Assembly (NCBI RefSeq): GCF_018860245.1
Contig: NZ_JAHKPD010000007.1
Span: forward strand, 203,892 to 267,891
Source: Pseudotamlana agarivorans
GTDB lineage: Bacteria; Bacteroidota; Bacteroidia; Flavobacteriales; Flavobacteriaceae
Reading direction: 5' to 3'
DNA: 64,000 bases
Shown here: piece after piece, positions 1 to 64,000 of the stretch
Layout of the letters: every line of letters starts with the position of its first letter
How positions within the stretch are numbered: position 1 is the first letter of the stretch
Translations under genes and position numbers: made by a program
Notes under the pieces: model-generated
The model's input: the letters and a program-made list of their open reading frames with translations, nothing else
The model's database searches: none
Told to the model about the DNA's origin: nothing

Positions 1-149
1 TCATGCTTTCCGTTAGGCAGACGCCTATAATCACCATGACGCGTTTTCCGCTCTTGCTTGATTTTAACAACTAAATTCTCGTGTTGTAAGAGCTCTGAAA
101 TTTGAGATAAAGCCTTTGGCGGAATGTATTTTTGAAGTTGCTCCTGCAT
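1..149 (-). CDS. SprT-like domain protein, N-terminal part only
   Basis: Reading leftward from an ATG at 147-149, the frame stays open to the window edge and gives about 49 residues starting MQEQLQKYIPPKAL and including RHGDYRRLPNGKH. This matches the start of flavobacterial SprT-like proteins, putative zinc metallopeptidases whose HExxH motif lies further downstream and is outside this window. The gene is therefore truncated by the window and the catalytic site cannot be checked. The assignment rests on recognising the N-terminal segment alone. Confidence 0.6.
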   Translation of the reverse strand, partial: MQEQLQKYIPPKALSQISELLQHENLVVKIKQERKTRHGDYRRLPNGKH

Positions 150-213
150 TATAACAAAAATAGAAGAATTCTTTTGAAGTCCTTTTTAATTTGTGAAGAG
201 AAATTGATAAAAC

Positions 214-864
214 TTAAGCCCTTTCATTATTAATGAGGGCTAATAAGTCATCCATTTTAGAAAAAGTTTTAGTGGCAAGCGTTTGCAATTCGTTTTCTGG
301 ATCATGTGCGGTATAGCCAAAAACGTCGAACCCACCTGCTTTGGCTGCTCGAACTCCAGAGAGACTATCTTCAATTACCAAACATTCTTCCGGCTTGAAC
401 CCCATAGTCTTTGATGCCCATAAAAAAACTGCTGGGTCTGGCTTCCACTTTTCAAGGGCATAGCAGCTAAATATTTTACCTTCAAAGAAAGGTAACAGCC
501 CTGCCAGACCAAGATTTAATCTTATTTTCGATTCAGGGCCACTAGAGGCCACACAAAATGGCCGGTTTAGATTTTCAATAACATCTCTAACGCCATCAAC
601 AGCCTCCATCTTTTTCTCGAAAGCCTCAAAACTACGAACACGATAAATATCCTCCAGATCATCAGGAAGCTTCCGTTGGGTTAAATCGGCAATCATTTGT
701 TTACAGGCCACGAAAAAGCTGCCTTTAAAGTGTTTCATACCGTATTCTAAGTCAATGTTTGCACCGTATTCATTAGCAATGTCAACCAAAACTTGAATAC
801 TCGTGGGTTCGCTATCTACAAGAACACCATCGCAATCGAAAATGACACATTTGTATTTGCTCAT
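214..864 (-). CDS. HAD-superfamily hydrolase (phosphatase, subfamily IA)
   Basis: This 216-residue protein is a soluble haloacid-dehalogenase-fold phosphatase. Motif I is FDCDGVLVD near residue 9, with the nucleophile and general-acid aspartates. Motif II is the Ser of VASSGPESK, and motif III/IV is KPDPAVF followed by VIEDSLSGVRAAKAGG. A helical cap lies between motifs I and II. Length and motifs fit the beta-phosphoglucomutase/6-phosphogluconate phosphatase (YieH-like) group, so a small phosphorylated sugar is the likely substrate. The exact substrate cannot be told from the sequence. It stands alone, 57 bases downstream of the SDR gene on the same strand. Confidence 0.85.
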   Translation of the reverse strand: MSKYKCVIFDCDGVLVDSEPTSIQVLVDIANEYGANIDLEYGMKHFKGSFFVACKQMIADLTQRKLPDDLEDIYRVRSFEAFEKKMEAVDGVRDVIENLNRPFCVASSGPESKIRLNLGLAGLLPFFEGKIFSCYALEKWKPDPAVFLWASKTMGFKPEECLVIEDSLSGVRAAKAGGFDVFGYTAHDPENELQTLATKTFSKMDDLLALINNERA

Positions 865-921
865 AAAACAGTTTTAATTAGCTTATTAAGAAAATGAGTT
901 AATAGTTCTATATCCGTTTAT

Positions 922-1605
922 TTAAGGCGTAGAGCTAGAAACCTGTAGCATTTTTCCGTTATAATATTTGTTCCCATTTAAAGAAAAATCTAAAATATAT
1001 TCAGCCATTTCTAGGGCTGTTGTTGGGGCTTGATAACCCGGAAAAGCTTCTTCTAGCATTTCGGTTTGTACGGCTCCTAAAGCCAAAACATTAAATGAAA
1101 TACCAGATTCTTTATACTCTTCCGCTAATAATTCTGTTAAGGTAATTACTGCCGCTTTACTTGAACTGTAGGCTGCGAGCCCAGGAAATTTCATTGAGCC
1201 TTGCACGCCTCCCATGGAGCTAATAGTGACCACATGACTTTTAGCCTTCATAAAAGGCAATACCACCCGAGTTAATTCGGCAACACCATAAACATTCGTT
1301 TTATACACGCTTTCAAAATCAGCCATTGATAATTCTGAAAAAGGCTTGTTAACTAAAGCACCTGCGTTATTAATTAACACATCAACCTGTTTCCAGTTTT
1401 CATTAATGAAGTCTTCAACTTTCTTATAAGCATTACTATCGGCTAAATCAAATGAAAAGGCCAATACATTTTTTAAGTTTAAATCGGCAATCGGTTTTTC
1501 ATTCCGCGAAAGCGCTAACACATGATGCCCTTGTTTAGCAAATAGTTGAACCAATTCGAAACCAATGCCTCGACTTGTTCCAGTAATTATAATATTTTTA
1601 CTCAT
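922..1605 (-). CDS. SDR family NAD(P)-dependent oxidoreductase
   Basis: This is a 227-residue classical short-chain dehydrogenase/reductase. The dinucleotide-binding TGTSRGIG lies at residues 8-15, the NNAG motif near 78, a catalytic Ser in VTISSMGG and the YSSSKAA (YxxxK) pair near 145. The family reduces or oxidises small carbonyl or alcohol substrates with NAD(P)(H); the substrate here is unknown. Its start overlaps the stop of the upstream M28 peptidase gene by 8 bases, so the two are probably translated together. The C-terminus is shorter than usual for classical SDRs of about 250 residues, but no motif is missing. Confidence 0.85.
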   Translation of the reverse strand: MSKNIIITGTSRGIGFELVQLFAKQGHHVLALSRNEKPIADLNLKNVLAFSFDLADSNAYKKVEDFINENWKQVDVLINNAGALVNKPFSELSMADFESVYKTNVYGVAELTRVVLPFMKAKSHVVTISSMGGVQGSMKFPGLAAYSSSKAAVITLTELLAEEYKESGISFNVLALGAVQTEMLEEAFPGYQAPTTALEMAEYILDFSLNGNKYYNGKMLQVSSSTP

Positions 1606-2545
1606 GTAATTTAATTTCTTTTGCTTCTGAATTAATCATCCCTTCAAGAGAAGGAAGCATTTTTTGAATGAATGTTGTCATATGCTCAAAATCTAAAGCT
1701 TCCACTTCGTCATCTACATGGTGGTAATAGTCAAAATTGGTAAAATCGAAGGTAGAAATAGCCTGTGCAGGCACCTTAAAAGCTTTATAAAACGGATAAT
1801 TATCAGAACGCTTAAATAAATTATAAGCTTTGGCTTGGGGTAAAAAACCAATTAATTCTTCTTTAGCATAACTGTTTAGTTTATCAGCCATATTAGATTC
1901 TTTATACCCCGTAACATAGGCCATGATTTCACCTTCAGCTCTGGGCACCCCAATCATCTCAAAGTTAATCATGGTGTATAGATTAATTTTCATTTCTTTT
2001 AAACGCTTTGCTAAATGTTCCGATCCTTTCAAGCCCATTTCTTCAGCATCATAAAGTGTGAATAAAATACTGCGCTTATTAGATTTTGTTTGGGCAAAAT
2101 ATTTAGCCCATTCCATGACAGCAACGGTTCCTGAGGCGTCATCATTAGCTCCATTGGCAATTGTATCACCGTTTACAGCTTTTGCAGAACCAATGTGATC
2201 GTAATGCCCACCTAAAACCACAAATTCATTTTTCAATTTAGGATCCTGACCTTCGATGTAACCAACGACATTATAACCAACAAGATCTTTAAGGTTAAAG
2301 CTATCTCTATAAGTTTCGAAAAAAGGTTTTACGTGGTTATTTTCAAAAAAGGTCTCGATATAAACCGCTGCTTTTTCTAAACCTTCGGTTCCTGTTTTTC
2401 GGCCTTCTAAAGCATCCGAAGCGAGATAATTCATGCTTTTTTCAATACTTTCTTTTAAAGCAGAAGCTTCTGATTGATTTTGTGACTCCTGTGCACCACA
2501 GGTTAAAATAGGCAGTAAAAAGAGTAAATAGTAGATTTTTTTCAT
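1598..2545 (-). CDS. M28 family zinc metallopeptidase, exported
   Basis: This 315-residue protein begins with a signal sequence (KKIYYLLFLLPILTCGAQ) whose LTC could serve as a lipobox, so it is probably a periplasmic or lipid-anchored enzyme. The M28 metal ligands are visible: the His of GGHYDHIG, the Asp of ANGANDDASG, the adjacent Glu pair in YDAEEMGLKGSEH and a final His in YYHHVDDE. M28 aminopeptidases remove N-terminal residues from peptides using two zinc ions. It is the first gene of a two-gene unit with the SDR, overlapping it by 8 bases. Specificity is not predictable. Confidence 0.87.
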   Translation of the reverse strand: MKKIYYLLFLLPILTCGAQESQNQSEASALKESIEKSMNYLASDALEGRKTGTEGLEKAAVYIETFFENNHVKPFFETYRDSFNLKDLVGYNVVGYIEGQDPKLKNEFVVLGGHYDHIGSAKAVNGDTIANGANDDASGTVAVMEWAKYFAQTKSNKRSILFTLYDAEEMGLKGSEHLAKRLKEMKINLYTMINFEMIGVPRAEGEIMAYVTGYKESNMADKLNSYAKEELIGFLPQAKAYNLFKRSDNYPFYKAFKVPAQAISTFDFTNFDYYHHVDDEVEALDFEHMTTFIQKMLPSLEGMINSEAKEIKLHE

Positions 2546-2559
2546 ACTTTAAAGATAAA

Positions 2560-2593
2560 AAAAACCTGTTTCTTTTAACGGAAACAGGTTTTT
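2560..2593 (-). terminator. Intrinsic terminator of the pdh genes
   Basis: A 13-bp perfect hairpin (AAAAACCTGTTTC at 2560-2572, its complement at 2581-2593) has an 8-base loop and U-rich ends on both strands. It lies just after pdhC on the minus strand and before the M28 gene, so it should end pdhA-pdhC transcription. Confidence 0.8.
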
Positions 2594-2628
2594 ATATTAT
2601 AATTAGTCCTCTTAAGAGGAAATAACAA

Positions 2629-4272
2629 TTATACTAACATCGTTACTGGGTTTTCAATAAATCCTTTTAATGTTTGAAGGAATTGAGCACCCGTTGCTCC
2701 ATCAATCGTTCTGTGATCACATGCTAACGATAATTTCATGGTATGCCCCACTACAATTTGTCCGTTTTTAACCACTGGTTTCTCAACGATATTACCAACA
2801 GATAGAATCGCTGAATTAGGTTGGTTGATGATTGAAGTAAATGTATCAATACCAAACATACCTAAGTTAGAAACGGTGAACGTACTACCTTGCATATCAT
2901 CTGGAGTCAGTTTTTTGTTTCTCGCTTTTCCTGCAAGTTCTTTAACAGCAGCACCAATTTGAGGTAAAGTTTGCTCGTTAGCAAATTTCACAACAGGAAC
3001 TACTAAACCATCTGGAACGGCTACGGCAACACCAACATGTACGTGGTTGTTTAAACGCATTTTATCTGCGAACCATTGTGAGTTTACTTGAGGGTGTTGT
3101 TTTAATGCTAAAGCACAAGCTTTAACAACCATATCATTATAAGATATTTTTGTATCTGGTATCGAGTTGAATTGTGCACGGAATGCCATAGCATTTTCCA
3201 TATCAAACTCTACATTTAAGTAATAGTGAGGTGCCGAGAATTTAGAATTCGTTAATGCTTTAGCAATCGCTTTACGCATTTGCGAGTTATCAACTTCGTC
3301 GTAATCTTCTTGACCAGCAGGAACAAATTTCCCAGCTGAAGCTGCAGAAGCTGCAGGTTCGTAATTCTCGATATCACGTTTAACGATACGACCATTTTCA
3401 CCAGAACCTTGAACTTTAGTCAAGTTAATACCTTTATCTTCAGCTAATTTCTTAGCTAATGGAGACACATACACGCGTCCGTTTTCTGTAACCGGCGTTG
3501 GTGCTGGAGCTGATGCCTTTTTAGGAGCCGAAGCAGCTTTTGGTGCAGTTGCAGCAGCAGCCTTAGGCGCTTCCTTTTTAGGCGCTTCTGCTTTTGCAGG
3601 AGCACCAGCAGCAGTAAAATTAGCTGCAACTCCAGAAACATCTGTTCCTGCAGGGCCAATAATAGCTAATAATGAATCTACTTTTGCAGACTCACCTTCT
3701 TTTAATCCAATTTCTAATAAAGTACCAGACTGGAATGATTCAAACTCCATAGTCGCTTTATCGGTTTCAATTTCAGCTAAAATATCACCTTCATCAACCG
3801 AGTCACCAACTTTTTTCAGCCAAGTTGCAACAGTACCTTCTTCCATGGTATCACTTAAACGTGGCATAGTGACCACGATAACACCTTCTGGTAATGCAGC
3901 AGCTGCTGGAGCAGCCTCTTCAGCAGGAGCTTCTTCAGTTTCAGTTGAAGCTGCTTCTGCAGATTCTTCTTTAGCTTCATCAGCAGCAGGAGCTTCGCTT
4001 CCACCACCGTTTAATATTCCAGAAATATCTTCACCTTCATCACCAATAATAGCTAAAAGTTCATCTACTTTAGTAGTTTCACCTTCTTGAACACCAATAT
4101 GAAGTAACGTTCCTTCGTTGAAAGATTCGAATTCCATGGTTGCTTTATCGGTTTCGATTTCAGCTAGAATATCACCTTCTTCAATTTTGTCTCCTACTTT
4201 TTTTAACCAAGCCGCTACCGTACCTTCTTCCATGGTATCGCTTAAACGCGGCATATTTACTACTATTGCCAT
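2629..4272 (-). CDS. pdhC: Pyruvate dehydrogenase E2, dihydrolipoamide acetyltransferase
   Basis: This 547-residue E2 subunit transfers the acetyl group from lipoamide to CoA in the pyruvate dehydrogenase complex. Two lipoyl domains are present (about residues 1-78 and 134-210), each with the lipoylated Lys in EIETDKATMEFESF. They are separated by Ala/Pro/Glu-rich linkers. A peripheral-subunit-binding domain follows (VSPLAKKLAEDKGI, near 268-300), then the catalytic domain ending with the HRTIDGATG active-site motif. The gene starts 3 bases after pdhA, so the two are co-transcribed; E1 beta (pdhB) is not in the window. The linker is very repetitive, which explains long antisense open frames across it. 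Confidence 0.96.
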   Translation of the reverse strand: MAIVVNMPRLSDTMEEGTVAAWLKKVGDKIEEGDILAEIETDKATMEFESFNEGTLLHIGVQEGETTKVDELLAIIGDEGEDISGILNGGGSEAPAADEAKEESAEAASTETEEAPAEEAAPAAAALPEGVIVVTMPRLSDTMEEGTVATWLKKVGDSVDEGDILAEIETDKATMEFESFQSGTLLEIGLKEGESAKVDSLLAIIGPAGTDVSGVAANFTAAGAPAKAEAPKKEAPKAAAATAPKAASAPKKASAPAPTPVTENGRVYVSPLAKKLAEDKGINLTKVQGSGENGRIVKRDIENYEPAASAASAGKFVPAGQEDYDEVDNSQMRKAIAKALTNSKFSAPHYYLNVEFDMENAMAFRAQFNSIPDTKISYNDMVVKACALALKQHPQVNSQWFADKMRLNNHVHVGVAVAVPDGLVVPVVKFANEQTLPQIGAAVKELAGKARNKKLTPDDMQGSTFTVSNLGMFGIDTFTSIINQPNSAILSVGNIVEKPVVKNGQIVVGHTMKLSLACDHRTIDGATGAQFLQTLKGFIENPVTMLV

Positions 4273-4275
4273 AGT

Positions 4276-5274
4276 CTATATTTTATGTTGAATGAATGGA
4301 TAATCTTCTTGTTCGTAAACCATATCGTAAAGCTGTTGCTTTTCTGGGTATGGAGACTCATCTGCAAATTTCTCACATTCTAAAACGCGTTCTTTAACAC
4401 GTTTATCAATTTCTTTAATATCGTCTTCAGTTGCGTATTTCTTATCAAGAATAACATCTTTCACTTGCGTGATAGGGTCAATTTTCTTGTATTCTGCAAC
4501 TTCGTCTTTTGTTCTATAATGTTGAGCATCACTCATTGAGTGTCCTCTATAACGGTACGTTTTTAACTCTAAAAAAGTTGGCCCGTCTCCACGACGCCCT
4601 CTTTGAATGGCTTCATCAAAAGCTTCAGCAACTTTAATTGGGTTCATACCATCAACTGGTCCACAAGGCATATCGTATCCTAAACCTAATTTCCAAATAT
4701 CGGTATGATTTGCTGTACGTTCTACTGAAGTACCCATGGCATATCCGTTGTTTTCACAAACAAATATAACAGGCAGTTTCCATAACATAGCTAAGTTAAA
4801 AGCCTCATGAAGCGACCCTTGTCTTGCAGCACCGTCACCGAAACAACATAATGTAACGGCATCACTACCGTGATATTTATCTCCGAAAGCAATACCAGCA
4901 CCTAAAGGAATTTGACCTCCTACAATACCGTGACCACCATAAAATCTAAATTCCTTAGAAAAGATATGCATAGACCCACCCATTCCTTGAGATGTTCCTG
5001 TAACTTTTCCGTATAACTCTGCCATAACACGTTTAGGATCTACGCCCATACCAATTGGTTGCACGTGATTACGATAAGCGGTAATCATTTTATCCTTACT
5101 TAAGTCCATAGCGTGTAAAGCACCGGCTAATACAGCTTCTTGACCGTTATATAAGTGAAGAAATCCTCTTACTTTCTGTTGAATGTATACTGCAGCTAGT
5201 TTGTCTTCAAACTTTCTCCAGAACAACATGTCTTCGTACCATTTGAGGTAAACCTCTTTTGTGATTTTTTGCAT
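4276..5274 (-). CDS. pdhA: Pyruvate dehydrogenase E1 component, alpha subunit
   Basis: This 332-residue protein is the thiamine-diphosphate-binding alpha subunit of the E1 heterotetramer, which decarboxylates pyruvate and acetylates the lipoyl arms of E2. The TPP motif is visible as GDGAARQGSLHEAFNLA followed by CENNGYAMGTS. The phosphorylation-loop-like YRYRGHSMSDAQHYR is also present. Length matches bacterial E1 alpha proteins. It is first in the pdhA-pdhC unit with only 3 bases between the genes. A minus-strand -7 box lies about 33 bases before the start. Confidence 0.96.
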   Translation of the reverse strand: MQKITKEVYLKWYEDMLFWRKFEDKLAAVYIQQKVRGFLHLYNGQEAVLAGALHAMDLSKDKMITAYRNHVQPIGMGVDPKRVMAELYGKVTGTSQGMGGSMHIFSKEFRFYGGHGIVGGQIPLGAGIAFGDKYHGSDAVTLCCFGDGAARQGSLHEAFNLAMLWKLPVIFVCENNGYAMGTSVERTANHTDIWKLGLGYDMPCGPVDGMNPIKVAEAFDEAIQRGRRGDGPTFLELKTYRYRGHSMSDAQHYRTKDEVAEYKKIDPITQVKDVILDKKYATEDDIKEIDKRVKERVLECEKFADESPYPEKQQLYDMVYEQEDYPFIQHKI

Positions 5275-5306
5275 GGAATAATTTTATGATAATTTATAAG
5301 CGACTA

Positions 5307-5314
5307 CAAAAGTA
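5307..5314 (-). promoter_or_regulatory. Putative -7 promoter box of pdhA
   Basis: On the minus strand this reads TACTTTTG, a perfect match to the Bacteroidota -7 consensus TAnnTTTG. It would start RNA about 25 bases before the pdhA ATG. The -33 element is weak (GTTTTC around 5334-5339), so this is a moderate call. Confidence 0.45.
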
Positions 5315-5477
5315 ACACATTGTGCTGTAATGCGAAAACGCAATTTCACTAAAGTGCTAAAAAAATTGAAATATATAGTCTTAATTCGCTCCTTTGATTA
5401 TTTGATAATTTTTTGACTATAATATCTATTTATTTCAAATTTCATCGTGAAAACGGTTACCAAAAGCGCTTTAATAG

Positions 5478-5963
5478 TTAAAAAAGAACTGATTTATCAA
5501 AAACAAAAGGCAGCAAATTCGATACAGATTCAGATTTTGCTATCGCCCCCATTTCACCCATAAAATATATAGCTATGGGTAGATCTTGCTTTAATTCGTA
5601 CTCCACCATAGCTTGCCTACAAGCTCCACAAGGCGGAATTGGTTTATTGGTTGGACTAGTTTTGGCTGTTGCAGTAATAGCCATGGACACTACTTTCGCA
5701 TTTGGATATTGAGATCCCGCATAATAAATAGCGGTGCGTTCGGCACAAAGCCCCGAGGGGTAGGAGGCATTCTCTTGGTTATTTCCAGTTATTACCTCAC
5801 CGTTATCGAGTAATAAAGCAGCTCCTACTTGAAAATTAGAATACGGCGCATAAGCACGATTTCTCGCCGTAACCGCATTTATCATTAAGTCATACACATC
5901 ACTCGGGAGCTCTGCTAAGCTTTCAAAAACAAATAACTTCGATTCTATTTTTACTTCTTTCAT
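5478..5963 (-). CDS. cdd: Cytidine deaminase
   Basis: This 161-residue zinc enzyme deaminates cytidine and deoxycytidine to uridine and deoxyuridine in pyrimidine salvage. The zinc site is visible as C73-A-E75 (SGLCAERTA) and C112-G-A-C115 (PPCGACRQ), which is the arrangement of the homotetrameric class with three cysteine ligands. A substrate-binding YSNFQVGAA segment lies near residue 41. Length fits, with a short N-terminal extension. It is transcribed toward pdhA but separated by about 200 bases, and it follows the porV terminator, so it probably has its own promoter. Its place beside porV is typical of flavobacterial genomes. Confidence 0.93.
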   Translation of the reverse strand: MKEVKIESKLFVFESLAELPSDVYDLMINAVTARNRAYAPYSNFQVGAALLLDNGEVITGNNQENASYPSGLCAERTAIYYAGSQYPNAKVVSMAITATAKTSPTNKPIPPCGACRQAMVEYELKQDLPIAIYFMGEMGAIAKSESVSNLLPFVFDKSVLF

Positions 5964-6021
5964 ACAGCCTTATTAAATTATTAATCAATTTCGTACTACA
6001 AGTTAGGAAACTCTTAGAAAC

Positions 6022-6053
6022 AAAAAAACTATTGCTTTCACAATAGTTTTTTT
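6022..6053 (-). terminator. Intrinsic terminator after porV
   Basis: A 13-bp stem (AAAAAAACTATTG at 6022-6034 and its complement at 6041-6053) with a 6-base loop CTTTCA, ending in a U-run on the minus strand. It lies 26 bases past the porV stop and should end the porU-porV transcript. Confidence 0.8.
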
Positions 6054-6078
6054 CGAAAAAATAAAACTTAATTTACTT

Positions 6079-7299
6079 TTAGTATTCAGTATATGTACCT
6101 GCTCCAATATTAAATGTTAGGGAGAAACGTAAAGTTCCTTCTAAAGGACTTTGCACTTGCGAAGTTGAAAACAAGTAAGACAAATCAACATTAACAACAC
6201 TTGCTTTAAACCCAGCTCCTAAGGCCATAAATTGTCTCGCTCCTTTTTCTTCAGATTCATGAAAATACCCCGCTCTAAAAGCAAAAGCCTCTTGATAGGT
6301 GTATTCAGCACCTAACGCCCATGTAATTTCTTGCATTTCCTCTTTAAATCCTCCTGGCGCATCACCAAACGATTGGAACATACCTTTTAAGAAACCTACA
6401 TCATCAGATTTCCCTTCGTAAATAACACCGTTAACCGGTGGAACTTCGGTCTCGTAATCGCCATCTCCATTTGTATCTTGGTATACCGTCCCCATAATTG
6501 GAGGGGTTGGCACCAACAATTTAGTAACCTCTGTTGTCACAGCAATTTTGTTATAATCATCAAAGATAAAATCAAATCCTCCTCCTAATCTTAAGTTCGT
6601 TGGTTGAAAATTTTCTTGTCCAGCTTCATCATATTTAAATTTCGGACCAATATTTTGAATGGCAAATCCACCACGCCATCTACCGTTAAAATCGGCATAA
6701 GCCACTTCTTCACTCTGATAATATCCAGAAATATCAACACCAAAGGTACTTGCTGGCGCTGTATCACTAGTTCCATCATTCAATTTTAAATTTGAATTTA
6801 AATAACGCATAGCAACCCCCATTGCAAAACGATCATTTAATCGTAATGAATACGCCGCATCTATGGCAAACTCATTAGGCCGTTGTGTATAAGGCGTTGT
6901 AAATTCATTATCTGTAAATTCAATATCTCCTAATGAAAAATACCTTAAACTTCCTGAAAACGAACTACGTTCATCTATTCTATTATAATAAGTTAAACTT
7001 CCTAAAAAAATATCATTCACCAATTTACCTAAATAGGGCGTATAACTTACGCCAATTCCAGACTTGGTTTCTGCAAATGCATATTTTGAAGTATTCCATT
7101 GTTGTGAAAATGCATCCACAGAGGTGGCAACCCCCATATCACCCATACCTGCTGATCGGGCATCTGATGCAATAAGTAAAAATGGCACCCCAGTAGTAAT
7201 AACTCTAGAGTCGTGACTATTAGGTTTTATAGTAGTATTTTGGGCTTCTAATTTAAAAATAAAAGCAAAAGCTATTAATAGCAATATTCTATTCTTCAT
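6079..7299 (-). CDS. porV: Type IX secretion outer membrane protein PorV (LptO)
   Basis: This is a FadL-like outer membrane beta-barrel of the type IX secretion system. PorV shuttles cargo from the SprA translocon to the PorU attachment complex. I chose the ATG at 7299 (MKNRILLLIAFAFIFKLEAQ), which makes a standard signal peptide; a start 7 codons earlier is open but adds a poor n-region. The family start LLIASDARSAGMGDMGVAT follows the signal peptide. Alternating amphipathic strands run to the end, which is FSLTFNIGAGTYTEY. The gene is 34 bases downstream of porU and clearly in one unit with it. Confidence 0.93.
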   Translation of the reverse strand: MKNRILLLIAFAFIFKLEAQNTTIKPNSHDSRVITTGVPFLLIASDARSAGMGDMGVATSVDAFSQQWNTSKYAFAETKSGIGVSYTPYLGKLVNDIFLGSLTYYNRIDERSSFSGSLRYFSLGDIEFTDNEFTTPYTQRPNEFAIDAAYSLRLNDRFAMGVAMRYLNSNLKLNDGTSDTAPASTFGVDISGYYQSEEVAYADFNGRWRGGFAIQNIGPKFKYDEAGQENFQPTNLRLGGGFDFIFDDYNKIAVTTEVTKLLVPTPPIMGTVYQDTNGDGDYETEVPPVNGVIYEGKSDDVGFLKGMFQSFGDAPGGFKEEMQEITWALGAEYTYQEAFAFRAGYFHESEEKGARQFMALGAGFKASVVNVDLSYLFSTSQVQSPLEGTLRFSLTFNIGAGTYTEY

Positions 7300-7333
7300 G
7301 AAATATGGTTTAGTTAGCAAATATAAATTTTTC

Positions 7334-10300
7334 TTACAGTATTACAAGTTTCTCAATTTTTTCGACAGTTTTATTTAATAATTCCGAATGTACTTTTAGT
7401 TTATACACATAAACACCTTTTCCTATTTTACTCCCAAAATCATCTCTACCGTCCCAGACAATATCTCTAGACAACGAGCTATTCACCACTGCGCCGCCAG
7501 AAGTACTTCCGTTTAAAGTTCTTACCAGCTTCCCAGACACGGTAAAGATCTGTATAGAAACGCTCAAAGACTCCGAACTATTGTGGTTAAACCAAAATTC
7601 TGTGTAATCTACGAATGGATTTGGATAATTTAGTACGTTATTTATAACCAATTCCTGATTTTCGTTAAAAACCATGAATTGAATTTCTGAAACCGAAGAA
7701 TTATTATAAACATCCCAAGCCTTAAGGGTTAAGGTATGTAATCCTGGCTCTAAATCTCTTAATGGAAAACTCACAATACCTCTTGTATAATCATCAACTT
7801 CAGTTTGATAATAATCGTTAAGAATTATTGGATTTTTTTCATCACCATCAAGTATAGCAACAATATCATGACCAACACCACTAGACGTATTCACCCCATT
7901 AGCATCTTCTAGCTTAACTAATAAGGTAGGCGATTCATTAGTGATACCTCCTGACACGAAGTTTTCATCATTCATGTATAAATTAATCACTGGCCCCACA
8001 TTGTCTTCAGCAGCATTTTCATTTAAACCACCAATTTTAACTGTATTCACACTAGCTCCTGCTTGATCAAGTGTTAAGTCTTCATTTTTCGAATAAAAAC
8101 TTACCCTACCATAACCAACTGGAATTCCAATATCTTTAGGCACTACAAAATCAAACTCAAATTGTCCATTTGAGACAGAAGCCTGCCCTCGGAATATAAT
8201 TTCACCTAGGGTTTTAAAATCTAATATAACCAGCTTCCCGTTTAAATACTGCCCATCATTACCTAAAGTGCTTCTTTCAATGTACTTATCGTAAATCGTT
8301 GTAGAAAGTATACCTGAATAATTATTCAATACATTCCCCGAACCATCGATAACCTCTCCGGCCAGTTTCACTTTACTTAAGGCTTTTATGGTATCTGTAG
8401 ACTGCGCTAATGGCACATCATTAATTTTAGTCAACCTAATGCTAGGTTTGGGAAAGCTCAATTTCATCGCAGGGTCTCCTATAAAAAACACCAATCTACG
8501 CTGACTATTATTTGACACCGCAGGATCTGCCTTTGCCAATCTCAAAGCTTCGGCCATAGAAGGATATTCATTATCATCGTAAGTATCATTATTACTATAT
8601 GAAAACAAATATTGCCCCAATATATTATTGAAATTAATGGCGAAACTCACATAAATCTGACGGGTTGTGGTTATTAAACCAATGGCTCCGGCTTGTTTGT
8701 TCCAAAATGTAAATTCACCAGCAGTTTCACGATATGGGTTATCAAACCGTGTAAACTCACAAGTAACGGTTACAAAACAATTTAGTTTATTATAATTTTT
8801 AAAATTTTCAATATCTGGTTTAGTCAGAATACGTTCTTGAGCCAATCCATCTTCTCCACCGTGACCAAAATAATTAACAACTAAAGCACCATTATCAACG
8901 GCATTTGAAATTGCTGTATTTACGGTAGGATACCTATTACCTCCAGCAGAAGTTTCTTGCAAATAAGAATCGGAGTGAATTTTAACAACATTGATAAATG
9001 GCTTTTTTTCGGCAACTACATTTCCAATGCTATCGGTGGTCTCTTGTAGCACCCCTTCCCAACTAGCATCAACATCATCTGAAATAACAACAAAATTATT
9101 ACGCCAGCTTCCAAAAGATTCTTTTTCGTAATAATAAGCAATTTTATCAACCAAGTCTTTTGCACGCTGTTGAGAATCTGCAATGATCCTACCCACGGCA
9201 ATATCTAACATTTCTGTAGACCCCATATCGCCTTCATTATCATCCATCATTCCATAAAAATCATCGGACACAAATGAATTTGTCAAACTAAAACTATTGT
9301 AAGAATACCAGGAAGGCACAATATTCGTGTTATTTGGAACTCGATCTTTATAATCAAAAGATCCATCACCAAATAAGCATAGATATTTTATTCGCTTATC
9401 TGGTGCACTAGCATTATCATAAACATATTTTACCACATTTCTAATCGCACCAACATCTTGATTTCCTGTACTGAATTCTGCATAAATTTCATTCAACCCT
9501 AAAACCTTAACATTTAAGCCGTATTGATTGCGATTAATATCTGCCAAACGCTCGGCTTGATTCATCATATTATTAGGAGATACAATAATATAATCGATGT
9601 CCTGAAAAACGCCCTGTGCATTTTTAAAAATAGTGCCTTTAATATCTTGATTGACAACATTAGTTCTTGAATCCAATTTCGGCTCAAAAAAATCTGTAGG
9701 AGACATAGCAACATAAGTTTTCAAACTCCCTAATTGAGCTGTAAAACTAAACGTAGCATTGCCTTGCGTATTCTCAACATTTGAAACATTATACAAATCA
9801 GTAACATCCCAAACCTCAGAAACATTTGATGCATTCGCGATGTTGTACTGCCCAATTCCGGCCACCGAAGTCACCACACTATTTTTAAACTGAAATTGTT
9901 TACCAGAGAAGCTTAGAGCACTCATTGCCTCGATAGAAATATAATCTAAATACGCATCGATACTCGGGTTTCCTTGATTGTCAAAATTAAGTCCAACGGA
10001 AATTTTAGAATCATTTACAGCAACATTTCTATATAACGCACCACCAGAAGCTAAATTTGGACTTGAAACACCTCGTAAACTAATTGTTGAAACAGCAGCG
10101 CCATTTACACTAACATCGAAGGTACAGTTTGTATTATTGACCGCCCCTACTAGCACACTAAGTGTTATAGGCTCACTCGTTATTAAGTTTGGAAAATCAA
10201 ACTCAAAAGTCTGATTGTTTTGAATATCAAATTTATCACCAAACCAACGCCTACCTAGGGCAATTAAATTGTAATCATCTACCTCATGAAACTGGTAGGA

Positions 10301-11218
10301 CTCATAACTATCAATCATTAAATCTACAGGTCCTGAAGGTTGTGAAAAGGATTGAATTCGTTTACCGTCTCCTGCAGTCCCAACATTAATATAATAATAA
10401 GTCTTATCATTATAGCAATTAATATGTGTTCTGCTCTTAACATCAAACCCTTTTGGACCGCGCCCATAAAACAAAATATAATCCTGATCGTTAAAAACCC
10501 CGTCTTCTTCCCCAACAAACTTTATGGCATTTTCCGGAACATCGTAAGGGTAAGGCTCTGCATTCGAATAAGGGATCATCTGTCCGCCATGACCATACAA
10601 TTTGACGGTTTTAGGATTAACAGAATTCACATCAACCCCTAGGCCCTGTAAAAAGTTTTTCGACAATTTGAAAACGCCAGTTGTATCGATATAAAACTTA
10701 TACCATTTACCTGTACTTAAGGCTGAATTAGACAAACCTTTGGAGGAAACGTAACGCTTTACTTGCGAACGTCTATTTGAGGTAAAACCCTGTTTATAAA
10801 CCAACTGAAATGATGTGATTTTTTTATAACGTCCATCGGCATCCTTAATAATAGGTTTTAATTGAAAAGAGAGATAGCGTTTATTTCTAGCCAAGGAATT
10901 CTTAAGCTGAAACTCTAATTTACTGGGTATCAAACTCACATCTAGATCATGTAATTCAGCGCCTGAAATATTTTGATAAACAATATTGGTCAACGCTGCT
11001 GATGCTTCATCAATTTGCACCGAACTCTCCCACTGATCCACAAAAAGAAGACCCTCTTCTGTATAAGTAAAATGCTCCTCATTAAAAGCAGGCAATTCTA
11101 TTGAAAAACCAGCTCCAGAAAGCTTCGTTGAGCCCTGCCAAGAAATACTATATTTTTTCTGTTGGGCTAATAAAGAAACAGAAGTAAACAGTAATAGAAA
11201 GAAAATATTATTTTTCAT
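7334..11218 (-). CDS. porU: Type IX secretion sortase PorU (gingipain-like C25 peptidase)
   Basis: This 1294-residue protein is the cell-surface sortase-like peptidase that removes C-terminal signals from T9SS cargo and links the cargo to lipopolysaccharide. A signal peptide (residues 1-18, ending LLAQ) is followed by N-terminal beta-rich domains. The C25 catalytic domain carries His786 in YFGHGGEDGLA and Cys820 in VTVTCEFTRF. The C-terminal end resembles a T9SS C-terminal domain (SGKLVRTLNG, then GKGVYVYKLKV). Length is close to that of PorU homologues. It precedes porV and is divergent from gldJ, an arrangement seen throughout gliding Flavobacteriaceae. Confidence 0.95.
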   Translation of the reverse strand: MKNNIFFLLLFTSVSLLAQQKKYSISWQGSTKLSGAGFSIELPAFNEEHFTYTEEGLLFVDQWESSVQIDEASAALTNIVYQNISGAELHDLDVSLIPSKLEFQLKNSLARNKRYLSFQLKPIIKDADGRYKKITSFQLVYKQGFTSNRRSQVKRYVSSKGLSNSALSTGKWYKFYIDTTGVFKLSKNFLQGLGVDVNSVNPKTVKLYGHGGQMIPYSNAEPYPYDVPENAIKFVGEEDGVFNDQDYILFYGRGPKGFDVKSRTHINCYNDKTYYYINVGTAGDGKRIQSFSQPSGPVDLMIDSYESYQFHEVDDYNLIALGRRWFGDKFDIQNNQTFEFDFPNLITSEPITLSVLVGAVNNTNCTFDVSVNGAAVSTISLRGVSSPNLASGGALYRNVAVNDSKISVGLNFDNQGNPSIDAYLDYISIEAMSALSFSGKQFQFKNSVVTSVAGIGQYNIANASNVSEVWDVTDLYNVSNVENTQGNATFSFTAQLGSLKTYVAMSPTDFFEPKLDSRTNVVNQDIKGTIFKNAQGVFQDIDYIIVSPNNMMNQAERLADINRNQYGLNVKVLGLNEIYAEFSTGNQDVGAIRNVVKYVYDNASAPDKRIKYLCLFGDGSFDYKDRVPNNTNIVPSWYSYNSFSLTNSFVSDDFYGMMDDNEGDMGSTEMLDIAVGRIIADSQQRAKDLVDKIAYYYEKESFGSWRNNFVVISDDVDASWEGVLQETTDSIGNVVAEKKPFINVVKIHSDSYLQETSAGGNRYPTVNTAISNAVDNGALVVNYFGHGGEDGLAQERILTKPDIENFKNYNKLNCFVTVTCEFTRFDNPYRETAGEFTFWNKQAGAIGLITTTRQIYVSFAINFNNILGQYLFSYSNNDTYDDNEYPSMAEALRLAKADPAVSNNSQRRLVFFIGDPAMKLSFPKPSIRLTKINDVPLAQSTDTIKALSKVKLAGEVIDGSGNVLNNYSGILSTTIYDKYIERSTLGNDGQYLNGKLVILDFKTLGEIIFRGQASVSNGQFEFDFVVPKDIGIPVGYGRVSFYSKNEDLTLDQAGASVNTVKIGGLNENAAEDNVGPVINLYMNDENFVSGGITNESPTLLVKLEDANGVNTSSGVGHDIVAILDGDEKNPIILNDYYQTEVDDYTRGIVSFPLRDLEPGLHTLTLKAWDVYNNSSVSEIQFMVFNENQELVINNVLNYPNPFVDYTEFWFNHNSSESLSVSIQIFTVSGKLVRTLNGSTSGGAVVNSSLSRDIVWDGRDDFGSKIGKGVYVYKLKVHSELLNKTVEKIEKLVIL

Positions 11219-11419
11219 TGATAAAATAACGTCATTAATAGTATGTTATTATTAAAGCAAATAACATTTTTAAAAAGTACTTCAAAAATACAATAATAAA
11301 TTTGTTAAACCTTCGTTAACATAGCAGAAAACACAATGAAAAACGTCCAAAATCATCGTTGTAAGGCTAAAAAAACAGGACGAAATACATGATTTTTTAG
11401 TCAAAATGTAATTATTAGC

Positions 11420-11449
11420 TTGCGATATTCGGTTTAATTCTTATATTGC
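11420..11449 (+). promoter_or_regulatory. Putative gldJ promoter
   Basis: TTG at 11420-11422 and TATATTGC at 11442-11449 are 19 bases apart. This fits the Bacteroidota -33/-7 pattern with one mismatch in each box. It lies about 35 bases before the gldJ start, in the 264-base divergent region between porU and gldJ. Confidence 0.45.
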
Positions 11450-11482
11450 AGCACCAAAACATTATTTAGCTTACTTAAAAGT

Positions 11483-13171
11483 ATGGATATGAAAAAAGTA
11501 GTCGTATGCAAAGTTTTAGCGGTTTTAGCACTTGCTATAGCTTCAACTAGTTGTTCAAAATCTTCGAGCTCAAAAAACAGTTCGCGAGCGACTGGATGGC
11601 AATTAAACTCCAAAGAGGGTGGCTTCCAGTATAATACAAATTTTAGAGAACAAGAAACTGCTCCTGGATTGGTTTTTATTGAAGGAGGAACCTTTACAAA
11701 AGGACGTGTTCAAGACGACGTGATGCACGACTGGAATAATAGCCCTAGTCAACAACATGTGCAATCTTTTTACATGGATGAAACCGAGGTTACCAATATG
11801 ATGTACATGGAGTACTTAGACTGGTTAAAACGTGTTTACCCGCCATCGGAAGGAAACTTTAGAGCGATATATAATGGCGCTTTACCAGATACATTAGTTT
11901 GGAGAAACCGTTTAGGATTTAACGAAGTTATGACTAACAACTATTTACGTCACCCAGGTTATGGTGAATACCCTGTTGTTGGTGTAAGCTGGATTCAAGC
12001 GGTAGAATTTGCTAACTGGAGATCTGATCGTGTTAATGAGAAGAATCTTGAACAAGCAGGTTACTTGCAACGTGACTCAAAAACAACAGAAGTTACATCC
12101 GATCAAACATTTAGTACGGATACTTACATAAATGCACCATCTGCGACATATGGGGGTAATGAAGAAATTCATGATGGCCGAGCTAGAAGCAGAAATGCTA
12201 GAGTTGATGAAGAAGGTAATGAAACAGGAATCTATGCAACTCGTGAAACAGGAATCCTTTCTCCAAAATACAGACTTCCAACTGAAACAGAGTGGGAATA
12301 TGCAGCCTTAGGTTTAAGTGAAATTAGAGATTATAACTTATACCGTGGACGTAAAAAATACCCATGGGATGGTCAATATACTCGATCAGGGAAACGTAAA
12401 ATACGTGGTGATCAATTGGCTAACTTTAAACAAGGTAAAGGTGATTACGGTGGAATTGCTGGTTGGTCTGATGACGGTGCCGATATTACAAATGCTGTAA
12501 AATCTTATGATCCTAATGATTTTGGATTATACGATATGGCTGGAAATGTTGCCGAATGGGTTTCAGATGTTTACCGTCCAATTATTGATGATGAGTTTAA
12601 CGATTTTAACTATTACCGTGGAAACATTTATACAAAAAATGCAATAAACGAAGATGGTACCGTAAAAGTTGTCACACCTGGAAACATTGTTTATGATACA
12701 CTTTCAAACGGAAGAGTAATAGCTAGAGACTTGCCTGGAGAAATTTCTCAAGTGCCTGTTGATGAAAATGAAACATACTTAAGAACGAACTTTGATAGAA
12801 GTAATCATATCAATTATCGTGATGGTGATAAACGTTCTTCTCGTTATTTCGAAAGTTTTAATGATGATGATTTAGGTAAAAATCCTGATGCTGAAACAAG
12901 ACAGATGTACAATTCTCCAAAGCACTCAATTTCTAGAGATTCTTTAGGTAACATTATTAGAGAATTTGATAAAGCATCGCACAGAACCTCTCTAATTAAT
13001 GACGAAGTTCGCGTATACAAAGGAGGATCATGGAAAGACAGAGAGTACTGGTTAGACCCAGCTACAAGACGTTACTTCCCGCAAGATATGGCAACAGATT
13101 ACATCGGATTTAGATGTGCAATGTCTAGAGTTGGATCGAAAAGTAAATCGAAAGCTAAAACTAAAAATTAA
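11483..13171 (+). CDS. gldJ: Gliding motility lipoprotein GldJ
   Basis: This 562-residue lipoprotein has a lipobox with Cys24 (IASTSC) after a charged n-region and hydrophobic stretch. GldJ is required for gliding and for stability of the GldK ring component of the type IX secretion system. The body is a formylglycine-generating-enzyme-like (sulfatase-modifying) fold: FIEGGTFTKGRVQDD, DETEVTNMMYMEYLDW, YRLPTETEWEYAALG, DMAGNVAEWVSDVY and VYKGGSWKDREYW. The catalytic cysteines of true FGEs are not apparent, as expected for a structural paralogue. Starts at 11483 and 11489 are both possible. A strong terminator follows. Confidence 0.95.
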   Translation: MDMKKVVVCKVLAVLALAIASTSCSKSSSSKNSSRATGWQLNSKEGGFQYNTNFREQETAPGLVFIEGGTFTKGRVQDDVMHDWNNSPSQQHVQSFYMDETEVTNMMYMEYLDWLKRVYPPSEGNFRAIYNGALPDTLVWRNRLGFNEVMTNNYLRHPGYGEYPVVGVSWIQAVEFANWRSDRVNEKNLEQAGYLQRDSKTTEVTSDQTFSTDTYINAPSATYGGNEEIHDGRARSRNARVDEEGNETGIYATRETGILSPKYRLPTETEWEYAALGLSEIRDYNLYRGRKKYPWDGQYTRSGKRKIRGDQLANFKQGKGDYGGIAGWSDDGADITNAVKSYDPNDFGLYDMAGNVAEWVSDVYRPIIDDEFNDFNYYRGNIYTKNAINEDGTVKVVTPGNIVYDTLSNGRVIARDLPGEISQVPVDENETYLRTNFDRSNHINYRDGDKRSSRYFESFNDDDLGKNPDAETRQMYNSPKHSISRDSLGNIIREFDKASHRTSLINDEVRVYKGGSWKDREYWLDPATRRYFPQDMATDYIGFRCAMSRVGSKSKSKAKTKN

Positions 13172-13193
13172 GCTTACTTTTAACAGATAAATT

Positions 13194-13226
13194 AAAGTCC
13201 TAACACCAGTTGTTAGGACTTTTTTT
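13194..13226 (+). terminator. Intrinsic terminator after gldJ
   Basis: A 12-bp perfect stem (AAAGTCCTAACA at 13194-13205, complement at 13211-13222) with a 5-base loop CCAGT, followed by a T-run to 13226. It lies 22 bases past the gldJ stop and only 26 bases before murF, so murF is probably transcribed partly by read-through or from a promoter overlapping this site. Confidence 0.87.
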
Positions 13227-13252
13227 ATACATTTATTTAAAATTTATATCAC

Positions 13253-14533
13253 TTGAAAACATCAGAACTCCACAGCCTATTTTTAACTTGTCATTCAGCC
13301 TGTACAGATACACGAAGCATTAAACCAAATGCCATGTTTTTTGCTTTAAAAGGCGATAATTTTAACGGTAATACCTATGCTGAAAAAGCTTTAGAAGCAG
13401 GTGCTAAATATGCTATCGTAGATGAAGAAAAGGCAAACACCTCTGAAAATACCATCTTGGTAGATGATGTTTTATCAACACTTCAAAAATTAGCTTCTTT
13501 TCATCGCAGTTATTTAAACATTCCTGTAGTAGCGCTAACAGGAAGCAACGGTAAGACTACAACTAAAGAACTTATCAACGCGGTGTTATCTCAAAAATAT
13601 AAGACTACAGCAACAGTAGGGAACTTAAATAACCACATCGGGGTGCCTCTAACCTTACTTTCTATGACTGGCGTTACCGAAATAGGTATTGTAGAAATGG
13701 GTGCAAATCACCTAAAAGAAATTGAATTTTTATGCCGAATCGCCAAACCTGATTTTGGATACATTACTAATTTTGGTAAAGCACATTTAGAAGGTTTTGG
13801 TGGCGTTGAAGGTGTTATTAAAGGTAAAAGTGAAATGTATGCCTATTTAATAGAAAATGATAAAACCATTTTCATTAATGCCAATGATAAAATTCAGGTC
13901 GATAAAACAACAGAAGCTCACACCTATACTTTCGGAAATTCTTCTAATAACAACGACGTTAACATAAACTTTATTAAAGCACAACCCTTTGTAAAAAGCA
14001 AATACAAAGATTTAGAAGTTCAAAGCAACCTTATAGGCGATTACAACTTCAATAATATCGCGGCAGCAGTCACTATTGGAAATTATTTTAAAGTCGATGA
14101 TACCGCTATCAAAACCGCTATAGAGCACTACACCCCTACCAATAATCGTTCGCAAATTATCACTAAGGGCACCACTAAAATCATTTTAGATGCTTACAAT
14201 GCCAACCCTACAAGTATGCAAGCAGCTTTACTTAATTTTGAAAAACAAAAAGGCTTTAAAATTGCTATTTTGGGTGATATGTTTGAACTTGGAGACAATG
14301 CCAAAACAGAACATCAAAATATCGTTAATTTAGTCGAATCACTAAGCATTGATACCGTGTATTTTTTAGGTGATAATTTTTATAACACCAAAATACAATC
14401 TGAAAAAGCCAGCTCGTATCCTTCTTTTTCAACGTTTAAATCACAACTTAATACAGACTCACTTAAAGACTCTAACCTTTTAATCAAAGGCTCTAGAGGC
14501 ATGGCGTTAGAACGTGTTCTAGAACTCCTTTAG
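13253..14533 (+). CDS. murF: UDP-N-acetylmuramoyl-tripeptide--D-alanyl-D-alanine ligase
   Basis: This 426-residue cytoplasmic Mur ligase adds D-Ala-D-Ala to the UDP-MurNAc tripeptide, the last soluble step of peptidoglycan precursor synthesis. The Mur ligase ATP-binding loop is TGSNGKTT at residues 96-103. The central domain has NLNNHIGVPLTLL and EMGANHLKEIEFL, and the C-terminal domain has LDAYNANPTSMQAAL and ILGDMFELGD. The start is a TTG codon at 13253; the next ATG in frame lies 27 codons in, within the conserved N-terminal domain, so TTG is the best choice. It follows gldJ, as in many flavobacteria. Confidence 0.94.
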   Translation: MKTSELHSLFLTCHSACTDTRSIKPNAMFFALKGDNFNGNTYAEKALEAGAKYAIVDEEKANTSENTILVDDVLSTLQKLASFHRSYLNIPVVALTGSNGKTTTKELINAVLSQKYKTTATVGNLNNHIGVPLTLLSMTGVTEIGIVEMGANHLKEIEFLCRIAKPDFGYITNFGKAHLEGFGGVEGVIKGKSEMYAYLIENDKTIFINANDKIQVDKTTEAHTYTFGNSSNNNDVNINFIKAQPFVKSKYKDLEVQSNLIGDYNFNNIAAAVTIGNYFKVDDTAIKTAIEHYTPTNNRSQIITKGTTKIILDAYNANPTSMQAALLNFEKQKGFKIAILGDMFELGDNAKTEHQNIVNLVESLSIDTVYFLGDNFYNTKIQSEKASSYPSFSTFKSQLNTDSLKDSNLLIKGSRGMALERVLELL

Positions 14534-14755
14534 GATGAAAATAAAATGCCTGCCCTATAAACCAATATAAGACAGACATCTATAAATAATTCTCCCTAAG
14601 AACTAATTAATAGCAATTCAAAGTTGCAATTATATAAGTTATGAGCCAATACTCAATTTGAGTAATTATAACATTATTCGACTAACTACCAATTATTCGG
14701 ACAATCTACAAGATTTACATTTAATCACTTTTGATACCGTATAATAGTAAAGACG

Positions 14756-15526
14756 CTAAATCAGATTCGTGTGCATTTTAATCATACCGACTAATTCTCC
14801 TGTTGAAGATACATTTAGTTTTTTTAGAATGTTTCGTCGATGGGTGTCTACCGTATTGGGGCTAATGTTAAGTTTTTTAGCGATTGCCTTACTAGATTGA
14901 TTCAAAACTAAAAGCCGAATAACATCACGTTCCCGATTACTAATGCCGTTTGAAAGTAATTTTTGAGAAAAATTATTATAATAAACAGTTTCATATTCAT
15001 TATTCCCATTTAACAATTTAGCAGAGGCACAAATTTGCATATTAATTTCCGGAACTAATACCGTGTAATGCGCCAGGCCAATTATAGGTTTATTGCCACT
15101 ATCAAACTCTAAGGGCGTTGTGTTTTGAACGATATTAACATACTGACCATGATTATTCATTAACCGATAATTCCAAGTATAGGTCATCTTACTACGCTCC
15201 TCCACACTTATTTCATTTAAGGTAAATTTCATAAGGTCACTCAAGGCATGTAACCATAAATCTAAGTCCTCTGGATGCATTCTACTCCAAAAATACCGCA
15301 TGCCTTTAGCCTTTACTTCCATGCCATCTAGGCCTAAACAAGCATGTATATTTTTACTAACGTATTCAAAAGTTAAATCTTGGGTATTTGTAATGCAAAA
15401 AAAAGTTGAACTATAAGGAAGGAAAACATCAAGTTCGATTATTTTCTCTATATGCTTTTCCAACGATGGATGATCATGCGAACTAAATATCTCTTTATAA
15501 ATATCTCTAATACTATCACCTTTCAT
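14756..15526 (-). CDS. LuxR-family transcriptional regulator with PAS-like sensor domain
   Basis: This 256-residue protein has an N-terminal PAS-like region (about residues 35-165; FFCITNTQDLTFEYVSKNI, and YTWNYRLMNNHGQYVNIV typical of a PAS/PAC fold). A C-terminal LuxR helix-turn-helix follows (about 190-250; SNRERDVIRLLVLNQSSKAI, NISPNTVDTHRRNILKKL). It lacks a receiver domain, so it probably senses a small signal directly rather than being phosphorylated. It stands alone between murF and tRNA-Val, convergent with murF. Targets cannot be inferred. Confidence 0.82.
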   Translation of the reverse strand: MKGDSIRDIYKEIFSSHDHPSLEKHIEKIIELDVFLPYSSTFFCITNTQDLTFEYVSKNIHACLGLDGMEVKAKGMRYFWSRMHPEDLDLWLHALSDLMKFTLNEISVEERSKMTYTWNYRLMNNHGQYVNIVQNTTPLEFDSGNKPIIGLAHYTVLVPEINMQICASAKLLNGNNEYETVYYNNFSQKLLSNGISNRERDVIRLLVLNQSSKAIAKKLNISPNTVDTHRRNILKKLNVSSTGELVGMIKMHTNLI

Positions 15527-15600
15527 ATGGATATATTTTTCTAAAAAAATAATGCTTTAAATTACAATATTATTTTGAAATACAAATCTTATAGAAAACA

Positions 15601-15629
15601 AAAAGCCTGATGAAAATCATCAGGCTTTT
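15601..15629 (-). terminator. Intrinsic terminator of the tRNA-Val gene
   Basis: A 13-bp perfect stem (AAAAGCCTGATGA at 15601-15613, complement at 15617-15629) with a 3-base loop. It has T-rich flanks on both strands and lies 11 bases past the tRNA 3' end. Confidence 0.85.
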
Positions 15630-15640
15630 TTTAAATTCTG

Positions 15641-15715
15641 TGGGCGCGAAGGGATTCGAACCCCTGACCCCTTGGGTGTAAACCAAGTGCTCTGAACCAA
15701 CTGAGCTACGCGCCC
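15641..15715 (-). tRNA. tRNA-Val (anticodon TAC)
   Basis: The minus strand folds as a complete 75-base cloverleaf. The acceptor stem is GGGCGCG/CGCGCCC with discriminator A. The D arm has AGCTCAGTTGGTTCAGAGC, the anticodon arm is CTTGG-TTTACAC-CAAGG with anticodon TAC, and the T arm has the GGTTCGAATCC core. CCA is not encoded. It has its own promoter and terminator, so it is an independent transcription unit between the LuxR regulator and folC. Confidence 0.97.
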
Positions 15716-15731
15716 TAATTATTAGGAGCTG

Positions 15732-15761
15732 CAAATATACACTACTTTTTCACTTTGCAAA
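15732..15761 (-). promoter_or_regulatory. tRNA-Val promoter
   Basis: On the minus strand TTTG (15758-15761), an 18-base spacer and TATATTTG (15732-15739) give a perfect Bacteroidota promoter. It would start RNA about 10 bases before the tRNA 5' end. Confidence 0.8.
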
Positions 15762-15780
15762 AACTTTTTTAAAAAAATTT

Positions 15781-16998
15781 TTAAATTATTTCTGCGACTA
15801 CAAAAGTGCTTCCTCCAACATAAATAAAATCGTTTGGTTTTGCACGATTAAGTGCCGATTCATATGCTTCATTTACAGACGCATAAGCTTCACCCACTAG
15901 GCCGAACACCGATAGTGCGCCTTTTAATTCCTTCGAATCTAATCCTCGAGGAATATCGGGTTTACAAAAATAATAAGTTGCTTTTTTAGGCAACAAATCT
16001 ACTATTGTACTTAAATCTTTATCATTTACCACTCCAAAAACGAGGTGTAAGTCGTCAAAAACTTCTTTTGATAGTTGATTCATGACATCTTTTAGACCAC
16101 TTTCGTTATGTCCGGTATCACAAACGACCTTCGGATTATGACTTAAAACTTGCCATCTACCTAACAGTCCTGTGTTTTTTACAACATTCAGCAAACCTTT
16201 AATTAAACTATCTTCTGAAACATCAAAACCTTTTGCCCGAAGTTCTTTAATCGACTGAATAGCAGTTTTAATATTTTTCTCCTGGTAGCTACCTATTAAA
16301 TCGGATTTATAGTCCGTTTTCACCTCCTGATCGGCATACACAATTTTCGAGTGATGCGTTTCAGCCAATCCTTCAAAAACTGAAATCGTTTCTCCTTGGG
16401 TTTCTCCAATAACCACCGGTACGTTTTCCTTAATAATACCTCCTTTTTCAAAAGCAATCGCTTCTAAGGTGGTTCCTAAAAACTGAGTATGATCTAATCC
16501 GATATTAGTAATCACAGAAACTTCCGGTGTTATAATATTTGTAGAATCTAAGCGCCCGCCCATACCAACTTCAACAACCGCCATATCTACTTGTTCTTCC
16601 GAAAAATATTCAAAAGCCATACCCACAGTCATTTCAAAAAAAGACAGGGATTCTGCCTCTAAAAAAGCTTTGTTACGTGTTATAAAATCGACCACAAAAG
16701 TTTCAGACACTTCCTGACCATTAATTTTAATACGTTCTCTAAAATCTTTTAAATGCGGGGAAGTGTATAATCCCACTTTATATCCTGCCTCTTGTAAGAT
16801 AGACGCTAACATATGACTTGTAGAGCCTTTACCATTGGTTCCAGCGACATGAATGGACTTGAATGTGTTTTCGGGAGATTTTAGATGCTTAGCTAACTTA
16901 ACAGTGTTGCTTAAATCCTTTTTAAAGGCTGTGCTACCTTGTTTTTGATACATAGGGAGTTGGGAAAACATCCACTCTAGCGTATCGTTATAAGTCAT
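15781..16998 (-). CDS. folC: Bifunctional folylpolyglutamate synthase / dihydrofolate synthase
   Basis: This 405-residue Mur-ligase-superfamily enzyme adds glutamate to dihydropteroate and to folates, so that they are retained and made active. The ATP-binding loop GTNGKGST lies at residues 53-60. The family marker FFEMTVGMAFEYF, then VEVGMGGRLDSTNII and the NIGLDHTQFLG segment follow. The C-terminal domain holds VCDTGHNESGL. Length is normal. The gene begins 3 bases after the stop of the TonB-like gene, so it is the last gene of the exbB-exbD-tonB-folC run. Confidence 0.93.
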   Translation of the reverse strand: MTYNDTLEWMFSQLPMYQKQGSTAFKKDLSNTVKLAKHLKSPENTFKSIHVAGTNGKGSTSHMLASILQEAGYKVGLYTSPHLKDFRERIKINGQEVSETFVVDFITRNKAFLEAESLSFFEMTVGMAFEYFSEEQVDMAVVEVGMGGRLDSTNIITPEVSVITNIGLDHTQFLGTTLEAIAFEKGGIIKENVPVVIGETQGETISVFEGLAETHHSKIVYADQEVKTDYKSDLIGSYQEKNIKTAIQSIKELRAKGFDVSEDSLIKGLLNVVKNTGLLGRWQVLSHNPKVVCDTGHNESGLKDVMNQLSKEVFDDLHLVFGVVNDKDLSTIVDLLPKKATYYFCKPDIPRGLDSKELKGALSVFGLVGEAYASVNEAYESALNRAKPNDFIYVGGSTFVVAEII

Positions 16999-17001
16999 TT
17001 G

Positions 17002-17889
17002 CTATTCACTAATTTTGAAGTTAACACTCACGAATCCAATTTGACGCGTAGGTGCTTTAGAATCTGCTGGCCATTTATGAGATAATGCTATCTTCTTAGC
17101 TGGATCCAACAAACACCCAGCCGTATTGGTCGTTCCTTTTACTCCAGGAGTCGCTTCAATAACATTACCATTTTGATTTACAACAATTTTAACGATAACC
17201 ATTCCCGATTCATTACAATCTTGTTTCAACTTTTTAAACGATGCATTACCCCGTCCGTTTAAACCGTACCCAACACCGCCACTGCCAGAGCCTTGCCCTC
17301 CAAAATAACTAGAAGCATACGGATTACCATCTAATTGCCCTTTATCTCCAGATTTATTGTCATTACCCTCACCGCCAACTTCAGAACCTTCAGATTTTTT
17401 AACACCTCCAATTAAGGCGTCTAATTTCTTCTTCTTTTCGTCTTGTTCACGTTTTTCTTTAGCTTCTTTAGCCGCTTTTTCCGCCTGAATCTTTGCTTCT
17501 GCGTCGGCCTTTGCTTTTGCTTTAGCATCTGCCACAGCCTTGGCCTTTGCTTCAGTTTCTTTCTGCTTTTTAATAGCGATAGCTTCAGAATTATCTTCAG
17601 TAATGACTTCTTCCTTAGTTTCGGCAGGAGCAGCAAGTGCAGGCTCAGGTTCCGAGACCTCAGGCTCAACAGGCTCTTCAACCTCTCTAGGTTCAGATTT
17701 TACAGGCTTCATGGGTTGCACATCACCTTTACCAACACTAGAATTACCAAAATTTACAGCAACGCCATATTCCTCTGGCGGATCCATATACTTCGTACCA
17801 ACCACGAATAAAAGCAACAAAATAATGAGACTTATTAAAGCCGTTAACTTTGCTGAGTTCCGTTCATGTTTGGTTCTTAAGTACTTCAT
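17002..17889 (-). CDS. TonB-like energy transducer
   Basis: This 295-residue protein has a cytoplasmic N-terminus and one membrane span at about residues 13-32. A long Pro/Glu/Lys/Ala-rich periplasmic spacer (about 50-165) and a Gly-rich stretch follow, then a C-terminal TonB/TolA-type domain (about 210-295; SGMVIVKIVVNQNGNVIEA, VSVNFKISE). It would pass proton-motive energy from the ExbB/ExbD motor to outer membrane receptors. It starts 2 bases after exbD. The spacer is low-complexity, which creates long antisense open frames. A TolA-like role in envelope constriction is an alternative that sequence alone does not exclude. Confidence 0.87.
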   Translation of the reverse strand: MKYLRTKHERNSAKLTALISLIILLLLFVVGTKYMDPPEEYGVAVNFGNSSVGKGDVQPMKPVKSEPREVEEPVEPEVSEPEPALAAPAETKEEVITEDNSEAIAIKKQKETEAKAKAVADAKAKAKADAEAKIQAEKAAKEAKEKREQDEKKKKLDALIGGVKKSEGSEVGGEGNDNKSGDKGQLDGNPYASSYFGGQGSGSGGVGYGLNGRGNASFKKLKQDCNESGMVIVKIVVNQNGNVIEATPGVKGTTNTAGCLLDPAKKIALSHKWPADSKAPTRQIGFVSVNFKISE

Positions 17890-17891
17890 TC

Positions 17892-18284
17892 TTAATTAGG
17901 TCTTACCGCTAAGATAACTTTGAATTTATTTCTATTGGCAATATCCATTACCTTCACTACGTTTTCAACAGGTACCGATTTTTCAGCTCGCAAAACAATT
18001 GTAGGTTTTTCAGCGGTTGACAGCAGGGCAAGCAATTCATTTTCTAGAACACTCTCTCCAACACGTTTTTGATCTATATAATACGTTAAATCTTTTTTAA
18101 TGCTTACCGCAATAGACTTCTTATTCTCTGTTTTACCACTAGCTTTTGGCAATAAAATATCAATAGCATTTGTAGTCACCAAAGTAGAAGCAATCATAAA
18201 AAAGATAAGCAGTAAGAACACAATATCCGTCATAGACGACATATTGAATTCTGGTGTTACTTTATTTCTTCCTCTTAGATTCAT
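17892..18284 (-). CDS. exbD: ExbD/TolR-family biopolymer transport protein
   Basis: This 130-residue protein has a single N-terminal membrane segment (about residues 17-38) preceded by NMSSMTDIVFLLLIFFMI. The Asp in this span is the proton-carrying residue of the family. A periplasmic domain ends in NKFKVILAVRP. With ExbB it forms the inner membrane motor that drives the TonB-like protein. It is placed 1 base after exbB and 2 bases before the tonB-like gene, so the three are clearly co-expressed. Confidence 0.9.
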   Translation of the reverse strand: MNLRGRNKVTPEFNMSSMTDIVFLLLIFFMIASTLVTTNAIDILLPKASGKTENKKSIAVSIKKDLTYYIDQKRVGESVLENELLALLSTAEKPTIVLRAEKSVPVENVVKVMDIANRNKFKVILAVRPN

Positions 18285-18285
18285 A

Positions 18286-18987
18286 CTATGTAGGTTCGTT
18301 TAAGTGATCTAAAAACTCTAATGAATGTGCCTCCATTTGGTAAACAACTTTATCTGTTTTCACGACCAAATGATTATAGGCCATATAAGCTACAATACCC
18401 ACAATTAAACCAGCCACTGTTGTTGTCATGGCTGTGTATAAACCACTAGCTAAAACATCCATTTGAATACTTCCTCCAGCATTTGCTAACTCGAAAATTG
18501 CCAAAATCATACCAACTACAGTACCAAGGAAACCAATCATAGGCGCAGCCCCAGAAATTGTTGCCAAAACGCTAACATTTTTTTCCAAACCGTAAATCTC
18601 TAATCGACCCGCATTTTCTATAGCTGTATTGATATCTGCCAAAGGCTTACCAATTCTAGAAATCCCCTTTCCAATTAAACGGGAAACAGGTGAATTCACT
18701 TGAGCACATAACTCCTGAGCAGATTCAATCTTACCATGACTTACATGGTCTTTTATTTGATTCATAAAATTAGCATCAATAGTCGAAGCCGCTTTTATAG
18801 CGAAAATACGCTCAAAATAAATATAAATAGCCCCAACAAGCAGTAAAAATAGTATGGCTATAATTACTTGTCCGGCTACGCCACCGCTAGCAATCAACTC
18901 AATAATTGAAAGCGTTTTCTCAACCGATTCTCCTTCTGGAACAACATCCACTCCCTCTTGTACTTCTTGTGTTAAAATGTTCAGCAT
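18286..18987 (-). CDS. exbB: ExbB/TolQ/MotA-family proton channel protein
   Basis: This 233-residue inner membrane protein has a first span at about residues 34-58 (GGVAGQVIIAILFLLLVGAI) and two further spans in the MotA/TolQ domain (about 145-210). The conserved ATISGAAPMIGFLGTVVGMI and GLYTAMTTTVAGLIVGIVAY segments are visible. It assembles as the pentameric part of the ExbB-ExbD motor. It is first of the exbB-exbD-tonB-folC run. The region before its start shows no clear promoter. Confidence 0.92.
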   Translation of the reverse strand: MLNILTQEVQEGVDVVPEGESVEKTLSIIELIASGGVAGQVIIAILFLLLVGAIYIYFERIFAIKAASTIDANFMNQIKDHVSHGKIESAQELCAQVNSPVSRLIGKGISRIGKPLADINTAIENAGRLEIYGLEKNVSVLATISGAAPMIGFLGTVVGMILAIFELANAGGSIQMDVLASGLYTAMTTTVAGLIVGIVAYMAYNHLVVKTDKVVYQMEAHSLEFLDHLNEPT

Positions 18988-19099
18988 ATTCTGTTAGATT
19001 TGGTGCAACTCTATAACGCTGCTTTTATTATTAAATTATAACCCTCAATTGAAAGTCTATTAATTTCACTCTAGGGCTTACTTTTATTCTTATTATCAA

Positions 19100-20494
19100 T
19101 TAAAATAAAGTTCTGGTAACCATAAATGCAGCAGAGCCTACTATAAATCCTATTAATGCCAGCCAAGCAATTTTCTTTAGGTACCAAAAGAAATCAATTT
19201 TCTCCATACCCATGGCTACAACTCCAGCCGCAGAACCAATAATCAACATACTTCCTCCTGTTCCCGCCGAAAAAGCGATAAAGTGCCATAGTTCATTATC
19301 GGTTGGTTCGTGAAACATACCTAAACTAGCCGCCACTAGTGGTACATTATCAATTACTGCAGAACCTACTCCTAATAAAATAACTACCAAATCTGAAACG
19401 CCATTGCCTGCATGTATCTCTGTACCCATCATTGGCATCATTTCTTGTAATCCACCAGCAAACCCAAATAAAATCCCTAAAGATTCTAGTGCAGCTACGG
19501 CCATTAAAATTCCCAAGAAAAATAAAATACTTGGCAATTCAATTTTAGATAAAGAATGGTGTACTGGACTATGGTGTGCTTGCTCATCACTTTCTTCAGA
19601 ATCCAAATCTGTAATACTAAATTTAGATTTACTGTAAATTTCTGCAAAAACGGCAACGACTGCTAAAGATAACATCATCCCGACATAAGGAGGCAAGTGC
19701 GTTACTGTTTTAAAAACAGGAACAAAAACAATAGCCCCTAAACCTAAGTAAAGCATTACACTGCTTAATTTTGAAGGTTTTTTATCTTCAACATCCTCAG
19801 ATATTAGTTCGCCTTTAAAAATAGGTAAAAACGAAGCGATAAAGGTTGGAACAGCCATACACAATAAAGATGGCAGAAATAAATACCCCACCAAATGACC
19901 AGTAGTTACCTTATTACCTATCCAAAGCATGGTTGTAGTGACATCTCCAATTGGAGACCATGCCCCTCCCGCATTGGCAGCAATAATAATTAAACCTGCA
20001 TAATATAAACGTACTTCTTTTTCTTTTACAATTTTTTGAAGTATAGAAATTAATACAATGGTCGCTGTAAGGTTATCAATGATTGCAGATAAGATAAACG
20101 CCAATATGGCAAATATCCATAGTATTTTTGTTTTCTTTTTTGTTGTAATAAAACCTTTAATAGTGGCAAAACCATCAAAATAATCGATAATTTCAACAAT
20201 AGTCATCGCTCCTAATAGAAACACTAATATCTCAGCCGTTTTACCTAAATGGTGCAACAAGGTTTCTTCCATAAGGTGCTTTTTCTCATCGGAAGTAAAG
20301 CCGCTAAAAGTATCAATTAGTGTATGAGTTGAAGAGTCAAACCAATTCGGAAACGTTTCTAATCCTAAAGCGACTAGAGCCCAACAAATTGCCATCATGA
20401 CCAATGCTGGAATTAACTTATCAATTTTTATACTGTGTTCCATTGTAATGGCCAAATAGCCCAATACAAATACTAAAATAATCGCTGCTTCCAT
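19100..20494 (-). CDS. nhaD: Na+/H+ antiporter, NhaD family
   Basis: This 464-residue protein has about 11-13 hydrophobic spans and no signal peptide, as expected for the ion-transporter superfamily. Family segments include SAIIDNLTATIVLIS and NAGGAWSPIGDVTTTMLWIG in the first half, and GVGSAVIDNVPLVAASLGMF and AFSAGTGGSMLIIGSAAGVV in the second half. These form the inverted repeats with the transport-site Asp/Asn residues. NhaD exports Na+ or Li+ in exchange for protons, which suits a marine habitat. It is monocistronic, and a structured element lies about 100 bases upstream. Confidence 0.93.
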   Translation of the reverse strand: MEAAIILVFVLGYLAITMEHSIKIDKLIPALVMMAICWALVALGLETFPNWFDSSTHTLIDTFSGFTSDEKKHLMEETLLHHLGKTAEILVFLLGAMTIVEIIDYFDGFATIKGFITTKKKTKILWIFAILAFILSAIIDNLTATIVLISILQKIVKEKEVRLYYAGLIIIAANAGGAWSPIGDVTTTMLWIGNKVTTGHLVGYLFLPSLLCMAVPTFIASFLPIFKGELISEDVEDKKPSKLSSVMLYLGLGAIVFVPVFKTVTHLPPYVGMMLSLAVVAVFAEIYSKSKFSITDLDSEESDEQAHHSPVHHSLSKIELPSILFFLGILMAVAALESLGILFGFAGGLQEMMPMMGTEIHAGNGVSDLVVILLGVGSAVIDNVPLVAASLGMFHEPTDNELWHFIAFSAGTGGSMLIIGSAAGVVAMGMEKIDFFWYLKKIAWLALIGFIVGSAAFMVTRTLF

Positions 20495-20981
20495 AAAATT
20501 TGTTCGTTAGTTTAGTGCTTTTAAAATACGGTAGCACTTAGTTCCGTTTCATTAATGTTCGTTTTAAATGGTTCTTCACTACGCAATAAAAAAGGCTCCA
20601 TTTAGATTTTGCATGCCCTTCCTTTAACACGCAAATATATGAGCCATTCTATCATTCTAAAACATAATATTGAATACGCTCTGCTATTAATGTGGTTCAA
20701 AAAAATAGCTTTTCGGGTATTTCACAGTATAAAAGACATTCAAAAACCTTAAAACCTCAATTAAGGCCGCTTAATTCTTGAACTTCTTCCTGTTTTTATG
20801 TTTTCAACTTTTTTAACAATCTTTATAAATTTAAAATCACAAACAACTTATCTACAAGTAATTAGACACATCATTATTCATATTGAATCTAATTAAAAGC
20901 TATTCGATACTAAAATCTACAAAATTATCAACCGAACAAATATAAAAAACAAAACTCTTTAGACTTCATTTTTTGAAGTTT
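20495..20981. other. 487-base gap between anmK and nhaD
   Basis: No convincing gene is seen on either strand. The nhaD-proximal part holds the hairpin element at 20591-20645. The remainder is AT-rich and carries only scattered weak promoter-like words, for example a minus-strand TATATTTG at 20937-20944 without a -33 partner. Confidence 0.6.
20591..20645 (-). promoter_or_regulatory. Structured leader or terminator upstream of nhaD
   Basis: On the minus strand an outer stem GGCTC (20641-20645) pairs with GAGCC (20594-20598), followed at once by TTTTTT. Inside it is an 8-bp stem with one G-U pair, TTTGCGTG (20628-20635) with CATGCAAA (20608-20615), and a purine-rich 12-base loop. The form is that of an intrinsic terminator with an internal domain: either the end of the anmK transcript or an attenuator in the nhaD leader. 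A TATATTTG word at 20632-20639 overlaps it and could instead be the nhaD -7 box. Confidence 0.4.
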
Positions 20982-22046
20982 TTAGGGAAGAAAAATTTTA
21001 CCGGAACTATGATTTTTTAAAGCTCCCGTAACACTTTGTAGGCAATTCACTTCATTCCTTAACCTTAAGACCCCTAAAAAACCAAAAATAAGAGCCTCCT
21101 TAAACTCAACAACTCTTTTTGAGGGGATTATAATTTTATTTGCTGAATGATGCTGTATGCGGCGCATCAAAAAACTATTATAAGCACCACCACCAGTTAC
21201 CAAAACAGAGCGCTTTGCTTTCAATCCAAATTGAGAAGCAATTTGAATGGCCATGTGTTCAACAGCTGTTTTGAGGACATCCTCAATACTTAAATCATAT
21301 GAATCAATTAAAGGGAAAACTTGGTGTTTCACCCATTCGAGACCTAATGATTTTGGAAAAGGTTCTTTGTAAAAAGGAAGTTTATTCAATGCCTCTAGAA
21401 GCAGACTATGTACTTCACCTGTAGAAGCTATTTCTCCATCATCATCATAATCAAAACCTAGCCGATTCACATAATGATTTAAAACCAGATTAACAGGACA
21501 AATATCGTAGGCAACACGAGCGCCTTTAATTTCCATAGAAATATTAGCGAATCCTCCTAGGTTTAAACAAAAGTCATATTCTGAAAACAAAAGCTGATCA
21601 CCAATAGGCACCAAAGGCGCTCCTTGTCCGCCCAGCTGAACATCTTGAACTCTAAAATCACAAACTACTTTTTCATGAAGCCATTTTGAGATTTCTGGCA
21701 AATTCCCAATTTGAAGGGTTAATTTATCCGCAGGTTGATGCAAAGCGGTATGTCCATGTGAACAAACTGCATCAATATTATTAATGTTATTCTTTTTAAT
21801 GAATGTTTTTATAACATCGGCAAGATAAGCCGTGTACTCGGTATCAATATTCTTTAATTTTTCTTCGGAATATGACACTAAAGCGCTTAATTGGGTTTTC
21901 CATAACGGCGTATAAGAAACAGTTTCAGCATTCAAAATTTCAAAACTCCAAACGCCGTTAAACTGAAAATTAACCTCAACAAGATCAATCCCGTCTAATG
22001 ACGTACCAGACATAATGCCAATAACATGATATTTATCTTCTAACAT
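20982..22046 (-). CDS. anmK: Anhydro-N-acetylmuramic acid kinase
   Basis: This 354-residue kinase of the sugar-kinase/Hsp70/actin fold opens the 1,6-anhydro ring of anhMurNAc and phosphorylates it, recycling cell-wall muropeptides. The phosphate-binding motif GIMSGTSLDGID lies at residues 10-21. CSHGHTALHQPADKLTLQIG and NLGGFANIS follow, with the catalytic Asp in the AYDICPVNLVLN region. The end of the domain has VTGGGAYNSFLMRRI. Length is normal. It is divergent from the acyl-CoA dehydrogenase gene with 95 bases between the starts. Confidence 0.93.
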   Translation of the reverse strand: MLEDKYHVIGIMSGTSLDGIDLVEVNFQFNGVWSFEILNAETVSYTPLWKTQLSALVSYSEEKLKNIDTEYTAYLADVIKTFIKKNNINNIDAVCSHGHTALHQPADKLTLQIGNLPEISKWLHEKVVCDFRVQDVQLGGQGAPLVPIGDQLLFSEYDFCLNLGGFANISMEIKGARVAYDICPVNLVLNHYVNRLGFDYDDDGEIASTGEVHSLLLEALNKLPFYKEPFPKSLGLEWVKHQVFPLIDSYDLSIEDVLKTAVEHMAIQIASQFGLKAKRSVLVTGGGAYNSFLMRRIQHHSANKIIIPSKRVVEFKEALIFGFLGVLRLRNEVNCLQSVTGALKNHSSGKIFLP

Positions 22047-22094
22047 AAGTGCGTAAAAATAGTAAAGCCAATTAAATAATTCACATGAAAAAGC

Positions 22095-22102
22095 TATATT
22101 TG
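22095..22102 (+). promoter_or_regulatory. Putative -7 box of the acyl-CoA dehydrogenase gene
   Basis: TATATTTG is a perfect match to TAnnTTTG, 39 bases before the ATG. No TTTG is present at the expected -33 position, so the call is tentative. Confidence 0.4.
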
Positions 22103-22141
22103 ATAAAAAAAATGACTAAATAAACTAAATAATTACGAATT

Positions 22142-23284
22142 ATGGATTTTAAGCTCTCTGAAGAACATATCATGATTCGCGATGCTGCTCGCGATTTCGC
22201 ACAAACCGAATTACTTCCAGGTGTTATTGAACGTGACACTAACCAACACTTCCCTAAGGAATTAGTAAAAAAAATGGGCGATCTTGGTTTTTTAGGCATT
22301 ATGGTGAACCCCAAATATGGTGGTAGCGGCATGGACGCAATTTCCTATATACTTATTATGGAGGAGCTTTCTAAAATAGACGCTTCAGCTTCAGTGATTG
22401 TTTCTGTAAACAACTCCTTAGTTTGTTACGGTATAGAATGTTATGGCACTGAAGATCAAAAACAAAAATATTTAACCAAATTAGCGACAGGTGAATTTAT
22501 TGGAGCCTTTTGCTTAAGTGAACCAGAGGCAGGTAGTGATGCGACTTCGCAAAAAACGACGGCTATCGATAAAGGCGATCATTATCTAATTAACGGCACC
22601 AAAAACTGGATTACAAGTGGTGGCCGTGCTGATGTTTATCTAGTGATAGCACAAACAGATAAAGAAAAAGGTTCCCATGGTATTAATGTTTTTATTGTTG
22701 AAAAAGGCACTGAAGGCTTTCATATTGGCCCGAAAGAAGACAAGCTAGGTATCCGCGGAAGCGATACCCACACTTTAATATTTAATGATGTTAAAGTACC
22801 GAAGGAAAACAGAGTTGGCGTGAATGGATCTGGGTTTCGATTTGCCATGAAAACCCTTTCTGGTGGCCGCATAGGCATTGCCGCCCAAGCCTTAGGTATT
22901 GCTTCTGGGGCTTACGAATTGGCACTAAAATATTCTAAAACACGCAAAACCTTTGGAGTTGAAATCTGTAACCACCAAGCCATTGCTTTCAAATTAGCAG
23001 ACATGGCTACCGATATTGAGGCTGCAAGACATTTAGTTATGAAAGCGGCTTGGGAAAAAGACCAAGGAAAAAACTACGATTTTTCGAGTGCTATGGCGAA
23101 ATTATTCGCTTCTAAAGTTGCTATGGAACACACGGTTGAAGCCGTACAAATTCATGGCGGAAATGGCTTTGTTAAAGAATATCACGTAGAACGTTTAATG
23201 CGCGACGCCAAAATAACTCAGATTTACGAAGGCACTTCAGAAATTCAAAAAATCATTATTTCTAGGAGTATCACAAGAGACTAA
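22142..23284 (+). CDS. Acyl-CoA dehydrogenase (short-chain/branched-chain type)
   Basis: This 380-residue FAD enzyme introduces a 2,3 double bond into acyl-CoA during fatty acid or branched-chain amino acid breakdown. The N-terminal helical domain is followed by the FAD/substrate segment AFCLSEPEAGSDA and WITSGGRADVYLV. A C-terminal domain has QIHGGNGFVKEYHVERLMRD and the catalytic-base Glu in YEGTSEIQ. Length and this Glu position fit the butyryl-/short-branched-chain subgroup. It directly precedes the arsenosugar genes, but the 146-base gap gives no reason to link them functionally. Confidence 0.9.
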   Translation: MDFKLSEEHIMIRDAARDFAQTELLPGVIERDTNQHFPKELVKKMGDLGFLGIMVNPKYGGSGMDAISYILIMEELSKIDASASVIVSVNNSLVCYGIECYGTEDQKQKYLTKLATGEFIGAFCLSEPEAGSDATSQKTTAIDKGDHYLINGTKNWITSGGRADVYLVIAQTDKEKGSHGINVFIVEKGTEGFHIGPKEDKLGIRGSDTHTLIFNDVKVPKENRVGVNGSGFRFAMKTLSGGRIGIAAQALGIASGAYELALKYSKTRKTFGVEICNHQAIAFKLADMATDIEAARHLVMKAAWEKDQGKNYDFSSAMAKLFASKVAMEHTVEAVQIHGGNGFVKEYHVERLMRDAKITQIYEGTSEIQKIIISRSITRD

Positions 23285-23430
23285 CTATAATTTCAACCAT
23301 AAACCTATCAATCCGTTGTTAATTAATTTCAAATATTACAGCGGATTTTTGTTATGTTGATTTAAACATATCGACTTAAAATTTTAGATTTACAGACTAA
23401 CACCATTTCAACCCTATAATATCGCACATC

Positions 23431-23766
23431 ATGCAAAAAACATATTACGACCCTGCCGACTTAAAGAAGTTTGGAAAAATTACCGAATGGAATCCTGAAT
23501 TAGGCGACAAATTTTTTGATTACTACGGTAAAGTTTTTGAAGAAGGTGCCCTTACAGCGCGTGAAAAAGCACTTATTGCTTTGGCTGTTTCTCACACCGA
23601 ACAATGCCCTTATTGTATTGATGCCTACACAAAAGACAATCTACAACGCGGTGTGACCAAAGAAGAAATGATGGAAGCCATTCATGTTGGCGCAGCCATT
23701 AAAAGTGGTGCTACGTTGGTTCATGGTGTTCAAATGATGAATAAAGTGAACAAACTAGACATGTAA
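23431..23766 (+). CDS. Arsenosugar-associated AhpD/CMD-like protein
   Basis: This 111-residue protein has the carboxymuconolactone decarboxylase/AhpD fold. The redox CxxC is C59-P-Y-C62 within SHTEQCPYCIDAYT. The His of the classic CxxCxxxH motif is replaced by Tyr66. The sequence resembles the family that NCBI names arsenosugar biosynthesis-associated peroxidase-like protein, found next to ArsS. It is 64 bases upstream of arsS on the same strand, which supports that name. The chemical role is not established; a thiol redox or arsenic-reducing role is an inference. Confidence 0.82.
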   Translation: MQKTYYDPADLKKFGKITEWNPELGDKFFDYYGKVFEEGALTAREKALIALAVSHTEQCPYCIDAYTKDNLQRGVTKEEMMEAIHVGAAIKSGATLVHGVQMMNKVNKLDM

Positions 23767-23830
23767 CCTGCTTCCAACAGCAAATTTTCACCCTATTTCA
23801 AATCGAAACCTATAAATTTAAAACTGATTA

Positions 23831-24886
23831 ATGGCTATTAAGTCCTTAAATAAGCGCGAAAGCGCCTTAGCAAACAGCGAAAAGCAACTCAAAATTTTAT
23901 CGAATGGTATTTTCCAAAATGGAGATTTGCCCACTTTTAAAGCTAAAATTTCTGAAACGCATCAATTTCCGCTTAAAGCGAAAAAACTAGAGATTTTACA
24001 AATAAATCTGGGCTACATGTGCAACCAAGTTTGTACGCATTGTCATGTTGATGCTGGCCCAGACCGCAAAGAAATTATGACGCGTAACACCATGCAACAG
24101 TGTTTGGACGTAATAAAAACAACAGGTGCACACACATTAGATTTAACCGGTGGTGCCCCAGAAATGAACCCAGAATTTAGATGGTTTGTTGAAGAAGCAG
24201 CCAAAGCGGGAATTAAAGATTTTATTGTGCGCTCCAATTTAACCATCATTAGAGCGAACAAAAAATACCATGATCTTCCAGAGTTTTTCAAAAAACATAA
24301 GGTTCATGTCGTTAGTTCTATGCCACACTGGTCCCGTGGAAAAACTGACAAACAACGTGGCGATGGTGTTTTTGATAAGTCGATTAAAGCACTGAATGAC
24401 TTAAACGCGATTGGTTACGGCATACCCAATAGCGATTTAAAACTTGATTTAGTTTACAACCCTTCTGGCGCTTTTTTACCTGGTGACCAAGCATCGATGG
24501 AAAAAGAGTTTAAAAAAGCATTGAAAGAAGATTTTAATATTGACTTCCACAACTTATTTGCCATTACAAATTTACCCATTTCACGTTTTTTAGATTATTT
24601 AATTGCTTCTGAAAACTATGAGGATTACATGTATGCTTTGGTGGAAGCCTATAACCCTGAAGCAGTAAAAAATGTGATGTGCACCAATACACTTTCGGTA
24701 AGCTGGGACGGCTATTTATATGATTGTGATTTTAATCAAATGCTCGAACTTCCTGTAAACAGTAAAGTAAAACACATATCTGAATATAATGAAGATTTGT
24801 TAGAAGGGCGAAATATTTCAATTTCACAACATTGCTATGGCTGTACTGCGGGTGCCGGTAGTAGTTGTCAAGGTGTTGTTGCTTAA
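23831..24886 (+). CDS. arsS: Arsenosugar biosynthesis radical SAM protein ArsS
   Basis: This 351-residue radical SAM enzyme has its iron-sulfur ligands at C64, C68 and C71 (GYMCNQVCTHCHVDAGP) and the GGAPEMNPEFRWFV segment of the SAM barrel. A C-terminal cysteine-rich tail has C335-x-x-C338 and C346 (HCYGCTAGAGSSCQG). In some relatives this tail carries selenocysteine; here all are Cys and no in-frame TGA is needed. The family joins a 5'-deoxyadenosyl group to dimethylarsinous acid, giving the nucleoside precursor of arsenosugars. A palindrome directly follows the stop. Confidence 0.92.
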   Translation: MAIKSLNKRESALANSEKQLKILSNGIFQNGDLPTFKAKISETHQFPLKAKKLEILQINLGYMCNQVCTHCHVDAGPDRKEIMTRNTMQQCLDVIKTTGAHTLDLTGGAPEMNPEFRWFVEEAAKAGIKDFIVRSNLTIIRANKKYHDLPEFFKKHKVHVVSSMPHWSRGKTDKQRGDGVFDKSIKALNDLNAIGYGIPNSDLKLDLVYNPSGAFLPGDQASMEKEFKKALKEDFNIDFHNLFAITNLPISRFLDYLIASENYEDYMYALVEAYNPEAVKNVMCTNTLSVSWDGYLYDCDFNQMLELPVNSKVKHISEYNEDLLEGRNISISQHCYGCTAGAGSSCQGVVA

Positions 24887-24905
24887 TTCCTGCGCAGGCA
24901 GGAAT
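24886..24905. repeat. Short REP-like palindrome, copy 1
   Basis: ATTCCTGC, the loop GCAG and GCAGGAAT form an 8-bp hairpin. It touches the arsS stop and ends 9 bases before the rhodanese start. The same family in the opposite orientation lies before arsM and before the hydroxylase gene. Confidence 0.75.
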
Positions 24906-24914
24906 CTCATGACT

Positions 24915-25409
24915 ATGAAAAACATAATCCTATTCATACTACTATCATGTACTACAGTAAGTTTTGCTCAAAAATCATTGGACAAACTGCTCAAAAAATA
25001 TAACAAAGAAAGTATTCCTTATATCAAGGCTTCAGAATTACAAAACACTCCTTCCGAAGTCATCTATTTAGACACCAGAGCACCTAATGAATACGCCGTT
25101 AGCCATCTTAAAGACGCCATTTTAGTAGATTATAACAACTTCAGCATGGATACAATTCAGAAGATAATTCCGAATAAAACTTCAGAAATCATTGTGTATT
25201 GCACCCTAGGCATGCGATCGGAAACTATTGGCGAAAAATTAAAAGAGGCCGGTTATACTCATGTGAAAAATTTATACGGTGGTATCATCACATGGAAAAA
25301 CAGCAATTTCCCTGTTTATAACGAAAATAACAAACCAACCGATAGCGTACACACTTATTCAAAATCGTGGCGCAAATGGTTAAAAAATGGCATTCAAGTT
25401 TATGAATAA
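24915..25409 (+). CDS. Exported rhodanese-like domain protein
   Basis: This protein of about 164 residues has a signal peptide (MKNIILFILLSCTTVSFAQ) and a single rhodanese domain. Its active-site Cys is in the loop CTLGMRS, followed by the family's NLYGGIITWKN. I chose the ATG at 24915, after the palindrome, because an earlier frame start would run back through arsS and spoil the signal peptide; 24909 (two codons earlier) is also possible. Rhodaneses move sulfane sulfur or bind oxyanions; the substrate is unknown. It overlaps the next gene by 8 bases. Confidence 0.84.
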   Translation: MKNIILFILLSCTTVSFAQKSLDKLLKKYNKESIPYIKASELQNTPSEVIYLDTRAPNEYAVSHLKDAILVDYNNFSMDTIQKIIPNKTSEIIVYCTLGMRSETIGEKLKEAGYTHVKNLYGGIITWKNSNFPVYNENNKPTDSVHTYSKSWRKWLKNGIQVYE

Positions 25410-26004
25410 AGAACTCGTTATTGTATTTGTAAAAAACATACAACTCGGCAAAGTAAAAACACGATTGGCTAAAACCGTAGGTGATGATAACGCCGTAAAG
25501 GTTTACAAAGCCCTATTAGAAATCACTGAAAATGTCACGAAAAACATTTCAGCTGATGTGTGTATTCATTTTTCTGAAACCTTAGACGAGACGATTTGGA
25601 AAAACACAAAAAAAACCATACAACACGGAGAAGACCTAGGTGCCCGAATGAAAAACGCCTTTAAAACGAGTTTTGAAAAAGGTTATGAACGCATTGTTCT
25701 AATTGGTTCTGATTTACCAAGTTTGACTACCGCGCACCTCAATACTGCTTTAACCAAACTTAAGTATAACGACATTGTTTTTGGCCCTGCTGAAGACGGT
25801 GGTTACTATCTCGTTGGTCTTTCTAAAATGCATGATTTTATTTTTGAAAACAAACCCTGGAGTGAAACCCACTTACTCGAAACAACCTTAAATGAAATTA
25901 AAACAAAAAAGGCAACTTATGATGTTTTAGAAACCCTAAACGACATAGACACCATTGAAGACCTTAATGCTTTTCCTCAGCTCATGAAACTCATTTCAAA
26001 TTAA
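25402..26004 (+). CDS. TIGR04282-type arsenosugar biosynthesis glycosyltransferase
   Basis: This protein of 200 residues starts MNKELVIVFVKNIQLGKVKT, the typical opening of the rSAM/selenodomain-associated transferase 1 (DUF2064) family. The nucleotide-sugar fold has GEDLGARMKNAF, IGSDLPSLTT and FGPAEDGGYYLVGLSK. I start at the ATG at 25402, which overlaps the rhodanese stop by 8 bases; an earlier in-frame ATG adds only five residues. The family travels with ArsS/ArsM and with the TIGR04283 transferase that lies 12 kb downstream here. The exact donor and acceptor are unknown. Confidence 0.87.
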   Translation: MNKELVIVFVKNIQLGKVKTRLAKTVGDDNAVKVYKALLEITENVTKNISADVCIHFSETLDETIWKNTKKTIQHGEDLGARMKNAFKTSFEKGYERIVLIGSDLPSLTTAHLNTALTKLKYNDIVFGPAEDGGYYLVGLSKMHDFIFENKPWSETHLLETTLNEIKTKKATYDVLETLNDIDTIEDLNAFPQLMKLISN

Positions 26005-26130
26005 CACACACACTAACAACGACATAACTCACTTATTTACATTATATTTTAACAATTTATTAACAAAGACACTTTTTATACAGGCTAAAATTCATATCTT
26101 TATTAGCTTATTAATTAAAACCAATTTGTC

Positions 26131-29079
26131 TTGCAAACTACAATCTCCTTGTGGGGGCTAAAACCTCTATCCCTTAGAAAAACAACCACCAAAATCTTAG
26201 CGCTTGCTTGCCTGATATCGACAAGTGCTGCAACGGCTCAAGAACTACCCGTTGATCAGATAAAATCACAAATCAAAGCTTATAAAAAAGACGTTCGCGG
26301 ACCATATTACAGAATAAAATGGTTTTGTGATGATGGTACCATACGTGAAGCCAAAGACCCTTGTCCGGATGAGATTGGTGGTATCCAACACGCCAGTTTG
26401 AAATCTGATGTTGAAAAACTAGGAAAAAAGCATCATATCTTTTTTGGCAACTTATTAGTTCAAAATGAAAATGAAGACTTTTGGGACCACAAGCATAACC
26501 ATAGCCGATTAAAACAATATCAAATAGTTAAGTATTTACAAAGTGTTGACGAAGGCTGGATTTATAGACGCGGGCAATTTTACCGTGGGGCAATGCAATC
26601 TGAAGATGAACAAGCCTGGGGCCTAGAATTCTACAAATGGCTACTAAAAAACAAGAGTTACACCAAAGGTCAATTCTTTTTACTGAAACAATCATTACAT
26701 GATATCCCGCATTCTGGAGACAGCAATTTAGCTCAAAAAATGCGTAGCGAATCTAAAGTTTTAGGAAATGAAATTAGTTCATTTATGAAACTAAGAATTA
26801 AGATTCATGGTAATCCTGAAAAAAGAGATATCGCTTCGGTAAAAAGCTTTGTTTCAAAACATAACTCAGATCTTAGTGCAGATCAAAAAAAGGAATTCAA
26901 GACCTTATTAGCCACCATGGAGGATTACTACAAACCTCTAAACATAAAAGATATTAAAGGATTAAGCAACCAACTTTCTAATCCGCATAAAACCGAATTA
27001 AATAATTTATTAGCGCCTTATAACGCCGGTTTATCAGCAAAAGACAAGATTGAAACTTTAGGCCCCGTGCTCATGTATATTCGTGAACATTTTGAAGGTT
27101 TAAATTCGGCAAACGATAAATTAGCAGCATTAGATATTTCTAATAAGATTGAAAAAACCGTTTTTCAGAATTCTCAAGAATGGACGCCGAACGACCTAAA
27201 TGGTATCCTGCAAAAAATTGATTACTTAAGCTATGTGGCGGCTTCTACAGGTTTAATTGAACTTTGGGAATACAACAAAATCAAATCGACTTTAGGAAAA
27301 TACAAAAATAAAAAACAATTAACTATTGCCGAATTAAACAAGGTATTAAGCACTTCTAGAAGTGTTGTAGAATGGAGTGCTGGAATGGTAAAGGCAAATT
27401 ATAGTGAAATTGTTGAAACTTACTCACAATTCGAACCTTTATCTTATGGTTTTATTGATGATAAAATTCGTTCATCTATCGCCTTAGACTTAGGAAATAG
27501 TGTTGGGGTTTTAGGAAAATATATTTCTGAAAAATCATCGATTAAAAATGAAGTGATTGGTGTTTCAAAACCAGCAACCATAAGAGGATTAAACCCTGGT
27601 TATGCTTTTGGTGAATTGGTTGTAGTTGAAGGTTCGATTGAAAATATCAATTTTTCAAAAGATAAAATTTACGTATTCAACAGACCACCTTCAGGACTAA
27701 AACCTATAGCTGGAATTATGACCGTTTCCGAGGGAAATTTAGTATCACACGTGCAATTATTAGCTAGAAACCTAGGTGTACCAAATGCGGCACTTTCACA
27801 AGAAAACTTAGACGATTTAGCCAAGTACAATGGTAAAAAGGTATTCTACGCGGTTTCGACAAAGGGTAATGTGATTGTTAAAACTGAAGGCCAAATGTCT
27901 TCCGAAGAAAAAGCTCTTTTTAGTAAAGTAGAGCGCAGCACCAATAAAATCACAGTACCTGTAGATCGCATACAATTGGATCAAACCGATATTTTAAATA
28001 TGCGTGAGGTGGACGCTTCCGATTCAGGAAAACTTTGTGGTCCAAAAGCAGCAAATTTATCACAGTTAAAATCGATGTTCCCCGATCATGTGGTAGAAGG
28101 TTTTGTCATTCCATTTGGTATTTTCAGAAAGCACCTTGATAATCAAATGACAGGTCAAAACATGACCTATTGGGCGTTTTTAACGCAAACCTATGCTGAA
28201 TGTGAAGCCATGAAAAAGGCTAACAAAACAGAAAATGAAGTTGAAGCCTATCAATTTAAACGCTTAAGTACTTTAAGAACTGCGATTATAAACATGGACC
28301 TTAATCCTGATTTTATCGCACAATTACGTAAAAATTTCATAGATGCTTTCAAGAAACCTATTGGTGAAGTTCCTGTTTTCTTAAGAAGTGACACCAATAT
28401 GGAGGATCTCAAAGAATTTACTGGAGCTGGTTTAAACTTAACGTTGTTTAATGTTCTAGCGGAACAAAAAATCATTGAAGGCATCAAAAAAGTTTGGGCG
28501 TCACCTTATATGGAACGTAGTTTAAAATGGCGTCAAAAGTACCTTTTAAACCCTGAATATGTATTCCCTTCAATTTTGGTTATTCCTGGGGTAAACGTAG
28601 ATTATTCTGGCGTTGTAGTAACAACCGGAATTAACGCTGGTGGCGAAGATGATTTAACCATTGCTTTTAGTCGCGGTGTTGGTGGTGCGGTTGATGGTCA
28701 ATCGGCTGAAACACGAATGGTTTCAAAACACAATAACTTATTATTATCACCTTCTAGAGAACCTAGTTTTTTAACCCTTCCAAAAACGGGAGGCACGAAT
28801 CGCGAATACACCACGTTTGAAGATCCTATTTTATCAGAAAAAAACATGCAGTCTATTCGTGAAATGGTAGAACAAGTCCGTAAAAAGATGCCAGAGCAAA
28901 CGGGTTCGGACTACAAAGGCCCTTATGATATGGAAATGGGCTTTCAAAATGATAAACTTTGGTTATTCCAAATACGTCCTTTTGTACAAAACAAAAAAGC
29001 ATCAAGCTCGAAGTATTTAAAATCGATTACTCCAAAAGTAAACTACAATCAAAATATCCCTTTAAACTCAAACTTGTAA
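26131..29079 (+). CDS. Exported PEP/pyruvate-binding (PPDK-like) protein, permuted domain order
   Basis: This 982-residue protein starts at a TTG codon; no ATG gives a full N-terminus. RKTTTKILALACLISTSAATA makes a signal peptide, so it is predicted to be exported. An alpha-helical region of about 450 residues follows. A PEP-utilising mobile domain is next, with a candidate phospho-His in EGNLVSHVQLLARN near 550. An ATP-grasp PPDK N-like domain comes last (GPKAANLSQLKSMF; FLRSDTNMEDLKEFTGAG; SRGVGGAVDGQSAE). Canonical PPDK has the ATP-grasp domain first and a PEP barrel, absent here. Outside the cytoplasm ATP is scarce, so the role is unclear. The next gene starts 4 bases later. Confidence 0.75.
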   Translation: MQTTISLWGLKPLSLRKTTTKILALACLISTSAATAQELPVDQIKSQIKAYKKDVRGPYYRIKWFCDDGTIREAKDPCPDEIGGIQHASLKSDVEKLGKKHHIFFGNLLVQNENEDFWDHKHNHSRLKQYQIVKYLQSVDEGWIYRRGQFYRGAMQSEDEQAWGLEFYKWLLKNKSYTKGQFFLLKQSLHDIPHSGDSNLAQKMRSESKVLGNEISSFMKLRIKIHGNPEKRDIASVKSFVSKHNSDLSADQKKEFKTLLATMEDYYKPLNIKDIKGLSNQLSNPHKTELNNLLAPYNAGLSAKDKIETLGPVLMYIREHFEGLNSANDKLAALDISNKIEKTVFQNSQEWTPNDLNGILQKIDYLSYVAASTGLIELWEYNKIKSTLGKYKNKKQLTIAELNKVLSTSRSVVEWSAGMVKANYSEIVETYSQFEPLSYGFIDDKIRSSIALDLGNSVGVLGKYISEKSSIKNEVIGVSKPATIRGLNPGYAFGELVVVEGSIENINFSKDKIYVFNRPPSGLKPIAGIMTVSEGNLVSHVQLLARNLGVPNAALSQENLDDLAKYNGKKVFYAVSTKGNVIVKTEGQMSSEEKALFSKVERSTNKITVPVDRIQLDQTDILNMREVDASDSGKLCGPKAANLSQLKSMFPDHVVEGFVIPFGIFRKHLDNQMTGQNMTYWAFLTQTYAECEAMKKANKTENEVEAYQFKRLSTLRTAIINMDLNPDFIAQLRKNFIDAFKKPIGEVPVFLRSDTNMEDLKEFTGAGLNLTLFNVLAEQKIIEGIKKVWASPYMERSLKWRQKYLLNPEYVFPSILVIPGVNVDYSGVVVTTGINAGGEDDLTIAFSRGVGGAVDGQSAETRMVSKHNNLLLSPSREPSFLTLPKTGGTNREYTTFEDPILSEKNMQSIREMVEQVRKKMPEQTGSDYKGPYDMEMGFQNDKLWLFQIRPFVQNKKASSSKYLKSITPKVNYNQNIPLNSNL

Positions 29080-29083
29080 CAAT

Positions 29084-30331
29084 ATGCAAAAATTACTTTT
29101 TCTTGGCATAGGAATTCCGCTTATTATTTTAGGCGCACTTTATCCAATAGACGGCTACAAATCAACAAAAATCGCAAGATTACTTTATGTAGAAAAGGCT
29201 GTAAATAGCGAAAAAGGCTATAGACGAATTCCAGAAGGCGCTTTATTAAAACTCGAAGACATTAAACTAAATTTAACTTCATGTAATGGCGAAGTAGTAG
29301 ATAGTCTTTTAAAAGAAGATCCTGAATTTTCAAGGGCCATAAAAAGAGCCATCCCTAGTGGGAATTACTCTTTAACAGCGGTAGATATGTCTGACCCAAG
29401 CGATTTAAAATACGCCGCTTACCGCGAAAACAGAGGTTACCAACCAGGCAGCGTTGGTAAACTTGTTGTATTAAACGCGTTCTTTTCAGAATTAAAAAAA
29501 CTGTATCCTAATTCATGGAACAAAAGAACCGATTTGATGCGCGACAAAAGAGTCGCTTCTGGTATTTTTGGAACTGGAGACCACCACACCATTCCGGTTT
29601 ATAATATTGAAACCGAAAAACAAGTAAAACGTAAAGTTGTTTCTAGCGATGTATTTTCATTATATGAATGGTTAGACCACATGGTATCGGTAAGTAATAA
29701 TGGCGCAGCAACTGTTGTGTTTAGAGAAACCATGCTACTCAATCACTTTGGAGAAAAATACCCAGAATTAACCGATGAGGAGGCCTTAAATTATTTTAAA
29801 GAAACACGTCGTGATACGTTAACTAATCGTGCACATCGCGTAATAAACCAACCATTAAGAGACATAGGTATTACGGAAGACGAATGGAAACTTGGCGGTA
29901 TGTTCACACACGCTTCAGCAAAATATGTTGGTAGAAAAGGTGGAAGTAGTGCCACACCAAAAGGATTAATGAAGTTTCTAGTCCTATTAGAACAAGGAAA
30001 TCTTCATGATAGAAAAACGAGTTTAGAAATGAAACGTCTAATTTATTTAACAGACAGACGTATTCGTTATGCACAGTCACCACGTTTAAAAGAAGCTGCC
30101 GTTTACTTTAAATCGGGTAGTTTCTACAAATGTAACCGCGAAAAAAACCCAAACTGTGGCGATTACCAGGGTAATGTTTTCAATTACATGAATTCCGTAA
30201 TCATCGTAGAACAACCGAATGGCAAAAAATATATGGTTTGTTTAATGACCAATGTTCTGAATAAAAATTCGGCTTGGGCTCACTTAGATTTAGCAAATAA
30301 AATAGACCGAATTATTAATCCGGACGCTTAA
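29084..30331 (+). CDS. Membrane-anchored penicillin-recognising serine hydrolase
   Basis: This 415-residue protein has an N-terminal signal anchor (LLFLGIGIPLIILGALYP). It has the three motifs of class A beta-lactamase/transpeptidase folds: Ser in PGSVGKLVV (SxxK), SNNGAAT (SxN) and KSGSFY (KxG). It could act on D-Ala peptides or beta-lactams, but it is longer than a normal class A enzyme and the inserted regions look non-standard. It follows the PPDK-like gene by 4 bases, so the two are co-expressed, and it is convergent with the membrane-HEAT gene, overlapping its 3' end by 17 bases. Confidence 0.75.
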   Translation: MQKLLFLGIGIPLIILGALYPIDGYKSTKIARLLYVEKAVNSEKGYRRIPEGALLKLEDIKLNLTSCNGEVVDSLLKEDPEFSRAIKRAIPSGNYSLTAVDMSDPSDLKYAAYRENRGYQPGSVGKLVVLNAFFSELKKLYPNSWNKRTDLMRDKRVASGIFGTGDHHTIPVYNIETEKQVKRKVVSSDVFSLYEWLDHMVSVSNNGAATVVFRETMLLNHFGEKYPELTDEEALNYFKETRRDTLTNRAHRVINQPLRDIGITEDEWKLGGMFTHASAKYVGRKGGSSATPKGLMKFLVLLEQGNLHDRKTSLEMKRLIYLTDRRIRYAQSPRLKEAAVYFKSGSFYKCNREKNPNCGDYQGNVFNYMNSVIIVEQPNGKKYMVCLMTNVLNKNSAWAHLDLANKIDRIINPDA

Positions 30332-33134
30332 TAGCATTTAAAATTTGATGCGCCTTATTACTTATTTCCGCTTCTGCATGTCGCGTTAATGGTTTTAAGG
30401 CGTTTTTATACCCACTAGCATCTGGCATGTTTTCTAAGACATGGAGCGCTGCTAATTTCAATGTGACATTCCCGTCTTTAAGTAGTGTGATTAAACAGAT
30501 TTCTACATCACTAAATTTGGCTTGAACTTGGCTTAAATCCTGTATTTCACGCTCTTCAATAAAATGATACTCAACTATAGGAATCAGTTCTGCCTTTAAA
30601 CTTACATGCAGAATATTATCTAGAAACTCTATAGAATTTACCTTAACGGATTCAGCTTCATCTTTTAAACCGAAATATGCAATTTCCATATCATCTTCAT
30701 TAAGTACAAGAGATAAAATTTCAAAAATAACATGCATAGAACAATCTAATTCCTCTTGAATAACATGAACTAATTGTTCCATCGAAATTTGTAACGCTGT
30801 GTTTTCAGTAACTAATTCCTCTTCTTTCTGTATTGTTTTTATTATGGATATGCGTTGTAAATAAAATTCACATTCTTTAAGTACATTTTCAAACACCCTG
30901 TCTTTATCCATTTTCACGCCGATATCCTGAAAATGCAAATCTACCATAACTTTAACCGCTTCAAATCGCATATAAGGATCACTAGAAATACCCAATCGGA
31001 TTAGTAGTTTTAAGGAATCCCTATTTTTTATAGTCGCCAAGACTTTTGGCAAGTGCTTTTTTACTTTTGAATCTAGATTTTCGTAAACACCATATTCAAG
31101 TAAATAATTTGGTACATGGTTCCCGAAACTATGAAGCGCACTTATGGTAACTTCTCTAAGCTCTTCTTGATTTAATCGGGGTAGCAAATCCTTAATAAAT
31201 TCATCATGCCCAGACAACCCAGCAGCTTTAATAGCATGCTTCAAAATATAAGCCGTATCTGATTTTAAATACTTCTTTATAAATTCGAAAAATTCAGAAA
31301 AACGGGCGTAACCTACAGTCACCAGGAATTCTGCAATTTCCTCTTTAGAATGCGACACTGTTTCGTCTTCAATGGCCTTAATACGTTTTCTTAAACGCTC
31401 ATGTAGTCCGTATTTTTTAACTAAATTCTTATTATCTACCGCAAGTTCAGCAAGACAAAGTAGCGCGGCATCGGCAATGTATTTCTTTCGGTGATCTAAA
31501 TATTTTTTAAATACATTGTTTTCACCTATTTTAGTATGCAACAGCATATACTCCATAGCTTCATAAACAACCTCTCTATCGTTGTTTACCTCAATCAACT
31601 TATTAACTTTACTTGCAGCGGCCCCATGCTTAAAATAATAAATCTCCTTAATTGCCGCCGCTTTTACTAAATTAGAAGGGTGGTCTAAGAGTTTTATAAT
31701 ATGAGGCTTATGAACATCGGTAATACTATCACCTAAGCGTTCTAGAAGGTTTATAATCTCCTCTTCTCCTCCAGAGGTTAAAACCTTTATAACCGAAGCA
31801 TGTAATGCTTTTTTTAAAGTCTTAATACCATCTATATCATGATTACCTATAGCGCTTAAAATATTGGTTTTAAAAGTATCAAAATAAGCATTCCGTAACT
31901 GATAGATTAGTATAATCCAAACAAACAGAAAGAACAATATAATGACGGTGATATAATGTTCATGTAAATCTAAACCTCTAACAACAAATATCAATAAAAA
32001 ACCTGCAATACCAGTAGCTATACTATCTACCACCACATCGATAAAAGACTTGGCTTGTTTTTTATCTTCATATGGGATAGGCATAATAGATAATTCTACA
32101 GCTGCTTTATTTATGGATTGCTTAAAACTGCCATCTACACCTTTCAATAAAATTAACACCCATAATTCTGGAAAAACCAAAAACAACAAACAGCCCATTG
32201 CTATCCCTAAAGGTAGCAGTAGTAAATTAGAAGTCACCCCTAACCAAGCCAATAAACGGTTGGTTAAGAACAATTGAATTAAAAGGGACGCGACATTGAA
32301 AGAAGAGAACCAAAAACCAAAAAAGGAAGCCAATTCGTTAGGGTCTTGAATTTTTAAATTTGCAAAATCACTAAATTGATAGTCTACCAATTTCGCCATG
32401 ATCACAGAAACGCCAACAGTTAATGCTAAATACGTTAGGTGTTTCGATTTAAAAATTATTTTAACGGCTATCTGGCTTCTTTTCTTTTTCTGCTTAATTG
32501 ATTTTCCTGTTTGGATATCGGTAGTATTATGTAAACGGTGGTTCCACACCCAAAAAATAATAGGTATACATACCAAAATCAAACCTGAAGCTAAATAAAT
32601 GACATATAAATTCCCAAAAGCCTTTGAGATAATAGTGGTTAAATAACCTCCAAAAATCCCACCTGCAATAGCTCCCGAACCTATAAAACCAAACAAACGT
32701 TTTGCCTCTCTTGCATTGTAAACCATATTGGCTATAATCCAAAACTGAGAAGTCACTAAAACACCAAAAAGCGAGACACTTACATAATAAGCATACAGAA
32801 TAAAATCGCTATTTAACTGATACTGAATTATAAAACCAAGCGCTAAAAAACAAGCACTAAAAAATAAAAGCGTTACAATAGCTATAGATTTAATACTAAA
32901 AAACCGGAGAGATTTATCGTAAAAATAAGAAGAGAGCACGGCTGTAACCGCAACAATCAAATAAGCATTTGGCAGCTCGGAAGCTCCTAAATTTGATAAG
33001 AAAAGGGCACTAATAGTGGGTTTTACCATGAGCAAAACCGAAATAACTATAAAGATATAAAGTTGCATCAAGAAAGAGATTCGAAACTCTCCCTCACGAA
33101 TATTAAAAGTCTTTTTTACAAAGTTTTTTAGCAT
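30315..33134 (-). CDS. ATP/ADP-carrier-like MFS protein with C-terminal HEAT repeats
   Basis: This 939-residue protein has about 12 membrane spans in its first half (residues about 15-430), with segments such as ISALFLSNLGASELPNAYLI, LLKGVDGSFKQSINKAAVEL and YEDKKQAKSFIDVVVDSIA. These look like the nucleotide (ATP/ADP) translocase branch of the major facilitator superfamily. The second half (about 450-939) is alpha-helical with HEAT-like repeats (HPSNLVKAAAIKEIYYFKHG; DGNVTLKLAALHVLENM). Transport of nucleotides is an inference; many HEAT-fused relatives in Bacteroidota have no known substrate. It is 8 bases downstream of the second serine hydrolase gene. Confidence 0.7.
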   Translation of the reverse strand: MLKNFVKKTFNIREGEFRISFLMQLYIFIVISVLLMVKPTISALFLSNLGASELPNAYLIVAVTAVLSSYFYDKSLRFFSIKSIAIVTLLFFSACFLALGFIIQYQLNSDFILYAYYVSVSLFGVLVTSQFWIIANMVYNAREAKRLFGFIGSGAIAGGIFGGYLTTIISKAFGNLYVIYLASGLILVCIPIIFWVWNHRLHNTTDIQTGKSIKQKKKRSQIAVKIIFKSKHLTYLALTVGVSVIMAKLVDYQFSDFANLKIQDPNELASFFGFWFSSFNVASLLIQLFLTNRLLAWLGVTSNLLLLPLGIAMGCLLFLVFPELWVLILLKGVDGSFKQSINKAAVELSIMPIPYEDKKQAKSFIDVVVDSIATGIAGFLLIFVVRGLDLHEHYITVIILFFLFVWIILIYQLRNAYFDTFKTNILSAIGNHDIDGIKTLKKALHASVIKVLTSGGEEEIINLLERLGDSITDVHKPHIIKLLDHPSNLVKAAAIKEIYYFKHGAAASKVNKLIEVNNDREVVYEAMEYMLLHTKIGENNVFKKYLDHRKKYIADAALLCLAELAVDNKNLVKKYGLHERLRKRIKAIEDETVSHSKEEIAEFLVTVGYARFSEFFEFIKKYLKSDTAYILKHAIKAAGLSGHDEFIKDLLPRLNQEELREVTISALHSFGNHVPNYLLEYGVYENLDSKVKKHLPKVLATIKNRDSLKLLIRLGISSDPYMRFEAVKVMVDLHFQDIGVKMDKDRVFENVLKECEFYLQRISIIKTIQKEEELVTENTALQISMEQLVHVIQEELDCSMHVIFEILSLVLNEDDMEIAYFGLKDEAESVKVNSIEFLDNILHVSLKAELIPIVEYHFIEEREIQDLSQVQAKFSDVEICLITLLKDGNVTLKLAALHVLENMPDASGYKNALKPLTRHAEAEISNKAHQILNAIKRPD

Positions 33135-33142
33135 GCACTAAT

Positions 33143-34060
33143 TTACTCAGAACAATTTAACATCCTAGATTTTTTTAGCACTTTTTCAACTGGAGTAATT
33201 AGATTTCTAATTATTTGTTCGCCATGAGAACTCTCTATTAAAGCGACCAAAATATACCGTCTATCCTTTCCCCAAACTAATACTGAATCGGAATGATAAT
33301 TTTTCCATGAGCCCGATTTTCTAAATAATTTGGCATTGGGAGCGACCTTATTTAAAGTATATACAAACTTATGCCCCAATTGTGGGTTTTTTAAAATTTC
33401 TAACATTTCAGCTGAACGCTGGTTATTAATTAGTTTTCCAAAAACCAAATGGTAATATAAATTTGCTGCTTGGTAAGATGTTGCCGCATGACTTAAGCCT
33501 TTTAAGGGATCTGGATACCTTGCTCCCGCCGCTGCATAGCGTTTACCAACCCATAAACCGCCACCTTGTTCAGCATCATATAAAGTTGTTTTTGTACTAC
33601 GTAAAACCTTTTCAATACGCTTGTATCCAACCAAATCAATCATTCTTGTAGAAGCCGCATTATTCGATTTACTAATCATAAGACTCAAATCTTTCCGAAC
33701 AGCAGGAGTGTCTTTAACTATACCCTTATCAATGGCATCCATAACCGTATAAAGCACAGCGATTTTAGGTAAACTCGCCGCATACATCATATTATTTTCG
33801 TTCACACCTGCAAACCCAATATGATTGATATCATGTAAATCTACCAATGAAATAGACATTTTCTTTGACTGAATTAGAGCCTTCCAACTTTTATTCTTGT
33901 TAAGTTCTGCCTTTAAATTTTTTTCCAGAGCTTCACACTTATTGGATTTTAATTCTTTAAATTCGGTCGTGCGAATAGGCAATGGCTTTTGGGCCGCTAC
34001 AGTAAGCACTAGCAAACAAAAAAGAAACGACAATTTACTTTTAACCTCAGAATAATTCAA
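33143..34060 (-). CDS. Exported serine hydrolase, beta-lactamase-like
   Basis: This 305-residue protein has a signal peptide (KLSFLFCLLVLTVAAQ) and class A beta-lactamase-like motifs: ASLPKIAVLY (SxxK), ISKSNNAAS (SxN) and RKSGSWKNY (KxG). Catalytic residues are therefore in place, but a general peptidoglycan or D,D-peptidase-like role is as likely as beta-lactam hydrolysis. The Omega-loop Glu of true class A enzymes could not be identified with certainty. It is first in a two-gene unit with the membrane-HEAT protein. Confidence 0.78.
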   Translation of the reverse strand: MNYSEVKSKLSFLFCLLVLTVAAQKPLPIRTTEFKELKSNKCEALEKNLKAELNKNKSWKALIQSKKMSISLVDLHDINHIGFAGVNENNMMYAASLPKIAVLYTVMDAIDKGIVKDTPAVRKDLSLMISKSNNAASTRMIDLVGYKRIEKVLRSTKTTLYDAEQGGGLWVGKRYAAAGARYPDPLKGLSHAATSYQAANLYYHLVFGKLINNQRSAEMLEILKNPQLGHKFVYTLNKVAPNAKLFRKSGSWKNYHSDSVLVWGKDRRYILVALIESSHGEQIIRNLITPVEKVLKKSRMLNCSE

Positions 34061-34116
34061 ACTTAAAATATTTACTTAAACAATAGATTTTATGAAACTT
34101 ACATCCTTTCAAGCTG

Positions 34117-34124
34117 CAAAGATA
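34117..34124 (-). promoter_or_regulatory. Putative -7 box for the serine hydrolase unit
   Basis: The minus strand reads TATCTTTG, matching TAnnTTTG, 56 bases before the start of the serine hydrolase gene. No clear -33 element is present at the expected distance. Confidence 0.35.
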
Positions 34125-34169
34125 TAACAAAATGCATGCTATTGTTTAAACGAAATCTTAAAATACATC

Positions 34170-34982
34170 ATGGTAAATCAAATAGAAAAAACAACGGCAT
34201 ACTTAATAGAGAAGGGTTTTGACAAACCTGAAATCGGCATTATTTTAGGCACAGGACTAGGTCAACTCATTGATGAAATAGAGATCATTAAAGAAATAAG
34301 CTATAACCACATTCCGTATTTCCCTACAGCCACAGTAGAGTTTCATAAAGGTAAATTGATTTTTGGTTTACTAGAAGGTAAAAAAGTTGTAGTCATGCAA
34401 GGTCGTTTTCATTTATATGAAGGCTATACATTACAAGATGTGACCTACCCGGTACGAATCATGGAAAAATTAGGCATTCACACTTTATTAGTTTCCAATG
34501 CTGCAGGTGCGATTAATTTAGATTTCAAAAAAGGCGAACTTATGCTTATTGAAGATCACATTAATTTACAATGCAGCTCTCCCCTAGCCTTCAATGGTGT
34601 TGAAAAAATGGGCGAGCGTTTTGTTGATATGAGTGCGCCTTATGACGCCGAAATCAATGCGAAATTTAAAAGTATCGCCAAAGCCAACAACATCAATTTA
34701 CATGAGGGCGTTTACGCCAGTGTTGTAGGTCCGCAATTAGAAACCCGCGCCGAATACCGCATGCTGAAAATCATAGGTGCCGATGCCGTAGGGATGAGTA
34801 CTGTTCCAGAGATTATCGTAGCCAATCATTTAAAATTAAAAGTGGCTGCTGTGTCAGTTTTAACAGATGAATGCGACCCAGACCACTTAGAACCTGTAAA
34901 CATAGAAGAAATTATTGCCATGGCTCACAAAGCTGAACCGGTGATGATTACTTTGTTTAAGGAACTTATAAAAAGTTTATAG
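34170..34982 (+). CDS. punA: Purine nucleoside phosphorylase, PunA/PNP-I type
   Basis: This 270-residue enzyme splits purine nucleosides with phosphate into base and pentose 1-phosphate. The trimeric PNP signatures are visible: ILGTGLGQL (phosphate loop), MQGRFHLYEGY, LLVSNAAGAIN, VGPQLETRAEYR and VGMSTVPEIIVANH. The last is the region that sets purine specificity, with Asp instead of Asn in VLTDEC. It lies between the two halves of the arsenosugar genes, about 220 bases upstream of arsM and on the same strand. Besides general salvage it could remove adenine from the dimethylarsinoyl-adenosine made by ArsS; that is inference. Confidence 0.9.
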   Translation: MVNQIEKTTAYLIEKGFDKPEIGIILGTGLGQLIDEIEIIKEISYNHIPYFPTATVEFHKGKLIFGLLEGKKVVVMQGRFHLYEGYTLQDVTYPVRIMEKLGIHTLLVSNAAGAINLDFKKGELMLIEDHINLQCSSPLAFNGVEKMGERFVDMSAPYDAEINAKFKSIAKANNINLHEGVYASVVGPQLETRAEYRMLKIIGADAVGMSTVPEIIVANHLKLKVAAVSVLTDECDPDHLEPVNIEEIIAMAHKAEPVMITLFKELIKSL

Positions 34983-35012
34983 AATACGATGTAATAAAAC
35001 TTTCATAACGTC

Positions 35013-35033
35013 ATGCCGAACTTGATTCGGCAT
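35013..35033. repeat. REP-like palindrome, CATGCCGAA type
   Basis: ATGCCGAA, loop CTTGA and TTCGGCAT form an 8-bp hairpin in the gap between punA and arsM. It belongs to the same general class as the TGCTGAAACAATTTC elements at 54.4 and 55.2 kb. Confidence 0.65.
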
Positions 35034-35171
35034 CTCATTAATTTTGAAAGCAAAAAACTTATGATTAAGCCTCTGAAATCTAAGATTCAACACAACTCTC
35101 TAGATTTGAGGTGAACATATTCTATTATGTTTTTTTACAGAAATTCGAAATAATCAACTTAAAATCAAGAG

Positions 35172-35191
35172 ATTCCCACTTTCGTGGGAAT
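35172..35191. repeat. Short REP-like palindrome, copy 2, before arsM
   Basis: ATTCCCAC, loop TTTC and GTGGGAAT form an 8-bp hairpin, preceded by AGAG. It ends 7 bases before the arsM start codon, so it should form in the leader and could affect translation. Confidence 0.72.
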
Positions 35192-35198
35192 AAAAACT

Positions 35199-36167
35199 AT
35201 GAGTTACTTAGAAACCACACACGACGTATACAAAGAAGCCGCATTAACGCCAGATGTTGGTTTATGCTGCACTACCAATCCGATTTGGGAATTACCAGGA
35301 TTAAAGATCCCGAAAATCATGCAAGAGATGAATTACGGTTGTGGAACGACAGTTCATGCACGCGATTTAGCAAACAACCCCAAAATGCTTTATGTTGGTG
35401 TTGGTGGCGGCATGGAACTACTACAATTCGCCTATTTTAATCGTCAAAAACATGGGGTTATTGGAATTGATGTCGTTGATGAAATGCTTGAAGCTTCAAG
35501 AAAAAACTTTATTGAAGCTGAAGCGCAAAACCCATGGTTTAAAAGTGAATTCGTAGATCTTAAAAAAGGCGATGCGATGCACCTTCCGGTTGAAGATAAC
35601 AGCATTGATGTGGCCGCACAAAACTGTCTGTTTAACATTTTTAAGGCTGAAGATTTAAAGAAAGCTATTGCTGAAATGTACCGCGTTTTAAAACCTCATG
35701 GGAAATTGGTGATGAGCGACCCAACCTGCGAACAACCAATGAATGACACTTTACGTAACGACGAACGCCTACGTGCTTTATGTCTTAGCGGAAGTTTACC
35801 TATAGCCGATTACGTTAAAGCACTGACCGATGCTGGTTTTGGAACCATTGAAATTCGTGCTAGAAAGCCCTACAGAATTTTAGACCCTAAAAACTACCCT
35901 ACCAAGGAGTTAATCTACATCGAATCCATTGAAGTGGCTGCCATTAAAGACCCCATGCCAGAAGATGGTCCATGTATCTTTACTGGAAAAGCAGCCATTT
36001 ATTATGGTGAAGACGATTATTTTGACGATAAAAAAGGTCATGTTTTATTGAAAAATCAGCCCTTAGCCATTTGTGATAAAACCGCTGGTGCTTTAGCCGA
36101 TTTAGGTCGTGATGATATTTATATTAGTCAATCAACTTACCATTATGATGGTGGCGGGTGTTGCTAG
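35199..36167 (+). CDS. arsM: Arsenite S-adenosylmethionine methyltransferase ArsM (arsenosugar type)
   Basis: This 322-residue enzyme methylates trivalent arsenic stepwise to dimethyl products using SAM. The start at 35199 (MSYLETTHDVYKEAALTP) is preferred over an ATG five codons earlier that lies in the repeat. The SAM-binding loop YVGVGGGMELLQ lies near residue 65, with the adenosine-binding Asp in VIGIDVVDEM. Candidate arsenic-binding cysteines are C23/C24 (GLCCTTNP), C48, C143 (AQNCLFN) and the terminal GGGCC. The order of Cys residues differs from the classic three-Cys ArsM, as in the arsenosugar-associated subfamily. It pairs with the arsS gene 10 kb upstream. Confidence 0.9.
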   Translation: MSYLETTHDVYKEAALTPDVGLCCTTNPIWELPGLKIPKIMQEMNYGCGTTVHARDLANNPKMLYVGVGGGMELLQFAYFNRQKHGVIGIDVVDEMLEASRKNFIEAEAQNPWFKSEFVDLKKGDAMHLPVEDNSIDVAAQNCLFNIFKAEDLKKAIAEMYRVLKPHGKLVMSDPTCEQPMNDTLRNDERLRALCLSGSLPIADYVKALTDAGFGTIEIRARKPYRILDPKNYPTKELIYIESIEVAAIKDPMPEDGPCIFTGKAAIYYGEDDYFDDKKGHVLLKNQPLAICDKTAGALADLGRDDIYISQSTYHYDGGGCC

Positions 36168-36419
36168 GCGATAATCGCCATTTGATTATTAATTAAACGT
36201 CAGACCTGCCTTTCTGCAGAATGACTCAGTCGAAGTTGAATCTTATGAAGAGAAATTAAAAACTAGGTTTTAATAATGTTGTTCAGAAAGAGGTACGACT
36301 GAAGAATCTTTACATGATTCGTGAGATTCCTCGGAATTATAAAGGTTAAGTCACTAGAGGACAAAACAGATGATTATGAATTTATCTTTACTTTGGGATT
36401 CTGAACTTTAAAACATGAG

Positions 36420-36439
36420 ATTCCTGCCTTCGCAGGAAT
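36420..36439. repeat. Short REP-like palindrome, copy 3, before the hydroxylase gene
   Basis: ATTCCTGC, loop CTTC and GCAGGAAT form an 8-bp hairpin that ends 5 bases before the next start codon. The 277-base gap before it (36168-36444) holds degenerate repeat relics such as CTGCAGAATGACTCAGTCGA and no gene. Confidence 0.75.
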
Positions 36440-36444
36440 AAGAG

Positions 36445-37341
36445 ATGGAAAAATATTTAAACCTCATAAAAAAAGCCTATTCGGGTTACTGGAATTACCT
36501 CAAACACGAGGTACAACTCCCTAGTGACTGGGACAACTATTTCTATGGTTTAATCATTATTTCTCTGGTAGTTTGGGGCCTAGAAATTATATGCCCTTGG
36601 CGGAAAAACCAATCGATATTCAGGAAAGATTTTTGGCTGGATACCTTTTATATGTTCTTCAATTTTTTTCTACTGAATCTCATCATATTAATAGCACTTT
36701 CAAACACCGCTGCCGAAGTTTTTAACGATCTCTTAAACATTTTAGGATTATCGCTTTCAAATTTCCAGCTCTTTGACGTGAATCAATTACCGGCTTGGTT
36801 GGGCTTATTAGTATTTTTCTTGGTTTCAGATTTTGTGCAATGGAACACCCACCGTCTTTTGCACCGCCTGCCTTGGCTGTGGAATTTTCATAAAGTGCAC
36901 CATTCGGTTAAAGAAATGGGCTTTGCCGCACATTTACGTTACCATTGGATGGAACCCATAGTTTATAAATCATTGCTTTATATTCCGCTGGCGATCATTG
37001 GGAATTACAGCTCCAAAGATGTGGCCATTGTTTACTTTTTCAGTATTGTTATTGGGCATCTAAACCATGCGAATTTAGGTTGGGATTACGGCATTTTAAA
37101 ATACATTTTAAACAACCCCAAAATGCACATCTGGCATCACGCTAAAGCCTTACCCAATCAACTAAAATATGGTATGAACTATGGAATCACGTTCAGCTTT
37201 TGGGATTATATTTTTAAAACAGATTACATCCCGCATAGCGGAAAAGACATCGAATTGGGTTTTGAAGGCGACGAAAATTTTCCAGAAGATTTTTTTAAAC
37301 AGGAAATGTATCCTGCAAGCACTAAACCTTCTGAAAACTAA
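36445..37341 (+). CDS. Fatty acid hydroxylase / sterol desaturase family protein
   Basis: This 298-residue integral membrane protein has about four spans and the diiron histidine clusters of the family: THRLLHRLP, FHKVHHSVKEM, GHLNHAN and HIWHHAKALP. The family hydroxylates or desaturates lipids or sterols using molecular oxygen. It starts 5 bases after a palindrome and 278 bases after arsM. Its repeated placement in arsenosugar clusters suggests a role on an arsenolipid or a lipid partner, but its substrate is unknown. It is followed 5 bases later by the DUF547 gene, so they are co-expressed. Confidence 0.84.
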   Translation: MEKYLNLIKKAYSGYWNYLKHEVQLPSDWDNYFYGLIIISLVVWGLEIICPWRKNQSIFRKDFWLDTFYMFFNFFLLNLIILIALSNTAAEVFNDLLNILGLSLSNFQLFDVNQLPAWLGLLVFFLVSDFVQWNTHRLLHRLPWLWNFHKVHHSVKEMGFAAHLRYHWMEPIVYKSLLYIPLAIIGNYSSKDVAIVYFFSIVIGHLNHANLGWDYGILKYILNNPKMHIWHHAKALPNQLKYGMNYGITFSFWDYIFKTDYIPHSGKDIELGFEGDENFPEDFFKQEMYPASTKPSEN

Positions 37342-37346
37342 GTCTT

Positions 37347-38120
37347 ATGAAAAGCGTTTCATTTTTAATTATTAATTTTTTACTACTTGGAAACTTTCAG
37401 GTTCACGCTTATAATATCATAATAGAGCCTTTCACAATCGTTACGGCTGAAGATTCTATTTCAACAGAACCACAAGAAGCTTTTAACCATCAATTATGGG
37501 ATGATCTACTTCAAAAACACGTTTCTGAAGACGGAAAAGTAAATTACAAAGGCTTTTTATCAGATAAAAACCGTCTCGACCAATACATTTCAAGTTTAGC
37601 TAAAAGCACACCAAAAACTTCTTGGAATAACGCTGAAAAACTCGCTTACTGGATTAACGCTTACAACGCTTTAACGGTCGATTTAATCCTGAGAAACTAC
37701 CCCATAAAAAGTATTAAAGACATCAGAAACCCATGGAAACAAAAACTTTGGAAGCTAGGAGACACCGCATACAACCTTCATGAAATTGAGCATAAAATCT
37801 TGAGAGACATGCATGAGCCGCGTATACATTTCGCAATAGTTTGCGCCGCAGTTTCTTGTCCGAAATTACTAAATAAAGCATACACCGCTTCAAAATTGGA
37901 GTATCAGTTAGACCAAGCGACTACCGCTTTCATACGCGACGATTCTAAAAATAGCATCTCCAAGGAACACCTGGAATTATCAAAGATTTTTCAGTGGTTT
38001 ACCAAAGACTTTAAGCAAAATGGTTCTTTAATAGATTTTCTAAACCAGTTTTCAAGCGTTAACATTTCCGCGAAAGCGAAAACACATTATAAAGAGTATC
38101 TTTGGGAGCTCAATGAGTAG
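37347..38120 (+). CDS. Exported DUF547 domain protein
   Basis: This 257-residue protein has a signal peptide (FLIINFLLLGNFQVHA) and a DUF547 domain (about 50-250; WINAYNALTVDLILRNYP, GDTAYNLHEIEHKILRD, HFAIVCAAVSCPKL). The conserved Cys-His-Asp arrangement suggests a papain-like fold, but activity is not shown. It lies 5 bases after the hydroxylase gene and overlaps the next glycosyltransferase by 8 bases, so all three form one unit of the arsenosugar locus. Its function is not known. Confidence 0.85.
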   Translation: MKSVSFLIINFLLLGNFQVHAYNIIIEPFTIVTAEDSISTEPQEAFNHQLWDDLLQKHVSEDGKVNYKGFLSDKNRLDQYISSLAKSTPKTSWNNAEKLAYWINAYNALTVDLILRNYPIKSIKDIRNPWKQKLWKLGDTAYNLHEIEHKILRDMHEPRIHFAIVCAAVSCPKLLNKAYTASKLEYQLDQATTAFIRDDSKNSISKEHLELSKIFQWFTKDFKQNGSLIDFLNQFSSVNISAKAKTHYKEYLWELNE

Positions 38121-38817
38121 CCAAATCTCCATAATCATCCCTGTTTTAAACGAAGCGCCTTTTATTAGAAAGCTTTTAGAGCATCTTTTTGAAAACGCTT
38201 CCGCGGAAAATATTGCTGAAATTATTGTTGTTGATGGTGGTAGTATTGATAACACGAGAGAAATCGTTGAATCCTTTTCGGCTCAAAACATCATGTCTTT
38301 AGAATCTGAAAAAGGTCGTGCCAAGCAGATGAATTTTGGCGCAAAACATGCCAAAGGCAACATTTTATATTTTCTTCACGCCGATTCTTTTCCGCCTAAA
38401 CATTTCGATACTTTTATTATTGAAGAATTTAATAAAGGGCATGAAGCGGGTTGTTTTAGGATGCAGTTTGATAATAACCATTGGTGGTTAAAACTAGCCA
38501 GTTGGTTAACAAAATTTAGCTGGAGAGCTTGCAGAGGTGGCGACCAAAGTCAGTTTATCACCAAATCCTTATTTCGCGACATTGGTGGTTATAATGAAAA
38601 TTTCATCATTTACGAAGACAATATTTTGATTAACGCACTCTACGCTCGAAAGCAATTTGTGGTGATTAATAAAAAATTACAAACATCGGCACGTTGCTAT
38701 GAAAAACACGGCGTTTGGAAATTGCAGTATTTATATTGGAGCATTTATGTAAAAAAATGGTTTGGCGCTTCCGCGGAAGAACTTTACCAATTTTATTTAA
38801 ATCGCGTGGCAAAGTAA
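38113..38817 (+). CDS. TIGR04283-type arsenosugar biosynthesis glycosyltransferase
   Basis: This 234-residue family 2 glycosyltransferase starts SSQISIIIPVLNEAPFI. It has the nucleotide-binding VVDGGSIDNT and ESEKGRAKQMNFGAKHAKG, then ILYFLHADSFPP with the HAD in the DxD place. GGDQSQFITKSLFRDIGGYNE follows. This is the rSAM/selenodomain-associated transferase 2 family, the usual partner of TIGR04282. It overlaps DUF547 by 8 bases. Acceptor and donor are not known; addition of a glycerol or sugar unit to the arsenic nucleoside is an inference. Confidence 0.88.
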   Translation: MSSQISIIIPVLNEAPFIRKLLEHLFENASAENIAEIIVVDGGSIDNTREIVESFSAQNIMSLESEKGRAKQMNFGAKHAKGNILYFLHADSFPPKHFDTFIIEEFNKGHEAGCFRMQFDNNHWWLKLASWLTKFSWRACRGGDQSQFITKSLFRDIGGYNENFIIYEDNILINALYARKQFVVINKKLQTSARCYEKHGVWKLQYLYWSIYVKKWFGASAEELYQFYLNRVAK

Positions 38818-38835
38818 TTCATTAATAGAAACCTC

Positions 38836-39564
38836 CTATTTATTTCGCCCTTTTTCGTTAGGGTATAAAGCTGGTAAATTATCACTTTGAACAAACGCTT
38901 TGGTATCAACGTTCATAGCGGTTACACGACCTTTAAAAGCAGCACCAGTATCAATATTCCATATATTCATGGCATTCATAGGCACCTCAACACCAAAATT
39001 AGTGGTTGGGGTGTGCCCGATATAAACTTCTTTGTAAAATTTTAAACGTTTTGGGTAAATGACATCATTTTCGTCAATATCGGTTTTCATGGTTAAAGCC
39101 ATTTCCCATAAGGTGCGATCTAAATAAAAATAACGCTTATCAAGCTCATGCTCAATCCCTTTCACCGAGGTAAATCCTGCATGCAAAAACAAACGATTTT
39201 CATCATCTAAATGATACAACGGCATGTTTTCAAAAAAGGCTAAATGAGCCTTTTTATCTTCATCTGAAAACGGGGCATAACTTTCCATTGTTTCCTTACC
39301 ACCGTGCATGTACCAAGTTGGATTTACTTCGCCAGAACGCAACCATTCTTCTGCCCAAACATCATGATTTCCTTTAATACACACACAGTTTACTTTTTGG
39401 GAAAGCTCGATTAAAAGTTGTACTACCTGAGCTGCTTCACTCCATCCATCAACATAATCGCCAACAAAAATAAGTTTGTCTTCATCTTTAACTTCAACTT
39501 TATTCAGTACTTGAGTTAGTGCTCTTAAACCCCCGTGAATATCTCCAATTGCTATTGTGCGCAT
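38836..39564 (-). CDS. Calcineurin-like metallophosphoesterase (Ser/Thr phosphatase-like)
   Basis: This protein of 242 residues starts MRTIAIGDIHGGLRAL; the start at 39564 puts the GDIHG motif at the usual place, though open frames reach 39585. Metal-binding motifs GDIHGG, VGDYVDGW, GNHDVWAEEW, the later His in FLHAGF and the YIGHTPT motif are visible. The family hydrolyses phosphoproteins or small phosphoesters such as diadenosine tetraphosphate. It is convergent with the TIGR04283 glycosyltransferase gene, 18 bases apart. Confidence 0.88.
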   Translation of the reverse strand: MRTIAIGDIHGGLRALTQVLNKVEVKDEDKLIFVGDYVDGWSEAAQVVQLLIELSQKVNCVCIKGNHDVWAEEWLRSGEVNPTWYMHGGKETMESYAPFSDEDKKAHLAFFENMPLYHLDDENRLFLHAGFTSVKGIEHELDKRYFYLDRTLWEMALTMKTDIDENDVIYPKRLKFYKEVYIGHTPTTNFGVEVPMNAMNIWNIDTGAAFKGRVTAMNVDTKAFVQSDNLPALYPNEKGRNK

Positions 39565-39585
39565 CATAAAATCTGTTTTCAGCAA

Positions 39586-39933
39586 AACTAAAGGTTTCTT
39601 TGAAGAATAATTAATGGGTGGGTTAAGTAATTATTATTTTTTTGAGGTTATACGTGAAATATGTCATATTGAATCAAATTCAGTAGTACGGTAATTTTCA
39701 TTCAAAGCTTGTCTAAAAAACACGAACTGGCGTCATTCTGAACTCTATTCATAATCTCATCACACTGAGAACGAATCATTATAAAAGCCCAAATCAATTT
39801 CGATATGACCAGAATTTTCATGAGACACCCAGTCAAGCTGGGTGTTTTCAATAAAAACACCAACTAAATGACATTCTGCTGTTAAGTTATTACCTTTAAC
39901 TACGACCCAATACAACATAATCTAAAAAAGTCC
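39586..39933. other. 348-base gap before the FAD oxidoreductase gene
   Basis: No gene is seen. It contains degenerate repeat fragments (GTCATTCTGAACTCTATTC at about 39732) and a hairpin at 39825-39845. A weak promoter-like TTACCTTTA occurs near 39888. Confidence 0.55.
39825..39845. repeat. REP-like palindrome, possibly acting as a terminator
   Basis: ACACCCAG, loop TCAAG and CTGGGTGT form an 8-bp hairpin followed by TTTT on the plus strand. It is of the same design as the other intergenic palindromes of the window. Confidence 0.6.
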
Positions 39934-41253
39934 ATGGAAGAACATATTGTTATTATAGGAAATGGGATCTCTGGCGTGACGGCGGCTAGACATATTAGAA
40001 AATTATCCGATAAAAAAATTACAATTATTTCTGCGGAAACCGATTATTTTTTCTCCAGAACAGCCCTCATGTACATTTACATGGGACACATGACTTTTGA
40101 GCATACCCAACCTTATGAAAACTGGTTCTGGGAGAAGAACAGAATCGAATTAAAAAAAGGCTATATAAAAACGGTTGATAGCGACTCTAAAACCCTTCAT
40201 TTTGACGGTGGCGAGACTTTAAATTACGACAAACTCATCATTGCCACAGGAAGTAAACCTAACAAATTTGGCTGGCCGGGGCAGGATTTAAAAGGTGTTA
40301 TGGGCTTGTATCACAAACAGGATTTAGAGAATTTAGAACAACATGCCCCAGATAATAAAACTTGTAAACGCGCAGTGATTGTTGGTGGCGGCTTAATAGG
40401 CATCGAGCTAGCCGAAATGCTGAATTCACGTAATATTCCGGTGACTTTACTAGTTCGAGAAAAAAGTTTTTGGAACGGGGTTTTACCAAAAGGTGAAAGT
40501 GAAATGATAAACCGTCATATAAAAAACCACCACATCGATTTACGTTTAAACACGAATTTAAAAGAAATTGTTTCAGATGACAATGGTCAGGTGAAATCGG
40601 TTATCATCAAAGAAACTGGTGAAGAAATTCCTTGTACAGTCGTCGGACTTACAGCAGGGGTTTCTCCAAATATCGATTTCCTTAAAAACTCCAATATTGA
40701 AACAAACAGAGGCGTACTTGTGAATCGATTTTTAGAAACCAATATTCCAAATATTTATGCTATTGGCGATTGTGCCGAGCAAAATGAAGCTATTGGTCAG
40801 CGTCCACCTATTGAGTCGGTTTGGTACACGGGCCGCATGATGGGTGAAGTCTTAGCTCAAACCATTTGCGGGAATCACATGGCCTACAACCCTGGGCACT
40901 GGTTTAACTCTGCTAAATTTTTAGACATCGAATACCAAACTTATGGTTGGGTACACGGATTGAAAGGCAGACTAGAATATGAACAACATTTTCACTGGAA
41001 ACATGACGATGACACGAAATGCATAACTATAGCTTTTCATGAAAATACGAATCAGTTTTTAGGCATTAACACGTTTGGTATTCGTATGCGTCACGAAACC
41101 TTTGACCGCTGGCTTACTGAAAAACGCGATTTAGATTATGTGATTACAAATTTAGCTGAAGCTAATTTCGAACCTGAATTTTATAAAACTTACGAAAAAG
41201 ATATTCTTCAATCGTATAGAAACCAATTAAAACTAGTAGATGAACACCTATAA
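39934..41253 (+). CDS. NAD(P)/FAD-dependent oxidoreductase
   Basis: This 439-residue flavoprotein has the FAD-binding IIGNGISGVTAARHIR near residue 7 and the NAD-binding VIVGGGLIGIELAEML near 152. The AIGDCAEQ motif lies near 280. It resembles the pyridine nucleotide-disulfide oxidoreductases of the rubredoxin/NirB type but has no redox-active CxxC. Its next neighbour is a membrane ferredoxin-like protein, so an electron-transfer pair that feeds the arsenosugar or an oxygenase reaction is plausible but unproven. It is on the same strand as the TIGR04283 gene cluster, after a 348-base gap. Confidence 0.82.
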   Translation: MEEHIVIIGNGISGVTAARHIRKLSDKKITIISAETDYFFSRTALMYIYMGHMTFEHTQPYENWFWEKNRIELKKGYIKTVDSDSKTLHFDGGETLNYDKLIIATGSKPNKFGWPGQDLKGVMGLYHKQDLENLEQHAPDNKTCKRAVIVGGGLIGIELAEMLNSRNIPVTLLVREKSFWNGVLPKGESEMINRHIKNHHIDLRLNTNLKEIVSDDNGQVKSVIIKETGEEIPCTVVGLTAGVSPNIDFLKNSNIETNRGVLVNRFLETNIPNIYAIGDCAEQNEAIGQRPPIESVWYTGRMMGEVLAQTICGNHMAYNPGHWFNSAKFLDIEYQTYGWVHGLKGRLEYEQHFHWKHDDDTKCITIAFHENTNQFLGINTFGIRMRHETFDRWLTEKRDLDYVITNLAEANFEPEFYKTYEKDILQSYRNQLKLVDEHL

Positions 41254-41304
41254 CACAAACTTCTTATTGTTTTGAAAACAAAAAAAAAGCAAATCATATA
41301 TTCT

Positions 41305-41375
41305 TGTCAGTTCGAACGCAGTCGAGAACCCTCTGATGAGAAAGAAACTCAATCTCGACTGCGCTCGATTTGACA
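41305..41375. repeat. Long imperfect inverted repeat
   Basis: The arms at 41305-41327 and 41353-41375 are nearly complementary over 23 bases (core TCGAACGCAGTCGAGA against TCTCGACTGCGCTCGA), with a 25-base loop. This is a typical Flavobacteriaceae dispersed repeat; it lies between two same-strand genes. Confidence 0.75.
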
Positions 41376-41407
41376 TTCAATTCCAAACTGCATAATTAAA
41401 ACCACAC

Positions 41408-43009
41408 ATGAGCGATAAACAAAACCATAGCATGTCTTTAACAACACCTGACACCAATGTGCTTTCAGGAAAGCAAAAAGCAGCGGTTTTCCTTGGGGTA
41501 TCGGGGCTTTTCATTTTAGCACTTGCCGTGTTCAACACCAACTTTCCTAATAAAACATGGTTCTTAAGTTTGTCTTTAGGACTTATAACGGCAGGTACCA
41601 TTCTTTTTTCAAACAGTTTGTATCTCAACAAAATGGAAGGCATCAAAAATAATGGTGTTTGGTTTAAGTCACTTACTTCAAGAGGGGTTTTGGCTTGGAT
41701 TACCGGCATTTTTTTAACTGGGTTTTACATTGTGCTTTACTTTTTCCCGCAGTACTTAGGACAGGGTCGTAATGGCGAGGCCAATGGAGGACTTATAGCT
41801 CTTTTTGATCCGCTAAGTTTCCTTTTAAGCGGAAGACCTGCGAGCCAATGGTTCGTTTACGGCACCCTTTACACACTGGCCATATTAATTTTTGGCTATA
41901 AATACATTTTAAAATACCGCCACAACCGCTACCAACAGTTACGAACGGTTTCGGTGATGGTTTTTCAACTTGCTTTCGCCTTTCTTATTCCCGAATTTAT
42001 GGCGCGATTAAATGAAAGTGCCGATTATAATTTACCTTATTATGATTTAAAAAGCATGTGGCCCTTGAACTATTATTTGTTTGATGGCTGGTCTATAAAT
42101 GGTTTTCTTTCTTCAGGGTATTTAGGTCTAGGTCTTTTAATTTTTGGTGTACTTTCCATATTTGTGGTTTCACCCATTTTAACCTACAAGTACGGCAAAC
42201 GCTGGTATTGTTCTTGGGTTTGTGGTTGTGGTGGCTTGGCCGAAACTGCCGGTGATGCCTTTCGTCAATTAAGCAGTAAAAAATTATCTGCATGGAAATT
42301 GGAACGCTGGCTCATTCATACCGTTTTAGTATTTTCAGTTATCATGACGACAGCCGTCATATATTCTTATTTAGGAAACGACCCTAACAAATATTGGATT
42401 TCACGCCCCACTTTCCTTATTGGAGTTGGCGTATTATTAACATTGGTATTCTCACTTACTTTTATTTTTAAGCGCCACGAACTTGGTAAGGATGCCAAAT
42501 ACGGTGCCTTAGGTTTCTTTGTGATTATTGCAGCACTTTTCGCGATGCATTATACTGGAACGAGCGACAAATTATTTTTCGTAAAATCGAGTAGCCTACG
42601 TTCTGCCTATGGTTTATATATTGGCTCCATATTTTCTGGTGTGGTTGGCACGGGTTTCTATCCGATTTTAGGGAATCGCGTATGGTGCCGATTTGGATGC
42701 CCAATGGCTGCTATTTTAGGGTTTCAGCAACGTTTATTTTCGAAATTTAGGATTACCACCAATGGCGGACAATGTATTTCATGTGGAAATTGTTCTACAT
42801 ACTGTGAAATGGGTATCGATGTGCGTGCCTATGCTCAAAAAGGTGAAAACATAGTACGTTCAAGCTGTGTTGGTTGCGGCGTTTGCTCTGCTGTTTGCCC
42901 TAGAGGCGTTTTAAAATTGGAAAACGATACGATGAAAGGACGCATCAACTCTAATGACATACTTTTAGGTAATGATGTCGATTTAATGGATTTAGTAAAC
43001 CAGAAATAA
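41408..43009 (+). CDS. NapH/NosR-like membrane protein with two 4Fe-4S clusters
   Basis: This 533-residue protein has about seven membrane segments (residues about 27-400). A first cysteine group sits in KRWYCSWVCGCGGLAE and a second in VWCRFGCPMAA. A C-terminal ferredoxin domain has two cluster motifs: CISCGNCSTYCEMGIDV and CVGCGVCSAVCPRGV. This architecture matches NapH/NosR/CcoG-type quinol- or flavin-linked electron conduits. The preceding gene, 154 bases upstream, is a FAD oxidoreductase; the two probably form a redox module. The electron acceptor is not identifiable. Confidence 0.8.
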   Translation: MSDKQNHSMSLTTPDTNVLSGKQKAAVFLGVSGLFILALAVFNTNFPNKTWFLSLSLGLITAGTILFSNSLYLNKMEGIKNNGVWFKSLTSRGVLAWITGIFLTGFYIVLYFFPQYLGQGRNGEANGGLIALFDPLSFLLSGRPASQWFVYGTLYTLAILIFGYKYILKYRHNRYQQLRTVSVMVFQLAFAFLIPEFMARLNESADYNLPYYDLKSMWPLNYYLFDGWSINGFLSSGYLGLGLLIFGVLSIFVVSPILTYKYGKRWYCSWVCGCGGLAETAGDAFRQLSSKKLSAWKLERWLIHTVLVFSVIMTTAVIYSYLGNDPNKYWISRPTFLIGVGVLLTLVFSLTFIFKRHELGKDAKYGALGFFVIIAALFAMHYTGTSDKLFFVKSSSLRSAYGLYIGSIFSGVVGTGFYPILGNRVWCRFGCPMAAILGFQQRLFSKFRITTNGGQCISCGNCSTYCEMGIDVRAYAQKGENIVRSSCVGCGVCSAVCPRGVLKLENDTMKGRINSNDILLGNDVDLMDLVNQK

Positions 43010-43110
43010 CACAAAGCTTAAAGCCATACTTTGACACGTAAAATAGAAGTGAATTCTAAATAAATCACTGTTAAAATATTAGCTAATTCAATGAAACACT
43101 AAAAATATGT

Positions 43111-43118
43111 TACATTTG
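43111..43118 (+). promoter_or_regulatory. Promoter -7 box of the candidate ncRNA
   Basis: TACATTTG matches TAnnTTTG exactly and is followed by GC, as in strong flavobacterial promoters. The predicted start is near 43125, just before the first arm of the inverted repeat at 43129. The -33 element is weak. Confidence 0.6.
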
Positions 43119-43128
43119 CGGCAATCTC

Positions 43129-43313
43129 ATACCATTTCTGCTTTTAATTTATGGTAAAAGAAAATAGCCTGCCCCGTTGCAGAACGGGGATGATTTTTTG
43201 TTTTATAGAAATCAGAAAAATAAAGCATAGCCATAGCTACGGTTTCTTTTTATGTTGCACTAGAAAGCAAAATGGCGCATTTTATTGACAGAAATTAAAA
43301 GCAGAAATGGTAT
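43129..43313 (+). ncRNA. Candidate 185-nt structured RNA (6S-like by shape)
   Basis: Perfect 22-bp complementary arms at 43129-43150 and 43292-43313 close the element; the core is CCATTTCTGCTTTTAATTT at 43132-43150. A second hairpin, CCCCGTT-GCAG-AACGGGG, lies inside near 43172-43190. A -7 promoter box ends 11 bases before the first arm. The 334-base region holds no other gene. Length and a long closing stem resemble 6S RNA, which is a 180-200-nt regulator of RNA polymerase; the identity is not proven and a 5' leader of the next gene or a repeat-borne element is possible. Confidence 0.45.
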
Positions 43314-43343
43314 TATTAACCCAAATACTAACCCAGCCCTACA

Positions 43344-44036
43344 ATGGCTATTATAAAGGTCATTATTCCTGCCTACAATGAAGCTGATTCTATCGGCCTT
43401 GTTGTTAAAGCAATCCCTAAATTGGTCGATGAAATTATTGTGGTGAGCAACAACTCAACCGACAATACTGAAATCAATGCCAAGGAAGCAGGCGCCACCG
43501 TGTTATCTGAACCCCATAAAGGCTACGGCTATGCTTGCTTAAAAGGCATGCAGCACATTGCCAACCAACCTACCAAACCTGATATTATTGTTTTTCTTGA
43601 CGGTGATTACAGTGATTATCCCGAAGAGTTAACTAAAATTGTCTCACCTATTACTAATGACAACATCGATTTTGTTATTGGTGCACGTGTAAAAAATCTT
43701 CGTGAATCTGGTTCCATGACCAGCCCTCAAATTTTTGGAAATTGGCTCGCCACATCACTCATGGCGCTGTTTTTCAAATCTACCTTTACCGATCTCGGCC
43801 CGTTTAGAGCTATTAAATATGCTAAACTTTTAGAGCTCGATATGGAAGATAAGACCTATGGGTGGACTGTCGAGATGCAATTGAAAGCTCTAAAAAGAGA
43901 TTTTTCATACACGGAAGTCCCTGTAAATTACAGAAATAGAATTGGCGTCTCAAAGGTGTCAGGTACAATAAAAGGTGCTATATTTGCAGGCGCAAAAATT
44001 CTTGGTTGGATTTTTAAATACAGTATAAAAAAATGA
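43344..44036 (+). CDS. Family 2 glycosyltransferase (polyprenol-phosphate type)
   Basis: This 230-residue soluble GT-A enzyme starts AIIKVIIPAYNEADSIGL. It has the nucleotide-binding region VVSNNSTDNTE and the metal-binding D-G-D in FLDGDYSDYPEEL. It resembles dolichol/undecaprenyl-phosphate sugar transferases (DPM1-like). It overlaps the next gene by 4 bases (ATGA), so they are a translationally coupled pair. A role making a lipid-linked sugar for the later membrane transferase is an inference. Confidence 0.86.
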   Translation: MAIIKVIIPAYNEADSIGLVVKAIPKLVDEIIVVSNNSTDNTEINAKEAGATVLSEPHKGYGYACLKGMQHIANQPTKPDIIVFLDGDYSDYPEELTKIVSPITNDNIDFVIGARVKNLRESGSMTSPQIFGNWLATSLMALFFKSTFTDLGPFRAIKYAKLLELDMEDKTYGWTVEMQLKALKRDFSYTEVPVNYRNRIGVSKVSGTIKGAIFAGAKILGWIFKYSIKK

Positions 44037-45520
44037 TTCTAGAAACCACAATAATAGTAATTTATAGCATTTCGCTACTGCTTATTTTCATGTATGCTTT
44101 AGCTCAGCTGAACCTACTTTTTAACTATTTATCATCTAAAAAGAAGGAAGATGATTCGCCTCAACTTGATTTATCGAATCCAGATGAAGTGCCTTTCATC
44201 ACCATACAGCTTCCGGTTTATAACGAAATGTATGTTATGGAACGTCTATTAGACAATATCGTTGAATTGGAATACCCTAAAGACAAACTTGAAATTCAGG
44301 TTTTAGATGATTCTACCGACGAAACTGTTGTAAGTACTAGAAAACAAATTGAAAGACTTCATGCTACGGGAATAGATATCACACATATTACAAGAGTAAA
44401 CAGGGTTGGTTTTAAAGCCGGAGCGCTAAAAGAAGGTTTAGAAATTGCCAAAGGTGACATTATTGCGATTTTCGACTCTGATTTTCTTCCGAAAAAAGAC
44501 TGGTTAAAACGTACTGTACCTTATTTTAAAGATGAAGCTATAGGCGTTGTTCAAACACGTTGGGGACATATCAATAGAAATTATTCAATACTAACTAAAA
44601 TTCAAGCGTTTGCTCTTGATGCACATTTCACGCTAGAACAAGTCGGTAGAAACAGTAAAGGGCACTTTATCAACTTTAACGGAACCGCTGGTTTATGGCG
44701 TAAAACCTGTATTATCGATGCGGGAAACTGGGAAGGTGATACCCTTACTGAAGATTTAGATTTAAGTTACCGCGCCCAATTAAAAAACTGGAAATTCAAA
44801 TATTTAGAAGATGTTGAAACACCTGCCGAACTGCCAATCGTAATAAGTGCCGCACGTTCACAACAATTCCGTTGGAATAAAGGTGGTGCAGAGAACTTTA
44901 GAAAAATGCTTAAACGTGTTTTAACCTCAGACATTTCACCAAAATCTAAGGTACACGGTTTACTACATTTATTAAACAGTACCATGTTTTTAAACGTACT
45001 TATTGTTGGTATTTTAAGTATCCCAATGTTGTATATCAAGAATGAATATGCACACTTAAGACCTTACTTTTATGTGATGAGTTTCTTTGTTATGAGTACC
45101 ATCATCTTTTTTATCTGCTACTGGTTCATGTATAAAAACACCTATGGTAGTGGCTTTAAAAACTTCATTAGGTATATTGGTATGTTTTTCGTGTTTTTCT
45201 CCATTGCTATGGGCTTTTCGTTACACAACTCGATTGCTGTAATTGAAGGTCATATTGGAAAAAAATCTGAATTTATTCGTACGCCAAAATTCAATATCAG
45301 TAAATACAAAGACAACTGGAAAAGCAACAAATACATGGCAAAAAACCTTTCTATCAACGTAGTTTTTGAAGGTTTACTCATGTTATACTTTGCTTTTGGT
45401 ATGTATAGCGCCTTTACCGTAGGAAATCAAGGTGGTGACTTTGGATTGTTCCCTTTCCACACGATGCTTTTCGTTGGTTTTGGCTATGTATTCTTTAAGT
45501 CTTTACGTTCGAAGGTGTAG
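44033..45520 (+). CDS. Cellulose-synthase-like family 2 glycosyltransferase
   Basis: This 495-residue protein has an N-terminal span (about 8-28), a GT-A domain and three or four C-terminal spans. The catalytic motifs are VLDDSTDET, AIFDSDFLPKKDW and TEDLDLSYRAQ, then the QQFRWNKGG (Q/RxxRW) motif near 285. These are the signatures of processive beta-glycan synthases. A beta-glycan or glycolipid is made; which one is unknown. It is coupled to the upstream glycosyltransferase by a 4-base overlap. Confidence 0.85.
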   Translation: MILETTIIVIYSISLLLIFMYALAQLNLLFNYLSSKKKEDDSPQLDLSNPDEVPFITIQLPVYNEMYVMERLLDNIVELEYPKDKLEIQVLDDSTDETVVSTRKQIERLHATGIDITHITRVNRVGFKAGALKEGLEIAKGDIIAIFDSDFLPKKDWLKRTVPYFKDEAIGVVQTRWGHINRNYSILTKIQAFALDAHFTLEQVGRNSKGHFINFNGTAGLWRKTCIIDAGNWEGDTLTEDLDLSYRAQLKNWKFKYLEDVETPAELPIVISAARSQQFRWNKGGAENFRKMLKRVLTSDISPKSKVHGLLHLLNSTMFLNVLIVGILSIPMLYIKNEYAHLRPYFYVMSFFVMSTIIFFICYWFMYKNTYGSGFKNFIRYIGMFFVFFSIAMGFSLHNSIAVIEGHIGKKSEFIRTPKFNISKYKDNWKSNKYMAKNLSINVVFEGLLMLYFAFGMYSAFTVGNQGGDFGLFPFHTMLFVGFGYVFFKSLRSKV

Positions 45521-45618
45521 TTTTAATTGGTTTTTGGTTGATGGTTATTAGTTAGTGGTTTCGATCTTAACTTTGAAACTTACTAAACTAACAGGGCTTT
45601 TTCATAACTTCGAGGTTT

Positions 45619-47088
45619 ATGCAAATTAATGCTTCCTTTTTAAAACTGAACAAAACACCAGTGCTTTTAGCGCTGTCCTGTTTGTTTTTTTATTGGGCAT
45701 TTGCTTATAACTTAGTTCGAACCGATTATGTGAAGCTGATTGGTCTTTACATAGCGCTTTTCTATTTATTTTATAAACTGGTTCAGCTTTTAAAAGGAAA
45801 TACAAAAGCACTCACCTATTTCGCTTTTGCTTTTCGAGCCATTTTTATATGTGCCATTCCTAATCTTTCACAAGATTTTTACCGTTTTATTTGGGACGGA
45901 CGAATCATTCTCGAAGGCATTAACCCCTATGTAAACACGGTTAATGCGCTTATCGCGGAAGGCCATGCTCCCGTTGCCCAAGCCTATGAACTTCAAAAAG
46001 GCATGGGCGATTTAAACGCCAGTCATTTTTCAAATTACCCACCCATTAATCAGCTTTGTTTTGCAATTGCAGCCTTATTTTCGAGTCAGAACATCCTTGG
46101 GGCGGTCGTGGTCATGAGATTGCTGATTATTGCTGCCGATTTCGGAACCCTTTACTTCGGAAAAAAACTGCTTGAAAAACTCCAACTTCCATCCTATCTT
46201 ATATTCTGGTATGTTCTAAATCCGTTTATAATTATAGAACTTACCGGAAACCTGCATTTTGAAGGGGTTATGATTTTCTTTTTAATATGGAGCCTTTATT
46301 TACTACACCTCGGAAAATGGCCATGGGCAGCGGTGGTGTTTTCCTTATCCATATCGGTGAAATTGATTCCTTTAATTTTTCTGCCGCTATTTTATCAATG
46401 GTTTGTGAAACGTTCTACGTCTCAAAGAGCGCAACATATACCTATTACGCCATCAGAGCCTTGTCCTAACTCTAAAATCATAAATGAGGACAATATCAAC
46501 CAAGCACCAAATACATTCAAAAAAGGGCTATTTAAGCTCAACTCTTTTTATGCTATTATAGGTTTTTGCACCCTTTTACTTTTTGCACCTTTTTATGCTT
46601 CAGAATTCATAAATAATTATGCTACTACCGTGGCTTTATGGTTTCAGAATTTCGAATTTAACGGCAGTTTGTATTATATCGCTAGAGAAATAGGCTATAC
46701 TTTTCGAGGTTATAATGAAATAGCTTTTATAGGCAAAGGCATTGCTGTTTTAGTGATTTTAGTCGTTCTCGCGCTTAGCTTTTTCAGGCAAAATAAAACT
46801 ACCGTTCAGCTTATTACAGCGATGCTATTCGCGCTATCATTTTACTATTTTACAGCCACTACCGTACACCCTTGGTACGTGGCCACCCTTTTAATTTTAT
46901 CGATTTTCACGAAGTACAAGTTTCCTTTGGTTTGGAGCTTTATGATCATCTTAAGCTATTTGGCTTACCTCAATATTAATCAAGCCAATAAATCGGAGAA
47001 CCTATGGATAATTGCGCTGGAGTACAGTGTGGTTTATGGGGTTTTTATTGGGGAGGTTTTTGTGAAGAGTTTCTCGCAAAGACGCTAA
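45619..47088 (+). CDS. Polytopic polyprenol-phosphate-mannose-type glycosyltransferase
   Basis: This 489-residue protein has about 11-13 membrane segments. A conserved periplasmic loop SQDFYRFIWDGRIILEGINP follows the second or third span; such a loop with acidic residues is typical of GT-C fold mannosyltransferases (MptA/MptB and ArnT relatives). It would take sugar from a polyprenol-phosphate donor. It follows the cellulose-synthase-like gene by 98 bases. The last residues (FSQRR) come from the tandem repeat that overlaps its 3' end. Confidence 0.78.
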   Translation: MQINASFLKLNKTPVLLALSCLFFYWAFAYNLVRTDYVKLIGLYIALFYLFYKLVQLLKGNTKALTYFAFAFRAIFICAIPNLSQDFYRFIWDGRIILEGINPYVNTVNALIAEGHAPVAQAYELQKGMGDLNASHFSNYPPINQLCFAIAALFSSQNILGAVVVMRLLIIAADFGTLYFGKKLLEKLQLPSYLIFWYVLNPFIIIELTGNLHFEGVMIFFLIWSLYLLHLGKWPWAAVVFSLSISVKLIPLIFLPLFYQWFVKRSTSQRAQHIPITPSEPCPNSKIINEDNINQAPNTFKKGLFKLNSFYAIIGFCTLLLFAPFYASEFINNYATTVALWFQNFEFNGSLYYIAREIGYTFRGYNEIAFIGKGIAVLVILVVLALSFFRQNKTTVQLITAMLFALSFYYFTATTVHPWYVATLLILSIFTKYKFPLVWSFMIILSYLAYLNINQANKSENLWIIALEYSVVYGVFIGEVFVKSFSQRR

Positions 47089-47520
47089 GACGCAAAGAAA
47101 GTAGACCGAAAAATCTGTGAAATCCGTGGAATCTGTGTCTAGAATTATTGGTTGTTAGACTTACTTTTACGCTAATTTTCAAAAATAGTAAAGTATCAAT
47201 TCTTATCTAAAAAAATCTCTGCGAGTCACTGCGGAACCTCAGTGTGGCTCTGTGTCACAGCCCAGCAAGAGTAAGCAACCAAAAACTAAAACAATTTCTC
47301 GCAAAGACGCTAAGTCGCAAAGGAAGTAGAACGCAAAATCTCTGAAATCCGTGGAATCTGTGTCTAGAATTATTGGTTGTTAGACTTACTTTTACGCTAA
47401 TTTTCAAAAATAGTAAAGTATCAATTCTTGTCTAAAAAAATCTCTGTGAGTCTCTGCGAAACCTCAGTGTGGCTCTGTGTCACAGCACCGCAAGAGTAAG
47501 CAACCAAAAACCAACAACGA
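47071..47520. repeat. Two tandem copies of a 225-bp dispersed repeat
   Basis: Copy 1 (47071-47295) and copy 2 (47296-about 47520) are nearly identical. Both begin TTCTCGCAAAGACGCTAAG, continue with AATCCGTGGAATCTGTGTCT and contain CCTCAGTGTGGCTCTGTGTC near the end. Copy 1 overlaps the 3' end of the mannosyltransferase gene. The repeat fills the 452-base gap and holds no open frame of note. Similar phrases occur in many bacteria as intergenic repeats; an inverted partial copy is at 53.5 kb. Confidence 0.85.
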
Positions 47521-47540
47521 GCAACCAACAACTAAAAAAT

Positions 47541-47762
47541 CTACAGCGGTTTCAAACTCTCGATACGATAAAAAACATCATCGCCATCTTCGTCTTCCAC
47601 GAAAGTGATTTTAAAGTCTTTATCTATAAGACCTTCATCGTTTTTTAAATCAAATTGTTTCAAAACACGTGGGTGAACATCTTCAAAAGCAAGTTCTTCA
47701 CCATTTTCAAACCAAAAATTGTAATAACCGTTTTTGTAGGATTTAAAAGCGGCAGTTCTCAT
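47541..47762 (-). CDS. Small conserved protein of unknown function
   Basis: This 73-residue protein starts MRTAAFKSYKNGYYNFWFEN. It is acidic, with the pattern FEDVHPRVLKQFDL and a late VEDEDGDDVFYRIESL, and no signal peptide or membrane span. The base composition and codon pattern look like those of its neighbours, and its start follows a clear gap, so I accept it as a gene. I do not recognise the family. It is last in the run of the polyamine genes, but the 71-base gap to the next upstream gene does not prove co-transcription. Confidence 0.6.
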   Translation of the reverse strand: MRTAAFKSYKNGYYNFWFENGEELAFEDVHPRVLKQFDLKNDEGLIDKDFKITFVEDEDGDDVFYRIESLKPL

Positions 47763-47833
47763 AACTCTATATTATTTATTATTGAATATTTTTTATTGTC
47801 AATTCGTATGTGAGCACGATGAATTGAACATCA

Positions 47834-48142
47834 CTAATCTTCGTCTGCAATTTCGGGTGGTTGCACCGCTTCAGGATCATTATTATCGAAATCTTCATAA
47901 TCGTCCTCATCATAATTTTCCATAGTAATCGCAAGTTTTGTACTTACCTTCACTAGGTATTTAGTATCATGAGTTGTTACTTCAACGGCTTCGATAATTT
48001 CGTTATGTTGATTTTTAAAAGAAATGATCTGATCTTCATCATAACCATCGGGGTAGCGCTCAACCAACAAAGCTAAAATCTCTGGAGTTAACTTCTTAAA
48101 ATCAACAATGACACGTTTTAAATTATCATTTCTATTTTTCAT
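47834..48142 (-). CDS. Small acidic protein of unknown function
   Basis: This 102-residue protein has an N-terminal region rich in Lys/Arg and hydrophobics (LKRVIVDFKKLTPEILALLV) and a very acidic C-terminus (ENYDEDDYEDFDNND). A central QHNEIIEAVEVTTHDTKYLV looks like beta-strand. No motif that I recognise is present. It lies 42 bases downstream of the GNAT-nitrilase gene on the same strand, so it is probably in that transcript. Confidence 0.62.
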   Translation of the reverse strand: MKNRNDNLKRVIVDFKKLTPEILALLVERYPDGYDEDQIISFKNQHNEIIEAVEVTTHDTKYLVKVSTKLAITMENYDEDDYEDFDNNDPEAVQPPEIADED

Positions 48143-48184
48143 TTTGTAAGGGTAAAATGTTATTTAGTTTCAAGTTTAAATATA

Positions 48185-49720
48185 CTATTTCTGATTTTTA
48201 ATACGAATAACATCGTAAAAATCTTTTCTTCGATCCTTCAAATTTTTAACGGCACCGAATGAGTGCAATTCTCTTAGCAAGCTTAAATCGACATCGGCAA
48301 CCAAAATCATTTCGGTATTCGTGGTGGCTTCTGCCTTAATACCATTACTTGGAAATGAAAAATCACACGGTGTAAACACGGCTGATTGCGCGTATTGGAT
48401 GTCCATATTATTCACATTTGGCAAATTACCAACACTTCCTGAAATCGCTACATAACACTCATTCTCTACAGCACGGGCTTGCGCACATAAACGCACACGA
48501 GAGTAACCATTTTGCGTATCGGTTAAAAACGGAATAAACAAAATATCCATACCCTCGTCGGCCAATAATCGTGCTAATTCTGGAAACTCTGAATCATAAC
48601 AAATCAAGATTCCTATTTTACCACAATCGGTTTCAAAAGTTTGCAGTTTATTTCCACGTTGCATACCCCAAACTTTAGCCTCATCGGGCGTTACATGTAT
48701 TTTTTCATAACGCTCAAAACTTCCGTCGCGACGGCATAAATAGCCTACGTTGTACAACTTATCATCTACAACTTCTGGCATAGACCCAGAAATAATATTG
48801 ATGTTATATGAAATGGATAACTGTTTAAGCTTTTCAACAATCGTTTCTGTAAATTTAGCTAACTCTCGAATGGCATCAGGCTCATGCATGTGGTTGAACT
48901 TCGCCATTAACGGCGCGTTGAAAAACTCAGGAAACACGGCAAAATCCGATCGATAAGCGGCTACACTATCAATAAAATATTCTACCTGCTGCATCAAATC
49001 GTTTAGTCCTTTATAAGGTCGCATTTGCCACTGAATCAGGCCAAGCCTAACAACCGTTTTTACTGTACTCGCCTTTTTATTAGGCTTCGTATAGTAAATA
49101 TTATCCCATTCCATTAAAACCGCATACTCGTTGGATGCTGTATCCCCTTCCAAATAATTCTTTAAAACACGAACGGGATGAAAATCGTTAGAAATCTGAA
49201 AGTTTAAAACCGGATCATGAATTTCTTTACGCTTTACTTTTTCAATGTATTCTTTAGGAGTTAACGTTTTATGCTTATGGTAATTAGGCATTCTTCCGCC
49301 AAACACAATACTTTTTAAATTTAGGTTTTCACAAACTTCCTTTCTATAATCGTAAAGACGTCTTCCTAAGCGCAAACCTCTATATTCTGGTTTGATAAAC
49401 ACATCGATACCGTATAAAACATCGCCATTGGCATTATGATTTTTAAACGATTCACCACCTATAATATCCTCATAAGTATGTTCATCATCAATAGTATCAT
49501 AATCGACAATAAGCGATAAGGCGCAACCTGCAATATCACCATCGACTTTAATAACCACCTGCCCCTCAGGGAACATGGTGGTTAAATCTTTAATATGATG
49601 TTTCTTCCAATAGGAATTAAGCACCCCCGCATACGACTCTAAAGTTGCTGCTTTTAACTCGGCGAAATCATCTACCGTAAGGTACTTAAGCTCGATATTT
49701 TCAATTTTATTGATATCCAT
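48185..49720 (-). CDS. Bifunctional GNAT acetyltransferase / carbon-nitrogen hydrolase
   Basis: This 511-residue protein fuses an N-terminal GNAT domain (about 1-215; GVDVF-like segment followed by YRGLRLGRRLYDYRKE for acetyl-CoA binding) to a C-terminal nitrilase-superfamily domain (about 222-500). The Glu-Lys-Cys triad is visible as FAVFPEFFNAP, YEKIHVTPDE and ILICYDSEFPE. It starts 3 bases after the deoxyhypusine-synthase-like gene. An amidase for N-carbamoyl or acetylated polyamines is suggested by position, but the substrate is not proven. Confidence 0.85.
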   Translation of the reverse strand: MDINKIENIELKYLTVDDFAELKAATLESYAGVLNSYWKKHHIKDLTTMFPEGQVVIKVDGDIAGCALSLIVDYDTIDDEHTYEDIIGGESFKNHNANGDVLYGIDVFIKPEYRGLRLGRRLYDYRKEVCENLNLKSIVFGGRMPNYHKHKTLTPKEYIEKVKRKEIHDPVLNFQISNDFHPVRVLKNYLEGDTASNEYAVLMEWDNIYYTKPNKKASTVKTVVRLGLIQWQMRPYKGLNDLMQQVEYFIDSVAAYRSDFAVFPEFFNAPLMAKFNHMHEPDAIRELAKFTETIVEKLKQLSISYNINIISGSMPEVVDDKLYNVGYLCRRDGSFERYEKIHVTPDEAKVWGMQRGNKLQTFETDCGKIGILICYDSEFPELARLLADEGMDILFIPFLTDTQNGYSRVRLCAQARAVENECYVAISGSVGNLPNVNNMDIQYAQSAVFTPCDFSFPSNGIKAEATTNTEMILVADVDLSLLRELHSFGAVKNLKDRRKDFYDVIRIKNQK

Positions 49721-49723
49721 TTT

Positions 49724-50698
49724 TTACTGACCTAATAAATAGGCGAAAATTAAAGGCGCCACAATTGTAGCATCACTTTCAATAATATATTTTGGTGTAT
49801 CGATATCTAATTTGCCCCAAGTAATTTTCTCGTTTGGTACGGCACCAGAATACGAACCATAACTTGTTGTAGAATCACTTATTTGGCAGAAATAGCTCCA
49901 AAACGGAGTATCGGTACGTTCCATATCTTGGTACAACATAGGCACGACGCAAATAGGGAAATCGCCAGCAATACCACCTCCAATTTGGAAGAAACCGATA
50001 CCGTTTTTAGAATTATCAGTATACCAATCGGCTAAAAAAGTCATGTATTCAATACCAGATTTCATGGTACTTGCTTTCAGCTCACCTTTTAAAACGTAGC
50101 TTGCAAAAATATTCCCCATCGTACTGTCTTCCCATCCTGGGCATACAATAGGTAAGTTTTTTTCCGCGGCAGCGTACATCCAAGAATCTTTTAAATCGAT
50201 TTCATAATACTGCTCTAAAACGCCAGACAATAACATTTTGTACATATATTCATGTGGCAAATAGCGTTCACCTTTAGCTTCAGCTTCCTTCCAAATATCA
50301 ACAATATGCCCTTGTAAACGACGGAAAGCTTCTTCCTCTGGAATACACGTATCAGTTACGCGGTTTAAGCCTTTTTCTAATAAATCCCATTCCTCTTGAG
50401 GGGTTAAATCACGGTAGTTAGGCACACGCTTGTAATGCGAATGTGCTACCAAATTCATGATATCCTCTTCAAGGTTGGCGCCAGTACAAGAAATAATTTG
50501 CACTTTGTCTTGACGAATCATTTCGGCAAAACTTTTCCCTAACTCTGCCGTACTCATCGCACCCGCTAGAGATACTAACATTTTAGCACCAGATTCTAAC
50601 TGCGCTTCGTAGCCCTTTGCGGCGTCTACCAAAGCGGCAGCATTAAAATGTAAATAATGTTTTTCTATAAATTGTGAAATTGGTCCTTTAGTACGCAT
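49724..50698 (-). CDS. Deoxyhypusine-synthase-family enzyme, probable homospermidine synthase
   Basis: This 324-residue NAD-dependent enzyme has the Rossmann-like GAMSTAELG region and the active-site Lys296 in EKITWGKLDID near the C-terminus. Bacteria lack eIF5A, and bacterial members of the family use putrescine or spermidine as amine acceptor. In this operon, with arginine decarboxylase and agmatinase, homospermidine synthesis is the likely role; homospermidine is a known major polyamine of Flavobacteriaceae. It overlaps speB by 11 bases. Deoxyhypusine synthase proper is excluded by the lack of an eIF5A partner here. Confidence 0.78.
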   Translation of the reverse strand: MRTKGPISQFIEKHYLHFNAAALVDAAKGYEAQLESGAKMLVSLAGAMSTAELGKSFAEMIRQDKVQIISCTGANLEEDIMNLVAHSHYKRVPNYRDLTPQEEWDLLEKGLNRVTDTCIPEEEAFRRLQGHIVDIWKEAEAKGERYLPHEYMYKMLLSGVLEQYYEIDLKDSWMYAAAEKNLPIVCPGWEDSTMGNIFASYVLKGELKASTMKSGIEYMTFLADWYTDNSKNGIGFFQIGGGIAGDFPICVVPMLYQDMERTDTPFWSYFCQISDSTTSYGSYSGAVPNEKITWGKLDIDTPKYIIESDATIVAPLIFAYLLGQ

Positions 50699-51626
50699 CG
50701 TTATCGGTAAATTTTACGGTGTTATTTTTTTGTTTTGTGTTATCGAAGGCATTGTCGTAATCATCATCTACACCTTCATTTAAAAATTTATAGCTTAACA
50801 TTTTATAATACAGTTTAGCAGCTAAGAAATCTGATGATTTTTCTTTTTTATTAGGACAAAGTTCCACAATATCAAAGCCCACCACGTTTTTCTCTGCAAA
50901 CACTTGTTTTAAGAAATCTAAAGCTTCATACCACAACAACCCTCCAGGTTCCGGGGTTCCTGTACTTGGCATGATTGACGGATCGAAAGCATCTAAATCG
51001 AAAGTGATAAACACGTTTTTGGTCATTTGATCAATGGCCGAATCCATCCAAGAATCATCCATCGCCATATCATGAGCGAAATATGTTTTATCGGCATCCA
51101 TAACCGTTTTTTCCATCACATCCATAGAACGAATACCCACCTGAATTAAATTTGTGGTTTGGCTCGCCTCATAAACGGCACAAGCATGATTACATGTTGT
51201 TCCTTCATATTCCTTTCGTAAATCGGCATGGGCATCAATATGCAGTACCGTTAAACTTGGGTACATGTCGTTAAACGCACGAATGGTTCCAATAGAAATA
51301 GAATGCTCGCCACCAAAAATGGTTACAAATTTATTTTTCTTAATATATTTTTTAGTCGCTTTATGTACGGCATCAACCATAGCTTCAGGCGATTCATTTT
51401 CTGTAACCGCATTCGCCAAAAACACCCCTTGTTGGTATACTTCTGTTCCCGTTTCAATATCGTAAAGCTCCATGTTTTCTGAAGCATCTAAAAAAGCATC
51501 AGGCCCTTTATCGGCACCCTTTTGCCATGTACTTGTACCATCATAAGGCACCGGAATTAAAACGATTTTTGCGTTTTCTAATTTCCCGAATTCTTCTGGA
51601 ATTCCCGCGTAGGTTCTATTGCTCAT
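50688..51626 (-). CDS. speB: Agmatinase
   Basis: This 312-residue ureohydrolase splits agmatine into putrescine and urea. The two manganese-binding motifs are visible: FGGEHSISIGTI, LHIDAHADLRKEY and FDLDAFDPSIMPSTGTPEPGG. Length matches SpeB. It overlaps the decarboxylase gene by 11 bases and the homospermidine-synthase-like gene by 11 bases, showing tight coupling. The agmatinase/arginase choice rests mainly on context: an arginine decarboxylase is its partner. Confidence 0.9.
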   Translation of the reverse strand: MSNRTYAGIPEEFGKLENAKIVLIPVPYDGTSTWQKGADKGPDAFLDASENMELYDIETGTEVYQQGVFLANAVTENESPEAMVDAVHKATKKYIKKNKFVTIFGGEHSISIGTIRAFNDMYPSLTVLHIDAHADLRKEYEGTTCNHACAVYEASQTTNLIQVGIRSMDVMEKTVMDADKTYFAHDMAMDDSWMDSAIDQMTKNVFITFDLDAFDPSIMPSTGTPEPGGLLWYEALDFLKQVFAEKNVVGFDIVELCPNKKEKSSDFLAAKLYYKMLSYKFLNEGVDDDYDNAFDNTKQKNNTVKFTDNDAY

Positions 51627-53013
51627 AACCTAAAATTTTAAGTAAGTCTTCACTTTTTTGTTGTTCACTAAATAATTTTGTTGTGATGTTTCCATCGGCA
51701 TCTCTATCGATTAACACATGTTTTGGCGACGGAATCAAACAGTGTTGTAATCCGCCAAAACCACCAATGGTTTCTTGGTAGGCACCAGTATTAAAAAAGC
51801 CAATATATAATGGTTTATCCTTGTTGTATTTAGGCATATAAATGGCGTTCATGTGCTGCTCACTGTTGTAGTAATCGTCACTATCGCAAGTTAAACCACC
51901 CAATAAAACACGCTCATAACTATCTTGCCAACGGTTCAAGGCCAACATAATAAAACGTTTATTTATCGCCCAAGTATCTGGTAAGGTTGTGATGAAAGAC
52001 GAGTTTATCATATTCCACTTTTCACGATCGTTCTGTTGTTTTTGATACAACACTTCGTAAATCGCACCGCCACTTTCACCAACTGTAAAACTTCCAAATT
52101 CTGTAAAAATATTTGGCACATCAACCCCTTCTTCCTCGCAAGTTAATTTGATTTGATTAATAATTTCATCAACCATATACTCGTAATCAAAATCAAAAAC
52201 CAACGAGTTTTTAATAGGAAAACCTCCGCCTATATTTAAACTATCTAACGACGGGCAAATTTTCTTCAAACTCGTGTAAACCTTCAAACACTTAAGCAGT
52301 TCGTTCCAATAATACGCCGTATCACGAATACCTGTATTAATAAAAAAGTGAAGCATTTTAAGTTCAACCTTTTTATTGTTAGCGATTTGATTTTTATAAA
52401 ACGGTACAATATTTTTATAACCAATCCCTAGTCTAGAGGTGTAAAACTCAAATTTAGGCTCCTCTTCCGAAGCAATTCGAATCCCCACATTGAATTTGCC
52501 TTCAATTTCCTGAGAAAGCAAATCTATTTCCTCGTAATTATCAATAATCGGAATCGCATTTTTATGTCCGTTATTTATCAATCTCGCGATATTCGTAACA
52601 TACTGCGCACGTTTAAAACCGTTGCTAATTACAAAAGTATCGTCTGTAATTTTGCCTTCAGATTTTAGGCTTTCCACAATATCAATATCAAAAGCCGAAG
52701 AGGTTTCAATATGGATATCATTCTTTAAAGCCGTATCTAAAACATGCTTAAAATGCGAACTTTTTGTACAATAACAATAGTTGTATTTCCCTTTGTAATC
52801 ATGCTTTTCAATAGCATTAGCAAACCATTTTTTTGCTCTACCAATGTTGTTAGAAATTTGCGGTAAGTATGTAAATTTTAACGGTGCACCGTACTGTTTT
52901 GTTAGCGCCATCAAATCGATATCATGGAAATGCAACTGGCCTTTATCAACCTTAAATTCTTCCTGCGGAAAATCATAAGTCTGATTGATTAAATCAATAT
53001 ATTTTGTATTCAA
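51616..53013 (-). CDS. speA: Arginine decarboxylase (alanine-racemase-fold type)
   Basis: This 465-residue PLP enzyme decarboxylates arginine to agmatine. Its PLP Lys is in YNYCYCTKSSHFKHV near residue 84, and the phosphate-binding NIGGGFPI and GESGGAIYEVL motifs follow. A C-terminal segment has GGLTCDSDDYYN, where the Cys-Asp is the substrate/dimer-site signature of this fold. It is shorter than E. coli SpeA but equal to the compact type found in Bacteroidota. It is followed by speB with an 11-base overlap. Confidence 0.83.
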   Translation of the reverse strand: MNTKYIDLINQTYDFPQEEFKVDKGQLHFHDIDLMALTKQYGAPLKFTYLPQISNNIGRAKKWFANAIEKHDYKGKYNYCYCTKSSHFKHVLDTALKNDIHIETSSAFDIDIVESLKSEGKITDDTFVISNGFKRAQYVTNIARLINNGHKNAIPIIDNYEEIDLLSQEIEGKFNVGIRIASEEEPKFEFYTSRLGIGYKNIVPFYKNQIANNKKVELKMLHFFINTGIRDTAYYWNELLKCLKVYTSLKKICPSLDSLNIGGGFPIKNSLVFDFDYEYMVDEIINQIKLTCEEEGVDVPNIFTEFGSFTVGESGGAIYEVLYQKQQNDREKWNMINSSFITTLPDTWAINKRFIMLALNRWQDSYERVLLGGLTCDSDDYYNSEQHMNAIYMPKYNKDKPLYIGFFNTGAYQETIGGFGGLQHCLIPSPKHVLIDRDADGNITTKLFSEQQKSEDLLKILGYEQ

Positions 53014-53086
53014 TGTATTTATTTTAAAAATTAAAGATGTAATGTGTAGATTAACTACACGTTAAGTCAATAAAAAATAAATACTA

Positions 53087-53239
53087 TCAAATCTGGATTT
53101 CCTTCTCGGTAGTAGGCACAAAACCGTATTTATGCTGGATAGCATATATGGGAGACACGGAAGTTAGCTTTAAAATTCGGTCGCTTAATCTGTAAGCTGC
53201 TTTTGAATATGACTTCCTAATTTTCAAAAGCCCGAACAT
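53087..53239 (-). CDS. Small 50-residue ORF, possible leader peptide of the speA operon
   Basis: An ATG at 53239 opens a 50-codon frame, MFGLLKIRKSYSKAAYRLSD and so on, which ends at TGA 53087-53089, 73 bases before speA. It is basic and lacks low-complexity or repeat content, and a perfect-spaced promoter (TTTG-N18-TTCATTTG) lies 37 bases upstream. It is either a small protein or an upstream leader for polyamine-responsive control. Homology is unknown to me. Confidence 0.42.
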   Translation of the reverse strand: MFGLLKIRKSYSKAAYRLSDRILKLTSVSPIYAIQHKYGFVPTTEKEIQI

Positions 53240-53275
53240 AGAAACACAGTTCAATTTGTTCAGCTAAATAGACTG

Positions 53276-53305
53276 CAAATGAAAAACAAAAAAATGAATT
53301 ACAAA
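53276..53305 (-). promoter_or_regulatory. Promoter of the polyamine operon
   Basis: On the minus strand TTTG (53302-53305), an 18-base spacer and TTCATTTG (53276-53283; one mismatch to TAnnTTTG) make a good Bacteroidota promoter. It would drive the small ORF, speA, speB and the downstream genes. Confidence 0.55.
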
Positions 53306-53392
53306 CTTTTTTTTAGTTTTTTTTTGAAAAAAAATTAGTTACTATTTTTTGGCTGCTAACAACTGACTTATAATCTTTTAACTTGTCTAGAA

Positions 53393-53590
53393 TTTGGGCG
53401 TTCCCACATCCTTCGACTCCGCTCAGGACAGGTGGTCGGGCTATTCGTTACAATCTTTTTTTGAAAAGAAAAAAAGGATTTCCACTGCTATCCCTAACGC
53501 TAATTTGGTTGTTGGTTGGTTGTTTCTAGTTGTTGGAACTTACTCTTGCGGAGCTATTACGCAGAGCTACACTGAGATTCCTCTCTATGG
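53393..53590. repeat. Composite dispersed repeat region
   Basis: From 53393 it holds GGGCGTTCCCACATC, CTTCGACTCCGCTCAGGACA and GGTGGTCGGGCTATTCG, phrases of a typical flavobacterial intergenic repeat. From about 53530 on, the reverse strand reads CTCAGTGTAGCTCTGCGTAA and CGCAAGAGTAAG, matching the end of the 225-bp repeat at 47 kb. An open frame across this region (53394-53639) is repeat-derived and is not accepted as a gene. The rest of 53240-53787 holds nothing else apparent. Confidence 0.75.
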
Positions 53591-53787
53591 TGTTGTACAA
53601 AAAACTTTAACAATCAACAATTTAACGTCATACATCTAAAATTATAGGTTTAGACGACAACTGAATAAACACTATAAAAAATGATAAATTCTAAACTAAA
53701 AACTTTAGTTTAGTATCATAAAAAGTTAACAACACAGTGTTTAATTAGAAAATTAATTACTAGAGTAAATCTCTACTTTAAATACAT

Positions 53788-54138
53788 ATGGAACCAATTA
53801 CTTATTACTTTGACTCGATTGACAGGAATGCGATAACCGTGAAACAAAAAAAACCATTTTTCGATTGGGTGAGTTCTATGTTTCCTGATGAGGAGCCCAT
53901 GACCAAAACCGAAGAAAACAGCATTTATCTGATACGCGAAATGGACACCAATAAAAAGGTGCTCAATTGGATAAAAAAAAATTTCGACACAATTTTCTCA
54001 AATGAACTAAATAATTGGTATATGGACGAATCAAAATGGCCACAAAAAAGGACGTTTAAAATGTTCTCTGAATGGTTCGATATTGAAGTTACATCAATGC
54101 TTTTAGATCTTGAGGAGTACGAGGTAACAAAAGAATAA
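53788..54138 (+). CDS. Conserved hypothetical protein
   Basis: This 116-residue soluble protein begins MEPITYYFDSIDRNAITVKQ and is rich in aromatic and charged residues, for example SNELNNWYMDESKWPQKRTF. It has no signal peptide, membrane span or motif that I can name, and no neighbour that suggests a role. It may be an accessory gene, as it lies next to the repeat region and the antitoxin relic. A compact all-alpha fold is likely from the sequence. Function is not known. Confidence 0.65.
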   Translation: MEPITYYFDSIDRNAITVKQKKPFFDWVSSMFPDEEPMTKTEENSIYLIREMDTNKKVLNWIKKNFDTIFSNELNNWYMDESKWPQKRTFKMFSEWFDIEVTSMLLDLEEYEVTKE

Positions 54139-54351
54139 CATCACCCAAACCATATCGTTCATAAAACCCAACGATGAATATTCTTGTTAGAACGAATTAG
54201 TTAACGACTTAATCAGGCAAGCACGAATGCAAAAAATTGAAATCGATTGGGTTCGTGCCAAATTAGAGCAAGCTGAAAAGAACAGTTTACGAGTGATACT
54301 CTAGCACAATCAAAGTCTTTGCTTAATAACAAAATATTAGCTAAGTATTGA
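54134..54351 (+). pseudogene. Decayed ParD-family antitoxin gene
   Basis: The translation reads NITQTISFIKPNDEYSC, an in-frame TAG at 54188-54190, then NELVNDLIRQARMQKIEID and WVRAKLEQAEKNS. After a frame change near 54284 it reads FTSDTLAQSKSLLNNKI and ends at TGA 54349-54351. This is the arrangement of ParD-type antitoxins of Bacteroidota, with a short internal deletion, a stop and a frameshift. No start codon remains and no ParE toxin follows. It therefore records a lost toxin-antitoxin module. Confidence 0.62.
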
Positions 54352-54392
54352 AACTAACAATTAGGTCATCGAGCACCCCTATCGTCTCCTCT

Positions 54393-54428
54393 AGGAAACA
54401 GAAAAATGCTGAAACAATTTCCGCATGA
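54393..54428. repeat. Direct repeat copy A
   Basis: AGGAAACA, then a run of A, then ATGCTGAAACAATTTCCGCA recurs at 55199-55233 with one base less, 806 bases away. It is a degenerate REP-type element (full form TGCTGAAACAAGTTCAGCA). The two copies bracket the lipoprotein gene. The rest of 54352-54536 has no gene. Confidence 0.75.
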
Positions 54429-54536
54429 GTAAACAGAATCTGACTGTATTATAATTTTAACGTCTATTTTCGCTTCGATTACAGGAGAAATGGCTCTTTT
54501 CTACTATATTTTATATAACATGTTAGAGGCAGAATT

Positions 54537-55094
54537 TTAACTCATAGTTCCCCAAAATTCATTTATTAACACCCATTTGTTACCCGTTTTTTTAAATAAT
54601 ACCACACCGCTTCCGCCAATTCCATATAATTTACTGCCATATGAATACATAATTAATGCATATGGTTTTTTGATGCAAAAAATTGGTTTGGAAAGTGTAA
54701 AAGTGATTTTTTTATTGGAATTTATATTATTATGAATTTCAGTGTTTTTTATTTTTTCATTTCCTTTTCTTGTTGGCTGAGAATTCCTTTTTATTTGTGA
54801 AACTAAATTGTGAAACTCAAATTCATTGAAAACATCATCAATTATGGAATCTTCAATTACGTTTCTTAGATCGCCAAATTCTGCATACTTGCCATTTTCA
54901 AAAACAATGTTCTCGTTTAATAAATTTAAAAGATTGTTATTCAATACATAATTCCTATCATACATAGCATCTTCTAAACCTTTTAGTTTAATAACTTTAT
55001 TTCTGATAATATCATCATTTGAATTATTGCTTGTATGTTGAGATTTACAAGTAAAAAAAAGCAATATAAATATGGAAATAATTGTTAATCGCAT
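54537..55094 (-). CDS. Lipoprotein of unknown function, possible immunity protein
   Basis: This 185-residue protein has a signal peptide with lipobox FFTCKS near residue 16, so it is predicted to be lipid-anchored. The mature part is rich in Asn, Lys and Ile and has no motif that I recognise; GIGGSGVVLFKKTGNKWVLI at the C-terminus looks beta-stranded. Its ATG overlaps the last codons of an upstream reading frame by 10 bases. This arrangement is typical of a toxin gene with its immunity gene, but the toxin is not present, so the label is inference. Composition is AT-rich, like accessory genes. Confidence 0.6.
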   Translation of the reverse strand: MRLTIISIFILLFFTCKSQHTSNNSNDDIIRNKVIKLKGLEDAMYDRNYVLNNNLLNLLNENIVFENGKYAEFGDLRNVIEDSIIDDVFNEFEFHNLVSQIKRNSQPTRKGNEKIKNTEIHNNINSNKKITFTLSKPIFCIKKPYALIMYSYGSKLYGIGGSGVVLFKKTGNKWVLINEFWGTMS

Positions 55095-55233
55095 GATTTC
55101 CCTTTTGGTGTTAAAGAACCTTGGTTACTATTTGTTACCTCAGTAGCTATTGTATTTATTATTGTTGTACGGCCATTAATATTAGGAACAGCATTTACAG
55201 GAAACAAAAAATGCTGAAACAATTTCCGCATGA
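55085..55233 (-). pseudogene. C-terminal remnant of an upstream gene (toxin tail candidate)
   Basis: The minus strand reads FPVNAVPNINGRTTIINTIA, then TEVTNSNQGSLTPKGKSCD and a stop at 55085-55087. The frame enters the repeat copy B, where the reading is repeat-derived, so the gene was cut by it. Its stop overlaps the start of the lipoprotein. No toxin domain can be named from this tail alone. Confidence 0.45.
55199..55233. repeat. Direct repeat copy B
   Basis: This is the second copy of the element at 54393-54428. It is followed by a related fragment (CATACCGAATTCATTTCAGC at 55252-55271). Confidence 0.72.
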
Positions 55234-55300
55234 CTCACTTTTCTCGATCGCCATACCGAATTCATTTCAGCATCTCTTTAACTATAATATCTATGCACTA

Positions 55301-56158
55301 TTAAAGCATTTTAAGCGTATTAAGCTCTTGCTCAGTCAGGTGTTTCCAACTACCGCGTGGAATATCTTTTTTAGTAAGATGTCCAATAGCTACACAGTCT
55401 AAGCTGATAATTTCATATTTAAAATAATCAAAAATAGTACGGATAATGGTGTTACCGGTATTCTTGATTTTTAATCCGATTTCTTTTTTAGAAGCCCCAT
55501 CGATATAACTAATCTCTTCAACTTCTATCAATTTACCTTCCGACTTAAATCCTTCTTGAATCTTTTTTAAATCTTCAAGTTTTAAATTTTTGTCTAATTC
55601 CACTTGAAATAAACGCGGTACACCATGTTTAGAATTCGTGAATTTCGCTGTAACAGCATCGTCGTTAGTAAACAATAATAAACCTTTAGAGTTCCTTCCT
55701 AAACGCCCTATGGGCTTTATTCTAGAACTTGTAGCATTGGCCACTAAATCCATAACGGTTCTTCCTTTACCTTCACTCGTTGTTGTGGCAAAACCCTTTG
55801 GCTTATTAAGTAAAACGTAAGCTTTTTTCTCTGGATTAATTCGTGCACCGTCATAACGCACCTCATCTCCAGGCTTTACCTTATACCCCATTTCAACAAT
55901 CACTTTTCCATTTACAGAAACGAGACCTGTAGCAATATGTACATCGGCTTCACGACGTGAACACATACCTGAATTGGCAACATATTTATTTAACCTAATT
56001 TCATCAGGATTTCCCGCTTTTTTAGGCGCTGGATTTTTAGGCTCTGTATTTGATTTTCTAATAGGTGCATTTCCTCTTGCATAACTTGTAGAACGGGTGT
56101 TTCCACTTCCGCGTCCCGATGGCTTTCCTTTTCCTTTACTCCCTTGATGTCTGTTCAT
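55301..56158 (-). CDS. RluB-like pseudouridine synthase paralogue, catalytic Asp missing
   Basis: This 285-residue protein has a basic, low-complexity N-terminus (1-50), an S4 RNA-binding domain (about 54-100; NKYVANSGMCSRREADVHIA) and an RsuA/RluB-type synthase domain (113-285). The catalytic motif, normally GRLDRNT, here reads GRLGRNS, so Asp is Gly154 (codon GGA at 55697-55699). The Tyr of the KxY motif is Phe184 (RLFQV), and the late GKNRIVRRMF motif is degraded to GNTIIRTIF. RNA binding may persist while uridine isomerisation is lost. It is not frameshifted. Confidence 0.85.
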   Translation of the reverse strand: MNRHQGSKGKGKPSGRGSGNTRSTSYARGNAPIRKSNTEPKNPAPKKAGNPDEIRLNKYVANSGMCSRREADVHIATGLVSVNGKVIVEMGYKVKPGDEVRYDGARINPEKKAYVLLNKPKGFATTTSEGKGRTVMDLVANATSSRIKPIGRLGRNSKGLLLFTNDDAVTAKFTNSKHGVPRLFQVELDKNLKLEDLKKIQEGFKSEGKLIEVEEISYIDGASKKEIGLKIKNTGNTIIRTIFDYFKYEIISLDCVAIGHLTKKDIPRGSWKHLTEQELNTLKML

Positions 56159-56363
56159 GACTTAATATTTTATGCAAAGATATACTTAAAATTATGACTT
56201 CTTATTTAAGATAGATATTTTGTGCTTTTATTACTACTAATGTTAAAATCGAGTGATACCAATTGCTGCCCAAAACGAATTTAATAAAACGCCCTTTCCC
56301 CTTCTTATTATTTAAAAAAAATAATACTCAAAGCTATAATTGGCTTCAGCAGAAAAGCATCTA

Positions 56364-56399
56364 AACAAAAATCTCAGTAGTTTTTACCCACTGAGATTT
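56364..56399 (-). terminator. Intrinsic terminator after the coiled-coil gene
   Basis: On the minus strand a 10-bp stem (AAATCTCAGT at 56390-56399 read in reverse, with its complement at 56369-56378) has an 11-base loop and a TTTTTGTTT tail. It lies 52 bases past the stop of the coiled-coil gene. Confidence 0.7.
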
Positions 56400-56450
56400 A
56401 TCAACTATATTATAATATGCCTTTAATACACCTCAAAGACATGCCCATAC

Positions 56451-56738
56451 CTATTTTTTGAATATTGAAAATAAATTTGAAAAACCTTCTTTAAAAGATT
56501 CAGATGCGGCGTTAAAGGATTCTTTCACATCTTCCCACTCCTCTTCTGCGGCGTCTTCTAATTTGTCATACTTAAGCTCAAGTTTACCTTTTTGCACTTT
56601 CAAATTAGCCAACTCTTCGTCATATTTCTCACTAAGCTCGGCCTTTAGCTTGTCACTTTTAATTTCAATTTCATCAATTTTGGCAGCAATCTCGTCGATG
56701 CTTTCTTTAGCTTTTGCTTTAAATTCCTGTTTATTCAT
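56451..56738 (-). CDS. Small coiled-coil protein
   Basis: This 95-residue protein, starting MNKQEFKAKAKESIDEIAAK, is almost wholly an acidic/lysine-rich coiled coil (about residues 5-65), with an amphipathic C-terminus (SFKEGFSNLFSIFKK). It has no signal peptide. It resembles small coiled-coil proteins of Bacteroidota with no known role. An open frame on the other strand is a shadow of its repetitive codons. A terminator follows. Confidence 0.72.
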   Translation of the reverse strand: MNKQEFKAKAKESIDEIAAKIDEIEIKSDKLKAELSEKYDEELANLKVQKGKLELKYDKLEDAAEEEWEDVKESFNAASESFKEGFSNLFSIFKK

Positions 56739-57078
56739 AATCTTATTTTATATATATTATGCCTACTCTTTTAAGGATTTTTGGCATACTCCAATGCTAT
56801 TTAATCTTATTTCATATGCACTTACCATATTGATTTTTGGTGAACCTACAATAATTAAAAACTTCACAAACAAATACAACAGAACACTTTACAACCTAAA
56901 GATAAGATTATTCTTATTGGATTCTAAGGATTTATAATGATTTTTGAAATACTAAGTACACCTCAATATTTATAATTAGTCGCTAACAATAAATGCTTCA
57001 AGCATTATAAAATCCCATGACCAAGTAAAAAAATATATTGGACGCCAATTCTGTTAATAAGGAAAGATGAATTTTATT
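56739..57078. other. 340-base gap between the coiled-coil and UbiA genes
   Basis: I see no gene, RNA structure or repeat here that I can support. The stretch is AT-rich with short scattered open frames only. Confidence 0.5.
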
Positions 57079-57981
57079 TTAAATTCGATTCAAAATAACC
57101 TGTACATCGATAAGTAGAATACTAAAAACACCAGCAAGAATAATAAACTTCAAAATATTATGCAGTATTAAATAGTGCAGTTTCGCCTTCGATTTCCAAA
57201 GTAATATTAAAAACAAAAACAGCAGAAAAGTACTTAAATAAAAGAATAAGTTCATGTGGCCTACATCATACTTAAAAAGCAAAAAATATTCTGGCACCAA
57301 AGTTAAAGTCGCTAAAACGGTTAACATCACTTTCGATACTTTTTCACCATAAGCAACAGGAATAGTCACATAGTTTTGAGCAATATCGCCTTTAATATTT
57401 TCAAGATCTTTGGTTAATTCCCGCATAGCAATCATTAAAAATAAAAAAATGGCATGAACAAAAATGACTGTTTCATAGTTTTTATAGTACATAAAAATGG
57501 CAAAAAACGGTGTAATCATGAGTACCGCAGACGTTAAATTACCTATAAACGGCATTTTTTTCAACTTGTGAGAATACAACCAAATACCAAAAATGTAAAT
57601 AGAAAAAAATAATACAGCCTTAAACGAAACATAGCTCGCCATAATCGCTGCTATAAAATTAAGCACAAAATAAAAGGAGAGCTTCGTATTCTGACTTACC
57701 AGTTTATCTAATCTTGATTTTATTGGTCGATTGATTAAATCTTTTTCTGAATCGTAGAAATTATTGATAATATACCCACCAGCAATGGTTGCGGCAGAGG
57801 CTAAAACCAACATTAATAAATTGAGGTCTGACACCACGGCTTTTAAAGGCTTATCGTGCGCTAAAATGTATATCGCCGTCAAATACTGAGCGATCATAAC
57901 AATTAAAATATTATAACCACGAACTACAGAAAACATACTAAAAAACTTAAGTAGAATGTGCTTCTGTCTTCGGTTTAACAT
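57079..57981 (-). CDS. UbiA-family prenyltransferase
   Basis: This 300-residue protein has about eight or nine membrane spans. The first Asp-rich motif is NNFYDSEKDLINRPIKS near residue 73 (NDxxDxxxD type) and the second is KDLENIKGD in the central loop. Such enzymes attach a prenyl chain to an aromatic or glycerol-phosphate acceptor. Its place beside mevalonate kinase fits a prenyl-diphosphate user; a geranylgeranylglycerol-phosphate-type or a quinone-type substrate are both possible. It follows the mevalonate kinase gene by 51 bases. Confidence 0.83.
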   Translation of the reverse strand: MLNRRQKHILLKFFSMFSVVRGYNILIVMIAQYLTAIYILAHDKPLKAVVSDLNLLMLVLASAATIAGGYIINNFYDSEKDLINRPIKSRLDKLVSQNTKLSFYFVLNFIAAIMASYVSFKAVLFFSIYIFGIWLYSHKLKKMPFIGNLTSAVLMITPFFAIFMYYKNYETVIFVHAIFLFLMIAMRELTKDLENIKGDIAQNYVTIPVAYGEKVSKVMLTVLATLTLVPEYFLLFKYDVGHMNLFFYLSTFLLFLFLILLWKSKAKLHYLILHNILKFIILAGVFSILLIDVQVILNRI

Positions 57982-58032
57982 AAAAAATCTTTTGAATGAG
58001 ACCCTTCTGCTGGGTTAAGGGTTGGAGCGCTA

Positions 58033-58962
58033 TTAGAAGTTATAAACGACTTCCAGTTTATAATCACTAAGCGATTTTTGCGCTTTTTCGATATCCTCTG
58101 TAAAACCAAGAATATAGCCACCACCACCAGAACCGCAAAGTTTTAAGTAGTAATCGTTTGTATTAATACCGTTTTCCCAAAGTTCATGAAACTGCTGAGG
58201 AATCATTGGTTTAAAATGACTTAAAACAACCTTAGAAAGCTGCTTTGTATTCTTAAATAATGACTTTACATTTCCTTTTAAGAAATCGTCCACACAAGCA
58301 TCGGTGTGTTTTATAAATTGTGTTTTAAGCATGTTACGAAAACCTTCTTGCTTCATGTTTTCCATAAACAAGCTCACCATTGGTGCGGTTTCTCCAATAA
58401 TGCCGCTATCAATTAAAAACACGGCGCCTTTCCCTTCACTTTGTTGGGCAGGAATACCTGTAGCTTCAATATTATCTTTGGAATTTATTAAAATTGGAAT
58501 GCTCAAATAACTATTTAAAGGGTCTAAGCCAGAAGATTTTCCGTGAAAAAAAGATTCCATAGTCGAAAAAATCGATTTCAATTTTAATAACTTCTCTCTG
58601 GTTAAATTTTCTAGAACTGTAATTTTATCAAAAGCATATTGATCGTAAATAGCTGCAACTAACGCACCGCTACTACCAACACCATAACCCTGTGGTATTG
58701 ATGAATCAAAATACATACCTGAATTCACATCTTTTAAAAGCAATTCGCTATCAAAACGCACCAAGTCCTTATCGATATTCTGAATGTATTCAGCAAAACG
58801 CTTCAAACTGGCGTTTGATTCTATAGCAGCTTCAGAAGGGTTTTCAGACTTCTTTAAAGCACCGTTATAAAAATTATAGGGAATAGATAGGCCTTTAGAA
58901 TCTTTGATGATTCCGTACTCGCCAAAAAGTAGAATTTTAGAATAAAATAAAGGTCCTTTCAT
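58033..58962 (-). CDS. mvk: Mevalonate kinase
   Basis: This 309-residue GHMP kinase begins MKGPLFYSKILLFGEYGIIK, with the GHMP ATP-binding motif PQGYGVGSSGA at residues 90-100. A late CGSGGGGYILGF motif closes the domain. It phosphorylates mevalonate to mevalonate 5-phosphate in the mevalonate route to isoprenoids. Flavobacteriaceae commonly use this route. It is upstream of the UbiA gene. An AT-rich repeat-bearing insertion separates it from diphosphomevalonate decarboxylase. Confidence 0.86.
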   Translation of the reverse strand: MKGPLFYSKILLFGEYGIIKDSKGLSIPYNFYNGALKKSENPSEAAIESNASLKRFAEYIQNIDKDLVRFDSELLLKDVNSGMYFDSSIPQGYGVGSSGALVAAIYDQYAFDKITVLENLTREKLLKLKSIFSTMESFFHGKSSGLDPLNSYLSIPILINSKDNIEATGIPAQQSEGKGAVFLIDSGIIGETAPMVSLFMENMKQEGFRNMLKTQFIKHTDACVDDFLKGNVKSLFKNTKQLSKVVLSHFKPMIPQQFHELWENGINTNDYYLKLCGSGGGGYILGFTEDIEKAQKSLSDYKLEVVYNF

Positions 58963-58967
58963 ATGTT

Positions 58968-59003
58968 CAATTAATAATTAATAATGAAAAATTAATAATT
59001 ATT
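58968..59003. repeat. AT-rich simple repeat tract
   Basis: Alternating TTAATAATTAATAATGAAAA-type units appear here, again at about 59124-59166 and again at 59608-59697. They flank the four-helix-bundle gene and look like boundaries of an inserted segment. Confidence 0.65.
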
Positions 59004-59225
59004 TCTGACTCAATGTCTAAAAAAACCTCTATAAAGGCTTCAACACCAAATGCGCAGCAAAGATAGTTAGAAATTTTTAAACAGGTTATACTTTGTAGAG
59101 CCTCATCTACGAGTGGTTGCTTAAAATGAATAATGTAAAGTTAATAATGAATAATTAAAAGTGAAAAACGGTCAACTCTAATTAGGGAAGTTCAAATTGA
59201 TAATTGTAATATTCATTTCTATTTA

Positions 59226-59576
59226 TTACTGCTTAGCTGATTTGACAATACTTACTAATAACCGTAATAGTTCAGTAGACTTCGATTTAAATACTTTAAA
59301 TTCTTCCTCATTAATAAATTTAGTTTCATGAAGTAAATCTAACCAATAGTCTGTTTCATTAGCTTCTTTTAAGCTTATTGACATTTTACTAATAAAATCG
59401 GGTTTACTTTGAGCAAATTCGGCTTCCCTTACATTCGCTCCAATAGATGTTCCTGATTTTAATAATTGTCTTGACATAACATACTCTTTTTTATTATATG
59501 CCAAGTTTTTATATAACCCTACAATATCTACTGCAAAATTAAAACTCTTGTTTTTAATAATATTTTGTTTCATCAC
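59226..59576 (-). CDS. Four-helix-bundle protein (23S rRNA intervening sequence type)
   Basis: This 116-residue all-alpha protein has the S23-family segments VDIVGLYKNLAY, LLKSGTSIGANVREAE and EANETDYWLDLLHE. Members are common as intervening-sequence proteins and as small accessory genes in Bacteroidota. The related Avd protein of diversity-generating retroelements has the same fold, but no reverse transcriptase or variable repeat is here. It is inserted between mvaD and mvk and bracketed by AT-rich repeats. Confidence 0.85.
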   Translation of the reverse strand: MMKQNIIKNKSFNFAVDIVGLYKNLAYNKKEYVMSRQLLKSGTSIGANVREAEFAQSKPDFISKMSISLKEANETDYWLDLLHETKFINEEEFKVFKSKSTELLRLLVSIVKSAKQ

Positions 59577-59607
59577 AACCAGAACTAAAAGTAGCTATAA
59601 ACCTACA

Positions 59608-59697
59608 ATTTTAATTCTTCATTATCAACAAGAATTTTTAACTTTTAATTATTAACTATTCATTATTAACTTTTAATTATAAACTTTTCATTATTAA
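59608..59697. repeat. AT-rich repeat at the mvaD 3' end
   Basis: TTAATTATTAACTATTCATTATTAAC-like units fill this stretch. It overlaps the last codons of mvaD, so the terminal residues IMKSL and the stop of that gene are encoded in the repeat. Confidence 0.65.
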
Positions 59698-60801
59698 CTG
59701 AGCCCCAAACCCAATACTATCATTAATAAACTGTCCGTTTTGACAATAACCAGCCAATTCGTTTTCAATAAACGCTATCACAGCGGCAGCTTCCTGTTCA
59801 GGATATAGAACATGTACGTTCGCTCCAGCGTCTAGGGTAAAACACACTTTAGAACCTGTTTCTGCTCTAAATGCCCATATTTTATTGATAATTTGAAGTG
59901 TATTCGGTTTCATTAAAATAAAATATGGCATGCTGGTCATCATCATAGCATGTAGCGTTAAAGCTTCACTTTCAACCAGGGCAATAAATTTATCAAGGTC
60001 GCCCTGTTGTAAAATTTCAGCAATGACTCCTAAGTTTTCATGCGCTTGCTTAAAACGTTCTTGTGCAAAAGGATGGCCATGCATCAGGTTATGCCCAACG
60101 GTGCTGCTTACTTGTTTTTCACCTTTATCAACCAACAAAATGGTATCCTGATAGTTCTTAAAAACATCATGCACTTGATGTGGAAATTTAACTCCGAACA
60201 AATCTGAACTTCCTAATATATCTTGATGTTTACCCCAAACCACCAAATCACCCTCTAAGCTTCTACAAGCACTTCCAGAACCTAAACGTGCTAAAAAGGA
60301 TGCTTTTTGAATAAAATAAGGGTCGTTTTCTTGAGATTTCTCGACGGCGTTCGAAATGACAGGACCATTTAACAATTCCTTTTCAACACTCATTAAACAC
60401 AAAGCCAGGGCACTCATTCCGGAAGCTGAAGAGGCAATGCCTGAACTATGCGGAAAGGTATTTGAGGTTTCAATTTTAAAATGATAATCCTTTAAAAAAG
60501 GCAAATAGACTTCAACGCGATTAAAAAAGGTCTCGATTTTCGATTTAAAACCATCTTTCTTCTCACCATCTAAAAACACATCAAACGAAAACGATTCATT
60601 ATCCGATTTCCTAGTAAAACTTAAAGAGGTGGTTGTTTTACAATTATTAAGCGTGAAACTTATTGAAGGGTTCTCTGGAATTTGATCTTTCTTCTTTCCC
60701 CAATATTTCACTAAAGCAATGTTACTTGGTGACGACCAGGTGAAACTGCCGTTTTCAATAGAATTAGAATAAGTTTTAGGGATAAAATTGTTTTCTGTCA
60801 T
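59677..60801 (-). CDS. mvaD: Diphosphomevalonate decarboxylase
   Basis: This 374-residue GHMP-superfamily enzyme converts mevalonate 5-diphosphate to isopentenyl diphosphate. SPSNIALVKYWGKKK near residue 24 and HSSGIASSASGMSALAL (about 117-134) are the ATP-binding motifs, and the GSGSACRSLEGDLVVW segment follows. Length is slightly above the norm. The 3' end runs into an AT-rich repeat, so the last five residues are probably new. It lies upstream of mvk on the same strand, with the four-helix-bundle gene between. Confidence 0.88.
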   Translation of the reverse strand: MTENNFIPKTYSNSIENGSFTWSSPSNIALVKYWGKKKDQIPENPSISFTLNNCKTTTSLSFTRKSDNESFSFDVFLDGEKKDGFKSKIETFFNRVEVYLPFLKDYHFKIETSNTFPHSSGIASSASGMSALALCLMSVEKELLNGPVISNAVEKSQENDPYFIQKASFLARLGSGSACRSLEGDLVVWGKHQDILGSSDLFGVKFPHQVHDVFKNYQDTILLVDKGEKQVSSTVGHNLMHGHPFAQERFKQAHENLGVIAEILQQGDLDKFIALVESEALTLHAMMMTSMPYFILMKPNTLQIINKIWAFRAETGSKVCFTLDAGANVHVLYPEQEAAAVIAFIENELAGYCQNGQFINDSIGFGAQLIMKSL

Positions 60802-60888
60802 GTTACGTTGTTCGGAAAAACCTGCTTTTACAGATTTAGAATTGAATAATTTTATTTGGCAAAAATAGGAAATATATAGGGTATTTTT

Positions 60889-61425
60889 TTACAACTGCTT
60901 AGACATTCCTAAAAGCTTAACCATGGTTTTATAGTTTCGAGTTGTTGCCGTAATTTTCAACTTACGTTCGAAGAAATTATTATTACACTTTGCTTTACCA
61001 TAACCTACGGCGCTGTGAAAATAAATGCAATCATTGGTGATGAAAAAAGTTTCATTAGGGACGTTTATTTGAGAAACTTCCTCTAGTAATGCTAATTCTG
61101 GTGCTTCAAAAAGCAACATGAAATAGCTGTTTTCTTTTTTATCCTGAGGAAATGGACACCCATTAAAAAAATCTTGTAAAAGCTGTGGTGTTTTTACCAA
61201 TACAGGAATTTCAAATGTGAAATGATTTTTAATCGCCTGGTGAATCTTTTTTTCTAAAACTTCAAGATTTCCTTCGGAAGACTGAAAGACCATATTACCA
61301 CTTTGAATATAAGTTTGAACGTTTTCCAACCCTGTTGAAGTTAGTACTTCACGAAGCGTTGCCATAGGAATCTTGTTTTTCCCGCTCACATTAATGCCCC
61401 GTAAGAAAGCTATGTAGGTATTCAT
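60889..61425 (-). CDS. DUF1697 family protein
   Basis: This 178-residue protein starts MNTYIAFLRGINVSGKNKIP, followed by NVQTYIQSGNMVFQSSEG, which is the signature of DUF1697. The end (NNNFFERKLKITATTRNYKT) is also typical. The function is not known; the fold has a ferredoxin-like part. It stands 87 bases upstream of mvaD and could be in the same transcript. Confidence 0.9.
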   Translation of the reverse strand: MNTYIAFLRGINVSGKNKIPMATLREVLTSTGLENVQTYIQSGNMVFQSSEGNLEVLEKKIHQAIKNHFTFEIPVLVKTPQLLQDFFNGCPFPQDKKENSYFMLLFEAPELALLEEVSQINVPNETFFITNDCIYFHSAVGYGKAKCNNNFFERKLKITATTRNYKTMVKLLGMSKQL

Positions 61426-61446
61426 TTAGAAGTTTTGTTTTAAAAA

Positions 61447-61614
61447 TTAAGACCTGCCATACTGCGCTTTAATAGCTTCCCAATGATGGGTTTTTAGTGT
61501 GCCATTTTCATTTCTTGCAATCATATCGTCCATCATAGCTTTGCAGGAGTCTGAAGGTGATAAAAAGCCAGTAGATGCACGATCCAGTTCATTAATTTTC
61601 TTTGATTCACCCAT
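61447..61614 (-). CDS. Small 55-residue protein of unknown function
   Basis: A short frame from ATG 61614 encodes MGESKKINELDRASTGFLSP, then SDSCKAMMDDMIARNENG and TLKTHHWEAIKAQYGRS. Codon use is even and it is not repetitive, so a real small protein is plausible. It lies between DUF1697 and the FAD oxidoreductase and is transcribed with them. I do not recognise the family. Confidence 0.5.
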   Translation of the reverse strand: MGESKKINELDRASTGFLSPSDSCKAMMDDMIARNENGTLKTHHWEAIKAQYGRS

Positions 61615-61672
61615 GATATATTATTACACATAAAGGTACTCAACAAAGACTTGAATTAAAAAAAATTTGCAA

Positions 61673-62884
61673 TTATTTCGACATATGCTGCGCTGCAATA
61701 AAAGCCCCAGTCCAAGCATTCTGGAAGTTAAATCCGCCAGTAACGGCATCGATATTTAACACTTCACCAGCAAAATAGAGATTTTTCACCAGTTTACTTT
61801 CAAAGGTTTTAAAGTTGACTTCTTTGAGACTAACTCCGCCTGCGGTAACAAACTCATCTTTAAAAGTACTTTTTCCATCTACATTAAAAACGGCAGTTGT
61901 TAACTGACTGGCCAAACCTTCTAATTGCGATTTATTTAAATCTGCCCAACGCGTAGTTTCCGTCATTTTAGAGGCTAAAACCAGTTTATGCCACAAGCGT
62001 TTTGGTAAATCAAATTGCGTTGATTTAAACACGGTTTTTTTAGCTAAATCTTGCTTTAAACTTTTTAGGACATCCAAACAGTCTTCAAAACCTTGTTTTA
62101 TAAAATTAACTTCAATCTGAAATTTATAATCGCGTTTGGCTAATTCTAAAGCGCCAAAGGCCGATAACTTTAAAATGGACGGCGCGCTCATGCCCCAATG
62201 AGTTATTAGCAGTGGTCCTTCACTCCATAAATTCGTCCCCAAAACTTGAACCTCCACATTTAAAGCCACAACACCAGGGATATCCTGGATGCGTTCGTCT
62301 TTAATATTAAAAGTAAACAAAGAAGGCACCGGTTGTGAAACACGATGTCCTAAACTTTCTAGAAGTTTCCAGATTTTAGGATTACTTCCTGTGGCAATCA
62401 TGATTTTCTTAGCTGAAAAAGTGGTTTCAGAAGTAGTTACTACAAATTGTTCGTTTTGAGCTTCGATCGTTTTTACAGGATGATTATAGTAGATATCAAC
62501 TTGATGCTTTTCGGCTTCATTTAAAAAACAATCGATAATGGTTTGTGATGAATTTGACACAGGAAACATGCGCCCATCATCTTCAATTTTAAGTGCCACC
62601 CCACGTTTTTCAAACCATTCGATGGTATCGCCTGTCATAAACTGATGAAAAGGCCCCAGTAACTCTTTTTCCCCGCGAGGATAATTTTGAACCAATTCAG
62701 AAGGCATAAATTCAGCATGTGTTACATTACAGCGGCCGCCACCAGAAACCTTAACTTTCGCTAAACCTTCTTTGGCGCGCTCTAAAATAGCGACTTTTAA
62801 ATTCGGATTTTGTTCTGCAATATTAATAGCTGCAAAAAAGCCTGCAGCGCCACCACCAACAATAATGACGTCTTTGGCGATCAT
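61673..62884 (-). CDS. NAD(P)/FAD-dependent oxidoreductase, HI0933/BaiN family
   Basis: This 403-residue flavoprotein has the FAD-binding IVGGGAAGFFAAINIAE at the start. KVKVSGGGRCNVTHAE, near 45, is the family signature. The AGEVLNIDAVTGGFNFQNAW motif near the end closes the FAD site. The family includes oxidoreductases of unknown substrate. Its start overlaps the stop of the glycerophosphodiesterase gene by 4 bases. Confidence 0.88.
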   Translation of the reverse strand: MIAKDVIIVGGGAAGFFAAINIAEQNPNLKVAILERAKEGLAKVKVSGGGRCNVTHAEFMPSELVQNYPRGEKELLGPFHQFMTGDTIEWFEKRGVALKIEDDGRMFPVSNSSQTIIDCFLNEAEKHQVDIYYNHPVKTIEAQNEQFVVTTSETTFSAKKIMIATGSNPKIWKLLESLGHRVSQPVPSLFTFNIKDERIQDIPGVVALNVEVQVLGTNLWSEGPLLITHWGMSAPSILKLSAFGALELAKRDYKFQIEVNFIKQGFEDCLDVLKSLKQDLAKKTVFKSTQFDLPKRLWHKLVLASKMTETTRWADLNKSQLEGLASQLTTAVFNVDGKSTFKDEFVTAGGVSLKEVNFKTFESKLVKNLYFAGEVLNIDAVTGGFNFQNAWTGAFIAAQHMSK

Positions 62885-63567
62885 ATTCTATCTGGATAAT
62901 CTGAAATGATGCCATTCACACCATATTCGATCATGCGTTCGATAGGTTTCAGGTTATTTACCGTATAAGTAATAACTTTGAAGTCTTCTTTTAACTCCTC
63001 AACATTTTCGGGAGTAAGCATGGTATAATTTGGGTGAATAGATACCGCATTAATGCTTTTAGCGAAAGTTACAGCTTCTTCCAAATTTGTATTTGTAAGC
63101 ACCCCTAGCGGAATGTCTTTATTTATTTTATAAGCTTCCTCTAATAAATCAAACTGAAAACTAGATACAATAATATTACTGTAATCCCAGCCTTTTTTAT
63201 CAACGAAAAAAGTAATAAGACGACAAGCTTCTTTAGCGGTATCCCGCCCTTTTAACTCAATATTCAACAAACATTTGTTGTCTACCAAAGCCAAAACTTG
63301 TGATAAAGTCGCAATTTGGTAGCGGCCTTTAACCTTAATTTTTTTCAAGTTGTTAAGGGTATGTTTTGAAACTTCACCTAAGCCATCGGTAACCCGATTT
63401 AAGGTAAAATCATGAAACACCACCAACTCTCCAGATGCACAACGGTGTACATCTATTTCGATACCATCAACTTTTAAGTCTAAAGCTTTTTTAATCGATT
63501 CTAATGTGTTTTCTGCAAGGTGACCTTTGGCACCACGATGCCCTATTTTTAAAACTTTGTTTGTCAT
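62881..63567 (-). CDS. Glycerophosphodiester phosphodiesterase family protein
   Basis: This 228-residue TIM-barrel enzyme has GHRGAKGHLAENTLESIKKA near residue 8 (catalytic His-Arg and the Glu-Asn pair) and GIEIDVHRCASGELVVFHD near 35 with the metal ligands and second His. It hydrolyses glycerophosphodiesters to glycerol phosphate and alcohol. There is no signal peptide, so it is cytoplasmic. It overlaps the thioesterase gene by 4 bases. Confidence 0.9.
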   Translation of the reverse strand: MTNKVLKIGHRGAKGHLAENTLESIKKALDLKVDGIEIDVHRCASGELVVFHDFTLNRVTDGLGEVSKHTLNNLKKIKVKGRYQIATLSQVLALVDNKCLLNIELKGRDTAKEACRLITFFVDKKGWDYSNIIVSSFQFDLLEEAYKINKDIPLGVLTNTNLEEAVTFAKSINAVSIHPNYTMLTPENVEELKEDFKVITYTVNNLKPIERMIEYGVNGIISDYPDRI

Positions 63568-64000
63568 TTTTTTTCAATTGGACGCATTAAACCTTCTTGT
63601 GCTACCGATGCTATTAACTCCCCATTTCTAGTGTATATATTTCCTCTAGCAAACCCTCTGGCGCCGGAAGAACTTGGAGATTCTACAGAAAACAACATCC
63701 AGTCGTTTAAATCGAAATCTCTAAAATACCAGATAGAATGGTCTAAGCTAGCAGTTTGTGTGTTGCCCCAATGCGCTTTACTGGCATGCGGATTAAGAGC
63801 AGAAACTAAAATATTGTAATCTGAAATATACGTTAAAATTTGTTGTTTTGTGGCTAAATCTAAATTATTAGCATCACCTTTTATTTTAAACCAAACATCG
63901 CTGTAAGGCGGTACATCCTTTTTATCCAGAGGATTAACTATTTTTGTTGGTTTAAATTCTATAGGGCGTTTCACTTCAAAAAAGGCTTTTAAACCTTTTG
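63564..64000 (-). CDS. Acyl-CoA thioesterase II (TesB-like), C-terminal part
   Basis: The frame is open to the window edge; a GTG at 63972-63974 is not a true start, since KGLKAFFE continues upstream. The visible part has the second hot-dog domain of TesB enzymes: the catalytic Asp in SLDHSIWYFRDF, SSSGARGFARGNIYTRNG and the Gln in SVAQEGLMR. Length so far is about 145 residues of an expected 280-290. It cleaves acyl-CoA to fatty acid and CoA. It is the first visible gene of the unit. Confidence 0.83.
   Translation of the reverse strand, partial: KGLKAFFEVKRPIEFKPTKIVNPLDKKDVPPYSDVWFKIKGDANNLDLATKQQILTYISDYNILVSALNPHASKAHWGNTQTASLDHSIWYFRDFDLNDWMLFSVESPSSSGARGFARGNIYTRNGELIASVAQEGLMRPIEKK

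Follow-up and report, generated by a model that had tools for sequence, protein, structure and literature searches.

An arsenosugar-type gene locus of Pseudotamlana agarivorans, probably split by a portable four-gene module with a putative role in the cell envelope

Gene content of the arsenosugar-type locus

The DNA analysed here (the window) is a stretch of 64,000 nt from contig NZ_JAHKPD010000007.1 of the flavobacterium Pseudotamlana agarivorans, in which genes were called as ORFs and matched to curated NCBIfam and Pfam models with the cut-offs of the models. Nine genes of an arsenosugar-type locus were found, all on the plus strand and covered nearly end to end by their models (Table 1). 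A previous reading made from the sequence alone had named these genes and oriented all of them on the plus strand, and on both counts the ORFs and curated models bear it out, each gene being complete at the position assigned to it and 9/9 lying on that strand. Artefactual or chance annotation is ruled out by the curated cut-offs passed, and chance grouping is no candidate because the same gene order, free of any intervening block, recurs across Flavobacteriaceae. The radical SAM motif CX3CX2C is present in ArsS (CNQVCTHC at residue 64), and the purine nucleoside phosphorylase (PNP) also exceeds the TIGR01700 cut-off (300.1 bits versus 293.35). The real start of the rhodanese ORF is probably later than called, since the NF045521 model begins only at residue 45.

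By gene content, then, the window holds an arsenosugar-type locus, for which arsenosugar synthesis is predicted. Like the ArsM-ArsS pathway described in Synechocystis (Xue et al. 2019, as cited in PMC8552651), it has ArsS and ArsM over cut-offs, here with TIGR04169, TIGR04282 and TIGR04283 partners. Unlike that pathway, as far as excerpts of PMC8552651 present it, the flavobacterial locus includes a rhodanese, a PNP, a hydroxylase and a DUF547 protein, and in this genus it is split by a module.

Table 1. Features of the arsenosugar-type locus, the intervening block and the downstream region (window coordinates)
Feature	Position	Strand	Evidence and remarks
AhpD-like arsenosugar-associated protein	23431..23766	+	TIGR04169, 195.9 bits (cut-off 120)
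ArsS radical SAM enzyme	23831..24886	+	TIGR04167, 443 bits (cut-off 300)
Rhodanese-domain protein	24837..25409	+	NF045521, 200.2 bits (cut-off 145)
TIGR04282 CofC-like transferase	25387..26004	+	201.3 bits (cut-off 134); last gene left of insertion
Module gene 1, exported dikinase-like protein	26131..29079	+	Signal-type N terminus; PPDK_N 635-962
Module gene 2, serine hydrolase (Beta-lactamase2)	29084..30331	+	Exported or anchored; SxxK, SxN, KSG
Module gene 3, NTT-type nucleotide-transporter domain fused to HEAT repeats (TLC/MFS-HEAT)	30315..33134	-	
Module gene 4, exported serine hydrolase (Beta-lactamase2)	33143..34060	-	SLPK, SxN, KSG
Purine nucleoside phosphorylase (PNP)	34170..34982	+	NF006054, 346.7 bits (cut-off 218); first gene right of insertion
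ArsM arsenite methyltransferase, arsenosugar type	35184..36167	+	NF038099, 576.2 bits (cut-off 400)
Fatty-acid-hydroxylase-family protein (FA_hydroxylase)	36445..37341	+	PF04116, 97.2 bits
DUF547 protein	37347..38120	+	PF04784, 99.5 bits
TIGR04283 glycosyltransferase	38113..38817	+	235.8 bits (cut-off 182)
Metallophosphoesterase	38836..39585	-	Next after TIGR04283 in several relatives too
FAD/NAD oxidoreductase, NapH-like ferredoxin membrane protein, GT2	39934..44036	+	Recurrent downstream neighbours

The block between the two halves

The PPDK-like protein, two serine hydrolases and membrane-HEAT protein that had been reported between the two halves are indeed there, in a block of 7.9 kb (26131-34060). 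As a refinement of that description, the four genes form two convergent pairs, and half of the block therefore runs opposite to the arsenic genes.

The PPDK_N domain of the dikinase-like protein (94.1 bits, cut-off 27) was found in 38/38 members scanned. It is preceded by a phosphohistidine-like region (about residues 486-585) containing His540, which is invariant in 38 members, and this in turn by an N-terminal part of about 440 aa. At the phosphohistidine region the window protein matches only GWD1_pHisD (E 0.037, 14.1 bits versus a cut-off of 27), and 35/38 members show a weak PEP-utilizers domain (E up to 1, best 0.0065). A PPDK_N ATP-binding domain is shared with PEP synthase and alpha-glucan water dikinase, and so may be a phosphohistidine-type region; the domain order would then be that of glucan water dikinase, in which the His region lies ahead of the ATP domain. 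The signal-type N terminus and the 440-aa part set the module protein apart from both enzymes. Unlike PEP synthase, moreover, the dikinases show no C-terminal PEP/pyruvate barrel among the 25 of 31 Pfam families listed; as PEP synthase (PpsA) the window protein scores 71.9-83.8 bits against cut-offs of 598-883, and this assignment was rejected. A structure model built from two sequences was too poor for use (mean pLDDT 34.9).

Both hydrolases carry SxxK, SxN and KSG, which we take to be the motifs of class A beta-lactamases and PBP-like serine hydrolases, and the three do not vary in any of the aligned members (22 for the first hydrolase, 20 for the second). Unlike a class A beta-lactamase, however, the second hydrolase reaches 16.1 bits against a curated cut-off of 200, and the first has no NCBIfam match; a profile search at E 0.001 returned no solved relative of the second. 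A hydrophobic N-terminal stretch was present in 37/40 dikinases, 40/40 first hydrolases and 35/37 second hydrolases (counts that include T. agarivorans twice).

The remaining protein matches TLC (40.4 bits, cut-off 21) and HEAT_2 (53.7 bits, cut-off 27.7), with the TLC domain found in 34/36 members, and by profile it matches a solved chloroplast ADP,ATP carrier (E 1.2e-14). A TLC/NTT domain followed by HEAT repeats is also the layout of the NTT-HEAT fusions of Major et al. 2017 (PMC5381601). Compared with those fusions as excerpts of PMC5381601 present them, the Pfam matches of 36 module members include no cyclic-nucleotide-binding domain, and the setting differs in that the transporter gene is convergent to that of an exported dikinase and accompanied by two exported serine hydrolases.

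The predicted arsenic pathway and possible roles of the PNP

In the pathway that the genes suggest, ArsM would methylate As(III) and ArsS would add a 5'-deoxyadenosyl group; adenine would then be lost, the PNP being one candidate for this step, and a glyceryl-type group would be added with the help of the TIGR04282 and TIGR04283 enzymes. With the right half of the module encoded on the minus strand, PNP and ArsM are unlikely to be expressed from a transcript that begins on the arsS side, and the second half of the locus should consequently have its own promoter. A scan for TAnnTTTG, presumably a promoter motif, gave nothing decisive overall: one minus-strand box precedes the second hydrolase and two plus-strand boxes precede ArsM, with no plus-strand box before the PNP.

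The sequence-only reading had also seen the PNP as fitting a step in which the ArsS product loses its adenine, and for this the genome comparison is double-edged. Counting ArsS as present over its curated cut-off and PNP as a match with E up to 1e-40, a PNP occurs in all 148 genomes with ArsS, and it lies within 500 bp of ArsM in 102/106 genomes with both places listed. On the other side, 27/51 genomes without ArsS over cut-off also have a PNP, and the specificity-site residue does not discriminate: an Asp occupies this column, which we take to correspond to human Asn243 and read as an adenine-type residue, in all 89 rows compared, whether ArsS is present or absent. That is, it was found in 58/58 ArsS-linked named loci with the column covered, in 5/5 loci of the genus (T. 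agarivorans being included again) and in 26/26 ArsS-negative PNPs, and as a family-wide residue it was discarded as a mark of an adenine-type enzyme specific to the arsenosugar locus. Judged from sequence, the PNP may be the enzyme that removes the adenine. We give somewhat less than an even chance to the alternative that the enzyme serves ordinary purine salvage, or has another arsenic role such as arsenolysis, arsenate reduction or 5'-deoxyadenosine recycling. Besides its occurrence without ArsS and the invariant Asp, this is favoured by the PNP being the single match in 173/175 genomes having one, by its being the only gene of the arsenosugar set seen at the site in one genome (G155), and by its tight pairing with ArsM, with which it remains where ArsS lies apart; excerpts of PMC12608789 moreover report arsenate reduction in vitro by human PNP. 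Against mere salvage stand the presence of a PNP in every ArsS genome and an adjacency to ArsM that is tighter than housekeeping alone needs. Among the literature matches listed, no title or abstract opening names an arsenosugar-PNP operon; those joining arsenosugars and nucleoside phosphorylase are the human PNP paper and otherwise titles on human exposure, and for an arsenosugar gene cluster in Flavobacter the only match is a review on algae as food.

Distribution and origin of the module

Dikinase and transporter were found in the same 39/199 Flavobacteriaceae genomes. In 31 of the 34 other carriers viewed for gene context (out of 38), all four module genes were present in convergent order with varied flanks. 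The block is thus a conserved portable module, which in genera other than this one occupies different sites, and it is in itself more unusual than the split. Within the genus, a dikinase scan located it at the same place in 5/6 genomes, the window's included.

The dikinase tree is discordant with the ArsS tree, which serves here only as a proxy for host phylogeny: the dikinases of the genus form a long branch of their own, and those of its ArsS neighbours (G049, G070, G163 and G175) belong to a different, tight clade. This disagreement suggests horizontal transfer, by which the module was probably obtained. Dikinase and ArsS distances are nevertheless correlated (r 0.28, a value reached in 0/2000 permutations; r 0.22 and 57/2000 when the genus is left out), so that the module and its hosts have part of their history in common. 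The two halves of the module give different trees inside the genus. As for the mode of entry, there is no integrase or transposase among the block ORFs, a repeat search found no end repeats of a mobile element, no G+C step indicating foreign composition occurs at the block, and the only tRNA in the window lies at 15640-15715, that is, not at the block as with an integrative element at a tRNA site.

From its sequences, the module resembles an energy-consuming system that acts in the cell envelope. The exported dikinase would charge its histidine from ATP and phosphorylate a substrate in the envelope, the two exported serine hydrolases would act on this substrate or a linked one, and the NTT-HEAT protein would carry nucleotides across the inner membrane; we infer the activity of every module protein, as well as the direction and substrate of the transporter. 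A more specific version is possible but less likely than not, namely that the carrier exports ATP through the inner membrane in exchange for AMP or ADP and that the periplasmic dikinase uses it to phosphorylate a glycan of the wall or surface, to be processed by the hydrolases.

The description of the block as unrelated to the arsenosugar locus is likely to be right, with some qualification. We consider it improbable that in this genus the module works as part of the locus, for instance in an envelope step that phosphorylates or processes an exported arsenosugar glycan or lipid. Such a link could account for the retention of the module at its site in the genus, and for its mild co-occurrence with ArsS (35/39 carriers versus 148/199 overall, p 0.014, kinship uncorrected) and ArsM (30/39, p 0.011). 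In one carrier outside the genus, G129, it lies near a PNP-type operon (Rhod-GT4282-PNP-GT4283); a GH32-like gene, identified by eye, intervenes, and as a single case among 34 other carriers this was not accepted as proof of linkage. The other 33 show no arsenosugar-locus marker in the stretch viewed, 4/39 carriers lack ArsS over cut-off, the congener G084 retains the arsenic genes without the module, and half of the module opposes the arsenic gene direction. The split, then, is real yet probably unconnected to arsenic.

A probable insertion into a contiguous ancestral locus

Either one operon-like locus broken by insertion or two modules brought together had been envisaged, and synteny in related Flavobacteriaceae favours the former. 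When 19 of 80 named ArsS loci, which show no PNP in the stretch available, were left out, the marker gene immediately preceding PNP was TIGR04282 in 60 of the 61 compared (gap of at most 250 bp in 49 and 250-1000 bp in 11), and the sole exception, L033, belongs to a congener of the window organism with the same block. The contiguous order is therefore the rule, and carriage of the block at this place is not common to all relatives even inside the genus: in G084 just 73 bp, mid-contig, separate TIGR04282 and PNP, and a genome search gave no match to dikinase or transporter. The ArsS of G084 is 95% identical to that of the window, and in the tree this genome groups with the window organism and G201 (support 97) within the block carriers. 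With G084 nested inside the carriers, gain followed by loss is the shortest history; the empty site of G084 could also be ancestral, the block having then been gained twice in other lineages. Judged by eye and over AT-rich bases, the G084 gap aligns with the sequence that borders the block on its right in G201.

We regard it as highly probable that the nine-gene locus was ancestrally contiguous, was split by an envelope module that was probably transferred, and later lost the module in G084. The ancestral order would have run from the AhpD-like gene through ArsS, rhodanese and TIGR04282 directly to PNP, ArsM, hydroxylase, DUF547 and TIGR04283; the self-contained four-gene module would have entered between TIGR04282 and PNP in an ancestor of the Tamlana-like genus and disappeared again from the lineage of G084. 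Each half of the locus remains intact beside the module. That they are instead separate modules joined by coincidence on either side of the block is very improbable: ArsS and PNP are indeed more than 20 kb apart or on separate contigs (the latter can be an assembly effect) in 26/135 ArsS-positive genomes with both places listed, some named loci show no PNP (partly through a shortened stretch) and 6/16 contexts viewed have Rhod-GT4282-PNP-GT4283 but neither ArsS nor ArsM. The genes are, however, contiguous in the closest relatives, G084 among them, and rhodanese and TIGR04282, which here precede the block, accompany PNP in those ArsS-less operons, so that the block interrupts one tight unit rather than separating two.

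The insertion history thus offers an operon-like arsenic locus that was split by cargo without gene loss, with an empty site within the same genus, and the arsS-PNP interval carries different cargo in different lineages. In excerpts of PMC5381601 the functions of NTT fusions are called unknown, and among the literature matches listed no title or abstract opening names a dikinase with an NTT-HEAT protein. By pairing an exported enzyme that has an ATP domain with a homologue of nucleotide carriers, the conserved module makes a direct test of NTT fusion function possible; if ATP export to a periplasmic dikinase is true, it would mean a powered enzyme outside the cytoplasm in free-living bacteria and would give the NTT-HEAT fusions a function.

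Probable insertion of a four-gene block into the arsenosugar locus

The sequence-only reading had proposed either one arsenosugar locus broken by an unrelated insertion or two modules brought together. ORF and profile scans confirmed every gene that it had named, at the same coordinates and on the same strand, and comparison with relatives supports insertion into a single locus. The four genes of the block (table below) will be named hereafter dikinase, first hydrolase, transporter and second hydrolase; the middle two lie tail-to-tail with a 17-base overlap.

Features of the block and of the region downstream of the arsenosugar locus in the window
Feature	Place	Coordinates	Strand	Basis
Block as a whole		26131-34060		
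PPDK_N protein, 982 aa	block gene 1		+	profile scan
Beta-lactamase2 protein, 415 aa	block gene 2		+	profile scan
TLC/MFS-HEAT protein, 939 aa	block gene 3		-	profile scan
Beta-lactamase2 protein, 305 aa	block gene 4		-	profile scan
Oxidoreductase set	downstream of locus	39934-44036		
Polyamine-like set		48185-53013		
Deoxyhypusine-synthase-family protein	in polyamine-like set	49724-50698		

Named genomes with ArsS were scanned over at most 10 kb per side, using the best 80 loci among the matches listed. Genes in these 80 usually follow the order AhpD-ArsS-rhodanese-TIGR04282-PNP-ArsM-(hydroxylase)-DUF547-TIGR04283, some loci having gaps or missing members. The purine nucleoside phosphorylase (PNP) is visible in the stretch of 61 of them, and TIGR04282 is the marker gene immediately 5′ of PNP in 60 of these 61, at a spacing within 250 bp in 49 and of 250-1000 bp in 11; the block was found only in L033 (Tamlana agarivorans). 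In the remaining 19 loci PNP is absent from the stretch: some stretches end early, and Maribacter- and Muricauda-like loci differ in that ArsS seems to lie apart from PNP. One of the 11 wider spacings (L034, between 12116 and 13061) holds a small secreted protein that by eye resembles a T9SS-sorted DM13-type protein.

The oxidoreductase set (FAD/NAD oxidoreductase, NapH-like ferredoxin membrane protein and GT2) lies downstream of the locus in several genera as well, and its members may belong to the pathway; the FAD/NAD oxidoreductase was seen in 16 of the 80 named stretches, and many of the 80 stop short of that point. The polyamine-like set includes, besides the protein in the table, a carbon-nitrogen hydrolase and an Orn/Arg-type decarboxylase.

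A portable four-gene module

Dikinase and transporter each occur in 39 of 199 Flavobacteriaceae genomes, and the two sets are identical. Among 34 of the 38 other carriers, from which 35 loci (L118-L152) were fetched, the convergent four-gene order is complete in 31, including one (G075) with 7 kb between the gene pairs and some others with about 1 kb extra. The three exceptions lack a detectable second hydrolase (G143) or have the transporter elsewhere in the genome (G108) or on a different contig (G144). Also among the 31, internal stops were seen in the transporter of L140 and in the second hydrolase of L133. The flanks vary: eight carriers have a set of neighbours in common (carboxylase-like by eye), a second set recurs in four, and the others are diverse. 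In a sample of the class the dikinase was present in 10 of 385 genomes, 4 of them Flavobacteriaceae; among five loci fetched from outside the family (L182-L186), two hold the whole convergent module (L182 and L183), one has the transporter inverted (L184), and the dikinase alone was seen in L185 and in the short L186. With the same four-gene set recurring at differing flanks, the block is a portable module rather than debris.

History of the module in the genus

In the Tamlana-like genus of the window, sampled by six genomes including the window's own, the dikinase occurs in five, at the same place in each. The sixth, G084, is nearest to the window by ArsS (95%); a genome-wide search with dikinase and transporter gave no match there, and 73 bp separate its TIGR04282 and PNP genes. 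About 55 bp 5′ of its PNP can be aligned by eye to the sequence that borders the block on the right in the congener G201, the last ~20 being nearly identical. In a tree of AhpD, ArsS, PNP and ArsM, G084 clusters with the window and G201 (support 97), nested among carriers. The shortest account is that the genus ancestor gained the block once and G084 lost it; two separate gains would be a longer, still conceivable, account.

Within the genus, the two halves of the module differ in their histories, as a comparison of the minus-strand half (30315-34060 in the window) with L114-L117 showed. The window and G201 are 91% identical in the dikinase and 69% in the transporter. The halves seem to have recombined, because the trees place G201 differently: the window joins G201 in those of the plus-strand pair (dikinase 0.97, first hydrolase 0.63), and G201 joins G199 and G200 in those of the minus-strand pair (transporter 1.00, second hydrolase 0.96).

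As for the origin of the module, dikinase and ArsS distances correlate weakly across the 37 genomes with both (r 0.28, with 0 of 2000 permutations as high; r 0.22 without the genus, 57 of 2000). In the dikinase tree the genus forms a single clade on a long branch, and its ArsS neighbours (G049, G070, G163 and G175) lie within a tight clade in another part. Transfer into the genus fits these data best, ArsS only standing in for the species tree. The block's ORFs include no integrase, and its entry is marked neither by end repeats nor by a step in G+C.

Features of the module proteins

By a simple hydropathy rule, applied to a set that includes T. agarivorans twice, an N-terminal hydrophobic stretch is present in 37 of 40 dikinases, all 40 first hydrolases and 35 of 37 second hydrolases. 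Both hydrolases retain SxxK, SxN and KSG. The dikinase consists of an N part of ~440 aa with no assigned family, a phosphohistidine-like region whose matches are weak throughout (PEP-utilizers in 35 and GWD1_pHisD in 19 of 38 members scanned) and an ATP domain (38 of 38); His540, the RSDTNMED stretch, Q947, R949 and P950 are invariant across the 38. A profile search at E up to 0.01 gave it eight solved relatives, each carrying the name PEP synthase. The transporter's membrane part hits solved ADP,ATP carriers at E 1.2e-14 and 5.2e-12, including one from chloroplasts, and a TLC domain was found in 34 of 36 members. Major et al. (2017, PMC5381601) report that NTT-HEAT fusions occur widely among bacteria and that their function is unknown. 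The gene composition, order, N termini and conserved residues of the module are established. The dikinase and both hydrolases are probably exported, the transporter would move ATP, and the dikinase would phosphorylate a presumed substrate. The block joins known families in a combination of which no description was found in the literature searched.

Other cargo between ArsS and PNP

ArsS and PNP lie within 20 kb of each other in 109 of the 135 genomes with both positions listed, less than 3 kb apart in 87 and 5-20 kb apart in 20. A sodium:solute-symporter-type gene is near ArsS in 17 of these 20; the others are the window, G063 and G142. By eye, the interval of G063, where ArsM was not found, holds a TonB-receptor-like and ABC-transporter-like set with a second radical-SAM-like gene (L178), and that of G142 a cytochrome-c/nitrite-reductase-like set (L179).

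The symporter was seen in 14 of the best 80 named loci listed, in 13 of them in a unit with a TIGR04282-like protein, SusC, SusD and a phosphoesterase, placed between ArsS and the PNP side in nine and upstream of AhpD in four. One such unit lies beside arsS at L038:11056-18626; these are other genera than the window's. The symporter, the sole gene of its unit scanned for in genomes, occurs in 29 of 199, all with ArsS over the curated cut-off (ArsS+), and at most 10 kb from ArsS in 28; the window's genome gave no match in this search. ArsM is missing from 14 of the 29 symporter genomes versus 17 of the 119 other ArsS+ genomes (Fisher p 0.0002, uncorrected for kinship). As a lead rather than a result about the window, this excess suggests that, where ArsM is absent, an already methylated arsenical is imported, and the unit could possibly import methylated arsenicals or arsenosugars.

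PNP and the arsenic genes

ArsS is over its cut-off in 148 of 199 family genomes and ArsM in 117, each of them ArsS+. PNP matches (E up to 1e-40) occur in 175: by comparison of the lists, in 148 of 148 ArsS+ genomes versus 27 of 51 others. PNP and ArsM are at most 500 bp apart in 102 of the 106 genomes with both positions listed. The sequence-only reading had PNP possibly stripping adenine from the ArsS product; a role in arsenosugar formation is plausible, and the PNP specificity Asp gave no discrimination.

Sixteen contexts (L147, L153-L167), several of them short, were viewed from genomes in which ArsS does not reach its cut-off. In L153 (G155), PNP is the only member of the arsenosugar set seen, between the AnmK-acyl-CoA-dehydrogenase genes that usually lie upstream and the phosphoesterase; the other members are missing there. 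Six (L147, L159, L161, L164, L165 and L166) hold rhodanese-TIGR04282-PNP-(DUF547)-TIGR04283 operons, DUF547 being seen in four, with neither ArsS nor ArsM over cut-offs. PNP is therefore also a member of a unit that can occur in the absence of ArsS and, since such operons occur without either arsenic gene over cut-offs, the 'arsenosugar' families may have an older function that does not involve arsenic.
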